A program made the translations under genes and the position numbers. 64,000 bases of DNA from the NCBI GenBank assembly GCA_018292915.2, contig JACVVK020000033.1, forward strand, positions 754,501-818,500, given 5' to 3'. Numbering within the stretch: position 1 is the first letter of the stretch; each line of letters begins with the position of its first letter. Source of the stretch: Batillaria attramentaria (taxonomy: Eukaryota; Mollusca; Gastropoda; Batillariidae). Below the pieces are notes generated by a model. It saw only the letters and a list, made by a program, of their open reading frames with translations, was not told the DNA's origin and made no database searches. Positions 1 to 64,000 of the stretch are shown here, piece after piece.

Positions 1-303
1 GGACGGGCACGTTAAACAGCAGCTTATCAACCAGCCAACTCAGTAACCTACCAACCTACCTTCCCACTTGGATACATGTACTAGTTCCGCCACAAAAGTG
101 ATGCTTCAGATTTTTCGACCGTGATAGACATTACATGACCGTGACCGGCAACCAGACAAGTACTTCACATATGAATTACTGATAAGGAAACGTTTTAACG
201 TTAGGGTGTCGGTACAATTCTCTCACTGTGGGCGCGACTTTTGTCCCCCTTTTATTTATTTATTTATTTTTTGCTCGCTTGTGAAAGAAAGAGTGAGTCT
301 ATG

Positions 304-415
304 GGGTGGGGTAGGTGTTTGGGAGTTTAACGTTCTTTTCCACCACATAAGGGTGGCCGGTATCAAAGACTGACGGGGCAACGAGAACTAAAGGCCAGCA
401 CAAATATTTGACCCC
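304..415 (-). mobile_element. SINE-1, 5'-truncated copy
   Basis: Contains only the tail and body (TTTAACGTTCTTTTCCACCA, then GGCCAGCACAAATATTTG) without the tRNA-like head. Flanked by a perfect 14-bp duplication AGAGTGAGTCTATG at 290-303 and 416-429, so the truncation happened at insertion. Confidence 0.85.
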
Positions 416-429
416 AGAGTGAGTCTATG

Positions 430-1154
430 TAATAATCTTCCGCCCAATGTAAACATAAAAAAAACTGTCTCGAAAATGACAAACATCAGAGGCACCAAAA
501 TTGTTTCCGTGTTTCCCCCTTTAGGTTTTAGGTCAGGCAGGACGAGCTGACCTCACAGCCAATACCTAATTGGATGTTTTCACAATACACTGTACCAACA
601 ATATGAACCTCGGCCTAGTTTTCCCAGCCTCAGCGGGTCGAGGTGGTCGTCAAGTGTCACAGCGCCACACAATACGCGAACTGAATCAGTCAACACCGTC
701 CAGCCTCTAAATTATCCGACAGTTGCCCATTATCTCTCACTGCAGGAGCCCGTCTCTCGTTCTTGAACTGAAGGTTTTGATGATACATGTATATAGGGTG
801 AAGCAGTACGCGATTCCCAACAAAATCAGTAAACGACACAATCGGTGACAGACTGAGGCGAACGGAAAACCTGCTGCCCTACTTTCACACTGAGACGACC
901 TTGGGCGGGATGGGTTAATCTGTGAGAAAATACCGCACGAGAGAGGAGTATTCGGTGCTTCTGTCGTGTTTGTTGTTGTTGTTGTTGTTTATTGGTGGTC
1001 CACCCGTCAGCGCCAAACAAAACTCCTGCCGGAAATGCAATAGTAGGATACTAGTACATGTATCTCAGTACCTGAAGTGTCCAGGCAATCTGAAATCGGG
1101 AGTCCATATAGCGGTACTGACATCAGTATAGCCAGTTCCTGATTCAGTGTTCCT
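430..1154. other. No recognised feature
   Basis: Unique-looking sequence. No ORF with recognisable content and no repeat shared with the rest of the window. Confidence 0.6.
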
Positions 1155-1166
1155 TGGCGCGCGCGC

Positions 1167-1202
<36 letters not shown>
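1155..1202. repeat. CG/GT microsatellite
   Basis: GCGCGC run passing into an uninterrupted GT run. Confidence 0.95.
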
Positions 1203-1204
<2 letters not shown>

Positions 1205-1237
1205 CACCCATACGTGGTGGAAAAGGACGTTACAATC
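1199..1237 (+). mobile_element. SINE-1 tail fragment
   Basis: ATCACCCATACGTGGTGGAA then AAGGACGTTACA, the SINE-1 3' tail, directly after a long GT microsatellite. No head is present. Confidence 0.6.
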
Positions 1238-1259
1238 CTCCTCCTCTCTCTCTCACTTT

Positions 1260-1402
1260 TTCGGTAGCCTAGATTGTTAGTTTATCTTTGCTTATTATGC
1301 TTTGTTTTTGCTTTTGCTTTTGTTTGATCATTATGGTAGAATGTAGTGAGGACTTCTTGTAAGATAGGCAGAGATGCCTACAAGAATTATCCTAATAAAC
1401 GT

Positions 1403-1434
<32 letters not shown>
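1260..1434 (+). repeat. Probable LINE/SINE 3' end with (ATC)n tail
   Basis: Ends AATTATCCTAATAAACGTTT followed by about nine TCA units (1406-1434). An A/T-rich body, an AATAAA-like motif and a trinucleotide tail are typical of non-LTR retroposon 3' ends. No protein part is visible. Confidence 0.4.
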
Positions 1435-1435
<1 letters not shown>

Positions 1436-1439
1436 TCAT

Positions 1440-2357
1440 CTCTCTCTCTCTGTTACTTACTAATGGAATGGATTACCCGCATGTATTTGTTAACTGCCTG
1501 CGGCTAAGTGCCGGGGCACCACTTCATTCCGGCGGTCCAGCTTCCCTCCACAGTAACTTGGACCCCAATAGCTACGCTACCACCAAAGGCCTTGGAACAT
1601 ACGATCTTTGCTATCTCCGTGTCAAACTCCACCTGACCATCACAACAGAGATCCTCTATGGTGCTGCCATATAATTGCATAGTCGCCAGTGTTCAACACC
1701 GATAATGGGAAGTCCATCTGGGCTTTGCCATCGCCGGTCTGTTTCTTGTGGGTGATTTCACAGATCACTTGTGAGCCTAGTGACGCAATAGCGTGCATGG
1801 AGCCCCCATCGTCTTGATGACGTATAACCTGCACGTCAGTGCTGCACGAAGGCGTGATTGCGAGTGACGTGGCTGGCGTGACACGGATAATTAAGTACTC
1901 CCTCGAGAACGACTCGTGGGGCACTTTTGCGTACGCAGAGGTCACCCTGGGTATTTCGGTGCGTACGCAAAGTGAGCGTTTTTGGGTCGTTGGTGTTGTC
2001 AAGTAAACTACTACAGCCTGATTTAATTGGGTTTTGTTTTTTCTTTTTCAACAGTTTTTTTTATATATTGACGAGATGCAAAACCAGAAAAGGTGCCACG
2101 CTTGTGCGAACCTTCTCAGTCAAACTCTCATAAACTGAGAAACAACCAACAAGCCAGCCAGCCAACCAACCAACCAATCAAACCAGACCGGTCAACAAAA
2201 CAGCCAGCCAACCAGCAAAACCACACACCCTACCACCAAACAACCAATCAAACGCCCAATCAATCAAACAATCATCCAGTCAACCATGGTCGGAAAACAA
2301 CTGCTCATGACACCTACCGCCACCACTACCTCCACAAGAAACTTATCTTGTCACACG
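1440..2357. other. No gene; CCAA-type simple repeats at the end
   Basis: 1440-2090 is unassigned. 2135-2285 is rich in CAACCAACCAATCAAAC-type degenerate tetranucleotides. Confidence 0.6.
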
Positions 2358-2660
2358 TGACGATTTTGCACGCCTACCAGCGGTAACATGCACTCCAAGC
2401 GAATTAAATCCGCTCGCCACGAGCACTGCTTAGGGACGCCGTCGCCACGCCTGTGGATAGAACACGGTCCTATTTTTTTTTCCTCGCCACGCCAGCCAAC
2501 CGCCGCTGACCACGTTACGCGCTTTGTGTATTGCCCAGCGCCAGGCCGGCAGCGCAGTCCGCCCAGAGCACGCTGGCATCGTGTGAACAGAAAATCCACT
2601 CGGCGAGAGTGCGACTCGGCGTGTGCACAGGCCTTTAGTACCATGTCCACGACAGCAAAG
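2358..2660 (+). repeat. REP-2 interspersed repeat (about 300 bp)
   Basis: Starts CACGTGACGATTTTGCACGC, contains CCTACCAGCGGTAA and TGTGAACAGAAAATCCACTC, and ends CGGCGTGTGCACAGGCC. Copies at 10378-10625 and 32097-32410, partial at 33600-33690. The ends are imperfectly inverted (TGTCACACG against TGTGCACACG), hinting at a non-autonomous DNA transposon. Confidence 0.75.
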
Positions 2661-2923
2661 CTCTCCCAGCGAATGTCCTTCAGCAGACAGGGAGAGAAGC
2701 GATATGGGTTCCAGCAGTGCCAGCTATTCCAGGCGCTCCTGTAGAAAGTCGTTGCGCAACTCCTCCCTTCTGTGGCGCAACAGGGGGGCCTCGCTGCTAC
2801 GGTACATCCATCGTCACGAGATAACTGCCATCAGATCTAAGACACTGTCCACGTCACTGATGACTGGTGCGCTGACACTGGAACGCAGGCCGCTGAACGT
2901 GTTGTAGATCTTTACAGATATGT

Positions 2924-4152
2924 ACTTACTTAGGCCCTTGGCTCCACGTGGAGCATAGGCCATCGACAACCCTTCGCCATCGCACTCTGTTCTGGGCCAG
3001 TCTTGCCACTCCAGTCCAGTTGGTACCCTGCTTACATAGCTCTGCCTCAGTGTCCCGCCTCCAGCTGTTGCGAGGCCGGCCTCTCTTCCTTTTCCCCTGC
3101 GGGTTCCATGTCAGGGCTTGGCGTGTGGTGCTGGATGCTGGCTTCCTGAGGGTGTGTCCAATCCAGCCCCACTTCCTCCGCAGGATCTGCTTGGCCACTG
3201 GTTCCTGCCCCGCTCGCTCCCACAGCTCTTCATTCCGGATCTTCTCTGGCCATCGGATGTTGAAGATGCGCCTCAGACAGGTGTTGAGAAATGTCTGGAT
3301 CTTCTGCTGCATCGTCTTCGTTGTCCTCCATGTTTCGCATCCGTAGAGCAGAACTGACTTCACGTTGGAGTTGAAGATGCGAAGTTTGGTTCTTATGCTG
3401 ACAACTTTGGATGCCCAGACGTTCTTCAGCATGACCATTGCTGCCCTTGCCTTGCCGATTCTGGCTGTGACGTCTCGGTCTGTGCCTCCCTGTCCATCAA
3501 CCACACTCCCCAGGTAGACAAAAGACTCCACCTGCCTGATGGGCTCTCCACCGACTGTGACTGGTGTGTTGGCAGTGGTGTTGATCTTCATCAGCTCGGT
3601 TTTCTTCCTGTTGATCTTGAGCCCTGTTCCGGCTGATGTGGCTTCCAGGCGCGTAGTCTTGTCCTGCATCTGGCTGTGGCTGTGAGACAGGAGCGCCAGG
3701 TCGTCCGCGAAGTCGAGGTCATCCAGCTGCGTCCAGAGTGTCCATTGTATCCCGTTTTTCCTGCCTGCTGTAGTGGTCTTCATGATCCAGTCGATGACCA
3801 GGAGGAAGAGAAACGGGGACAACAGGCATCCCTGGCGGACTCCAGTCTTCACCTCGAAGCTTTCTGACAACTGGCCAGCATGGGCAATCCTGCAGCTCAT
3901 GTCTTGGTAGGTGCACTGGATCAAGGAGATGATCTTCCCAGGAACTCCATAGTGCCTTAACAGCTTCCACAGTGCCTCTCTGTCTACACTGTCGAAAGCC
4001 TTCTCATAGTCTATGAAGTTGATGTAGAGCGGGGAGTTCCACTCCAGTGACTGCTCCACAATGATGCGTAGGCTGGCAATCTGGTCAGCGCAGGACCTGT
4101 TCCTGCGAAAGCCCGCCTGCTGGTCTCGGAGCATGGGGTCGACTGCCTCTCT
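2924..4152 (-). mobile_element. 5'-truncated RTE-like non-LTR retrotransposon (reverse transcriptase part)
   Basis: About 1.23 kb flanked by a perfect 13-bp target-site duplication, TTTACAGATATGT, at 2911-2923 and 4153-4165. On the minus strand it ends in a short tandem tail (TTAGGCCC preceded by TACTTACTTA on the plus strand), as RTE-type elements do. The 5' truncation falls just before the reverse transcriptase fingers, so the endonuclease domain is missing. Confidence 0.9.
2926..4134 (-). CDS. Reverse transcriptase C-terminal fragment, RTE-like LINE
   Basis: An uninterrupted 402-codon frame from the first Met; the frame is also open upstream to the truncation point (EAVDP before the Met). 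Seen: QAGFRRNRSCADQI near the start; motif A FIDYEKAFDS around residue 42; motif B GVRQGCLLSPFLF at 98-110; catalytic DFADDLALLS with FADD at 142-145; then the thumb and C-terminal tail with YGCETWR, a GWIGHTLRK segment and GKRKRGRPRNSWRRD, all typical of RTE-clade and related LINE proteins. It would copy element RNA at the target site, but without the endonuclease and promoter this copy is dead. The intact frame points to a fairly recent insertion. Confidence 0.9.
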   Translation of the reverse strand: MLRDQQAGFRRNRSCADQIASLRIIVEQSLEWNSPLYINFIDYEKAFDSVDREALWKLLRHYGVPGKIISLIQCTYQDMSCRIAHAGQLSESFEVKTGVRQGCLLSPFLFLLVIDWIMKTTTAGRKNGIQWTLWTQLDDLDFADDLALLSHSHSQMQDKTTRLEATSAGTGLKINRKKTELMKINTTANTPVTVGGEPIRQVESFVYLGSVVDGQGGTDRDVTARIGKARAAMVMLKNVWASKVVSIRTKLRIFNSNVKSVLLYGCETWRTTKTMQQKIQTFLNTCLRRIFNIRWPEKIRNEELWERAGQEPVAKQILRRKWGWIGHTLRKPASSTTRQALTWNPQGKRKRGRPRNSWRRDTEAELCKQGTNWTGVARLAQNRVRWRRVVDGLCSTWSQGPK

Positions 4153-4165
4153 TTTACAGATATGT

Positions 4166-4929
4166 GGGTGTAGGTATTTCTTTAGGTCTCTCAGTTAATC
4201 ACTGTGTTTATGGCTACGGTTTCCCACCCGCTAACTGCGATTTTTTTTTCCCACGATCAGTTCCGAGTTTGACCAGTCATCACAGAGAATTTTTTTTTGA
4301 GCGTGCTGTTTATTTATTTATTTATTTTTTGTGCACAGTACAGCTGGACACTATTCTAATATTTCTCCTCGACGACTGACATACGACCGACACCCCTTCT
4401 GTAAAAAAAAGCCCTTATGACGTCAATGAACCTAAGGGGCGCCATGTTTTCGTCACGATGATGACTTTGCAGCAATGTTGCAGCCATACTGCTGCCCTGA
4501 GTTAGGTTGTGATAGGTTTTTTTTTTTTTCTTACTGCTGTGATTTCAGATTGCAAAATACATGTGCCAAACAGTTTTGTTGCGTTTTTTGTTTTTGTTTT
4601 TGTAAACACGTTAACGAAACGTGACTGCTATACCAGCCACGATCAGTCACTTTCGTCAGCCCGACATGTTTCGTCTCAGCGTATTTAGCCAGTACATGCA
4701 CGCCCTCGGGCTGAAATACTCGGTTCATTTCGCGCGAGCTGATATCCATCACTGAACTATAGCTATTTATAATACACTGCACGTGTAATGAATTGATTCC
4801 GCCCTGCTTTTTCGTCATCAATGATTGTTACAGCAGTCGGTGCAAGGAATATGCTGATTGTCATTCGTCAGTAGTGGGTGGAGGAAACTGGCATGTCATC
4901 GTGACGTCATTGCGTGGTGTTATTTTGTG

Positions 4930-4967
<38 letters not shown>

Positions 4968-5900
4968 TTCAATACCACCCCACCTTCATGCTTCTCTCTT
5001 CGTTGTCACACAATTGTATATGGTCGCTTACTTTAGTCAGAAGCAGCCTTAGCACAAACTGTCAGTCCAGCTCACCAGCTCACATTAATTCGCAAAAGGT
5101 ATTTTGAGCACCACAGCCACCACCCACATTGAACATCGGCCACATACACGGCATTCACTCGCGCCAAGTGTCAGTATGACCCTCTTGAGTTCTTAAGCCA
5201 GGTGCCTCGATCACCGATCAGCTGGCACAGTCAGTCTGTCTGGCTCAGGTACTATAGTCAATTGTACAATGTGCCTTTGACCTCCCTGACCCTGTCACCG
5301 AAACTAGCTCCATTAGCTGGTTGACTAGTGTTCAGTTGTAGCGTACTATTGGAAAAACAAGGTTGGAATCTTCTGTTCCTGGCGTATCCAAGTTCGTGCA
5401 GCAGGGAGCGACTAAGCAAATTTGAAACGAAGAAGAACCTGAAAAAAAATACATTTTACTGTTGAAAAGTTGCTTACGCACGGGTAGATGAGTGCTTCAA
5501 GCGCTGATTTACGATCTTGAAAATTTGTACCAGCCGCCATCAGTAAACAGTAAAGTCCCCCGGGTTTCGTTGTCGATCTCGGATTTCCCAGTCCTATAAT
5601 TTAAATCGTTTCAGTGGACCTTTCGGGGGACACAGAAAACGTGCAGCGACTTCGTTCGGGATTTCTTCTTTACGGTTGCAGTGTCACGATGGGATCTTCT
5701 AGTTATCACAACTTTGATTCCAACCCAATTTAATGTGCCACCCATCCGACACACAGCCAAAATCCCCGCCGCCCCACAAAGCTCCACACAGCCTTTGTGA
5801 ATGTAGGAATCTGACTCAGGCCTTTCGAGTTGAGTCAGATGAATCCGACAAGTTCAGTGAATGGTAATTAGTTAGGCCTTTGGTTTGTTGGGAGCCTACG
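4166..5900. other. No gene recognised
   Basis: Contains T-rich runs, ATTT repeats near 4310 and a CA microsatellite (4936-4965). No coding signal. Confidence 0.6.
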
Positions 5901-5904
5901 TTGC

Positions 5905-6385
5905 GTTCAACGGGCCAATTCCATCTTTGCTAAGCCAACCTGTGCAGCCGTTCTGCAGGTGAGTGCGCCTGTACGCTCGAAATACTCTTTCTTGATGATT
6001 AGTGCAGCTCTTAATGCGATTACAATGTTGTGTACACTTTGCGCAGGTGGGTGGGTGTTTGGGGGTTTAACGTCCTTTTCCACCACATAGGGTGATATCA
6101 AAGACGGGGCAACGATGAAAAAGCCAGCACAAATATTTGGCCCCAGCCGGGATCGAACTCACGACTCGAGCATTAAAAGTCCAGCGCTCTACCATTCGAC
6201 CACCCCGGCTCCCCGTTTACACTTTGCGCGAGCGGTCGAACATACCTACCCCATGACTGCCGCTACACTACTGGTGCGGTCACGGTCGGTGTGGTCACGG
6301 TCGGTGTGGTCACGGTCGGTGCGGTCACGGTCGGTGTGGTCGCCGCGTCATTGCGTACGCTTCTGTTTTCCGTGTTTCTCGTGTC
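5905..6385 (-). repeat. REP-1 partial copy with nested SINE-1
   Basis: CTTTGCTAAGCCAACCTGTG, GATGATTAGTGCAGCTCTTA and GTGGTCGCCGCGTCATTGCG match REP-1. Interrupted by SINE-1 (6045-6217). A 15-bp unit (GGTCACGGTCGGTGT) is repeated about four times at 6278-6340. Confidence 0.72.
6045..6217 (-). mobile_element. SINE-1, full-length, inside a REP-1 copy
   Basis: Reverse complement shows the tRNA-like head (box A GGTGGTCGAATGG, box B GAGTTCGATCCCG) and the tail GGACGTTAAAC. Flanked by TACACTTTGCGC at 6033-6044 and 6218-6229 (12 bp). The target is a REP-1 repeat. Confidence 0.9.
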
Positions 6386-6402
6386 ACACGCGGCTACAAT
6401 AA

Positions 6403-6794
6403 TAATGATAATACATGTAATGAGTATTGTATAGGCGCTTTACCCAATTTCATGAATCGGCTCAAAGCGCCGCGAACTGAACCCAACACGCACGCTCACG
6501 TGAATCACACGCATTCTCTCACACACCGACTGGACATAAACACATTACAATCACGTCGTGTGAAGGGTCAGCTCAGCTACTTAAATTTCGGAATTTAGAA
6601 TTGCATTTACTTTTCAAATTGAACATTTCCAAAGCAGAGGGGGAGGAAGCCGGAGGAAACTGAACCCCCGGCGATCGGCCCGAATGAACGGTGCCACATA
6701 CGAGAAGGAAAAATTCTTTGCCCCGATTGAGACTCGAACCCGTGACCTCTCGCATTGGTGACAAGTCTCTTAACCACTAGACCACCGACCGCTC
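6403..6794 (-). mobile_element. SINE-B (tRNA-derived, long body, AAT-rich 3' end)
   Basis: Reverse complement starts GAGCGGTCGGTGGTCTAGTG, with box B GGGTTCGAGTCTC, then a body with GAATTTTTCCTTCTCGTATG and AGTTTCCTCCGGCTTCC, and a 3' end GAGCCGATTCATGAAATTGG followed by ATT repeats. A second copy is at 45488-45888. Confidence 0.85.
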
Positions 6795-8086
6795 TTGCAT
6801 ATGTCTTTGCCCTGATTTTTCCAGAGCCGGCGTGTTTTGAACTGTTTTCTATGTTTGTTCGAACAACTTGAAAACGTCCGGTCCGGACCCCTGGCATGAA
6901 CAGTGTACAAAGTAAATTACCCACACGAGCTCGGAGGACGAACGTGAGTGTCCAGGTGGAACTAACCCGGAATGTATGGCCAGGTGGCACGGCCGAGAGA
7001 TGCCCATACGTCCTGACTTGCCCCGTAGACACTTGTAGGTGACAGTTATGGCCCTTGGCCCTCGACACTAACGGCCCGTGCACGTGCTCTACGTCTCGCC
7101 TCCTACTCCTAGCCGGGCCAGCACCGAGCTCCGCGATCTCAGTGGATCAGTCTCGAGGCCAAGAAGCGGGGGTAGCGAGTTTCACGTGCGTGCAGCTGAG
7201 AACCCGTTCTGCTCAGTGGTCACTCAGCTGCTGATAGAGGTGACTCCGGTTTCAGCGTCACGGTGTCAACTTGACAAAGACTGTGACCTTGGAACGACTG
7301 AGGGACTGATGGGAGTTTAGTCGACGCAGAGATTGTGCTGTAGTTCGTCAGTGGCGTTCAGTTGCATGTATCAACCGTGTCGCTCTGTGGTAGACTCTGT
7401 TGTGAAATGGGTGGATCACAGAGCTACACTAATGAAGAAGAACTTACTCTCATCTGCTGATAGAGGCGACTCCGGTTTCAGCGTAACGGTGTCTACCTGA
7501 TGTCTGCCGAGTTCGGCACGGAGGTTGTGCTGTCGTCCCTTTACGGTAGCTTAGCTTAGCTCTCAGTTTACCTGTAACTCTATGGTTGGTCAGTTCTACA
7601 TTCTGACTGATGGGATTCTGACCACAGAGCTACAAGAAAAAAAGAACTACTCCGGATCGGGGCATGGTCAAGCTCGAGGAGGGGAGGGGGTGAGATTGGG
7701 TGAGGGCAGGAGCGGGGGGAGAGGGGGTGCACTTAGGTGGAAAGGCGAGGGGGGGGGGGGGAGGGAATTGATGTGATCTCCAGTTTCGTCAGGTTAATCA
7801 GCGGCAGCATGTCAGGGCAGTCAGCGGTTTTGGTGCAGTGTATGTATTGTGTGTATGCTAGTACAAAATGCCAAACACAGGAATAATCAGTAATAATATA
7901 ATAAAAATAAAGAATGAGACAAATTAACGACACTGCAGCGTACGCCGTCCTCTGAATGCATTTGATCTCACGCCCGGCGCATGCTGTTCACCGCCATAAC
8001 TGATACTTCATTTGTTTGCACGTGCGTTGGCGTGTCGGCCTCAGATGTCGGGTCGAATGTCAGTCAGCGTTGCAGGACCCAACAAT
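6795..8086. other. No gene recognised; short local duplication
   Basis: GCTGATAGAGGTGACTCCGG with TTTCAGCGT near 7228-7258 recurs as GCTGATAGAGGCGACTCCGG near 7457-7486, each followed by a related segment, so about 100 bp is locally duplicated. A purine-rich G/A block lies at 7670-7765. Confidence 0.55.
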
Positions 8087-8688
8087 GAATGAGTAGATAT
8101 GCATAAAAACATGGTAATTGTAAAGAATAGTATACGAAAATAATTGGAGCTAATTGCACGCACTTTGATGGGTGTTTTCGGTTCTGCTCTTGTAAAGAAT
8201 AGTATACGAAAATAATTGGAGCTAATTGCACGCACTTTGATGGGTGTTTTCGGTTCTGCTCGATGCAAAGAGACGTAAGACACCCTTACCTACTCACTTT
8301 GACCACTCCTTCCCCACAAACAGAAACTATCCCTGAATGACTGGCGACCACGGCCCAAGCAGTCATCTGCACGCCATTTTGGTTGGTGATCAGGGTCCTA
8401 CTAATTACCGAAAACAACCGAAAACGACCGATACAACTCTTAATACGGGTAGAACGCAGTTAAAACATGGAAGTTGTTTTCGGTTGTTTCGGTTGTTTTC
8501 GGTAATTAGTAGGACCGGGTGATCAAAATGGCGTGCAGATGACTGCTCAGGCCGTGGTCGCCAGTCATTCAGGGATATTTTGTGCGTGTTTGTGGGGAAG
8601 GAGTGGTCAAAGTGAGTAGGTAAGGGTGTCTTATGTCTCTTTGCATCGTGCAGAACCGAAAACACCCGAATGAGTAGATATGCATAAA
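8087..8688. repeat. Large foldback with 190-bp arms, a 72-bp tandem pair and flanking direct repeats
   Basis: Arms 8242-8430 and 8472-8667 are inverted copies (GGGTGTTTTCGGTTCTG ... CAGAACCGAAAACACCC) around a ~40-bp loop. Before the left arm a 72-bp unit is repeated identically (8118-8189 and 8190-8261). A 21-bp direct repeat beginning GAATGAGTAGATATG lies at 8087-8107 and 8668-8688. Confidence 0.85.
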
Positions 8689-9461
8689 CATTGTTACTCA
8701 GCACAGGTGTATTCTAGTTGTTGTTTTTGCTGGCCGCGCGTACTAACCTGGGCTGAACAGTCCCAGGGTCCTCCCCTTTGGTGAGCGGATTACGTGTCAG
8801 CCGGTGTGATCGTTTCCGGCCCGCAATTGCCTCGTCACGTGGGTAGCCACACTCTTAGGTAGACAGGTAAGCTGGGCAAAGGGAACGTCAGAAGAGGTAA
8901 GTGGGCGCTGCAGGTGCAACCCTGTTCCGGGTCCGTCGATAACTGTATGCCCCTACAACGACGCGAGTTGTCTCCCTTGCCGCAACAAGCACTCGTTTCG
9001 TGGCAGAGCACAAAGCTGCCACGAAAAATGTATGCATGCTGCGGGTCTGTGTATGCACGGGAGACAACTCATGCAGGCAATAATCTCGAAACCGGCTGAG
9101 AATGTACTGTGCTGGTGAATGCGACAGTTTTCATCGCTTCTGTGCACTCTGTGAAATAATACTGAACACGGGGACCTCAGAGTTGTTCGCAACTGTCCAC
9201 TTTCCTTGTCACCGAGTATTTTTGTGTTTTCCTTCTTAGGTACATGTATCACTAACTTAGCTCGGCTCGGTCTCGGTTAGCCCGACTTGGCCGTCGTCGC
9301 AGGGACTTGGAATCATCGATGGACCCGGAACAGGGTTGCTGCAAGGGAGAAAACTGTGCCTGTATCAGTGTATGAGAAGAGTGATCACTGGGTCTCGCAA
9401 TTCCTAGCACTGGCAGCAAAAAAAAAAAAAAAAAAAAAAATGATAGGAAAGATGTGTGTGT

Positions 9462-9492
<31 letters not shown>

Positions 9493-9928
9493 GGTGAAGG
9501 AGACAAGGAAACTGAGAGGAGGCAAAACTGATATCAAAGCTTAACTCTAACCAACGCCGGATCATCTGCCCCTCTCACGTGCACTGACTTCGTTTTGCTG
9601 CGCGGGATGCAGAAATTCGCACGTACACTATCGATGAAGGCCGTCTACACTCGGCGCAGCCACACAGTGACTGGCAGAAAATCAAGATCATTCACTGAGT
9701 AGGAGGATGTAACTGCAGATTTAGGACGAAGATTTGAAGGGAGGGAGGAGGGGGTGCATTGCCGCCTGGGAGCCCGCGGGGAAGTCAAGGTGAGTTCACG
9801 CGGTCTCTGGGGCTTTCTGGTAGTGAAAGCACAACTGCACTGAGCTGGTTGTGCCTGGACGCTTGCCTGCTGAAGCTGATCGAAGCTGACCTGGTCATGA
9901 TACCACTATAGTTGGTTATTTTGGTTTA
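8689..9928. other. No gene; short dispersed duplications
   Basis: ACCCTGTTCCGGGTCCGTCG near 8918 is inverted near 9318-9337 (GGACCCGGAACAGGGTTGCT). Homopolymer A, GT and G runs at 9420-9494. Confidence 0.5.
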
Positions 9929-10112
9929 ACGTGGGCGGGTAACCGAACTGGTAAAGCCGCGTTGGACTTTCATTGCTAGAGGTTGAGTTCAAATCCTGGC
10001 TGGGGCCGAGCCGCAAATTGTACTGGCTGTTTCTTCGTTGCCCCCGTCTTTGATATCACCTTTATGCAGTGGAAAAAGAACGTTCAACCCTGAGACAATC
10101 AATAACCAACCC
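9929..10112 (+). mobile_element. Diverged SINE-1-like copy
   Basis: tRNA-like head (GGGTAACCGAACTGG ... GAGTTCAAATCCTGG) followed by the SINE-1 body (TCTTTGATATCACC, GTGGAAAAAGAACGTTCAAC). More diverged than the other copies, so older. Confidence 0.7.
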
Positions 10113-10184
10113 AACTAGTCAACTACTGTTATTGCTGGAGTTTTTATGTACGTTATCAACTCTGGTGCTGCTGCAGCTAGAGGC

Positions 10185-10188
<4 letters not shown>

Positions 10189-10240
<52 letters not shown>
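10189..10240. repeat. GA microsatellite
   Basis: Uninterrupted GA run of about 25 units. Confidence 0.95.
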
Positions 10241-10244
<4 letters not shown>

Positions 10245-10377
10245 ATAAGCCAAACTCCTTGTGTGATGTCATGATCGTTACGTGTCGGTGAAGCCGAAGA
10301 CAAATTTCATGTTTTAAGGACAATAAAGTTATCTGTATCTGTATCTGTATCTAGTCTAAAAGACTGGTCAGACGCAG

Positions 10378-10625
10378 CGATTTTTGCACGCCTACCAGCG
10401 GTAAAATGCACTCTCATCCGACTAAACGGCTCGCCGGAGGGACTGACGCGAGACACCGTCGGCTCGCAAGTGAAGAGAAATAGAAACACGGTCCTATCGT
10501 TTTCCTCGCCGCGCGGCCAGTCAATCGCCGCCGACCGTGCGCTTTCGCTCTTTGCGTATTGTCCAGCGCCGAGCCGGCGGTGCAGCTGGTAGCCCAACGT
10601 GTGTCGCAACGTGTGACCGCAAACC
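10378..10625 (+). repeat. REP-2 copy
   Basis: GATTTTTGCACGCCTACCAG start, CACGGTCCTATCGTTTTCCT and TTGTCCAGCGCCGAGCCGG in the middle. Preceded by a LINE/SINE-like 3' end (AATAAAGTTATCTG with TATCTG repeats) at 10318-10352. Confidence 0.72.
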
Positions 10626-10639
10626 CTTGCGCAGTACAC

Positions 10640-11619
10640 AAGCGGGTGCTTAAAGAAGGCACGTCAACTGGATGTCCGCTGTCCACTGATGCAGTTTGTG
10701 GCGTACAACTCTGACAGGCTAATTTCCTGTCACACCAGCTACTGAAACAGACGATCAAAGACACCCCACTGTCTATAAGACCCTGATCTCCACGGCAACG
10801 GAAATCAAAATCAGCTATCAGCTGTTTGGCTCTGGCCATTGACCGCCCCCTACTGAGGAACCCCAAGACCGGAACTCCACCCTCAAGCGTCAGTGGTTGC
10901 CAAGACAACTCCTGGTACCCAAGGGAGCTGATCACTCAAGGCATGCACTATCCGGGGCTGACCAGCGGTCACCGGCTCCGCACCACAAAGCTATGTAGAG
11001 TTTCTGTCGTCGGCGCGAGGATGAAGGAACTCCAGAGCTCAGGACCGCGGCCAAGTTCTTCAAGAGGTCAGGGGAGGCCACCGGAGCTAATTAGTAAATT
11101 ATGGCCCTTTCATGGAGCGACCTTGTGCCCCGGTGTCTACGTAACCGCCTCCTGGTCTATGCAGTTCTTTTTTCCCAGGGGGGATGCTGGCACGGGTCCT
11201 AACACTAGTCAGCGGTACAGTAATTGTTTTACCATGCACTGATGCCCGGCACAGGTAGCAAGAGATGTAGTTCTTTAGCGCCGTCACAGAAAAAACAGCT
11301 TTCGACAGCTTTCACTACGCATTTTGTCAAAAAGGTCGCTTGGGTTATCACCGGGTATGACATGAGTGCGTCAAAAATCATCCCATGATTTATTTTTAAC
11401 ACGTCTTTTTCACTCAACCGTAATTCCAGTAATTTCGAAGAGCGGTGTCTATTGGCATGGATGCAAGTGGTGTGGAAGACATAGAACGGGCACCAGGCGT
11501 TTGCGACGATTACAGTTATCGCGAGCTCCCCGCCTCTTTTTATCAGTGATAAGGCAAGAGGCCCTTCCAGTACTGCGTGCGCCTGTTGAAACTGCTATAT
11601 AATATAGGAATTATGTGTT

Positions 11620-11680
<61 letters not shown>

Positions 11681-12639
11681 ACTATATAACAACTTTTTTT
11701 TTTTTTTTTAAAGAGGATCGACCCATATACGTTTTTAGCTGCTGGAGCAAAATTTTAAAAAGAAGGACCGTTTCTTTATCTGATGTGCGCCGGGATAACA
11801 TCAGTGATTAAAATCTCCATCATCCATGTTTTCAAGTCAACAACAGCTGCGTTAAATGTACCGAAAAGACGCAGAATGATGAATGCTCCTTGTCGGGTTA
11901 CGTAATAACTACAAACACAAGAAACTAAACGGTATTCTGGAGTTTAAAGGTTCAAACTGATGTGTGCCGGTGTAATACGACAAACTTGCTCCCACCGGCC
12001 TTGTCAGGCTGTATCTAACTGCAAACTGATGTAAATCGACCCTCCATCCCACATCGGACACTACGTATGAACAGGAGAGATAATAGGGGGAGTGAGTTCT
12101 TAGGGCTTAAAGATCTAAGCTCCCAACAAAATGCTTTCCGAAGTGCGAAAAAAAATTACATGTGCAAGCACAGTCAACTCTGTCACAGTTGCAGAGTTTT
12201 CAGCGTCCCTGAAACCCCAGTAAAAACCAAGGGCAGCCTGATTTCTCAGTTTGCGTTTTGACTTTGAGCGGGAAAGATCATGCAGCACTCAACATCCGCT
12301 GGACCCTGTAGCGATGTGTCTCGCTCACTGACCAAAAGCCAAATAATGTCACGGCAAACTCGTGCTCTGGTTTTATAAGGGTCCCCGAAGCGCTGAAAAC
12401 TTTGCAACTGTGACACGGTTGCCTGGATTATGCACAGTCGAAGGAGTCGCAGTTTAAAAAAAAAAAAAAACCGCAATGTTTGGGGCTTTGCTGAGATTGC
12501 AGTCCTTTAATGCCGTGCAAGCCACAAAGACTAAGAGAAGTAACAATGGGAGTGAACGAAAGAACTAACGAACGATACACCGGAACGAACTTTTTCTTTT
12601 CAGGTCTCAATACACAAGACACGCATACAACAGTGGGTG
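10640..12639. other. No gene; diffuse inverted similarity at 12.1-12.5 kb
   Basis: TCACAGTTGCAGAGTTTTCAGCG near 12182 is inverted near 12392-12417, with GGGCTTAAAGATCTAAGC-type sequence related to the ACTC-tailed retroposon end. No coding signal. Confidence 0.5.
11624..11678. repeat. CA microsatellite
   Basis: Uninterrupted CA run. Confidence 0.95.
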
Positions 12640-13027
12640 GAAATGTTTTCGAGTGCTGAGCTTACTCTGTGCATCAGAATCAGTCACGTGGGTCACAATA
12701 TAGCATCTGAGACCATTGTGGGGACTCTGGACGTATCTGTTGTCCTAGACGTGTACCGCGTACGGAGCAGACAACGTTATTTGGTTGCGCGGGACTGAGG
12801 ACCAGCTACTGATTGGTTGTTATTTTAAGCAGATTTTTCGAGTCCCAGTCTGTTCAGGAATGGACCGTAGGCTCAAAGAAAGTCGAATTTCTCTCATAGT
12901 AGAAGCCACAAAGTCCCGAAAACGGTCGCGATGGCCAAGTGGAACATCCTTCTATCTGGCAAATAGCGTTAGAGCTTCGAACGCGGCAGTTTTTTCATCT
13001 CAGCGCTGTTAGGAACATAGAGGATTT
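12640..13027 (-). repeat. REP-1 partial copy
   Basis: Reverse orientation, matching 15830-16200. Shares the short frame containing SLIVEATK with that copy (12785-13012 here, 15831-16103 minus there). Ends at the SINE-C target site. Confidence 0.7.
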
Positions 13028-13042
13028 AACAACAAACAATGA

Positions 13043-13475
13043 ACCGGCCCCCGTAGTGTAGTGGTTAGCACTTCGGACCATGGACCGGGAGACCCGGGTT
13101 CGAGCCCCAGCCGAGGCAAGCGGGATATTTCCTAGTAGGCCGGCTCCTACCCATGTAGATGATTACACTGCCGGCACCGCAGGTGCCGTAGTTCCCGGGC
13201 CTGGTTAATGCCGGTATATTTATGACAGGAAGCGTGGAATGCGGCCCTGTCCCGCAGTCCCAAACCACACGGACCTCCATAGCATCATCTTACCATCATC
13301 CTTATCTCCATCATCATGTATAATAAAAATTGCCCCGGCTTCCGATCCCTCCGTGGATTCCGCCCATTACCAGGGAGGTACACCACTGGAGCCGGCAAAG
13401 CATTGTGGCAGCAACCCCCCCCCCCCCAAAAAAAAAAAATAAAAAAAAAATAAAAATACCCCAACAACAACAAAT
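13043..13475 (+). mobile_element. SINE-C (tRNA-derived, about 433 bp)
   Basis: Perfect 15-bp duplication AACAACAAACAATGA at 13028-13042 and 13476-13490. Head GTAGTGTAGTGGTTAGCAC (box A) and GGGTTCGAGCCCC (box B), a long unrecognised body, then a poly-C/poly-A tail ending in CAA repeats. Single copy in this window. Inserted at the edge of a REP-1 copy. Confidence 0.88.
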
Positions 13476-13490
13476 AACAACAAACAATGA

Positions 13491-15799
13491 TTTGACAGAG
13501 GACTACATGATGCCAGTTTTCAGCCGGTCAGCCATTGCTAACTACGCAAATATCATGCAAGTCCGACTCAAGTTCCTCTGGAACTGCTGCAGTAGTCAGT
13601 CGGTCTCTCTGAGAGTGCTCTGTGGATGTTTCTTTATCACAGATCGCGATACACGAGGCGCGAGGGGTGTGTTAACCAAGAGCCGGGGCCGAGTAGAACT
13701 GACCTCTGGTCAATCAGTGCTCATCCCAACACCACTCTCACTCTCGCATGAGTGAGACTGAGCACACGAGATGATAAGTCTCTCAGTGATAATGGGGACC
13801 TGCTCAGATCTGCTGCTTGCGATTTTGGTTGAAGCTTATTGGCCGGGTAGAGAAAGAACTTGGCCGTCTAATCGGAAATTGAATTGCTGCCTTTCCTCGT
13901 CTCTTCGTAGATTCCCGTGACTTATGTCGCCATGTTGTCGACTGAATGAGGAACGATGTTAGCCTGTTGGTTAGTCGGTCAGTCGAGGTTACTGAGCTAT
14001 CGCTGTTAACTTGCATTAATGAATTATGTTTTTTTTTTTCAAATTATTTGTATTTATTTATTTATTTATTTATTTTTTTTTTGGGAGGAGGGGAGGGAGG
14101 GGGTGTCGAGTTTGCACATTTTGGTAAATTTCGTTGCGCACACTATGTACGATCAGTAATCAACAGGCAAAGAAGGGCCTGTGTGGAGTCACGTGTGCTG
14201 TCGTAACTGGAAAGACAAACAGAAAAGTTGTGAATGATTCAGCGTATGCTGACGCTTTTCCCTGTTTTGCAGAAAAGTATGGGATGGGATGGGAGGGGTC
14301 GGGGGGGGGGGGGGGGGAGGCGAACAAGGAATTACTGCAAACAATGACTCTAGATGGTTCCAGCACTGAAGCCGTCACTCACGTAGACGTCGCACTTCTT
14401 CGGCGTTCAACAGTTGTGCCATTGTATGCTGATGTACACCGCCTCTGGGACGTGTTCCTCGGGTCGTCGGCTGTTCCCATAAGCTACACTTCCAGTGTCG
14501 TTTTCTCGGGCCATATCGTTTCTTCTCTCACCACGAACCCCAAAATCACATAGTTGCTAGAGACCTTCAAAAGGACAGCCAACAATGCGCCCTCCTTAGT
14601 TACACCAGTCATGTATACCGCCTGCACTACCTAAATAACTACTTGTAAAGCCTCGGTTCTAACTGCTCTCGGGCTAATTCTCAGCTGCACGGAGATTGGA
14701 CCGGACGCAATTAGGCAAGTAGGTCTAAATTAGTTAGAACGTGTGTACTAATGAGTCAACGCGTTGCTTCGAACAGTTCATACCTAAGTGCCAATTACTT
14801 TAGCACTTGTAGAAAGTTGACAAAGACCTGTTTCTCGGCCTGCTGTACTGAGTTTCGCCGACGACTAGTGCTGAAATGATTAGTTCAGTCGTTTTGGGCG
14901 AGTCAGGGTTTGATCCGGCGATCTTGTGTGGTCCCAAGCAGATCTGAAGCTAAAGCTTTGAAGGACATTCATAACCTGGTATTTAGCAACAACAACAACA
15001 ACAACCCTCATCTACCGCACCTCACCACTTTCCGCGAACCCCAGTGTTTGCAGTTTTAAACGTTTGTTTTAATTATTTTTCATTTACAGTTATTTTCAGT
15101 ATTGCACATGCAACAGACTTCAGGTCAGTCGTTTACGAGTCCGTTGAAAAATAAGCCAACGACTTTATAATGTCTTGCTTCCTGTCAAATAAAAAGTCGT
15201 GCGCACATCTCGACATTTCGCGAAACAAAAACCTCCCAAACAGCTCCGACAAATGGAAAACACAGACAGTAGCAGAAGATGTATGTGGGGTGCATGCACG
15301 GTAAATCATTGTGAACATCAGTTCAGTTTCAGGTGCCTCAGCCGCTTTGAGTTATTTCGTTGATGATACTTTAAAGCCTCTGCGTTCGTAACGCCGCTGA
15401 CATGGGAAAACTTGTCGCCTTCGAAGCTGTGATGCTGTTTCAGTGTTTGCCAGATAGACGGGTATTTCATTTGGCCATTGCGACCGTGTTTGTGACTTTG
15501 GCTACGTACCATAGACGCAAATTTGGAGAAAAACGCTATATATTCCTCTTACACATTAGGTTGCAGATGACACCCTAGAAATGCTTTAAAATTCACCCAA
15601 AAAATCACAAACATCAGGCTCCCATAGACTCATGTGTAGAGTAAATTTCAACAAATTCCTATATTCCGGGTTTTGCTGGTTTTTTTTTTTTTTTTTTGGC
15701 AATGTTGGCAGCGACCACATACCCCCTCATTCCACGGTCGTCTGCTGGCTCCAGCCGCGCATGAATACAAATAGTCCACAAGCCAGGCTTATTTTGCCC
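13491..15799. other. No gene recognised
   Basis: Includes an ATTT run (14050-14075), G-rich run (14299-14318), AAC run (14990-15003) and T run near 15681. Nothing else supported. Confidence 0.6.
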
Positions 15800-16835
15800 T
15801 AATTTTACTATTACCTGGCATGAAACTTGTTTACAAAGCCAACAAAAAGCACCAGATTGCCATTTTTTTTACTCTGCACACAAATTTTAAAAGGGGCAAA
15901 GATTTTTTTACTATATTTAGCGTAGTTCTTACTACGTGACCCGGACTGAAGCAGTGATACTGGTCTGTAACCTGTTTTGTGGCTTCTACTATTAGAGAAA
16001 TGCCATTCTCTTTGAGCCTGTGCGCTATTCCTGAACGCGCTGAGAATCTTCTAAAAACAGCTACCACCGAGTTACCGCCGTCTAGCTGATCCTCAGTCCG
16101 CAACCAAATAACGTCGTCTGCTCAGTACGCGGTCCACTTCTACAACAACTTACACGCCGGCCAGAGTCACCACAATGGTCTCAGATGCTATGTTGTGACC
16201 CAAGTGACTCGATTCCGACAGCGGGACAGTTAGCGCATTCGATGGAACGTTTTCAGTCCACACGCTGCTGTAAGCCTGTCGTACGTATTGAGACTTTAAA
16301 ACCTGGCTCAGTGTAGGCTTTGTCCATTCTCAGTTGTGACAGAACGCATCCATTCTGGCGGCAAAAGAAACTGTACGATTTTCCGGCTTGAGTACCTAGC
16401 TGTCTACTAGGATCGACGTTTTGAGAAACATATCCGAGAAAATGTGGAAAAGGGAAAAGTGTCCTACAAATAGCTAAAAAAAAAAAAGAAAAAAAAAAGG
16501 CTAATGCTACAATTTGTATGCTCACAGGTCGTCAAGTTCTGGGCTGTTTTCGTGGTATCTATCAATGGTCACATCACCTAGACACCTGGACAGTGACAGC
16601 GTCTACGATGCACTGAGCTGCCAAAAGCGTACTCGACCACACTGAGCGGTGGAGTAGTGTAACAACAGTTGTAGACTTTGAATGTTTGACGGTTCACGCA
16701 ACACTGTATCGCATTAAGAGCTGTGCTAATCATCAAGATAGAGTATTTCGAGCGTACAGGCGCACTCACGAGCGAAACTGTTACAAAACTGTTCCAGGCT
16801 GGCTTAGCAACGATGCAATTAGCCCGTTTAAACCG
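15800..16835 (+). repeat. REP-1 unclassified interspersed repeat, longest copy
   Basis: About 1 kb whose parts recur at 12.64, 18.78, 20.84, 5.9 and 60.3-60.9 kb. Landmarks: CTGATCCTCAGTCCGCAACC near 16090, CACACGCTGCTGTAAGCCTG near 16260, ATCGACGTTTTGAGAAACAT near 16410, CACTGTATCGCATTAAGAGC near 16702. No transposase domain seen. Possibly a non-autonomous DNA transposon. Confidence 0.75.
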
Positions 16836-17544
16836 GTCATCATTTTAAAGCAAGATGGTCAGTTCTGAAATTGATGACCCCCCCCCCCCCCAACAAAAAA
16901 CAAAAACAAAACAAAACAAAAACCCAAAACAAAACAAACAAAAAACAACAACAACAACAACAACAACAAAAACTCCTCCATCCCAGTCTAGGAACAAATA
17001 ACATTTCTCTCATTAGTTCTGCAACTGATTTTAGAAAAACAAAAACCACTTTCTCCTGTTTGTACGATTTTTTTTTAAATGATCACAGGGATATTCGCCC
17101 TGACCGTCAGAACCGAACGTCCAGGGTGAATAACGTATATATACTACGCGTCTGCGGGGCACCATGCATGCCATTGTATGCTCTCATCGTTTATCCACTC
17201 TTCAGCAGTCCATCGCTATGCGGCGGAGAGATGATAGATTTATGCTGGTGTGTGCCACTGACAGACAACTGCACCACACGCGTGCACAAAAGAATGCAAC
17301 CTTTCGCGCCTCAATGTTGAGATTGATCACCACGCATTGCGCATCGTCGTCCACGATAGCGTATAGGGTAATATCATAGTTTCCGGTACAGTTTCGGCGA
17401 TCGTCTGAGATTCTGTGTTTCTCGGACCCGGCAGTTGCTGTCGGCGTGTTTAAACATTTCTTCCACTACACGTTTAATTCCAGCTGTTTGTGAGGAGAGA
17501 ATGTTAACAGTTGGACAACGCAGGATCAGTCATGACAAATCAGT

Positions 17545-17550
<6 letters not shown>

Positions 17551-17632
<82 letters not shown>
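17551..17632. repeat. GA microsatellite
   Basis: GA run with a few GGGA and AAAG interruptions. Confidence 0.93.
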
Positions 17633-17633
<1 letters not shown>

Positions 17634-17685
17634 CACAATGAGGGATGAAAAGTACTTAAGGCAGCCGCTAAATTCATCTCAGGTG

Positions 17686-17931
17686 ATAATCTAAAAGGCA
17701 AAAGTACGGATGACAGAACAGACTGAGGCACTGAAAAACAAACCCAGACCAGGCATCTGAAAGCCAAGTGAAGATCCTCTGACGCTGACCAAAGCTAAGC
17801 AAATCAGCCCTCACACACCCCAAAGACACTCGCCTAGCCAAGCAGCCAAAGACACACGCCAGGAACAACTTGTCCTTAAGGGCCAAAAGCCATAGGACGT
17901 AAAGCAAGCTAATGATGATGATCATCTCAGG
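17686..17931 (+). mobile_element. Non-LTR retroposon 3' end with (GAT)n tail
   Basis: 246-bp insert flanked by TCATCTCAGGTG at 17674-17685 and 17932-17943 (12 bp). Ends in GATGATGAT. The body reads as a LINE 3' region but no conserved protein motif remains, so the clade is unknown. Confidence 0.65.
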
Positions 17932-18463
17932 TGGTCTAACTGGGTTGCTGAAGGCCTCGGTGTAGCGCCGCAACTCCAGAAATTTGCCGTCGGACTCTCC
18001 TACTGGCTACGACAGCTTCTACTTCATGACAAGCGTCGACAGCCACGAAGGACTACTTCACCTATGTCTTCGTGGGACTGCTCGCCGCCATGGGCCTTGT
18101 GTTCTCAACTCGTAAGTATACCCGATCTGTCGTAAGAGCCACATACGTAAACAGTCAAAGACTGAAATTGTGTAACGGGAACTACATTCTTCATTTACAT
18201 AATTTCCATGAGAGCACTGACAGGGTGTTTCATTTAGTCGGGTTTCCGTAACCGTGATAGACGGTTAGGAACCGCGCGCCTCTCTCATGTACTTATATGG
18301 GGTAATAAATGTTTGTGTGATTGTACCCTTGTATGCCCCTGTGTAACTGCGCACGATTGCGTATGGTATGTGCGTGAATGTGAATTGTAAGTGTGAATGT
18401 GTGAGTACATGGAACGCAAGACAGGGTCGTGACAATTTATGTACGGTTATATAAAATACAACA

Positions 18464-18464
<1 letters not shown>

Positions 18465-18535
<71 letters not shown>
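18465..18535. repeat. CA microsatellite
   Basis: Uninterrupted CA run of about 35 units. It is followed at about 18585-18750 by degenerate GGGATGGGTCTATCTGGGAT-type repeats. Confidence 0.95.
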
Positions 18536-18536
<1 letters not shown>

Positions 18537-18584
18537 AGCATAACACATGCGCGCGTGCACACTGTGCACACACGGATTCTTAGG

Positions 18585-18755
18585 ATGGGTCTATCTGGGA
18601 TGGTTCCATGTGGGACGGGGTCTGTCTAGGATGGGTCCATGTGGGACGGGGTCTATTTGGGATGGGTCCATGTGGGACGGAGTCTATCTGGGATGAGTCT
18701 CAGTGGCGGGGTCTCAGTGGAATGGGTCCCGCTGGGATGGGTCTCATGGGGAATA
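18585..18755. repeat. Degenerate tandem repeat (GGGATGGGTCCATGTGGGAC type)
   Basis: About eight imperfect units of 18-36 bp alternating TCTATCTGGGATGGGTCC and ATGTGGGACGGGGTC. Confidence 0.85.
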
Positions 18756-18769
18756 AACCATAAAATACA

Positions 18770-19240
18770 CCTACCAGAGCCACCACAGTGGTCTCAGGTG
18801 TTGTATTGTGACCGAAGTGACTGATTCTGACAACGGAACCGATTTAGTGCATTGGATGAAACGCTCTCCACACGCTGTTGTAAACCTGTGTCGTACGTAT
18901 TGAGACTTGGTTTGTATATACTTTGTCCTGATCTCAACTGTGACAGAACCGCATCCATTCCATTGGCAAAAGAAACAATACGATGTTCCTTGAGTGCATG
19001 TCTAGGATCGACGTTTTGAGGAACATATCCGAGAAAAATGTGAAAAAGGGAAAGTTGTTGCTCTACAAATGGCTTAACTCTTTGACGACGGAGCGCAATT
19101 TCTGACACACGATTTCCTATAGGAAATTGTACTATTTTTTTAACTTTCCTATTTCCTATAGGAAATCGTGTGTCAGAAATTGCGCTCCGTCGTCAAAGAG
19201 TTAAGGGGGTTAGTGCTACCATTTATGTGCTGTTACATAA
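18770..19240 (+). repeat. REP-1 partial copy with nested MITE
   Basis: Matches 16165-16520 (ACGCTGTTGTAAACCTG, GACAGAACCGCATCCATTCC, GGATCGACGTTTTGAGG). Interrupted by the TTAA palindrome at 19078-19200. Confidence 0.75.
19078..19200. mobile_element. Palindromic TTAA-flanked MITE (piggyBac-like)
   Basis: TTAA at 19074-19077 and 19201-19204. Termini CTCTTTGACGACGGAGCGCA are perfectly inverted over about 45 bp each side (19078-19122 and 19156-19200), with a short A/T-rich loop. A TTAA duplication and CTCTTTG-type ends are characteristic of piggyBac-derived MITEs. Inserted in a REP-1 copy. Confidence 0.85.
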
Positions 19241-19314
19241 AATTTTCAACAGTGGGTAGGTGGGTGTTCGCTGGACCCTTCCCCCCTCTCCCCCTCCCTC
19301 CACCGACCCCTCAC

Positions 19315-19316
<2 letters not shown>

Positions 19317-19377
<61 letters not shown>
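19317..19377. repeat. CA microsatellite
   Basis: Uninterrupted CA run after a C-rich tract. Confidence 0.95.
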
Positions 19378-19378
<1 letters not shown>

Positions 19379-19440
19379 GACACACATACACCCTTCCTTT
19401 GTACAGTGTATATTTGAAGCCACTGGTCTGAGGAACCGTG

Positions 19441-19612
19441 TGGGGAGCCGGGGTGGCCGAATGGTAGAGCGTTGGACTTCCAATGCTCGGGTCATGAGTT
19501 CGAATCCCGGATGGGGTCAAATATTTGTGCTGGCCTTTTCATCGTTGACCCGTCTTTGATATCACCCGTATGTGATGGAAAAGGACGTTAAACTCCCAAA
19601 CACCCACCCACC
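19441..19612 (+). mobile_element. SINE-1, full-length reference copy
   Basis: 172 bp. tRNA-like head of about 75 bp (GGAGCCGGGGTGGCCGAATG, box A; GAGTTCGAATCCCGG, box B), body AAATATTTGTGCTGGCC, tail GGAAAAGGACGTTAAACTCC ending in ACCC repeats. Perfect 13-bp duplication CTGAGGAACCGTG at 19428-19440 and 19613-19625. The head resembles a tRNA with a G-TGGCCGA-TGG D-arm (Leu/Ser-like), but it has no true acceptor stem and is not a functional tRNA. Confidence 0.93.
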
Positions 19613-19625
19613 CTGAGGAACCGTG

Positions 19626-19845
19626 ATAGCGGAACTGATATGTAAAGCGTTGAACTATCAGTGCTCGGGTCGTGAGTTTAAATCTCAGGCTGGGAGCAAC
19701 TTCACCCCCTCCCCCCCCCCCCCAAAAAAAAAAGAGAGAGAAAAAAAAAAGTGCTGGCTGTTTTCATCGTTCACCCTGTCTTTGATATCATCCTCACTGA
19801 TGTGGTGGACAAGGACGTCATTGAGTTAAACCCGCAGACAACCAA
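19626..19845 (+). mobile_element. Older SINE-1-like copy hit by the 19441 copy
   Basis: The head sequence (AAAGCGTTGAACTATCAGTG, GAGTTTAAATCTCAG) and body (CTTTGATATCATCC, GTGGACAAGGACGTC) are diverged SINE-1, with a poly-C/poly-A expansion in the middle. The intact SINE sits at its 5' edge. Confidence 0.7.
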
Positions 19846-20066
19846 CCAATCGTAAGCCATCGTACACCGTGACCTGGACACGTTCGTGTTTGGTGCAGAA
19901 AGGCTAACATCAAAACAGCTCTCATCAGATAAAAAGGTCGCTGGCGGCGGACAAACAACTTACGAGAAGTCAGGCTGAGAGGAACAATTTACTTCTCTCC
20001 AGAAATCTGTCTTCCAACCTTATTTTGCCCGCTGTGCGTGTGCGATGAAGACCTCCCCGTGTGCCA

Positions 20067-20069
<3 letters not shown>

Positions 20070-20109
<40 letters not shown>

Positions 20110-20160
20110 GGCGTGCGTGCGTGCGTGCGTGCGTGTGCGTGCGTGTGCGTGTGTGTGTGT
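20070..20160. repeat. GT and GCGT microsatellite
   Basis: GT run 20070-20106, then GCGT/GTGC units to 20160. Confidence 0.93.
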
Positions 20161-20249
20161 GAGATCAGACTGCGGGGAGAAGAAACAACTGCAAATCGCA
20201 TACTTATGAGGTTTGTGGTCCTGTGGTCAAACAGTGCTGCTACTTTTTA

Positions 20250-20250
20250 A

Positions 20251-20308
<58 letters not shown>
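20250..20308. repeat. GATT tetranucleotide microsatellite
   Basis: About 14 uninterrupted ATTG units. Confidence 0.95.
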
Positions 20309-20309
<1 letters not shown>

Positions 20310-20834
20310 TGTTTGTTTATTTATCTATTTCACTTTTCAAACCAAGCGAGTTCCATGGCCAACAAAGGCATCGTGACAAAACTTGAAACTAGGACACCCA
20401 AATAGTGCCAAGTGTTTGATCGAGGACGCAGCATGACGCACTGCCTGCTTGTTAAGCGCCCATTTGTGACGCTGTCGGGACGCTGCGCGGGAAAATTGGT
20501 CGGCCCACTTCTGTACTCAGCCGCTGCAGCAACACGTCTCTATGGAATGGAACAGGTGGTCTACAAATATCTCCCTTCATTACTGTTTTTAGGAACAAGA
20601 AAACTGCGTTTAAACGCACTCAAGGCTCCGCTATAAAAATTCCGTTCGATTTAATTGCGTTTCCTCTGCGTTGAATAGAAAACAATGAGTTTGTTAAACC
20701 CAGAATAGCCAGGCACCCCTGGCGGCTGACATGACGAGTTTGAGAAAGAATTTGTGTTTCGTTTTGGTCCTCAGCCCAGATTTTGACTCGCTGACACAAA
20801 GCCAACAGTTGAAAATGAGTGTGGACAAACTCTA

Positions 20835-21520
20835 GCTTCTTAACTTAAACGGACTAATTCCAATCTTTGCTGAGCCAACTTATGTTTTGGAACAGTTTCG
20901 CTCGTGTGTGCGCCCGTATGCTCGAAGTACCCTATCTTGATGATTTGTTACGAGGTGAATGTTCGAAGAGCCCGTCGTCTTACCGAGGAATACGATGACA
21001 ATCAGGCGAACACTCTTCACGTAGCGAGTTCTTATACTGACTGCTGAAGAAGTCTCTTTCACTCACAAAAGGACTCGTGTGCACGAGAGAAGCTTATAAT
21101 TATGTGCGAAGCTTGAGAGTGCAGTGTAACACTAGAGAAGCGCTGTAATAAATTACACACGGTTATAACTTTTCTACACGCTCACGACTCACGAGTCTTT
21201 TTGTGAGTGAAAGAGACTTCTTCAGCAGTCAGTATAAGAACTCGCTACGTGATGAGTGTTCGCCTGATTGTCATCGTATTCCTCGGTAAGACGACGGACT
21301 CTTCGAACATTCACCACGTAACATGATTAGTAGAGCTCTTCATGCGGCACAAAGTTGTTTACACTTTGCACGACGGAGCGGTCAAACTTTTAACTGAAAT
21401 TCTGCGATTGTTGTTACACTACTGGAGCTCTCAGTGTGGTCGCCGCGTCATCGAGTACGCTACCGCTGGGTCAGTGTCAGCATTACAGACGCTGTCACTG
21501 CACAGGTGTGATGATAGATA
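20835..21520 (-). repeat. REP-1 partial copy with nested foldback
   Basis: Matches 16580-16830 in reverse (CTTTGCTGAGCCAACTTATG, GTGTGGTCGCCGCGTCATCG, AGACGCTGTCACTG). The foldback at 20946-21323 splits it. Confidence 0.72.
20946..21323. mobile_element. Foldback/MITE with about 130-bp inverted arms
   Basis: Left arm from TGTTACGAGGTGAATGTTCG and right arm ending ATTCACCACGTAACA are inverted repeats of about 130 bp (20946-21076 and 21192-21323), with about 115 bp of unique spacer. Flanked by TGATT at 20941-20945 and 21324-21328. The uninterrupted REP-1 copy near 5995 (CTTGATGATTAGTGCAGCTC) shows the empty site. Superfamily unknown. Confidence 0.85.
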
Positions 21521-21640
21521 ACACGAAAACAAATCAAAACCTGACGACCTGGCAGCATAAAAAGTTTAGCAGTAGCCTATTTATCGACACGTAAGGAAGG
21601 CTTCAGAACAAACACGCGACCCGTAAAGAAAGAAAGAAAG

Positions 21641-21863
21641 GGTGGGGTGGGTGGGTGTTTAGGAGTTTAACGTCCTTTTCCACCATGCATTACTTACTTA
21701 CTTAGGCCCTTGGCTCCACGTGGAGCATAGGCCATCGACAACCCTTCGCCATCGCTCTCTGTTCTGGGCCAGTCTTGCCACTCCAGTCCAGTTGGTACCC
21801 TGCTTACATTGCTCTGCCTCAGGTGATATCAAAGACGGGGCAACGAGAAAAAGGCCAGCACAG
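21641..21863 (-). mobile_element. SINE-1 (headless) interrupted by a LINE fragment
   Basis: Tail half 21641-21685 and body half 21823-21863 are continuous once the LINE piece is removed. The element lies between GAAA-type repeats on both sides, probably its target duplication. Confidence 0.75.
21690..21822 (-). mobile_element. RTE-like LINE 3'-end fragment nested in a SINE-1
   Basis: Nearly identical to 2928-3051 (the 3' end of the long LINE copy), including the TACTTA tail. It splits a minus-strand SINE-1 whose halves are 21641-21685 and 21823-21863, so it inserted after the SINE. No clear target duplication was seen. Confidence 0.8.
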
Positions 21864-22095
21864 GAAGAAAGAAAGAAAGAAAGAAAGAAATTGTTCACTG
21901 TTCGATTAGGCCATTGACCCATATACATCTGGAATCGTGGGCTCTTTCTAGTGGAGCAGTCCATAACATATATAAGTTAGTTAGTTATGAGTTAGTTAGT
22001 TATGGCTTAGCGCCGCACAAGCAGCAAAGACTATATCTTCGCGACTAACCATAACAGCAGAAAACTGTGAGATGCAATTAACATGTCATTGGATG

Positions 22096-22470
22096 GTTGG
22101 TTGGTTGGTTGGTTGGTTGGTTGATTGGTTGGTTGGTTAGCTGGGGTTTATCGCCCCCGACACCGTGACAACGAGGTGATTGGAGACGGCAACTAAGGGG
22201 CAGGTTATGGGGGATGGGGATAGCTACCCTAACTGAACAGTCCAGCTGAACCGTCACTTATTCAATCCATTCAGACTGCCAGGTCGGCCACGTTTTATGT
22301 ATCCTTAACCGTAATGGACAAGTTACACAAGCAGATCCAGTTCACAGTCAGTGGAAGCGGGGCAACGTGAACAATGGCCTGTACAAGTTTTGGTCCTGTC
22401 GAGATTCAAACCCGGGACCGGCCTTTCGATCTAGAGTCCAACGCTCAAACCGTTGAGCCACCGACTCCCC
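22096..22470 (-). mobile_element. SINE-D (tRNA-derived, CAAC tail)
   Basis: Reverse complement starts GGGGAGTCGGTGGCTCAACG with box B GGGTTTGAATCTCG, then a body ending CGGTGTCGGGGGCGATAAAC and a CAAC-type tail. Flanks GTCATTGGATG (22085-22095) and GTCACTGGATG (22471-22481) are a duplication with one mismatch. Confidence 0.83.
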
Positions 22471-23404
22471 GTCACTGGATGAAATGTCCAAGAAGCTTTG
22501 AAAGAATGGAAAAAAGAACAGAAAGAAACTGAGAAAGCTGAAGGGATGAAAAAGCAGTAGACAGACTGACTGACTGACTGACAGACTGATGTGGCGCTCT
22601 ACGTCTCTGGTCACTCGAAGAAAGAAAGAAGTTCTACTTCTGCCAAGGCTCAAGCCAGCCTCGAACTCCCGACCCCCGCGGTTCCTAGCACAACAAAATG
22701 ACTGAACGGAGAGTTGTCGGGTCCCGCCCCATAGCCGGACAGGTGGGTGTCGCCGGCCGGCGAGGTGACAGACTGTTGTGGACAAGTCCGTGAGAATGTC
22801 TGGCACCCGCCGCTGTGTGGGCCAATTGTCACAAGGCGGCGATAATTTTCTCCCGAACTCGGTGAAGTCAGTTGAGGATAATTATCACTGTCCAGTCAGT
22901 GCAGCGGCGTGCCTCCACTGTGACAGCCCCGGTCTGTCTGGCAGGTGACTGTCACGTCCAAAACTGACTTCAAAAATGTCCTCCTCCCCCTCCCCCACCC
23001 CTCTCTTTTTTAGGGCTCGGGCGCCGCGTGTGTGTGTGCTTGTGTGTTGTACAGCCAAACCCAAGCAGATATAAACTGACTGAGTTGCAAAATAAGGCCG
23101 GGACAGGACCAGAAGTGAAAGCAGTAGAAGAGCTGTTTCATTGCACCAAGGTCGCAACTGACTGTTTCATTTGATTGTAGAACTGGATCTATAAATTTTG
23201 TGTAAAAGTAAACGCCCATCACAGTCAAGGGTACATCAAATCGGAGGCTGCCCCAGTCTGACTGGACTGCATCGTGTTCAGCTGTTCGCGGCCTGTTCCC
23301 TTAATTAGGATAGTACATGTCGCTGTCCCTACCCCGGCCCCATAACCTGCCCGCTAGCCAGGACCGTCTCAAGTCACTCTTGTCAGTGCCGGCCGGGGAC
23401 TCGG

Positions 23405-23465
23405 GTGGGTGGGTGTTTTGGGGGTTCAATGTCCTTTTCCACCACGTAAGGGTGATATCAAAGAC
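23405..23465 (-). mobile_element. SINE-1 tail-only insertion
   Basis: Only 61 bp of SINE-1 3' tail, yet flanked by a perfect 13-bp duplication GCCGGGGACTCGG at 23392-23404 and 23466-23478. This is a genuine, strongly 5'-truncated retrotransposition. Confidence 0.88.
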
Positions 23466-23478
23466 GCCGGGGACTCGG

Positions 23479-24399
23479 ACGTTACCCCTAGTTACCAACC
23501 GGGGACAGGCGCAACGAAGTGGACTTCTGGGCCCGTATGTAAAACTCGAGGTTAATTTAACCCAAACTAGGACAAAAGAAACCCCAAAACAAAATTAAAT
23601 TTAAAAAAGGAAGCCAAGAAAGAAAGACAAAATTCTTTTATAACGGCATAGGCACCTTGCTGGAATGGACCCGCTTCCTGATTAAAAACAACAACAACAA
23701 CAACAACAACCAAAAAAAACCCAGAAAATCAGTTTTACCCTAGAGCTAGTTTAGTTCGAGGTTAGACTCTAACTCGGGGCTAAACTCCCTAACCCCGAGT
23801 TTTACACGCGGGCCTTGTCAGGTTTTAGACACGGGTGGCCACCTACCCGCACAGGGTCATGCTTAGCTAATCTAGTTCTTTTCTTTTGATCTACACAGAC
23901 TGATTGCAGAAATTCAGTCAGCGGTTTCAGTGCAATTATACCGTCTTGTTCAGTTCACATTTTTCAAGTATTAGGCCCCTGCATCCCCACCGCTACTGAG
24001 TGTGCGAAAATCTGGTGTTGTCAGTGATGACCTCGCACTGGTACTCATGATGAAACACTGATCAGGACGATAATCAACTGAGCAGACGAAGGCCGCTCAC
24101 ACCGGCCGTCCGAGTAAAAGACACAGCTAGTCAGTCTCCTGACGAAAGGGCCTCAATTTGGGGTGTGGGAAAATTGACCAGCTGGGAACCAAAAACTGTG
24201 TTGGTCGGCATTCAGTTCGCGCAGCTTTCATTTGTGCCTACCCAGCTCTGTTCATTGTTCTTGTGGGTCGTTAACACACGCGTAACAAGTCAATTAACAC
24301 TTTCCTGAGCAAGCGCGGCCCTTCAAAAGACGTGTGGAGTCGGCGAAGCAATCACAGGGCCTCTCAAAAGTCAAACTGTGCACGAACCTCCCCCACCCG
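23479..24399. other. No gene; upstream flank of the EGF-CFC promoter
   Basis: AAC run at 23688-23710. 23740-23800 has related segments in opposite orientation (AACTCGGGGCTAAACTCC, CTAACCCCGAGTTTTACACG). No ORF of note. Confidence 0.5.
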
Positions 24400-24600
24400 A
24401 GCAGACGACATGCCTCACTGCTTTGGTTGGCTGCGCGCGGAATAATAGATAAGCAAAGCGGCCAATCGGCGGGCCGCGCGCGAGCCTCTCGCGGCTAGTC
24501 CGATCTATATTTACACCCAAAAGCACGTGGGGGCAGACGGCAGCGATAACGTCGAGTTCGGTCAGTGAGGCATGCTTTGCCGCTAGTGCACGCACAACGG
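24400..24600 (+). promoter_or_regulatory. Probable core promoter of the EGF-CFC gene
   Basis: A CpG-dense segment (24449-24500, many CGCG steps) unlike its AT-richer flanks. It contains CCAAT at 24462-24466, TATATTTA at 24506-24513, an E-box CACGTG at 24524-24529, and an initiator-like TCAGT near 24562. The first coding ATG of the gene model is about 220 bp downstream. Motif presence is seen; promoter function is inferred. Confidence 0.5.
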
Positions 24601-24784
24601 TGGAGTACACACGGGGATGTCGCTTGCGGAACTCAGAACAAGTTGCTCACTTGTGGCTTTTTCAAGCTGTGGTCAGGCGTAACTTTCCACCGTCTTCAGT
24701 TTCTCATTGCCTGGACTGCTTCTTCTGCTTTTGGATTTACGGATATCAATGAAGGACTGAATGAAAACCCCAGCAACAAAAATC

Positions 24785-24804
24785 ATGGATGTGTGTTCTG
24801 TTCG
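24785..24804 (+). CDS. EGF-CFC exon 1 (coding part): start codon and signal-peptide n-region
   Basis: ATG at 24785 has A at -3 and G at +4, a strong context. It encodes MDVCSVR (last codon split, phase 2) before the donor CG|GTGAGT. An in-frame upstream ATG at 24761, just after a TGA at 24758-24760, would add eight residues (MKTPATKI) but has T at -3. I chose the downstream ATG for its context. The 5' leader carries at least three short upstream ORFs starting at the ATGs at about 24572, 24617 and 24749. Confidence 0.6.
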
Positions 24805-26667
24805 GTGAGTATCGGTTGTACTGTTCTGCCCCTGTTATGTACAGCAGTGATCTCCCGTGGGAGACTACCTATGGTCAGCGATGTGCGTGTGCTGTGTGTA
24901 ACTTGTATCCGTAGGCGGTTTCACTGACTGAGTTTGGGGGTGGGGGTGTTGGTGAAACAGTGAAGCAACTGTTGAGAGATCAGCAGGAATGTGGTGTGTT
25001 TGATGCAGTCATGCGTTCACTTTGTTTTGGGGGATGAATCCGACCCCAGTTTTTGTTGGACAGACGAGTGACTGAGAGAGTGAGTTTTTCGGGCTTAACT
25101 GTAGCCGCCGCGCAACTGAGCACGACAGACTAATTCGCGGCTAATTGTTGCACAGATGATTGTCAGGCTACTGTAGTTAGGGCAACTGACGAGTTACCTA
25201 GGGGCATACACACCCCGAACTCAAACACCATGACTGAGTGAAAACTAACGAATAAATAAGAGAGAGCGAGAGAGAGGGGGAAAGAAAAACTGAGAAGGAG
25301 TCTGAGAGCGAGTACGTCAGTTCAGTTTAGTCAGTGTTCTAATGCAACAATTGCAGTTTTACTATATAGTGTCAATGCGCCTGTAGGAAATGGTGAAGAT
25401 TCAGCGCCGGCCTGGTGACGATAGAACCCAGGGGCATGCACACCCCGGCCGAGCTGAAATACCTTGACTAATAGAACTTAAATGAATGAGACCGGAGTGG
25501 GGTGGGGGGTGGGAGAAAGACTGAGCAGGAGAGAGAGCAGAGCAGTGGTCAGTTTTTGTGTTATGAGCATAATGTAACAATTAGTTATCGTTCTGTTTGG
25601 AGAAGCGTAGGCTGTCATCATATCATCAGTGCTGGTAGTGAAACTGAACAAAAACTGAGATGAGTCACTATTTTGTGTGACATCAGGATACACCCACACG
25701 ATATGACACAGCGACCGAGTAACACTGAGCAGGAAATAATGTAAACGCACGGCCGCGGGTACAGCTGATTTTCACGGAACACGGAAAGCACTAGAGATAC
25801 AGCTAAACCGGCCTCCGTCCGGCGTAGACTGACGCTGAATTCTTTTCAGTTCAGGTTATAAGTACATTGGTATAACTATTAAAAAGTGAAAGTTGGATGG
25901 TTGCTTGTCTCGGCTAGGTCGAAATTGATGCACTAGGTGACAGCTGAGTGCTGCCAGAACGTGAACGTCAGTGTGAAACTGGGTCTTTGTACGTCTGTAG
26001 CATAAACTGTGACCATATCGATTCGATCTTTTTTTTTAACTGAGTCCGAGCCGCGGCCCGCTCATCCCCTGCTCACTTATACTTGTTAAAAAGAAACAGC
26101 CACTGCACACCAGTGGGATCCACTTCAAGCCACTACTACACAAGGCGTGGGCCTTCTCGCTAGGCGCAAGACTACTGCGGATTGAGTAACTGTGGCTTCT
26201 AATGGTCTGAAATTTCAAGTAAAAATGCGATTTTTGCATGGACTATTAAGAGACATATCATATGAACGTTTCAGATCTAATTTAAAGTGTATCAGTTTTA
26301 TTCACTAGTGAACATGTTTCACGTTAAACTGACGGTGGAAAACACTATACTGTGACCACCACCACGACTGGCTTCGTCTGTAGCATGAAGATCGAATATA
26401 AACAACAGTCGCAGGACTATTATTTTGTTCTTGGGGTAAGCTATAACGTACGACCATAAGCTGAGAAAAAGTGGCCACCACAACAGGTGGCCTGTAAGCG
26501 CTGTTGAACTTCAAGCGATTACACCTTGATAATCCAGCGAACGGAAATAATTATTTGTGCTGGCCCACTTTTCAGTGCCCGCTTTCAGTATGTTAACATA
26601 CCGGTAGTAAATCATTTTCTATTGTCCGTCCGTACCGCACAACTCTTGACTCTGGTCCATCTGTTGG

Positions 26668-26725
<58 letters not shown>

Positions 26726-29700
26726 TCCTCTTCAAAGTCTATCTCAAATTGATTGCCGTGACGTGAAATAGCCAGCTGTCGCCTATAATGAAATGATAGG
26801 TTTAAGAGCTTGAAATGATTGCCGTTCAGTCTCCCAGTGACTGCCTTTTATCTAATAGTAGTTCTAAGTGGTACTGTCGAGATTTTGACTTGTTGAGCCT
26901 CTCAAAAACAACAACAACAAAAAACAACAACAACAACAACGATTTGTCATTGTCTCTATGAGAGCTACCGTTGTTCCGCCTTCTGCTTTCCATCCAGAGT
27001 TGCCTCCTATGTTAGGAGTGGCGTGGTGGCGTAAAACTGAAGTCCACCGCCGGACTCGTTAAATTGTCGCAGGTGTGCGTGTGTGTGTGTGTGTGTGCGT
27101 ATCTGTATTGTCAATGCCGTCAGTGGACTTTCCGGTTTTGTCAGCTTATAAACACTGCAAGCGGTAACGTACAACAACACGCGCCTGGCTTTTATCGGTC
27201 AGCAAGGAGGATTACAGGTACCTGGTTGTTTGAGCTTTAGCGCCCACTGCTTGCTCATCCCACAGCATCAGTCATGTTGGTTCGGTGATGGCTGAAGATT
27301 ATGACGCCACGGTCTGTTGACCCAGCGCCGCTTTCTATATCAAAACGTTACCTTTCGGTAGATTGCAGTCAGCGTGTCACGTGCTTGTTTGGACAATGAA
27401 GATGTTAGATGTTTGTGTTCATGGCGAAAGACGTCGCGATAGAGGCGGGCTACAATTGTTGCTGACATTCAACGAAACTTGTGTCTGTTCAGAGACAATG
27501 AAGCTCCAACCCCTCCCCCCCCCCTACACCTTCCCGTTTAAAAAAAAAAACAAAAAAAAAACCACACCGCCCCTCCCCCCCCCACCCTTCAGCAACATGT
27601 TTACACTACAATCATCTGACGCAGATATTTGAAAAAAAAATCAAGATGAAATGCGTGTATTACCACCCCCCCCCCCAAAAAAAAAAAAAAAAGAAAAAAA
27701 AAGAAAAGAAAAAGAAAACCACAACAAACCACAAAACAAACAAACAAACAAACCCCCCGCCCCCCCCCCCCCCAACAAACAAAAGCAAACAAACATACCC
27801 CAAAAAACCCCAAACAAACAAAAAAAAAAGAGAAAAAACAAAAACAAACAAAACAAACCCCCAACAAACCAGTGAACTTTAAGCAGTTTTTGCATACTAA
27901 TTACTAATGATAATTAATAATAACCATTACTCGTCAGTAGTGCATACTAACTGCTCTTCTTTTCTTGTTGCAGAGGCCTTGTTACATTGGTTGTTCAGCT
28001 TCACTCCATCGTCATCTTTGCCCAAGGTAAGCGTTTCAGGTCTTTGTTGAGAGAGAGAAAGAGAGAGAGAGAGGGATAGAGAGAGAGAGGCGTACTGGTG
28101 AGACATGCCAACTCCTGAACCTTGAACTTCGTTTGTCACACTCCGAGTCCGCAGAACTGATGACCTGAAACGCGCCGTCTGCTTTCGTCCAAATCTCGTA
28201 CACCTTTTCTGTACATCTACACACAAGAGCTTTGCCTTCTGTTCACAACAAAACATCTCCACGCAAGGTTGCCAGCCGGTGGCTCTAACAGATTTGTTTC
28301 TGGCCCGGCCAAGACCGATAATGCCAGGCTAATTCCTGTAATTGCCTGCCCTTGGGCTCCCTTGCGCTTCAGCTTTGAAAACCGAGAACAGTCGTCAGTT
28401 GTGTTTCACAGGTCTGAGTCGATAAAGCGGGGACAAAAAAAACAAACAAACAAAAGAAACAAACAAACAAAAAAAAAAAAAAAAAAACACACCAAAAAAA
28501 CAAAAACAAACCGAGTTAACGCGCAGTATGCAAGGTGAAAGGAAATAGCGATGTGGTGGTAATGACCACGTCACGATGTGAACTGAGTGTCTGTGCCTAG
28601 TTTTCATACAGTTAGTTATGTTTTGAAAGAAAAAAAATGAAATCAGGGAAGAAACTGACGTGATGACTTGATATAGTTTCCGTATTGCTTACTGATGGGA
28701 ATTATTGATGCGCGGCGTTTCTTACTGTTATTGATATGCCCTTGTCACCCCCTCCCCCTAATGACAGGTACTGCAAATTATACAAATGACTTTATTCCCT
28801 TCGTCAAACTAAGAAACGCGAAACGTGACAGTGTATTTGGGGCTTACGGGCGAAACGTACTGAAACCGGTTTCGGAAGACGGAAATACAAACATCTGAAA
28901 GCTACCGACAAGAAGATCTGTACAGAGTCTACAGCCATTGTTGTCGTCAGTCTTTTCTTGGGATCGCACTCTTGGGTGCGGGGGTGGGAAGAAGAACAAT
29001 GTACCCTAACACCGTAACAGAAGCCCAGGAGCGAAGACGTCAATGACACGTTCGTTAAAAGGTGCAGAAGTTCTAACCCCAGTGAATCAGATCAGCGACT
29101 GCCCAGGGCGGGACCGAGCCACCTGGGATGACCACAGCAACAGTGGCCGCCTACCCTCCGGCGGCTCCGGTCAGCTCTTCTTGGACTTACCGAGCTCTAA
29201 GACACTTGGCGTCAGCTTTTGAAGTTAGTCTCGGACACAGGCGCTTTACCAAGTGGTCATTAGATGGCCAAGAGGCCGTGTCCAGGATCTTGTTGAGAGT
29301 GATTACTGAAGTCATTTGAGCCCCTCAAGTTTAGGTCAGAGACCACCTGGGACATTCCGGCTACTACTGTCTATGTACATAGATTTCCGGCGGCAGTCAG
29401 TTTTAGTTTCGACCTTCCGGACAATGCAACGCGTTGAAAGCGTGCATAAGTGGTGATTACTTTTCCGCTGTCCTGTTGTGACTGTGCTTCAGTGACAACT
29501 TGGCAAAACGACAGTTTCTTTGTTTTTTTTTTTTTTTTTCCCCAGTAGGATTTATTTCGCTGCTGTCAATCACTCTGTATACTCTGGTTCCCTTTGTTTA
29601 ATGGAAGTCGGGTGACCCAACTCTGAGCTCAAGCCGGTTCGGACGATCTCGTGTTCGGATCCTAACAAGGTGAACAATTTATGAGGGCTGTTTTTCTTTC

Positions 29701-30309
29701 TCTCCATCATCGAAATCATCCTCCCGATGCTCACGACTGATGCTCCGGCCCCATCCATCCCATTAAAAAAAAAAAAAAAAAGGGGGAAAAAAAAAAAAAC
29801 AAGAAAAGGAAAGCCTTAACACTGTCCCATCCCTTTGTTTAAAGTGTCCGCCAAAGATCGCGGTTCGGCCATCATATGAAAACCTGAACCGTTCGGTGCA
29901 GCTTTTGTGAACCAGGTGAACCTAAACTCGGCGTCCGTCCTTGAAGCAGACGCGGGAAAGCAGGTGCTAACCCCCCCCCCCCCCTCCCCCCACTCCAACC
30001 CCCCTCCTGTGCAGACAGTTGTTTCGATAAGAAATCAGGGGCTACTTTCTAGAGAACGCACATCATATCCTACATCGTCTCCGGCTACAGTGTAGCCAGC
30101 ACCCCGCTGGCGACCCTGATGGTCTTCAGATTTCAGTGTCGATCAGTTTAGTAAAGACCTTAGACTTCGGCCGTTGGTTTTAACTGCAGCCTTCATTTCA
30201 GTTCCCCCGTGGTGTTATCCTTACATTTCGACTGACGACTGATAATGTAGTTTTCACTTTGTTTCCAGTATACTGAATGAAGTGTACGGAGCCCCTCCTC
30301 CCCTCCCCT

Positions 30310-30402
<93 letters not shown>

Positions 30403-33400
30403 TTCCACCCCGTCTTTCAAACTGACGCAAAGCGAGAGATGCCTAGAGGGGGAGGTGTACTATACGGCGAAATTGAACCTGATTAAAAAACAAATGTATC
30501 CAACGTTATCATAGTTTTGACATGAGGGGATTAGGACCTGCCAACACCTGTCACCGATAAAAACAAAAATGATTTTTCCATTTTTTCTCTGATACGTTAC
30601 AACGCCCGCTTTTTTTAGTGTGAGATCTATGTCACCTCCGTGCATAGCTGCTTGTCCGGCGTCTGCTCTCTCTCTCAAACTCTCTCGTGAAAACCTGTAC
30701 ATACAAGAAAACCTTTCAAATGCCCACCTAGATAACGTGACCGAAAGAGCGGAGTCCGTGCCCAACTGCTTCGCGGAATCGCGGCCTTTCAAACGGAGCT
30801 AACAGTTTATCTGCCGAACCATCTCCGCAACTTATTAGCGCCCAGCTTCACTTTAACAGCCAGGGCGACCTGCCAGAGGCGCAAATGGCCGCTTTAAGCG
30901 ACCACCTGCCGGGAGCGACCGCTAGGGTTCGCCCTTCGCTCACCTGGGCCGCGAGGTGGGTCGCAGTGTCAAGTTGGGGGAAAGCTTCACTAGAACGGAT
31001 ACCTAGAGTGTACAGAGCTGCGAGGTTTAGAGAAGACGCCAAGCCGGACTGACGCGGTGGCGTATGTATGGTCATTCATTGTGCACGGTTAGTGTACAGC
31101 ACCGTAATCTGCTTGCGAGCACGGGTTTCGCCGAGAGCCGGTGTGGAAATACAGGAACACGGTCCCCGCATACAGAGAATGAATCGGAGTGAGAGTGCTA
31201 GCTTAACACTGTGATGTTCCGTTGTATGCTCAGTTTGGGTTGCTGTGTCGGTTTCGGACTCTTTATTGTCGAATTTGTCAGTCTTTCAAAACTTTTACCG
31301 TTGAAATTTAAAGAGTTTTGTCATCATCATCATCTATCTGTCTGTCTGTCTGTCTCTGAGCCGGGGTGGCCGAATGGTAGAGCGTTGGACCTCTAATGCT
31401 CGGGCCCTGAGTTCCGAGTTCGTATCCCGACTAGGACGCTCAAATAATATTTGCGCTGGCTTTTTCGTCGTTGCCCCGTCCGTTTGATATCACCCGTATG
31501 TGGTGGAAAAGGACGTTAAACCCCGAAACATCCACCCACCCTGTCTGTCTATCTGTCTCGCTCCTTTCTCGGTCGCGTTTAGGTGTCACACTGACTTGAC
31601 AGCTTCTCAGTCCTGTTCTCGACAACTTGTCGCCAGGTGATGACAATCAGATTCGTCAGATAGCTATTGACATTCAGTGTACCAGACCGCCCAAATTACG
31701 AGGTTTTTTCGGTCATTGAAATCATTATGTAAAAATGTTACGTGTATGGCATTCATTTTGAGGCGGGAGGGGAGAAGGCCGGGTGATAGTTGGACTCAGC
31801 TATTGTCTGCAGCGCGAAAAGTTGCCTTGCCATCTCACTCGTGCAGGACGTCCCCCAAAACAAACAAACAAACAAACAAACACACACAACCCAACACAAC
31901 AAACACAACCCAACACAACCCAACACCCAACACCAACACCCACACCACAGCCAAAAGAAAATCCTACAAAACCCCGAACAAAACAACAAAACAAAACCAA
32001 CCCACAAAAAACACAAAACCAAACAACCCAAACAAACGAACAAACAACAGCAAAACCAACGAAACCCCCCCCCCCCCCCCAAAAAAAAAAAAAAAAGGTT
32101 TTGCACGCCTACCAGCAGTAAAATGCACTCCCAGCCAAATAAATCCGTTTGCCACGGGCACTGCCCAGGGACGCCGTCCCCACGCCTGTGGATAGAACCC
32201 TGTCACACTTTTTCCCCTTGCCACTCCAGCCAGTCGACGCTGACCGCGCTCTGCGGTGTATTGTCCAGCGCCGGACCGGCAGCGCAGTCGGCCCAGTGCA
32301 CGCTGGGAACGTGTGAACAGAAAATCCACTTGGCGAGCATGCGAGCTCGCTGCACAGAGGCACTCAGCGTGTGCAAAGGTCTGTTCAGTCTCCCCGCTGT
32401 TCCATCCTTGCACGAAATACTATTGCAATTTTCGTGCGTGGTTCGGTTTTAACTACCGCTGGTCAAAGTCACTGACGGACCCCCGGACTTCAGTTCGCAG
32501 CTAGTGCAGAAACAACTTTACTTTTCACCGCCCAGTCCCGTGGAACATGAATCATGCAGTTTAGTGACGCGCGAACGCTGATTTAAAGACTTGTCCGTCC
32601 TCGAGCGGATTATATGGCACTGCGCCCTCAGCCAATAATGCCATTTTCATGCCCGCTCCACCTCTTTTATCTCCTCGCCAGAAGAGCTCTTATCTGGTCA
32701 GCCAGCTGTCCGCGGTCATCTCGCTCCGATGGTCAGTCTCAGTGCGGAGTTGTGAGCCGTGGTGTGTGCGGTACATAGCGAGAGGAGAGAGGGCCATTTA
32801 AGTTTTAGTTTTATAATTTTTTTTTAATCAGCGTGGATGATCGAACCTTAAAAAAAAAAGCCGCCATGCCAGGGCCCGAGTGAACCAACCCAGCATTTGA
32901 ACAGCCTCACAGACGACACTTGGACGACCTTTTCTTGTAGCTATGCTTCTTCACAAGTTTCGACGGCGGTTGCTCCCAGTTAAAGCCGTTATCTTAAAAC
33001 ATGAGCACATTCACGTCCTTAGATGGCAGTAACGTATTAGTACAAGTCGGTTTCTGGTTGGTAAACGCCGGCGCCTTTCAATCGTTCTAACCAACAACTG
33101 AAAATTCAAAACGTTTTTGTTTCCGGTGCTATGACGTTTAGAATTTGAAGAGGAAAAAACAAACAACAACAACAACAACAACAACTAAACACGCGGTGCT
33201 GTGGGGTGGGAACCCACTGGTTGACGGTGCAGTGATTTGGAGCGGCAAACGGTAGCACCTGGATAAACAAACGCCCGTCCAGTTTTGTTTCACCCCCGTG
33301 AGATTACCGAGAGACTGTGTGGAGCTTTCGTCAGCGTAAAGATACCGGCTTGAACTGAACTGGTCTGATCTGATCGAAGTTCAGACGGAGTGTTCTGTTC

Positions 33401-36400
33401 ACAGGCCTTCTGACGGCGTGCCTCGGCAGTGCCTCGGGGTTGGGTGGGTGTTTGGGGGTTTAACGTCCTTTTTTAGGGTGATATCAAAGACGGGGCCACG
33501 ATGAAAAAGCCAGCACAAATATTTGGCCCCAGCCGGGATCGAACTCACGACCCGAGCATTAGAAGTCCAACGCTCTACCATTCGACCACCCCGGCTCCCC
33601 CGCTGGCGAGCGGATTTCATTGGCTGGGCGTGCATTTTACCGCTGGTAGGCGGCGTGCAAAATCGCCACGTGTGACAGAGGCTTGAGCGAGCGAGGGCAT
33701 CAGTTTTGATGGGCAGGTTTCCAACTCCGGCGCCAGTAATCACTCGGCCGTTCTCGGTTCCTATCTCGCGCTCTTTGATTATCAGGAGCGATGCGCTTTG
33801 AGGCCCACTCGTGTGTGTTCGTTTGCCTCCCGAAATATGTATATCTCTGGTTTCTGCTCACCAATACCTGGTATCTGTTGCATGCTATTGATGGGGTTCT
33901 GTTCTTGAGGCCAGGAAACGGAGAGATGATCAGAGTTCTGTAGCTGATCCACTGGTCGACGTTCTTGAAAGATCATTTAGATCTGTAATCAGTCAGCCAC
34001 TACATGTATATCAATCAATCACTATCAGTCATTCAATAAATAATAATCAGACAATCAATGATTTAGCCAATCAGTCAATGGTTCACTAATTAAATGAATG
34101 AATAAAGGAATGATTCGTCTATCTTTGCTAACTGCCAGTTTTCATAAACATAAGTCGGGAGCCGGGGTAACCGAATGGTAGAGCGTTGGACTCCCAATGC
34201 TCGGGTCGTGAGTTCGAGTACCGGTTTGGCCCCACATATTTGTGTACTGTTTTTTTTCCTCGTTGCCCCGTTTTCGATATCACCGTTGCGTAGTGGAGTG
34301 GGTGGGTGGGTTGGTGGGTAGGTGTTTACAGTTTAGCGTCCTTTTCCACTACATACGGGTGATATCAAAGACGGGGCAACGATGAAAAAGCCAGCACAAA
34401 TATTTGGCCCCAGCCGGGATACGAACTCACGACCCGAGCATTTATAGTCCAACGCTCTACCACTGATTCGGCCACCCCGGCTCCCCCCAGCGTAGTGGAA
34501 AAGGACGTTAAATTCCCAAACACCCCCTTGCGTAGTGGAAAAGGACGTTACATTCCCAAACACCCCACATAAACATAATATTAGAAGTCTCTGTGTACAA
34601 ATACATAAAATGGCCTTTCGAGAAGATGAACTCTTGATTCCCTGATACACCTCCAGATATTTCAGTCGGCCCAGTATGCGTCAGCGTTGTCAGCATTAAG
34701 GTAGGGGGTCACACCCTGAGCTCCTACATCCGTCACCCGTGACCACGCGAAAGATCAGCAGGAGATGGCTGGCTGAATGACAGTAGCAGAGGGTTCCTCG
34801 ATAATCTCTTCCTTGGTTCACTGATTTGCCGCGCTCTCAGTTCTAAATTTCCAAAACTCTTGGCTCTGTGTCAATGGCACTTCCTTGAAGGCGCGAACCA
34901 ACTCAGATTACCATCTGGTGTGTGTATTCTTTTTTTATTAGCTGGGCGCGGTATTACAGCGGGGATGAACAATGCTTTCCGTGACAGATGCAATTTGTAT
35001 TTTAAAAAAAAATCTGGAGGGGATACTTATAGATTGTATGATGCATATGTATTGAAATGAGCGTCTATGGTGCGGTCTGATTTGTCTCATGTGATTGACA
35101 GACTGTGAAATTGACGATAGTCTTCTGTCTTTTATGTCAGTTCTGGTGGAGGACATCATTTCAGCTTCAAGATACCGACACAGTCACGTAGTTCTGCGTG
35201 TTATATTTGTGTGATAAATGGTGCCTGGATGAAATCTTAGGTTTCAGAGTGCTGTGAATTGATACTGCGGTCGTGACGAAATACATTCAGAATACAGTTC
35301 AGATCTCAGCCCGAGCACAAAACGGACGTGGCATACGTGATGCGCACCAGAGAGCACGTGATTTTACGCCGGGCTGAGTCCTGAACTGAACGGAAAATAT
35401 TTGCCATACGTGAACAGAATGGCTTGAAAATCCCCCATACATTAGTTAGGTGACTATAATTATGATGGCGTTGTCAGTCAGTTCACTTTGGACACGGTAC
35501 TTTTCAGTCTGCGGACTGTGCGGAAGACCTGCATCACTTTTCTCAAGGGGGCGGATGGGTGTTTGGGAGTTTAACGTCCTTTTCCGTCCCGTAAGGGTGA
35601 TATCAAAGACGGGGAGACGCGAAAAAGGCCAGCACAAATATCTGGCCCCAGCCGGGATTCGAACTCACGATCCAAGCATTGAGAGTCCATTCGGCTATCC
35701 CGGCTCCCCCTTTGCTCTCGGGACCAACACAGAATTTCTTGAAAATGCCCCCCATACATTTGCGACTAAAAATTTAGTAAAATTGTTAAGGCACTGCATT
35801 GGCAGTCACTTCACTTGGGACACAGCACTTTTTGGACCTTAAGGAAGACCTGTATAACTTCCCCCGTTTGCTTTCTCTTAGTTATGAGGGGTCTGTTTTA
35901 TGCGGCAGGCTGGTTTATTTGGGGTTACTAAGGATACCCTGTCTGGCTGTACTGTGGGGCAGGGAAAACATTGACTATAGTCAGCGTCAGAGAGTCTGTA
36001 TTGCCGCCAACAAACCAGTGGGGCATCATGGACTGATGTTTATTAATATTGATGCAGTATTGTCGGGTACTGTCAGCTCTTCACTACGCTACCAGCAACA
36101 CTTACTGGCATAGTCTTACGCTGTTAGCAAGAGAGATCATAGTGTAAGTTAGGATAGTTCCACCGGAAACTGGCCATGCTTACTCATTTATGATAAATGA
36201 TTTAGATATAGTTATAATCTTACCATCCTGGCGGAGGAGTACGGACGCTGAAGCCAAGGCCGCCGGAACGACGTGGGCCGAACTAAATAGGGCGTCCCAG
36301 AACCGAGTGCGCTGGCGGAGTGTGGTTGCAGCCCTATGTTCCCCAGGGAATAAAGAGGACTAAACTAAACTATAATCTTACCATGGGTTAATTTTGTGTT

Positions 36401-39400
36401 TAACCTTCTTTTTACTTAGTGTCCCTTACCGTTTGGCGAAGACACATTGGTCTGTAATGACTGACACCGGCAAAGTCAGTTGTTGACAAGAAAGTTGTTT
36501 GAACTTGAATCTAGCAGTGTTGAGAAAACTCTAGAACTCGAGGTGTTGCAAATCTAAATAAGGGCTAGTTCATGAGATCAGACAACATACCACTTATTCG
36601 TGCGGGTTGGCGTAATCGTGTCAGTTGACTAAGACAAATTTGTGGCCGGGTAGCACAAGACTACATTCAGGACCCCCCCCCCCCCCCGGTCTGGCGGCCA
36701 GTGGATAGTATTAGTAGTCAGTAAGTCCTTGACCCCGCAAGTTCCAATTCATCCATGCCAAAGTCCTCCGCCGTTACCTTGATCTTGGATCAGCAAACTT
36801 GAAGCCGGGGTGACTGGCAGTTCGCAGCTGTCCAAAGTGGGGAAACTGACCCAGTGCTGTGGTCAGCTGCAGTCAGTATGAGTACATCCTTGGCTTGACC
36901 TCACTCCTCTCCCCACCGCATTAGTAAACACCCCCCCCCCCCCCCCAACTTCCCAGAGGAATTTGAAAGAAGTGTTGTTTCTGGCTTTATCAATAAATTA
37001 CCCACCAGAGTGCACATCTCTGCTCCTGGTCACTGATGCTGAAGCGAAGGGAGAGCCTGGGCCGCTGCAAATGACAGATCCCGCGGAGGGTCCGTGTTAC
37101 ACCTTTCACCTCTGATCCTGAACTAAGTTCCGCTCGGTCAGTGCAAGCAACTGTAGTGTATAACTAGACTGTACGTATATGTATGAACACCTGAAGGGCA
37201 GAATTGCCGGGCGGGTTGGCGTACCGAACTAGATATCTTCACCCGGTCACATTTTCTCAGTGTATATTGACAGTCAGTTGGGGAAAGTGTTGACTTTTGG
37301 GGTCAAAACAAAACGAATGGAGCCACAGGGCCGAGGATGAGGGGCGATCACTCTGACTTTGTATCCTCGATAGGGCACAGGCTGGGTGGATGTAAGTGTG
37401 TAGTTTTTCACATTTACATCAGTCCAACTTGTGCGCTATCGAGGATGCAAAGTCACAGTGATCGCCCCCTCATCCTCGGCCTTGTGTCTTGATGGAATCC
37501 ACGCACTGCAGTGCGTTGAGGTTCGGTACAGTGTCCAATCGAGAGTTTGCTGGCTTTCCCCTTGATTCAAGGTCTTCATTGTCACCCTTGTGTGTGGTGA
37601 AAAAAAGGCTTTAGTCCCCAATCAACCGACCAACCAACCAAGTTACCAGCTTTGCCTTTAGGCGCGAAACCGACGCTACCGGTATGGTGACTACTAGTAC
37701 GGCGGCTGGAGAGAACACGTGACAGATGCTTGGGCCGCCGGCGTATCCACAAAGGATCCGCAGGGTCCAACCAAAGACCTTGGAATCTTTGGTCCAACTG
37801 CGTTCATTATCATACCGCACGTGAACCACAATGATTACACGCGAAGTTCCGCACCACAAAACACTGTAGCCGGGTTAGCATGTTGATGATGGTGACGAAG
37901 ATGGTGTTGATGCCGCAGGAATCCTCCTCAGTCGCTCTGCACCGCATCGGTTGATGAGGCCAAACGAGGGTCATCCAGGGTTTGGCCAGGTCACCGGCTC
38001 TATCATCTCTGCTCGGTTGCTTCCGAAAAACAAGACTGTTGCCGCGTGCCTGCCTGTACCACTACACGGGGTGTACTAGTAAATGGACGCAAGTGTATCC
38101 GGTGCTTCTCCGCTTCAGAAGTTTAGATAATAGAGGGCGCCTATGCCTGGGAACCAAGCTCTAAGCGCCTTACAATCTTAGGACAGTGAAAAAGATCAAA
38201 TAAAAACATAACGCATTCTCTCAACTGACACTGGACGAATAACAACTTATAAAGTGAAAAAGCACAGATTAAGAACCGAAAACGTAGGTGAAATAATAAA
38301 CAAAACACAAATGTATTAAAACAAAGACCGAAAACACAGAACAAACGATAAAACAAAACACACGTGAAATAAAAAACAGTGGTAAGAACTAAACACAAAA
38401 CACTAAACACAAATCCACACTAATGATGGTTGAAATATACACACGACTTTGCATGAAAGTTACGCGGTAAGCCGTTGTCCGCCTTGTTGACTGACAAACG
38501 GACACTTTCTCAGTTTCGCGGCGACAGAGCCGAGTCCGTTGGTAACACACAGACTCGACTGTGATCCGACTCAAATTTGAAAATGGGAACACTCGGTACG
38601 ACTGTTGGGAAATGCCAGGGGTGGGTGGGGTGGGTGTTTGGGATTTAACGTCCTTTTCCACCACATAGGGTGATATCAAAGACGGGGCAACGATGAAAAA
38701 GCCAGCACAAATCAGTATTTGGCCCCAGCCGGGATCGAACTCACGACCCGATCATTAGAAGTCCAACGCTCTACCATTCGACCACCCCGGCTCCCCTGGG
38801 AAATGCCAGACACACAGATAAGAGTAGTGTATGTCCCTGAAAACACTACTGTTCTAGCAGTACCAGGTACTAGGCTTGAAGCGCAGTGTCCGAAACTTTT
38901 GCGTCCATTTTGACTTCATTCCATGTAAAAAAGAAAAAAAAAGAGAAAAAAAAAAAAGAGACGCGTACCAGCAGGCTTTATTATTTTTTGCAGGGCAGGG
39001 GGGCGAGCATCGGAAAAGAGTATTTCGATCAGCCTTGGCTGGAAACAAATTTGCTACACATGTACCTCCCCTGGCAAGATGAAAGCAACCGGCTAATGAT
39101 TTTCTTCCGCCGTTGGGGTCTGTATCACGCGCGAATCTCGTTCAGCCCTCCGCGTGAAAACGGAAAGACAAGACACGAGAGCTCGGATCGGTTTCCGACA
39201 ACCGCGCGGAACGTGTTTCGGACTCGGCGTGGTCCCGGGGTCTACGCCTGGCGCTGACCACTCAAGACTTCACAGGAGCTGTACGGGTCCAAAATTAAAA
39301 CGGAAACCTCAGCAACACAGCCCTACCCACCCTCCTCCTCCTCCCCACCTCAAGCACTATCGGGACGTGCCGGTTCTCCCACTGCTAGCCCATAAACTGA

Positions 39401-42400
39401 CCGCCAAAACGGGCTGAACTCTGGTGACCCTGCCCAAAAACCCATTCCCAGTCTGCCCGGGGGGTCGGGCCAGCCGCTGGCCCTAGGAGGGTCCCCCGGA
39501 AATATCGGAATCGTTGGTCCCTCGGGGGTTGTAATTTTGTGATAGCCGCGAATCACTCGCTCGTAAATTACTCGTTTAATGTTATCTGCCACGGACCCGC
39601 TCCTCTTTCAACGGTTCTTCTGTTTGTCGGACAGTGGTTGGAAAACGTGATTTTTATTGCTTTCTTTATTATTTTTTCTCGGGGGGCGAGGGGGGGGGGG
39701 GGGGGGCTGGTCGGAAAGTGATCTATAGATATTTGTGTAAGTTAGTACCTGATATTTATTTTTGGTATATATTTTTTAAATCAGTGTCTGGTTGTGGAAT
39801 GCATATAAGGACGTACAGCATTTTCTCTGCAGATTCAACTACACCACTATTTAATATTTTTTTTTTGTAATGAGTCGCCGTACATTTTGGATACCCATGA
39901 TGTTCATAACGCATCTTACTGCAGTAGTCGTATCTTCCTCTTTTTTTTTTCTGACGGTATTGGCTCTGTGACAGTAGGCCTATCCCAGACCAGATTTCCT
40001 GACAACGGTTTCGGAAAATAAACCCTACAGCGAGATGCGTGTAGTGGCAAGGGTCAGCAAGGCGGCGGAACGTGCCAGCTCAAGTCCTCGTGTCCGCCGT
40101 GACCTATTTCAGTGACCCAGCACGTGCAGTTCGTTACCCGCGGAACATTAGGCGTCCGGTCACAGCTCGGAGCGTTTTGTTTCTCGCCAATCGCCCGCGT
40201 CATGATGGATTTTATGGGACACGCCAGCTTCTCCGTTACCTGGTTAGCTGGTCCACCTCGTGTTTTATAGTGCTGTTGGCCGGTTGGCCCCCCTTTCAAC
40301 TGACCGTCCGTACGGGCTTCGCCTGTAATAAAACGTATCACTGACCACGCCTGGGTGGTGTTTTGTTGTCTCATGGGAGGTCTCGACCACAGCCTAGGCC
40401 ACCTGACACAAGTCTGAAATGAAATACTTGTAGCACTAGTAGCCCTATTCTTCTCCGTGGCTCAGTGAACAGGGGAGTCGGATGACTCCGGCAACGGGTG
40501 AAAGAGCGTCGGACTCGAGATCGCATGGAGGGTCTTGAGTTCGAATCCCGATGGGGGTAGAAACTTATGTACGCCTTTTCTCTTCAAGTGGAGACGAGAT
40601 AGCCAAATGGTAGAATGTTGGACTTCCGGCGCTCGGGTCGCGAGTTCGAATCCCGGCTGGAGTGCTAAATATTTGTGCTGGCCTTCAAGTTTCTTCTCGT
40701 TGCCCAGTCTTTGATATTCTCAGATATGTGTTGGAAAATGACGTTAAACTCCCAAACTCCGACGCCCACCCCACCCCACTTCACTCCACCCCTTCCAAAC
40801 TCTTTGTGTTTGAAAACAATCATCATCGCTGAAGACAGCAGTCGTAACATAGAAACACTTCCAGAGGAGCCGCCAGTCGTCGAGCTGGTGCCGGTAGAGC
40901 GTCGGACTGTCAATTGCTCGTGTCTTGAGCTCGAGTGAAGCCCCCCCCCCCTTACTACCACCCCCCCCCCAAAAAAAAAAAGGAAAAAAAAAAAAAAGAA
41001 GAAGAAAGTAGGCCCACTGGTTGGGACAGACAACCGGTCCGTGGTTGGGCTTTGCCTATGAAGTGACCCGGCTCGTGTGTTCTCTGTGGAAACTGACGTG
41101 TTCATGTTAGTCAGCGGTCCGAAAATCGCTTCGGTTGTCGGTGAAGAACTTCTAGAAGCAGTGCAGTCAGTCGATGAGCGCACGAACTGTCAACGTGTGC
41201 TGATGATTCATCACCTGCAAGAGTCTCACGTGAAACTTTCCTTTTACTGCTTTCAGATTTGACCAGGCCTATCGGATTATCTTTAGTACTTGCCCCATTA
41301 AACTGCTCAGTCTGCCTTGATAGGTATGTTTATGGTGGGGAGGACGGGGGGGGGGGGGGGGGGAGGGCGATCACGGGTGGGGGTGGGGTGAAGGGGGAAG
41401 CGATCCGGGGAGGGGGTCGGTGTTGGTGTGGTGGATGGATTGGGGTGTTGGTGGTAACAGGAAGACTGTCAGGGAAGCTAGATACCGGTCAGCTCTGATG
41501 TCCATTGGACACGTTTATTTCTGCCATTAAACGCATTTGGTACTGTCACTACTGACCTATCGCTATCTAGACTTCGCTATCTTCACCAGGGACTCCCAGA
41601 TCGGAGCTGGGCGCTGTTGAGTTATGGAGGGCAGTGTGGTCTCAGGCGCACTGTATGCACTATTGGCGAACATGGTACACTGGCAACACACTGAGTCAGT
41701 TTTATATACCTAGGCCATGCTACCGTTAAACCTTATTGTGGTTAGACAATGCACCGAGAAACTCGGTTTGAGGGTTGATACATATTTGCTGTATATGCGC
41801 TTAGTATTTATCTTTGTTTTACCTTGTTGTAATTGTCATTTGTTTTCTACGCTTTTTTGTAACCGGGAGTTCGAGAAATTAGCATGAAGGTGCAGCGTCT
41901 CCTGCATGTCCTAGGTTTATATTGCCCCGTAGACCAGTTTGCATCCTTTGTCCAACGTTACATTTTTGTTTTTTTCATGTAGTGCAGGCACACTCAGCCG
42001 CGAATTAGTCTTTGTGGCTTGCGCGGCTTTAAGCCCTAAAAACTCACTTACTCCTTGAGGGTTGATACCTACTAAACCTGCAATAAATCGATGTGAAAAC
42101 TTTTTCATAGTTTTTTTTTTTTATTGCTGTTGTTCTTGGCCATTGTGTTCAAATCAGTGTTACTGGGGAGTGCACAGAACAAGGAACAACAACAGAAACA
42201 AAGGAAAGTCCTGTTCTAAATCAGCGGATATCAGTGAATGTGACTGTGACTTCTCTAAACGAAAACAATGACACTTTTCTTTTAAATTCGCGAGCTCGTG
42301 ATAATCGGAAAATGTACGCGGACATGCAAACTAAAAATCGTGCTGACTACGAAACAGGCAACAAAGCCCATAATCAGTTAGCTCTTTGTTTGGGTCTTCT

Positions 42401-43852
42401 TCTTTTTTTGGAAATGCCGGCATAAGCAATGCTTTTTCATGCCTTAAATTCCTACCATTGTATATACGCAATGCTTTTTCATGCCTTAAATTCCCACCAT
42501 TGTATATGTGGCAGTCTGCACGACACAATAAACAATAAACTTCTTTAAAACAGTGATGATCAGTGAAGCGCTGAACAATCGCCAAAGATCCTACATTCAC
42601 TTGAGGGGGTAGTGCTGGTGTTCAGCTGCACGGAGACAGGAAGCGATAACGAGCCGGGTCGGCCTGGCAAGAAGACAAATCTGACCGTGCAACAGACTTG
42701 ACTCTTGCTGTCTTGGATCAGAGACGGCATGAGCTGGTCTGGACGCGTTGTCTCATCCTCTCCACTGACCACTCTGTATACTGACCGGCGTCGGGTCGAC
42801 TTATCTTCGCTACACATGCGCACGCCGTCGCCTCTGCCAGCTGATTTTTTTTTATTCTTAACAGCTTGAGCCTGACCACCCCGTACCCGGTAAATGATAA
42901 GACTTGTTAAAAAGATTCAGCCGCTGTACACCAGTAGGAGCCACTTCAAGCCACCATTACGCGAGGCATGGGCCGCGGCCTTCCCCGCTAGTCCTGAGAC
43001 TGCTGTAGATTCCATAATAGTGGCTTGAAGTGGCTCCTAGTCATCTGAAGATTTCAAGTAAAACTGATTGCAAATTGTGCATGGGCTAAGCAGCGATGGC
43101 GGGGTAACTGAGGGGCTGTTCGAGCTCAGGCAGGAGCGGGTCCTGAGTTCAAATCCTGTCTTGGAGCCAAACTTTTGTTCGGGCTTTTCCCCTTGCCTTT
43201 CAATGTGGCGGGGAAAAAAAAAGAAAAAAAGATGTTACACCCACAACCAGAAGAGACGTCCGGTGCCCTGCATTATGTTTTCACTACCACAAGTTTGATA
43301 TATTCAAGTTTCAAGTGATAGTAATACACCCAGCTTATCTCAGCCTCCCTCGGCACACACCCGCCTTAAAGGGCTCAAGCACGGTCAACGCACGGGGAGG
43401 CGCAGGCCACGTAATTGTTTCTCCGCTTAAAGGGGCGGGCACGGCTTAACTGGGATCAGCTCACTGACGACCTTAAGGCGCGAACAAAGCCCCTCAATCC
43501 TCATTTACCAGTTAACGGCTTAGCGCGCATTGCGAGGTCGAGCAGTCGCCGCGGCGGAGCATTGTGACGGGGATGTGGGTGGATTAGGGAGGGCAGTGGC
43601 TTGTGACTTTCGGCGACAGTGTACGAGTCCCGGCTGTTTGTCGCGGGGTTAGTGAGTCGTGAAGAGTGGACTCACTCGTTCGCTGACGAGTCCTTGGTGG
43701 TTGGTTTTCTGTCTGTGGGATAGGCTCAAGGTCTGAGGAAAGCAATGGGGTTCTCTCATTCTATCAGTGTCACTGTTCACACTCTTGTTGTGGGCCACTG
43801 GCCTAAAACAATAAAACCTTAGAGTCTTGAGTGTCTCTCTCTCTCTCACTCA

Positions 43853-43934
<82 letters not shown>

Positions 43935-43959
43935 CACACGTCCACAAGTACCCCCGCCC

Positions 43960-44019
<60 letters not shown>

Positions 44020-45396
44020 GATGACAGTGTGAATGATGGAGTTGAAATCTTTAAAAAAAAAAAAAAAAAAAAACCTTGTAGCTGAAACCCTGACGGAACT
44101 CACACGAGACTGACTAACACGAAGGAGAAGAAAATTAAAGCAGACTTTTTCTGAGAGTCTGCGGAACCGGTGCGATCTTGACAACTATCCGTATACCCCC
44201 TCCCCCCCCCCCCCCCCAATGCGATTCAAAACTGCAGATTTCCTTAACTGACGTGATCCAACGCGTCGTAAGCTACGACTCCAATGCATTGCACTTCATG
44301 TAACCTTTCGCTGTGCCTTGATACCGAATGGTCACATCCGCGATACCTTGCCGTTGCGGCTCTTTTCTCTGATTCCTGATGACAAGCCTCCTCGACCCTG
44401 CGCCTAGTAGATAGCAGCGTCTCCTCCGCTGTCCGGCAGTTTATAGTCAGTCCCGAGTTTTATTACAGGCTTTATGGACACCTGGTCCGGGGGGGGGGGG
44501 GGGGGCTTTGGTCACCCTCACAGCGATCTTATGACAAGTATATGGCCTTCCGCCATCCCTTATGGAGGATAGTCCCCAGTGAGTGTCCTGGCTTTGGTGT
44601 TGGGGTGGGGGTGGGGGGGGGGGGGCAGGGTTAGGGGTGCTGGGGTGGCATACGTCATGGTGACGTGGGAGCGGACAGTTTTTGTGACAATGCGAGGTAT
44701 GACTACTGATTCCGTGTCTTCTCAGACGTTCAGGGCGCCGCAGAGCTAGAGGGCGAAGCAGTGAAAGCCTGCCGCTGCTATAAGCGCTGCTGTATGTGCA
44801 GACCTCCACACAGTATTTCTGTTCTGTTCATCATCATTATTTTAAACACGCGAGGTGGAGATCGGTATGGACACTCTGTCAGTGTGCCGAGTTCAATAAA
44901 ACTCAGGAAACACAGTTGTGAACTCGATAGGGCTCGGCAGGGTCGTGAGTTCGCTTCCCTACTGGTTTCCAGTAAAAAAAAAAAAAAAAAAATGTTGGAG
45001 TTGTCCTCCTTGCATCGTCTTAGATACAGTCGTGACGGAAAAGGACCTGAACGACCAGCAAATAAATCCCATTTGAAGTGACATCTACGCATTCACCGGT
45101 CCAGTGACATCTTCTTCGGCCGCCATGACACTTCCCGGACATGCGTAGTAGGTTTGGGCAGAACCTAGGTGCAGAAAGAAATCTCGCTGGTGACCCCAGA
45201 CCATGGATACCCAACGGGCTTCTTGGAATGCTGTTGACAGCCAAGGAACGGCGGACATCAGTCAAACTGGACTGAAAGGACAGTGAAGCTCACACTGAAG
45301 GAACGCGGTTTACAGCCGTGTTCATAACTTGTAAAGACAGTTTCATATAAAGGTGTAAAACGACCACAAGGCATAACTTATTATACAGTCATTATA

Positions 45397-45449
<53 letters not shown>

Positions 45450-45485
45450 GTAAAGAAACAGGCTGAAGTGCCTACACATAACGCA

Positions 45486-45520
<35 letters not shown>

Positions 45521-48500
45521 TGCGCATTGTCTAGGCACTTTACCCAGTTTCTTGAATTGGCTCAAAGCGCCGCGAACTTAACCCATCACGCACGCTCACG
45601 TGAATCACACGCATTCTCTCACATACTGGACATGACCATGATAATCACGTGGTGCGAAGAGTCAGTTCGGCTCGGAATCTCCACTTGCATACATTTATAT
45701 TCAAATTTAGTGGGCTGAAGATTTCCAAAAGTAGAAGGGGGAGGAAGCCGGAGTACCCGGAGAGAACCGCCGACGATCGGCCAATATGAACGGTGCCACG
45801 TACGAGAAGGAAAAATTCTTTGCCCCCGAGTGAGACTCGAACCTGTCGTCTGGCATTGGTGGCGAAGTCTTAACCACTAGACCACTAAAGTTACAAATAA
45901 CTCTTCACCGTACTGTTGCTAGTTTTTTCTCTCTTGTCAGACTGAGGGTGGGTGAGCGGGTGGGTGTTTGAGAGTTTAACGTCCTTTTCCACCACTTATG
46001 GGTGATGTCAAAGACTGGGCAACGAGAAAAAGGCCAACACATATACTCGGCCCCAGCTCAGGACCCGAGCATTGAAAGTCCAACGCTGTACCATTCGGCT
46101 ATCCCAGCTCCCCTTGTCAGACTGACGTAAATGGTTTTCGCATAGAACGGCTGATCGGTGCTAAAGAAGACAAAACAGACAAATCTAGTCGTTAAGAGGG
46201 TTCTAGTTCATTTGGCGCTTGCCGGGCCGGAACAGCGCCTGTACCCAGTCCTCTCCATTAAAATGCAGTTTTCTTTAAAAAGAGAAACAAACATCCCAAA
46301 ATACGTTTAAAAAAAAATGCAAGGCATAAGTTGAGTTAAAACATCATCAGTGATGAAAAAGCGCAGGTTTGGGCATATTTTCAGGAATTGGTCCACAGCA
46401 GTTATCAATCAGATTATGCTGACATGCTGGTTTTCTTATTTGCCCAGCAAAGGGCAGTGAGCCAAAACTTGAGGATTTTGTTGAGTTGCTAAGTGGTTTT
46501 CACGATTTCTGCTGAGCGGCTTTCGTGCTGCGGCGTTCGACCTTTTTGTTATCGGTAAGCATAATTATGTATGTACTTAGATCTAATAGCTAAACTTGTT
46601 TGTGATTTACATTAAAAAAATCTTTACGCTGATACAATATTGCTGAGGTGTTTGCCACGATGGATAGCAAACTTGAGATTTTGAAGATTTAAAATTCACG
46701 CACATATTTCACTCTGTGCACTTCAGCGTGTGCAGGTGGTAGTCGGTTGGTGTTTGGCTTGGCTTTTACTGATACAGATATTGTGTGAGAGCAGCCCCAC
46801 TCTGCTTTGGTTACTTGCTTTGTTCAGTGAATGGGCATCGTATCTGATCAGTCTGTTTTTATGTAGTACTTCCACTCTGCTTTGGTTACTTGTTTTGTTC
46901 GGTGAATGGGCATCGTATCTGATCAGTCTGTTTTTATGTAGTACTTCCACTCTGCTTTGGTTACTTGTTTTGTTCAGTGAATGGGCATCGTATCTGATCA
47001 GTCTGTTTTTATGTAGTACTTCCACTCTGCTTTGGTTACTTGCTTTGTTCAGTGAATGGGCATCGTATCTGATCAGTCTGTTTTTATGTAGTACTTCCAC
47101 TCTGCTTTGGTTACTTGCTTTGTTCAGTGAATGGGCATCGTATCTGATCAGTCTGTTTTTATGTAGTACTTCCACTCTGCTTTGGTTACTTGTTTTGTTC
47201 GGTGAATGGGCATCGTATCTGATCAGTCTGTTTTTATGTAGTACTTCCACTCTGCTTTGGTTACTTGTTTTGTTCAGTGAATGGGCATCGTATCTGATCA
47301 GTCTGTTTTTATGTAGTACTTCCACTCTGCTTTGGTTACTTGTTTTGTTCAGTGAATGGGCATCGTATCTGATCAGTCTGTTTTTATGTAGTACTTCCAC
47401 TCTGCTTTGGTTACTTGTTTTGTTCAGTGAATGGGCATCGTATCTGATCAGTCTGTTTTTATGTAGTACTTCCACTCTGCTTTGGTTACTTGTTTTGTTC
47501 AGTGAATGGGCATCGTATCTGATCAGTCTGTTTTTATGTAGTACTTCCACTCTGCTTTGGTTACTTGTTTTGTTCGGTGAATGGGCATCGTATCTGATCA
47601 GTCTGTTTTTATGTAGTACTTCCACTCTGCTTTGGTTACTTGTTTTGTTCGGTGAATGGGCATCGTATCTGATCAGTCTGTTTTTATGTAGTACTTCCAC
47701 TCTGCTTTGGTTACTTGTTTTGTTCGGTGAATGGGCATCGTATCTGATCAGTCTGTTTTTATGTAGTACTTCCACTCTGCTTTGGTTACTTGTTTTGTTC
47801 GGTGAATGGGCATCGTATCTGATCAGTCTGTTTTTATGTAGTACTTCCAAACTCCCTTGAGCATATGCTGCGAACTGGTTTATTGCGCCTAGGAGATGAT
47901 AAGTTGCAATATTTGCTGTATATGCGCTTAGTATTTATCTTTGTTTTACCTAGTTGTAATTGTCATTTGTTTTCTACGCTTTTTTTGTAACCGGGAGTTC
48001 GAGAAATTAGCATGAAGGTGCAGCGTCTCCTGCATGTCCTAGGTTTATATTGCCCCGTAGACCAGTTTGCATCCTTTGTCCACCGTTACATTTTTGTTTT
48101 TTTGATGTAGTGCAGGCACACTCAGCCGCGAATTAGTCTTTGTGGCTTGCGCGGCTTTAAGCACTAAAAACTCACTCACTCCAAACTCCCTTGAAAAGCC
48201 GCCGAGTGCAAAGCAACGCACCGTACCCGAAGGGTTGCTCAATTCTCCGTCATGCTTGTCATCAACTCGCTGGACGCTTTCTACCTCCCTTTGCGGAGAG
48301 GCGATAAAGGGCAGATAATGAGCATCTCGAGGTCCCGTAACTGAACAGCCCTTTGGGTGACGAGGAGGCCGTGTTACGTCATGAGGGGTTTATCGGACCC
48401 CAAACACAGCGCTTGCATGGAGGCTCATGTTTGACGACTTTCACCGTTGCCCGGCACGAGGTTTCGGCACTGAAAAGGACAATAGCGGCCTTTCTGTTCT

Positions 48501-49623
48501 TTTGCTAACTGGTTCGTGTAGACAGATACTGCCCTGGCCCTCTAAACCAATTGGGTTATATCAGGCGACGGAACTTGTCGGAGGTACTGAGGTGGTTATC
48601 ACCACTGTGCGCTTGCCAGGCATGTGAAAAGTGACCGCAGATGAGTTGCCACACAAGCTGTAAAGGACCTCCGGATCTGGTATTGTTAGAGGACAACTTT
48701 AGTGTTGGAACAGTTTGGCTTGGCAGTGTACCTGAACGCCGCTAAACAGTCTTGTTGGTATAGCTCTAAATGCAATAAAATGGTGTTTGCTGGCCGTGCG
48801 AACGAGAAGTAAAACGACCCGGTGCTGTCCTAGCCTGCAGTGAGAGTTATTTGTGGCTTTACGCCGCGCAAGCAACAAAGACTATTTCGCGTCTAAGCGA
48901 AACAACTAAACCGGAAGCGGAGCGCTACGTCAACAATTGATCACATCCGCAAAGTAGTTCCTTAGTTTGATTATCGTCGGTTTAGTTGTACTTCTTTAGC
49001 GTGTTCCCATAGCCGCTTAGACATCTATATAGCGAAATGGAAAAGGACACCGGTGTATGCTGTCACAGTATTCGTCGTACTACAACTGTACCTTGTGTAT
49101 GGTTCACAGGCGGAGGCAAAATTATAGGCATCTGGTCTTTTGCCACCGCCTGAATACTTCGGTTTTGTGTAAATTGGCGAGCGGGATAAAACCATGTTTA
49201 AATCAAGGACACCGGGAGATAAAGGATGCTTTTTCGTCTACTGATTTTCTGAACTGTGAGACTAAAAATTTAATGGTGGTGACGGCGTCACAGTCGAAGC
49301 GAGCAGTGTGCCGGCAGCCGACAGCTACACCTTCGTCAGTTGTCTGTGATGAGCTTTTGTACTTCGCCCCGACACACAAGCATTCCGCCACGTAGGTTAC
49401 AGGTTCATGAGAATGAAGTCATTTTATGGTTGCAGGCCCGCTCCAGGTTCTGCGTAGGCAATTAAACTGCAGCTGTAAATCAAGCCGTTAATTGTGGAGA
49501 ACTGGCGACATCCCGTGGCCGGAATGGTTGTCGTTTATATCAGTCGCGAATTAACCCGCCCGGGATGATGTGAGCGGGGTGTACTGATCGCAGTATCATA
49601 ATCACAAGAGTTCATTGACACTT

Positions 49624-49687
<64 letters not shown>

Positions 49688-52600
49688 TTTACAGTACATT
49701 CTCTGCATCAGATAAGGTCATTTTGTGGACCGCTGCGGGCATCAACTAGAATTTTTTTTTTCACCGAGGAGAAACTTTGACGGAGACGCTGTGTGCACTG
49801 ACCGCGCCAACTGGCGTTTGGTCACTAACTCTACGTACAAGCCAAGCAGAGACCACTGCTGGCCCATTTTGAAACGCATTTGCGGAGCAGTAGTGACGTC
49901 CATGCACTTGCACATAGTATTACACCTTCCATGCAACGCGCGGTGTTGCACGCCTGATCGCCTGCACGAAAAAAGGGTCTCTGGTCGATTGGCTGGATGC
50001 TCTGGTTACCCGTGACTGAATCCGCTTGTAATACGACCACCGCCTGGAAAAAGGGCCTAAGAACCTGTCAAATTCACACGCGGTTATTTCCTTTTTCTCG
50101 ATGATGGTAGAAGTGCTTTCGAGGCAGCTTAAGCCCATCCCCCTTGTTGTCGTAAAACGTCGCTTGTGTAGCTCTACAGCTTCACGTGAGTGATGCATGT
50201 GCGTGTGGCATGTTGGTGCAGTGTAAAGTAATTATGCTCACAGCTCCTCTTCGTATCTTGTTACCTTCCTACAGTTTGTCACGTTTAGGTCGCGGACATT
50301 TTTATGAGGACGATAAGAGGGGGCAGCACAGACACTAGGATTGAAGTTGGGCGGTCTGTTGGGTCTCCACCAGACACTGCCTGTCTCATTTTTTTTTTTT
50401 TTTTTTGCTTTTAATGTCAGTTGAAGCCGGCCCGCACGTCTTTGAAAGCGCGCACACTGACACGCACATACACACACCGCACACATCATCGTCAATTTCA
50501 CCTGAAGTGAGGGGAGCCGGCGGATACCCGAATGGTAGAGCGTTGGACTTTCAATGCTCGCCGGGGTCGTGACTGAGTTCGAATCCCGGCCGGCTCGGGC
50601 CAAATGATATTTGTGCTGGCCTTTTTCTCATTGTCCCATCTTTGATGTCACCCTTACCTGGTGGAAAAGGACGTTACACTCTCAAACACCCACGCACCCT
50701 CACCTGAAGTGAGCGTCACCCGGCTCTGTAGGCTGCACTTTTCCCCCTAAGAACATACAGACTTTAAAAGCAGACTGCCCATCCTCGACTGAGGCTGCCA
50801 AGTCAGCGTGGACACCAGCAATTTCTTCTGGTCACCGGGCAGCTGAAAATGGTTAGCCTGGCAGCACTGGCACCGAGTCAGTCCAGATTCCCGCAGAGAC
50901 ACAACGAAAATGACACCGGCATGGCGCCGTGGTCTCTTCTTCCCAATAGTTCCTACCGCCTCCAACCCATTCCTTGCACGCGACCTGGCCACTTCGCGAT
51001 CTGTAGGAAGGAACGAAGTGGACATAGCCCCTGTCCGTTGCAACTTACGTCAAGACAAGAGGGGTTATGAAGACTGTGAGGGAGTGAAAGGTCGGTGCTG
51101 AGAACTGAACTTGGGCCACGCGACCTCGTGAACTCGCCTGACTTATCTCCCTTGCAAACAATAACATGTCAGTCCGTGTTTGCATCTTGACCGGAGGCGC
51201 CTGTTGGAGTACATGCTGGGGGTGTTCGAACGTAGTATCAAAGACCTTGGATATGTTTCCAAGATCTTTGGTAGTATCCACCAGTTCGAAATCGAGAGGG
51301 CATTCTCCAAGAGGTGAACTGAGCCTGCTCAGTGCTGTGGCTTCAAGTTGGGCCCGGGTCTACTCATCGCTGAGCTTTACGGAAACCAAACCGGCCCTCC
51401 TTTCGAAGTTGTGTCCCCTCTACTAATCAGACGACTTCCGGTAGGATCTCTCGGGGTAAAATCGGGTCTCCTTAGATTGGAGAGCACGTTTCCTTGTGGC
51501 TCAGCGAGCGACGGAAAGAAGCCCCGACCCTGTAAGTTTTACGGTACTGAGAATAAGTAGAAGTTCTGGCCTGAATTTCTATGCGCCATTTAGTGCACCC
51601 CCTTAGGTGCACATTCCCTCAGTCGTCAGCCGGCCTACCTTCCAAACGCAACCCTGCCGCTTGCACCGAGAAATGCCGCGCGTGATTCGCGAGCGGTTAA
51701 AACGCTTCCGCAAAGACGGGTGCAGGCGCATTGCGTGCCGGCAAACTGAACAGGATATACGTGTATCTCTGTGCACTGTGAACTCAATGCTATGGTCACT
51801 TCACCACTTACTCACATACCGACATAGGCTCTTGTCCATACACACCTGATGATCCGATGGTCTAGTAGTACCAGAGCTTGTTCAGCATGCCCACTTGGAG
51901 CAAGAAGTGCCCTCAGTGGAACGTACCCATTGTCTGGCCTCGGTCCAGACCTCCTCTTGAGACTGACGGCTATATTCCCGGTACAGCTAATGCATACAAT
52001 AACGCTGGAGGGGTCTAAGGCACTCAGTCTGAAGAGTAGTAAATGGGCGATAACTGGATGCTGTCAGGAAACGAAAGAGGGCGCTGTATTACAGTGTTGT
52101 TCAACTGTCAACGAGGTGTTGGCGGCGTACGTCAAGATGGTCTCGTGGTTTGCTGGCAAATTTTACGCACATTTACCGTGATCTTGAAAAGAGGCCTAAG
52201 TGTTCGTCAAACCTATAACGTTGAGGACTTTTTTTGGTCCAGCCTTCGGTGGACTGACGTGGTCCCCCGTTGGTTCTTCGAGATGACTTAGGTCGTTTTG
52301 ACATGGTTTAGAGGGGCTGCTTAATTGGGACTGAGAACAAGAATGGCTGAGCACGGTCCCACCTGGGAAGAGGGACAGCTACCCTTACAGAACAACCCAG
52401 CGGAACACTGCTCAATCTAGACAGGCCGTTAGCTCTACCACAGTTTGGTTTTGACGTGGGTGTCAGTAACAGAAACAGGACAGCTACCCTTACAGAACAA
52501 CTGACCCAGCGGAACACTGCTCAATCTAGACAGACCGTTAGCTCTACCACAGTTTTGGTTTTGCCGTGGGTGTAATGGAAACACTACCCAGTGGCACACA

Positions 52601-55600
52601 CAGCATCCCTAGTTCAAGTAGCCATGAAGATAGGACATTTTCTCTGGGTTGCTGTTTTCTTGTGGTCTTCCCTACGACTACCGACACAAATGATTACTAT
52701 GAAGCTTTTGCCATAGTAGCGTAGCTGATCGACGCGCAGTTAATGCCTCATCTGGACGGAGTCCATTTCCGTGTGACGATGCATACAGTGTTCCCTGTGA
52801 GTCGAAAATACAAGGGTCCTTTGGGCCCTCTCTCCATATTTTTGAGGGTCCTTCGGTAAATGTTGAGGGTCCATGGTCTTTTGGTATGAAAAGTCTGAAA
52901 ATCAAACCCATTTCTTGATGTTGTTGATTACAAAAGTATTCCATATTCCAGTGTCCGCTGCTAGATACAGATCGCCTTTTATTCATCGAGTTCCCGCAAA
53001 AGTGCTGGGACAAATACTTTTTGTCATGGCGAGACGACTTTGAAATACGTACGTCCCCCGGTGACGCGCTGTTCTCAGATTTGTGCGTTAATTTAAGAGT
53101 TTTGTGCGTACAAATACGCACACCTGTGCGTAATCGGGAACACTGGCATATATATCACATGGACTGACAGCCGGACGCCAGGGCACAAGAGCAGCGTGGT
53201 CTGTCTGTCTGTCTCTGTCTCTCTCTCTCTCTCATAATTGAACCTTACGGACGTTTTCAGTCACTTCAGTAGCGGAGACGATAATGAGCGACTAACCAGC
53301 CCAGTGGTTGTCAGTTTGGGCGCCAGCTCACGTAATGATGTATCGTCCCATCCAAGTCATCCAGTGGAAACTGGGGTGGGGACTGCGACACTGTGGGATG
53401 TCGAGACAGGGTTGCAGGTGGGGTGGGAGGGTGGGTGGGTGTTTGGGAGTTTGTCCTCAGTTTCCACCACGTATCAGGCCGGGTTGCAGGTATTCATTTT
53501 CTGATCAGTGTTGGAAATAAGAAATATGCCCGTGCCGGCCACTTTCTCGCGTGTTGTAAGTTTCAAGGGAGAGTGAGAGAACCCCCCGCCCCCCTCTCCC
53601 CTAGAGCGGCCTGATATAGACCATAGTCGCCGATTACGTCACTTCATTACGCAAATCAGTCGATGGAATCAGCAGTAAGCCACGTGGTCCCTCGTTAGCA
53701 CGGCACGGCCCCTGAAGTCCGTAAAGGGGGGGGCTTTCCCCGGCAACAACAAACTACACATCCCTAAATCCCATAACATCTTAATTATGGCGGCGTGTAA
53801 GCGGACTTTGATGTGATGTTATCGGCCAGGCTTTTGTCAAGCACACGCTACTTCTCCGTAAACCCTGCCTTTGAACGGCGCGCGGTAGGGAACTCGAGGT
53901 GTACTGAGACTGAGATGGAGACAAGAGGGGGAAAGGGGATTTTCCGGGGGGGGGGGGGGGGGGGGGGTAGTCAAAATGGTCGGGAGTGTATCCTGTGCTA
54001 TTTCCATTTTGACGACTGCTCTCGGGTAAAACGGAAAGCTGGTACACGTCTTTGCATTGTAATACATGTAATACGTTAGGGAAAGGCCTTTTCTGCCGGG
54101 GGGGGGGGGGGGGGGGGGGGGGATAGCCGAATGGCAGAGCGTTGGACTCTCACTGCTCGGATCGTGAGTTCAAATCCCGGCTGGGGCCAAGTGTTTGTAT
54201 TCGCCTTTTTTCTCGTTGCCCCGTTTTTGATATCACCCTTACGTGGTTTGACTGATAAAGACGTTAAACTCCCACCCACCCTTTTTCTGCCGGTTGATAT
54301 ATGACACCCCCCCCCCCCCCTTTTTTTTTACGTGGTTAAAACATAACTTCATGTCACTGATTTTTTGTTCTTACCAAATCGAGTGAAATTCGCGTGCAGA
54401 CTCGTTTACGTGCCTGTCTCGCTTTCGCGCGCTCACTATCACATGTGCACGTTAAAATATCCCATTAAAAAATAGGTGGCGCTGTATTATGCCGGCGTGC
54501 TCCCCCGGTCGGGGCAACCCAAAATTTCCCAGCGATGGAATAATAATAATAATAATAAATTGAATCGTACAGCACCAGAAACACTCTCCGCCATTTCCAT
54601 TACCCTCCGTACGGAACTTGAGGGGCATTTACGCAACATTCTCCGCCACTGCTTCGTGGGAAACGGTAAACAGCGCTCACGATCAGTGGTGGGGAGGCCC
54701 CTAATGGCCCGTTATGCTGGTGTTTGGCTGTAGTTTGTTGTATTTGCTTATCGCCTCCGGGGTCTTATCATAAGTAATATGGAGCTGATTTTGCTCGCCC
54801 TGCGCGCACGAACTCCCTTTTGAAGCGGCTCTCTTCTTGGGCGACTGATGGTCGACTGAGGATCGAGGAAAGACGTTGAGAAATCAAGATCATTTTCATT
54901 GAGTAGTTTACACCTGAAAGACCTGCGATTATCTTTTTTTTTTTAAGGGGACTTTTAAAGAGGGTAGTTGCTTCAAAATATCATTTTTATATCGTGTTTT
55001 TTGTTTTGTTTTGTTGTTGCTGTTTTTAGTTTTTTTTGGGGGGGGGGGGGGCGACAAGGAAGTGTGTGTGTGTGTGATATTGCTCATGCGGTAGATATAA
55101 AATGGTTAAAACACTTGGCCCTTCTTTGACACCTACTCGTCTTTGATACATTACGCTCGCATGTTTGTCATTTGATACTGCGCTTATCACCCGATTGAAT
55201 GCGGAGTTTACGTCCTTTGTTTGGGTGCGGCCATAGATCCATGGTGTCTACAGCCGGGCAAAAGTGACACACTATGAAGATGAATCTTTTCCTCTCCCGT
55301 CCCCAGAGAGTTACACTGCCGACAGGCTAATAGCGATGAATGAAATGCATTGAGCCTAATAGCAATGAATCAGTCAGTTGTTTCAGGCTCAGGCACCTGT
55401 AAGTGGATCGACAGGACTACTAATTATTGTCATTGTCATTCCCGCATCACTGGGCTTAATTAATCAGAATGGACGCCCATTTCTCGTAGCTGGGCCGCTT
55501 CATAAGTGAGTTTCCACGACGATTGCTGTCATCATTTTTGGCACGAGCGTAGGTGCACATCTTCAGGTTGCGGTACTGAGCGCAAGTCGGTTTCTGGGTG

Positions 55601-58600
55601 GCAATCGGCCCCTATTAATTGTTGTAACCGACAACTGAAAATCAAAACATGGGCGTTTTTGCCGGTGCTATGGCGTTTTGATTTTGGAAAAACGCGGTGT
55701 TGTGGCGTGGGAACCCGCTGATTGGCGGTACAATGATTTGGAACCTTATAGCACAGGAAAAACGCCCGCCCATTTTGTTTCTTCTACTTCTAGTCACCCC
55801 GGCATGCGCGTCAGTGAATCTAGCTCCCCCCCCCCCCCAACACCTCTCCGGGAAACAGAGTACTAAGCCAGATGTACTCCCCGGCTCGTCAGTTTGACTC
55901 CGGGGCACTTCTAGCCTCAAGCTGCTCAGACTCGGGGGACCTATCTGCGTAGACCCGGGGCACTTCAAGCCTCAAGCTGGTCAGACCCGGGGCACTTCGC
56001 TCTGGGATTTACATCCCGAGTGTTACACCGGGATAACCAAGGCCGGACAGTAGAGCGTTGGATTTACAAAGCTCCGGTCGCGAATTCCAATTCCGGTTGG
56101 GAACCAGAAGTTTGTACTGTGCTGGCCTTTTCCCCGTTGCCCCGTGTTTGCTATCACGCGGCAGTAGTGGTGGAAAAGGACGTTTTAAACACGCAAACAG
56201 CAAACCCAGCACCTACCCCCTCCCCCATCCCATCCCTATTTCCCCCACCCCCGCTCCTGTCCCGCACTCATCCTAGTTTCCCCTCCAGCAATGCGAAGAA
56301 ACCCGACTCCCAAAGGTACTTTATCCTGACGCATTATTTCGCCAAATCACGACAGAAGCCCGCACGATCACGGACCGTCATCCTGTTGATTGAGACTGAT
56401 GTTGATATGGAGTGACTGGCCGTTGTCGTCTGTCGCTTTGCTGCTATTTATAGAACAATGGACAGGGGATGCGTTTTGCTGAAGACAAGACAGATCGTTC
56501 ATGTAATCAAAGCATTTCTTCTGCGGTGCGGATCACCCATACGTGGTGGAAAAGGACGTTAAACTCTTAAACACCCACCCTCTTTGGTGCGAACTAGCAT
56601 ATCCTTTAGACGCGGGTGTTTTTTCAGTTATAGTGTACATGCCAGCCGCATGCTATTTGTAGATTGGAAAAACAAAACCAGACTAATTTTTTTCAAGTGG
56701 GTTCAGGGGGTGTCAAAATTTACAAGCAACCAACCAACCAAAAGCAAGTGTCCATTAACAACAACAACAACAACAACATCGTCAACAACACGTTTCAGAT
56801 TTTCATGCAATATCTACGTGGTCATTTACCTCGATGTTAGTCAATATTTTTTTTTTATAACAAATTCACGAGTCGACAAACAAAACCAAATACCTTCTAT
56901 CCACCTTTTTTTTAAAAAATGGGTTCAGTCAGTTTCAAAGCAACCAACTAACCAAAAGCAAGTTTCCATTAACAACAACAACAACAACAACAACGCGATT
57001 CATATTTTCATGCAAAACCTACGGAGTCGGTTACTTCGGTGTTAGTCATTGTAACAAATTCACGAGTCGGCATAAACATTGATGGCCCCTTCCTTTGTCC
57101 AACCCTATCACTATTTCTGACTGATGGATGGGCTCCGCGTTATTCGAGCAGCGTTCCTATCAGACCTGTGTCATCCTCAGTCCCTGTGTCGGCGGCACTC
57201 CCTCCCCCTTGGCAACCGACCGTGTTTCACCTGTGGAATTCGTTATGTAGATCATGTTCCTCTAGCGAAAATGGACATAGGGGTAAGCAAGGGGGAAAGC
57301 CGGGCATGTTTATTGCCGGAGACCAACAAGGATCTCCAAACTGAAAGGCCTCACCTTTCGAGTCCCACACCACCACCCGCCCGCTTCTGCTTCAAGGCCC
57401 AGGTGCGCTGTCTGGGTTGGAGATTACGACCCGGGCTGCCAGTCGGAGACAGGGGGGTTAATTGCAATTAGCGCCCCTCGGTGTCGCCAGCTTTTCCTGC
57501 GTCGGCTCGCCCTTACCTGGGCTTGGTCGCGGAGACACCGGCGCTGTTCTGTCGTGTGTACCTACCGCGCCGCTATAGCTGTCCACTAACCACTGTCCCC
57601 CTGCCGTCTCGTGTGTGCGAGTTCAGAGGAGGGTCGACTAGGACCTGCAGGGGGTGAGGCTGAGTTCAGGTAGATCCTCCGGTTGTGGCACGCGACGAGG
57701 ATTAGGGGGGCACCGTGATACTAATCCTGTTTGATCTCAAACTCTTGGTGTTCATCGACTCCGCGCGGGATGATAACGGGACAAATTACTCCTAATAGGG
57801 GGCACAGAGCTTGAGGGGAAAAGACCTAGCCAACCATGTTAAGACGTGGAAATGTGCACAGGTATCACTCTGTTTACCCTAAGAACTGTTACCCAAAGCG
57901 GACAATGGAGCAAAAAGACAACAACAGGGAAACATTTGAGATATGGGGTGAAGCGCGTATGGGTTTTCCCAGGCGCAGAGGAGACATTTTGCTAAATGGA
58001 ACTGAACCGTTACTCATCGCGCTGCCCCGTTAAGCCGGATGCATCAGTGTGCTATTAAAAAAAAACATCAACAAAAAACAAACAAACAAAACAAAACAAA
58101 ACCAAAAAACCCAACAACAACCAAAAACCCAACAACAACCAAAAACAAAAAATCCAACTTTATAAAACAGCTAAACCAGCCAACCATGTTATGAGCTTTA
58201 GAACAGGCGCTATACCGTTTCGCGGCCCTCAAACTGTGTAACTGACGTCATTCACATTCCATAACCGATCCTTAAGTTGTTTCACGAGCACTACAGGGTG
58301 TTGGCGTGTGTCACGTGACAATACAGCTCGAGCGTTTGACTGTTCGTTTGGTGGTTGTGGGTTCGGTCCCATGCCCGCAGGGTCAATGTTTGCCAGTACA
58401 GACCTTTTCCAGTATCATTACTGTAAACCTTAAAACATCACGCTTAAAAAAAAATGTTGCCAAATGTTTAGAAACGTGCCCATATTTCTGTCCCCTGTTT
58501 TATCTTGCCACATTTCCCCGCCGAAAAGAAATGTGGGCATATTTCTGAAAAAAAAAAACAAAAAAACATACAGTAAAACACGAAAATATGCTCACTTTTC

Positions 58601-59912
58601 TTCTGTTTTATCGTGCCACATTTCAAGTCCCCGCCGAAAAGAATTGTGTGCATATTTGTGAAAAAAAACCAACCAAAACACACTAACAATAAAACACGGA
58701 AATATGCTCACATTTGTTCTGTTTTATCTTGCCACATTTACCCGCCGAAAAGAAATGTGTGCATATTTCTGAAAAAACACACTAACAATAAAACACGAAA
58801 ATATGCTCACTTTTCTTTTTGGCCACATTACCCTCCGAACATCAGAAAGTGTGCCCAAAAAGAACTATGAGCATATTTTTAGAAATGTGGGCACATTTTC
58901 CAGAAAGGTGGGCAATTTTCCAGAAATGTGGGCACATTTTCCAGAAATGTGGGCACATTTTCCAGAAATGTGGGCACATTTTTGTAAATTTGGCCACATG
59001 TTTAGTAAGAGACCCTCCCTCCTTTGTTTTGGCCAAATCTTTTGGGATAACGAATGTTTCCGCCATTCATACTTCGTCCCATTATTCGTACCGAACTCTA
59101 TGGCGTGAACAGTACCGCGCGCATCATATTTCCTCACGCCGCTGCCACACGCGTTCTGCCCAAGTCCTTTGAAGAGACTGAAATGCCAATGGTTCTGTAA
59201 TACCTTCACGTTTACCTCGCTCTTTAATCCCAAAACGAGTTGACACTGCGGCCAGTCCGGCATTGTAAACGGCCCCGCTGAAAGTGGCCGAAGCTTTGTA
59301 TTTTTCCGCTCGCTTTCCCGGGCCCGCACGTCGTGGTTTGCAAACTATCGCCATTGCCCAGAACCACTCGAAACACCTTGGAGCAAAGCAGCCAGATTAC
59401 CTCACTATTGCCGTAAGTCGATAACGAGTCAGCCCATTACACGCCTGACGTTTTTGCAACAATGAACGCATTGCCGGAAAGGGATTTTAAAGGCTAGAAG
59501 CACGAGAAGGTGCAAGTTCGTTTGTGACTGACGCTGAGAAAGTAAATGCTGAGTGTATTAATTTTGTCTGATTATTAGTAAATGAAGTTTTAAATAAAAG
59601 CAGGTGCGTTGAAGTTTAGTTCTCGTCTTGCCTCCGTCATTACCCAGAGCCTTCTTGCCCAGTTTCAGCGTTCCGCACATCACTGTGAACAATATCATCA
59701 GAAATAAGTTCAGACTGAAAATCAGGTGTAAAATCATCTTTTCTATTTCACCCGATGCGATGTGCACAAAAGTATTACTTGAGAATACTCGAAGCTGATA
59801 GTGTAGGCCGCTGCAACTTTCGCCGAAAGAGATGACACCGTGTAGCACTTGGTCAGCAGGCGGACTGGCATGAATCCAAAATTCCATCTGGTAATCAGTG
59901 GGTCGGTTTCTA

Positions 59913-59944
<32 letters not shown>

Positions 59945-62932
59945 CCAAACCAAAACAACAAACCAAACCAAACCAAACCAAAACAAAACACCAAAACTAA
60001 ACAAAACAAAACAAAACAAAACCGTCAAAACAAAACACCCTAGAGAGCGAACCAAAGAGTTTACTCACTGAGCGCACGTCAAGTGCTACTTTTTGTGAGC
60101 ATGTAAGAAACGCCTTGCTGTTATTACCCGTTAACTCTTTCGCATCCCGCGGCAAGCAGAGCACATAAACGAGTTTCAGCGAGGCGGTTTCCGATAACGG
60201 TCCGCGATAAGTCAGTTAACCATACTCCATTAACTGGCCATTACCGTACGCACACGCCCAGCGATCTCAACGGAAACCAACTTTGATTTGGAACAGTTTC
60301 GCTTGTGGGTGCGCCTGAAAGAGCCTATCTTAATGATTAGTAGAGCTCTGGATGCGAGACAGTGCAGCCGTGTACAGTCTCGGTTAACCGGCTAAAATCC
60401 AATGTCTTCTACTCAGCGGTTGACCGTGCCGCAAGCCTGACTCCCTCAGTCCTTGACTGATATTCGCGTCGCCGTGTGAGGCCTTCACTGAGTTAACTCC
60501 GTGCCAGCCCTCAAGATGCAATCATTATGCAGTTGTTTAGATGCTTACGCTACCATATTTTATGCTCACAGATCGTTCTGATCTGTTTTCGTGGTATCTA
60601 TCATCATCATCACACCACTTAAGACACCTGAACAGTGACAGCGTCTGTAATGCTGACACGTAGCCAACGGAAGCGTACTCGCTCTCAGTGATGCGGCGAC
60701 CACAATGAGCGCCCCAATAGTGCCTGTAACAACAGTCGCAGAAGTTGAATGTTCGACCGCTCGTGCCAAATGTAAACAACACTGTATCGCATTAAGAGCT
60801 GTACTAAACATCAAGATAAGAGTATTTCCAGGCGTACAGACACACTTACGAGCGAAAATGTTTCAAAACATAAGCTGGAATAGCAAAGATGGAGTTATCC
60901 CTTTTATAGTGTAGACGGACGGCATTCCCGCGTACACAGTGATTGTAGAAGGGAGATGAACAGGCTGGCAACAGTGTCTGTGTGTACTGTACCTAACACG
61001 GGGGAACATCAAAGACGTCTTAGCTGCAGGGAATGCCTGCATCGGCCTCAGTAATTTTAAGCAGGTGGTCTCTTGTACAGAAGGGGGTCGATTGATTATT
61101 AAAAAGAAAGAAGCAGCAGAAGAAAAAAAAAACAGGGCAGATGTGTTTCCTGCAGGATGTACTGGCTTTTGGGCCTCGGTTTCATACATAGCCGTTGTTG
61201 TATGGACTCCAAAATGGAGTCCAAGGCGGGTATGGTGAATACATAAAAAGTATAAATAAAAGTGAAATAATCACACGCACGCACGCACACGCACGCACGC
61301 ACGCACGCACGCACGCTCACACGCTCACATGCTCACATTCAAGATTACACGTGTTGGTCTTTGCATACGAATTGTCTTGGCGTTTGCTTATTGATGGCAC
61401 TTGAAATCAGTGTTCGTATCACTCAGAAATGCTTGTAGTTGAAAGCATTTTATCTTGAAATCTAGAAGTGATCAGTATGTATATATGTAACTATGTTTTG
61501 TCCTTGTAAAAGTTTGCGCGAGTATAGCCTCAAGGCAACGTTCATTGAACCAACAACTATTTTTTTTTTTGTTGGTGTCAGTGAAACGCCTCAGTGTCAC
61601 TTAACTTTTATTCACCTAAAAATTATCACACTTCACATCTGTTTATGTTCTGTTTGCAGCACTGTCCACCAAAGGGGACGGGGCGGTCAGACCCAGCAAG
61701 AAATCTAGACAGGGGGACTCCAAACCCTGCTGCTATAACGGCGGATTGTGTGTGTTGGGCAGCTTTTGCCACTGTCCAGAGTAAGTAGGGGTCACCCCAG
61801 TCTTCCTGCTTTCAGCAGTTGATCTTATTATCCTTAGTGTGAAGAGTGATTCAAGCTTTTTGTCCTGGAAATACACGGTGGGAAACTTGTCAAAAATATG
61901 AGAGTAGAATGTTGGAGAGAAAGGTGGTTGGTGGTGGTGGTGGTGGTGGTGGTGGTGGGGTGTGTGTGTGTGTGTGTGTGTGTGTGTCTCAGTGAGAGAG
62001 AGAGATTTCTGAAATGATAACAACGGCACTAACACGTTGCATGTATGTATATAATGCTGAAAACATCGTGAAATATTATTCAGAAGCTTGTCATCTAATA
62101 AATTTCTGCGAGTCCGACCGAATACACATTCTATACATTGCCCTAAAATTTCCGTCTGTGTGTGTTTCAGAAACTTTTACGGACGCCACTGTGAATTTGA
62201 GCTGAAGCGGAAGACATGTGGTCACGTGCCACACGGAAGCTGGGTGAAGGCAGGCTGCAACCTTTGTCAGTGTAATGACGGTCACATGGCTTGTCTACCA
62301 CGTGCATTTGAGGGTTGTGGTAAGTCCCTTTATACAAATAAATAAATAAATAAATAAATAAACTAATTCCCAAAATAGAACTGTTGCTATGCAGTATATG
62401 TCTATCTTCAAAATAGAGGCCAGAAATTGTTGTGTCCAAATATAGTATTGCTTCATTAGCAAACAGTGCTAGTCATCCAACAAACCAGCCGTCTAGTTCA
62501 TTTAAAATATATTAAAAATACCAACCAACCAAAACACAAAACGAAAACAGAAATGAATAAAAATTCCACATTGGGATGATAACTGTTGGCGTAGTAAGTA
62601 GACTGAGTAATGCCCAACTCCTTTACTGAGTGTCCTGCAGCAAGTTTTGCATCCAGATTCTTAAAAAAAAAAAGAAGAAGTCATTACATGTTTCTTCCAT
62701 CATCTGTGTAGATGATTTACCACTGAAAGAGGAGATTGACCCTTGGGACTACAAAGACGAGATGGTGGTCTTTGCCGCAGACGACTCGAGCAAGAGTGAT
62801 TATACATCAGACGGCGCTGACTACTATGACTATTACGAGCTGGAAAACAGCAAAAAGGCAGCAGCAGGAAGGACTTCACAAAATGCCGTCTGCTTGTTGC
62901 TAACACTGCTGGTGTGGTGGCTAGCTTCTTAA
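24785..62932 (+). CDS. EGF-CFC family protein (Cripto/Cryptic-like Nodal co-receptor), five-exon gene model
   Basis: Coding exons: 24785-24804, 27974-28026, 61660-61780, 62171-62319, 62712-62932; 564 nt, 187 residues plus stop. Every junction is GT-AG and phases match (2, 1, 2, 1). Seen in order: signal peptide 1-25 ending in AQA; short basic linker 26-47 with KKSR; compact EGF module C48-C72 starting CCYNGG and containing GSFCHCP and FYGRHCE; CFC module C81-C114 with VPHGSW; acidic tyrosine-rich stem 115-160; hydrophobic tail 173-187 typical of a GPI-attachment signal. Family knowledge: EGF-CFC proteins are cell-surface co-receptors that bind Nodal/GDF through EGF and the type I receptor ALK4 through CFC. 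H86 and W89 match the His/Trp pair needed for ALK4 binding. Total length is close to that of mammalian Cripto. Odd: the EGF O-fucose threonine is leucine, and there is no N-glycosylation sequon. Exons 3-5 are near certain; exons 1-2 rest on phase, splice sites and signal-peptide logic. An extra phase-1 exon in intron 2 cannot be excluded. Confidence 0.85.
26036..26245 (+). repeat. REP-3 copy (intron 1)
   Basis: CTTGTTAAAAAGAAACAGCC, ATCCACTTCAAGCCACTACT and ATTTCAAGTAAAAATGCG align with 42845-43088 in the same order. Confidence 0.7.
26671..26723. repeat. CA microsatellite (intron 1)
   Basis: Uninterrupted CA run. Confidence 0.95.
27660..27870. repeat. A/C-only low-complexity block
   Basis: Runs of C, A, AAAC and CAAA with almost no T or G on the plus strand. 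Similar blocks lie at 16870-16975, 28436-28510, 31857-32096, 58050-58160 and 59919-60030. Long frames through them are composition artefacts. Confidence 0.9.
27974..28026 (+). CDS. EGF-CFC exon 2: hydrophobic core of the signal peptide
   Basis: A 53-nt exon between the acceptor TTCTTGTTGCAG and the donor CAAG|GTAAGC. Read in the phase left by exon 1 it gives [17 protein letters not shown], a typical signal-peptide hydrophobic core; the other two frames are not hydrophobic. It leaves one base (phase 1), which with CA from exon 3 makes alanine and completes the AQA signal-peptidase site. A GA microsatellite begins about 20 bp after the donor. The exon is small and was found by reasoning, not by homology. 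Confidence 0.65.
30312..30400. repeat. CA microsatellite (intron 2)
   Basis: Uninterrupted CA run of about 44 units, one of the longest in the window. Confidence 0.95.
31357..31540 (+). mobile_element. SINE-1 full-length copy in a CTGT microsatellite
   Basis: Head GCCGGGGTGGCCGAATGG, tail GGAAAAGGACGTTAAACCCC. CTGTCTGTCT lies on both sides as target duplication. Box B region carries a small duplication (GAGTTCCGAGTTCG). Confidence 0.88.
31857..32096. repeat. A/C-rich low-complexity block before REP-2
   Basis: AAACAAAC, CCCAACACAA and poly-C/poly-A runs joined directly to the REP-2 copy at 32097. It gives spurious frames on both strands. Confidence 0.9.
32097..32410 (+). repeat. REP-2 copy
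   Basis: TTTTGCACGCCTACCAGCAG start, GGACGCCGTCCCCACGCCTG, GTGTGAACAGAAAATCCACT and GCGTGTGCAAAGGTC near the end. Abuts a long A/C-rich low-complexity block. Confidence 0.75.
32935..33295 (+). repeat. REP-4 copy
   Basis: ACAAGTCGGTTTCTGGTTGG, CCGGTGCTATGACGTTT, GGGAACCCACTGGTTGACGG and AAACGCCCGTCCAGTTTTGT match 55505-55790. This copy has an extra CAA run at 33160-33186. Confidence 0.7.
33441..33600 (-). mobile_element. SINE-1 copy beside a REP-2 fragment
   Basis: Complete head with box B motif, and a short deletion in the tail (the CCACCAC segment is missing after CGTCCTTTT). No clean target duplication was seen. Directly followed by REP-2 sequence. Confidence 0.85.
33601..33690 (-). repeat. 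REP-2 terminal fragment
   Basis: Reverse of the REP-2 start (TTTTACCGCTGGTAGG, GTGCAAAATCGCCACGTG). It adjoins a SINE-1, which may have split a longer copy. Confidence 0.65.
34154..34567 (+). mobile_element. SINE-1 interrupted by another SINE-1, with a duplicated tail
   Basis: The outer copy has an 11-bp duplication CATAAACATAA at 34143-34153 and 34568-34578. It is split at 34298-34489 by the inner copy. Its last ~38 bp (TTGCGTAGTGGAAAAGGACG onward) occur twice in tandem. Confidence 0.85.
34298..34489 (-). mobile_element. SINE-1 nested in SINE-1
   Basis: Full-length minus-strand copy with a 10-bp duplication GCGTAGTGGA at 34288-34297 and 34490-34499, inserted into the tail of the outer SINE. 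Confidence 0.88.
35547..35709 (-). mobile_element. SINE-1 copy
   Basis: Head and body are recognisable (GGGATTCGAACTCACGATCC, GGCCAGCACAAATATCTGG, TTTAACGTCCTTTTCC). Part of the anticodon-arm region is deleted. No clear duplication. Confidence 0.82.
36227..36370 (+). mobile_element. RTE-like LINE 3'-end insertion
   Basis: A 144-bp insert flanked by a perfect 14-bp duplication, TATAATCTTACCAT, at 36213-36226 and 36371-36384. In one frame it reads [21 protein letters not shown] then CSPGNKED and stop, homologous to the last residues of the reverse transcriptase at 2926-4134 (GVARLAQNRVRWRRVVDGLC) but clearly a different subfamily. The tail is short ACTAA repeats. Confidence 0.85.
37323..37487. 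repeat. Inverted-repeat element with ~75-bp arms
   Basis: ACAGGGCCGAGGATGAGGGG at the left and CCCCTCATCCTCGGCCTTGT at the right are inverted. Arms are roughly 85% alike by eye and separated by TAGTTTTTCACA. No target duplication seen. Looks like a small MITE. Confidence 0.7.
38619..38796 (-). mobile_element. SINE-1, full-length
   Basis: Perfect 13-bp duplication TGGGAAATGCCAG at 38606-38618 and 38797-38809. Full tRNA-like head, body and GGACGTTAAA tail. Confidence 0.92.
40473..40575 (+). mobile_element. tRNA-like SINE head, SINE-D-like
   Basis: GGGGAGTCGG start, AAAGAGCGTCGGACTCGAGA and box B GAGTTCGAATCCCG. It resembles the head of the SINE at 22096-22470. The 3' part is missing or unrecognised. 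Confidence 0.55.
40589..40780 (+). mobile_element. SINE-1 copy
   Basis: Diverged head (GATAGCCAAATGGTAGAATG, GAGTTCGAATCCCGG) and a tail with GGAAAATGACGTTAAACTCC. Immediately preceded by another tRNA-like head at 40473-40560. Confidence 0.8.
41782..42054 (+). mobile_element. ACTC-tailed retroposon, copy 1
   Basis: 273 bp flanked by a perfect 14-bp duplication TTGAGGGTTGATAC at 41768-41781 and 42055-42068. Ends CTAAAAACTCACTTACTCC. Almost identical to 47909-48180. No tRNA head; probably a LINE 3' UTR. Confidence 0.88.
42845..43088 (+). repeat. REP-3 copy with internal inverted repeat
   Basis: AGGAGCCACTTCAAGCCAC at 42936-42954 is inverted at 43020-43038. The 26-kb copy has kept the left arm and part of the right. 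Confidence 0.72.
43092..43225 (+). mobile_element. tRNA-like SINE, unassigned family
   Basis: GATGGCGGGGTAACTGAGG, then GAGTTCAAATCCTGTCTTGG (box B-like) and a body with TTCGGGCTTTTCCCCTTGCC. The tail is lost in an A-rich run. Confidence 0.5.
43856..44014. repeat. Two CA microsatellite blocks
   Basis: 43856-43938 and 43969-44014, separated by a short C-rich spacer and followed by a poly-A tract at 44052-44073. Confidence 0.95.
45400..45515. repeat. CTA and ATT trinucleotide microsatellites
   Basis: CTA run 45400-45450, then ATT run 45488-45515. The latter is the 3' tail of the SINE-B copy. Confidence 0.93.
45488..45888 (-). mobile_element. SINE-B, second copy
   Basis: Same architecture as 6403-6794, roughly 85% alike by eye, with a longer TTA/ATT microsatellite at its 3' end (45488-45515). 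The head retains CTAGTGGTTAAGACTT and GGTTCGAGTCTC. Confidence 0.83.
45946..46112 (-). mobile_element. SINE-1 copy
   Basis: 13-bp duplication CTTGTCAGACTGA at 45933-45945 and 46113-46125. The head lost part of box B. Confidence 0.9.
46798..47848. repeat. 75-bp minisatellite, 14 copies
   Basis: Near-perfect 75-bp units starting CACTCTGCTTTGGTTACTTG and ending GTAGTACTTC; variants are mainly C/T in TTG(C/T)TTTG and A/G in TTC(A/G)GTG. As 75 is a multiple of three and a unit has no stop in one frame of each strand, long frames are open on both strands (about 46730-47860 plus and 46723-47850 minus). The plus-strand reading is a repeated hydrophobic segment ([20 protein letters not shown]); the minus reading is polar with [17 protein letters not shown]. 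No codon-type substitution bias or recognised domain supports a gene. Confidence 0.93.
47861..48180 (+). mobile_element. ACTC-tailed retroposon, copy 2 (longer)
   Basis: 320 bp flanked by a perfect 14-bp duplication CCAAACTCCCTTGA at 47847-47860 and 48181-48194. It carries about 48 bp more at its 5' end than copy 1, so the copies are 5'-truncated at different points, as expected for target-primed reverse transcription. It abuts the 75-bp minisatellite. Confidence 0.88.
49625..49685. repeat. CA microsatellite
   Basis: Uninterrupted CA run. Confidence 0.95.
50512..50699 (+). mobile_element. SINE-1, full-length
   Basis: 14-bp duplication TCACCTGAAGTGAG at 50498-50511 and 50700-50713. Small insertions in the head around box B (GCCGGGGTCGTGACTGAGTT). 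Confidence 0.92.
52374..52582. repeat. Two-unit tandem repeat (~106 bp)
   Basis: GGACAGCTACCCTTACAGAA starts each unit (about 52374 and 52478). The units are nearly identical. The motif GCTACCCT..CAGAACA...CAGC recalls the middle of SINE-D, so this may be a duplicated SINE-D piece. Confidence 0.7.
53420..53480 (-). mobile_element. SINE-1 tail-only insertion
   Basis: 61 bp of SINE-1 tail (GTGGGTGTTTGGGAGTTTGT, TTTCCACCACGTATC), flanked by GGGTTGCAGGT at 53409-53419 and 53481-53491 (11 bp). Confidence 0.8.
54100..54282 (+). mobile_element. SINE-1 with a poly-G expansion at its 5' end
   Basis: 11-bp duplication TTTTCTGCCGG at 54089-54099 and 54283-54293. The 5' GGAG of the head is replaced by a run of more than 20 G. 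Box A and box B are intact. Confidence 0.88.
55505..55790 (+). repeat. REP-4 copy
   Basis: GCAAGTCGGTTTCTGGGTGG, CCGGTGCTATGGCGTTT, GGGAACCCGCTGATTGGCGG and AAACGCCCGCCCATTTTGTT match the copy at 32935-33295. Also partly self-inverted (GCGTTTTGATTTTGG against the AAATCAAAACAT segment). Confidence 0.7.
56028..56205 (+). mobile_element. Diverged SINE-1 copy
   Basis: Head GGATAACCAAGGCCGGACAG with CGAATTCCAATTCCGG in place of box B, tail GGTGGAAAAGGACGTTTTAA. The box B damage suggests an old copy. Confidence 0.75.
56531..56580 (+). mobile_element. SINE-1 tail-only fragment
   Basis: ATCACCCATACGTGGTGGAA to ACACCCACCC. Flanked by imperfectly matching TTCTGCGGTGCG and TCTTTGGTGCG, probably a decayed duplication. 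Confidence 0.65.
56668..57071. repeat. Direct duplication of ~200 bp
   Basis: Unit 1 56668-56876 and unit 2 56877-57071 share, in order, TGGGTTCAG, CAACCAACCAAAAGCAAG, an AAC run, ATTTTCATGCAA, GATGTTAGTCA-like and AACAAATTCACGAGTCG. Substantial divergence between the units indicates an old duplication. Confidence 0.75.
58297..58425 (+). mobile_element. tRNA-like SINE remnant
   Basis: GACAATACAGCTCGAGCG ... GTGGGTTCGGTCCCATGC looks like a decayed tRNA-derived head, followed by CAGTACAGACCTTTTCCAGT. Family unknown. Confidence 0.4.
58440..58995. repeat. Compound tandem array (~115-bp units, then 21-bp units)
   Basis: Units containing CCGCCGAAAAGAAATGTGGG and AAACACGAAAATATGCTCAC recur at about 58490, 58610, 58730 and 58800. 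A 21-bp unit (CAGAAATGTGGGCACATTTT plus C) is then repeated about four times at 58900-58985. The short unit reuses a motif of the long one. Confidence 0.8.
60270..60905. repeat. Two REP-1 pieces in opposite orientation
   Basis: 60270-60380 is REP-1 reverse (TTTGGAACAGTTTCGCTTGT, GATTAGTAGAGCTCTGGATG). 60540-60905 is REP-1 forward (TTTTCGTGGTATCTATCATC, CACTGTATCGCATTAAGAGC). They are separated by about 160 bp without recognised content. Confidence 0.65.
61274..61318. repeat. CGCA microsatellite
   Basis: ACGC/GCAC tetranucleotide run about 340 bp before exon 3. Confidence 0.93.
61660..61780 (+). CDS. EGF-CFC exon 3: linker and first five EGF cysteines
   Basis: The acceptor follows a pyrimidine-rich tract (TTCTGTTTGCAG) and the donor is CCAGA|GTAAGT. 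The exon encodes the end of the signal peptide, a linker with basic KKSR, and the EGF start [17 protein letters not shown], which is diagnostic of the EGF-CFC family: two adjacent cysteines, no spacer loop, and GSFC-x-CP. The intron splits the EGF module before its FYGR segment. Only this reading phase gives the EGF pattern. Confidence 0.93.
61781..62170 (+). other. Intron 3 of the EGF-CFC gene
   Basis: 390 bp, GT-AG. It contains a GGT trinucleotide run (61926-61957) followed by a GT run (61960-61988) and a short GA run. Confidence 0.9.
62171..62319 (+). CDS. EGF-CFC exon 4: end of EGF module and whole CFC module
   Basis: Acceptor GTGTGTTTCAG, donor TGTG|GTAAGT. Encodes ENFYGRHCE, closing the EGF fold, then a CFC module whose six cysteines (C81, C94, C97, C99, C106, C114) have the family spacing CGxVPHxxW...CxLCxC...C...GC. 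His86 and Trp89 occupy the family's receptor-contact positions. An AAAT-type microsatellite (62336-62361) begins 16 bp after the donor. Confidence 0.94.
62320..62711 (+). other. Intron 4 of the EGF-CFC gene
   Basis: 392 bp, GT-AG. It contains an AAAT-type microsatellite (62336-62361) and an A-rich tract near 62660. No coding signal of its own. Confidence 0.9.
62712..62932 (+). CDS. EGF-CFC exon 5: acidic/tyrosine-rich stem and GPI-type tail, stop codon
   Basis: Acceptor CATCTGTGTAG. The exon completes the last CFC segment (GCDD) and encodes an Asp/Glu/Tyr-rich stretch including [11 protein letters not shown], a Lys/Ala spacer ([11 protein letters not shown]) and the hydrophobic tail [15 protein letters not shown] before TAA at 62930-62932. 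This layout, small residues then a short hydrophobic end with no cytoplasmic tail, is that of a GPI-anchoring signal; the likely omega site lies among the AAAG residues 164-167. The stem is poorly conserved in this family, so the assignment rests on phase continuity and the tail. Confidence 0.9.
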
Positions 62933-63790
62933 CACTGGACAAGGAGTATCTGTGATGGTGCGACTCAGTGCAAAACCGGTACCAGCCCACTAATACCTCA
63001 CAAACGATGCCGGCACTGAAGAGTGCCTGGCATCTGAACAGTTGAAAAAAAAGAAAAAGAAAAAAAAGAAAAGAAAAGATCTGACAGTGTGACGCGATGC
63101 AAAGTCGTTAATACCTTACCTCAGGATGTGGGGAGTGAAGATTGGTGTAATAGTGAGGCTCAGTGTAAACTCGGTACTGGCCCAGTAATGCCTCTCACAG
63201 GAGTTGAGGACCGTCGAGTGTCTGATGTGATTGTGTGACTCAGGCAAAGTCAGTACCGACCCCAGGAAAGCCTCACCTCAGTATGCGCTGGGACTGAAAA
63301 GTGTCTAGCATCCTAACACGCCGGACAAGGCAGACAAGTTTTGTTGGTGTGACTCAATACCAAATTCAGCCCCGGCCCAGTAGCACCTCACCCAGAGTTG
63401 GAGGACTGAAGTTTCTCAGGTCAAGATTTCTCGTGATGAATGTGTAAGGTGGTCAAGGTGAATTCTTCTGCCTTAGAAATTGTTGGGTGCTAGTGGGTCC
63501 TTAACATGCAGCTGCTGATGAGTGATTCGGATCAAATCGTTCTGTCAATAGAGCAGTGAACCAGCAGAGCAGAGCAGTCATACAGACAGATGGTATAGGG
63601 AACAGAGCTTGCAGTCCATTACCAGACAGAGTTCTGTGAGACCTACCAGTGTACATGTATATGGACACGAAAAGGGCCTCTTGGGATAATATTGAAATTC
63701 AAATTACTTCATTAATCCCAGAAGGGAAATTATAGGCCACCATAAAACATAATAATAAGACATAATAACAAATAAAACATGCACTAACAG
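62933..63790 (+). other. Probable 3' UTR with degenerate internal repeats and an AATAAA
   Basis: No ORF follows the TAA. Degenerate units resembling GTGTGACTCAGTG ... CGGTACCGGCCCAGTAATGCC recur from about 62957, 63085, 63153, 63232 and 63346. The first clear AATAAA is at 63771-63776, next to a segment (63705-63735) with the CATTAATCCCAGAAGGGAAA motif often seen at LINE/SINE 3' ends, so the signal may belong to a retroposon rather than the gene. The end of the UTR is uncertain. Confidence 0.4.
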
Positions 63791-64000
63791 AAGCCTCACC
63801 TATGAAAAACTTAAACTTCACACAAAGCAATACAAATGTGACCCTGCCAATTATGGTGGTTTTAACACTTTCAGTCCTGCCACCGTATCACCTACGGTCT
63901 CGCAGACCCTAACAATAATGTGTGCATGTGACCGACTCTCATACGCTCTGCACAGTGGAAGATTCCCCTATAGGATGGATCCAATACTTCTTGAGAAATA

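Follow-up and report, generated by a model that had tools for sequence, protein, structure and literature searches.

Nodal signalling in vertebrates depends on EGF-CFC proteins, and where that dependence originated is an evolutionary question. The egf-cfc gene is reportedly present in non-deuterostomes as well; in gastropods it is said to be dispensable for left-right asymmetry, and chordates are said to have gained a single residue. EGF-CFC has been placed in a bilaterian-specific orthogroup, revising the view that it was confined to deuterostomes, and arthropods and nematodes yielded none of the five factors of the Nodal pathway, according to Heger et al. 2020 (PMC7535936), whose section 12 makes no mention of molluscs in connection with EGF-CFC. 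In the Cripto of human and mouse, Thr88 carries an O-linked fucose, replacement of Thr88 by Ala abolishes the facilitation of Nodal, and in mammals it is the Thr itself that is needed, not the fucose (Schiffer 2001 and Shi 2007, as cited in PMC11964751). The citing paper also proposes that Pofut1 does matter for some Nodal ligands in Xenopus.

In this study, we describe a five-exon EGF-CFC gene encoding 187 residues on the forward strand, at 24785-62932 of a 64,000-nt stretch of DNA (the window, C33:754501-818500 of the assembly). The original prediction had assigned the DNA to an apparently molluscan genome and, indeed, the protein encoded by exons 3-5 is 100% identical to BaRGS_00007659 (P0001) of Batillaria attramentaria, deposited as a hypothetical protein. 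We propose that the gene is an EGF-CFC orthologue whose product would modulate signalling receptors at the cell surface, an explanation to which, taken as a whole, we assign a probability of roughly 0.65.

The splice model that we rebuilt is equal to the predicted one in start, end and length. Its spliced coding sequence comprises 564 nt, corresponding to 187 codons and a stop, and is translated without an internal stop; GT/AG is present at every junction, and the phases are 2, 1, 2, 1 and 0. Exon 1 (coding part, 24785..24804, + strand) encodes MDVCSV and two bases of the R codon, and ends at the donor GTGAGT. By score, the seven residues MDVCSVR (15.0 bits, tblastn) are no better than chance when taken alone, and the exon was accepted because it matches MDVSSVR, present in both P0005 (Crepidula) and P0003 (Babylonia), and has a donor of the right phase. 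Exon 2 (27974..28026, +), placed by tblastn, encodes the hydrophobic core of a putative signal peptide and has a polypyrimidine acceptor and the donor GTAAGC. It scores 33.1 bits against each of the Crepidula and Babylonia N-termini (76% identity over 21 residues for Babylonia). When the stretch from exon 1 to exon 3 was resampled 100 times under a first-order Markov model, the two N-terminal queries reached no more than 24.3 and 24.6 bits. Together, exons 1 and 2 match the Crepidula N-terminus MDVSSVRGLITLVIQLHTIAVFSQA and that of Babylonia. The hydrophobic N-terminus of the model is, by sequence comparison of exon 2, homologous to these two, and the gene likely encodes a signal peptide.

Exon 3 (61660..61780, +) encodes a linker and the first part of the EGF module, as in P0001, and exon 4 (62171..62319, +), assigned from PF09443 and 2j5h, the rest of the EGF module and the CFC module (NFYGRHCE...CGHVPHGSW...CNLCQC). 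Exon 5 (62712..62932, +) adds the WDYKDEMV segment, the tyrosine cluster ADYYDYYE, a putative hydrophobic GPI-type tail and the stop. The motifs from which the gene was originally recognized lie where they had been placed, in frame on the + strand and spanning 61728-62273, with CCYNGG starting at 61728, GSFCHCP at 61758, FYGRHCE at 62175, VPHGSW at 62226 and CxLCxC at 62256; the patterns that we searched were slightly looser, and that for CxLCxC also matched six other places in the window.

The deposited protein P0001 has the same sequence from exon 3 to the stop and differs at its start, where exons 1 and 2 are absent and a first exon encoding MDSKMESKA, which we located at 61202..61229 (+), takes their place. 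This exon is probably a mis-annotation in which the signal peptide was lost and, because it encodes no signal peptide, the five-exon model looks preferable to BaRGS_00007659. That the deposited model has a different first exon could also be taken as a sign of a decayed or mis-assembled gene, in which intron 2, at 33.6 kb, links unrelated pieces. We regard this as very improbable, given that the frames are open throughout, that phases and splice sites fit, and that the N-terminus matches those of Crepidula and Babylonia. Intron 2 also contains a satellite-like array (46797-47849), open on both strands, in which a 75-bp unit is repeated in tandem (14 copies, 99% matches). Elsewhere in the window, a 422-aa open frame at 2926-4194 (-) contains a reverse transcriptase domain (PF00078, 1.3e-26) and DUF6451, and is presumably a non-LTR retrotransposon.

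When the protein of exons 3-5 was compared with Pfam, the CFC model (PF09443) reached 37.4 bits (E 2.2e-9), well over its cut-off of 23.2 bits, which upholds the EGF-CFC identity proposed from the motifs. A search with CFC and EGF domain models had been suggested as the check on that identity; the CFC model passes its cut-off and the generic EGF models score under their own, while Pacifastin_I gave a weak match to the CFC stretch, also under cut-off. Among solved chains, the CFC module matched 2j5h, a Cripto CFC structure named 'teratocarcinoma-derived growth factor' (31.0 bits, E 1.9e-6). The protein has a single variant EGF module immediately upstream of the CFC, with cysteines that align with those of vertebrate and spiralian members. 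Across 22 aligned proteins, ten cysteines of the EGF and CFC modules do not vary, and at least 90% of the proteins retain C106, C114, H86 and W89.

Some results could be read as pointing to a member of a different EGF family (WIF/Shifted or Notch-like) that carries a CFC-like stretch by chance. For the EGF part, repeats of WIF1 were the top solved-structure match, at 31.7 bits slightly above the Cripto CFC; a structure search, in which no match reached E<=0.001, returned for the most part EGF domains, from Notch, Del-1 and clotting factors; and one profile search included, at its lower end, an arthropod 'Protein shifted' (E 3.6e-3). Such a reading is scarcely credible, since the CFC exceeds its Pfam cut-off where the EGF models fall short, no WIF domain was found at E<=1 in the protein encoded by exons 3-5, and profile searching returns EGF-CFC proteins from outside the profile with E values from 2.4e-44. 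A single-sequence search recovered 8 proteins from 23 candidates. With a profile built from the window protein plus six relatives from caenogastropods, 164 proteins were recovered from 4133 candidates at a threshold of E<=0.01. The matches listed (120 of the 164) comprise the profile's own members and P0001, other gastropods, of which Lymnaea is the best match outside the membership, bivalves, Lingula and two annelids; vertebrate Cripto and Cryptic were reached at about 1e-22. A third profile search (20 of 1797 candidates) added ten proteins, namely five from bivalves, three without a name, one sawfish cryptic-like protein and the 'Protein shifted' just mentioned. Source names among the matches include 'EGF-CFC [Crepidula fornicata]', 'Teratocarcinoma-derived growth factor' and 'cryptic protein-like'. 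Judged from these comparisons, the snail protein is almost certainly the EGF-CFC (Cripto/Cryptic/Oep) orthologue of Batillaria attramentaria.

Whether the family had already been reported in molluscs was a question that the original prediction left to others, and the Crepidula database name answers it: EGF-CFC is on record in this and other gastropods and in bivalves, as also in Lingula and annelids. The gain from the present locus is therefore one of detail and not of discovery. In the Batillaria assembly (715,342,989 bases in 863 contigs) the CFC model found one place at E<=0.001, with 94 of 94 candidates scored, and the gene is apparently single-copy. A tree built on 32 chosen rows unites Batillaria with Pomacea (97/95) and places Crepidula together with one Nucella protein and one Babylonia protein (98/95); the latter two snails each have a second protein, to which the tree gives no firm place. 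The four vertebrate rows lie on one side of a branch (96/88), and the deep spiralian order is without resolution. The Batillaria model, with its likely signal peptide, adds a cerithioid snail from outside the two-copy lineage.

The hydrophobic C-terminus that had been predicted is present in exon 5; read from the sequence, it is of a putative GPI type, and in a structure model of P0001 it forms a helix at residues 155-171 (pLDDT block means of 95 and 89 over residues 161-172). Between the CFC and this tail, the caenogastropod proteins have in common a W-[DE]-Y-x-D-x-M-V segment. A tyrosine cluster, defined as a 12-residue stretch with at least three Tyr and at least three Asp or Glu, a threshold set after the alignment had been viewed, follows the CFC in 18 of the 24 named spiralian proteins among the matches listed (18 of 21 molluscan, 0 of 3 others), those without it being from Lottia, Bulinus, Patella, Lingula, Ridgeia and Capitella. 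By the same criterion, it occurs in 0 of 96 other, Thr-bearing proteins. The tyrosines of ADYYDYYE are possibly sulphated.

At the position of human Thr88, the Batillaria protein does not have Thr, but Leu (Leu54 of the 187-residue model). Among 130 gathered proteins, the variable residue X of the motif C-x-N-G-G-X-C is T in 98, L in 12, I in 8, R in 4 and V in 4, and the remaining 4 are without the motif. With proteins assigned by name from the search tables, and with counts that cover the matches listed and not the other 44 profile matches, the position is occupied by L, I, R or V, and never by T or S, in 24/24 named spiralian proteins that have the motif; a twenty-fifth, P0126 of Magallana gigas, is without it. 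Named vertebrate proteins among the matches listed have T in 94 of 95 cases, the exception being Pristis P0128, with I. The arthropod 'Protein shifted' (P0130), which is not an EGF-CFC protein, has V. Of the proteins without a name, four have T (P0011, P0024, P0028 and P0039), one has V (P0125) and one has I (P0127); the motif is absent from P0008, P0022 and P0129. P0011 groups with Lymnaea in the tree, and therefore Thr may recur in snails. Given the Thr of P0011 and P0024 and the Ile of Pristis P0128, the residue is not a clean marker, and since invertebrate deuterostomes do not occur among the named matches listed, the change at the Thr position may have run in either direction. Of the 24 named spiralian proteins among the matches listed, 22 retain the HxxW of the CFC; the two that do not are from scallops. 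Batillaria has the His and Trp for the type I receptor as H86 and W89, which we take to correspond to human H120 and W123.

Our model predicts that the snail protein is secreted and GPI-anchored at the cell surface, that the His/Trp face of its CFC would bind an Activin-type (ALK4-like) type I receptor, and that it would modulate Activin/Nodal-class signalling there. It is probably not an obligate Nodal co-receptor in the manner of vertebrate Cripto, because the required Thr is replaced by Leu; at the level of the residue, we predict that Leu in this position should block vertebrate-type Nodal signalling. As for the mechanism, we put the chances about even that the protein is a GPI-anchored modulator of Activin/Nodal-class receptors that does not work in the vertebrate way, and modulation of these receptors at the cell surface is the likeliest function.

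A ligand for the Nodal pathway is probably present in the Batillaria genome, where the TGF-beta model found 15 places. At one of these (L003, G000:C1:2610459-2610761 +) lies a Nodal-like mature TGF-beta domain; among solved chains it is closest to a Nodal/BMP2 chimera (120.9 bits vs 101.0 for the next), the name Nodal resting on this chain and on hallmarks of the sequence and not on a tree. Two other TGF-beta exons, L005 and L006, on contigs C399 and C631, have equal scores and domains that look identical when translated, and may represent a recent duplicate or an uncollapsed haplotype.

It is conceivable that the protein is a full Nodal co-receptor that helps to set snail chirality, the Leu being tolerated through a co-evolved snail Nodal. 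We consider this unlikely, as the Thr required in mammals is missing from every one of the 24 named spiralian proteins with the motif among the matches listed, and gastropod egf-cfc is, as mentioned above, reportedly not needed for left-right asymmetry. In its favour are the Nodal-like ligand encoded in the same genome, the conserved CFC His/Trp, and the part that Nodal signalling plays in the asymmetry of snails (Grande and Patel 2009, cited in PMC11067212). The co-receptor function first proposed for this gene survives in part: the ligand and the retained His/Trp agree with it, whereas the word 'obligate' does not stand with Leu at the Thr88 position. Beyond the modulator function that we favour for Batillaria, we suggest, somewhat tentatively, that molluscan EGF-CFC proteins could form a functionally distinct branch, without the Thr, mostly with an apparently mollusc-specific acidic tyrosine cluster, acting as Nodal-independent regulators at the cell surface, and with copies that may have diverged after a duplication in the neogastropod lineage.

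Altogether, the Batillaria protein shares with vertebrate Cripto, Cryptic and Oep one EGF module, one CFC module, a hydrophobic tail and the CFC His and Trp, and differs from them in the Leu at the position of human Thr88 and in its additional acidic tyrosine cluster. The EGF-CFC of Crepidula fornicata (P0005), 63% identical over 76% of the query, is closer: it has the N-terminus MDVSSVR, the EGF, the CFC, the WDYxDEMV segment, the DYYDYY cluster and the NGGLC in common with the Batillaria protein. It differs in its grouping with one of the two copies of each of Nucella and Babylonia, whereas Batillaria groups with Pomacea and has one CFC place in its genome.
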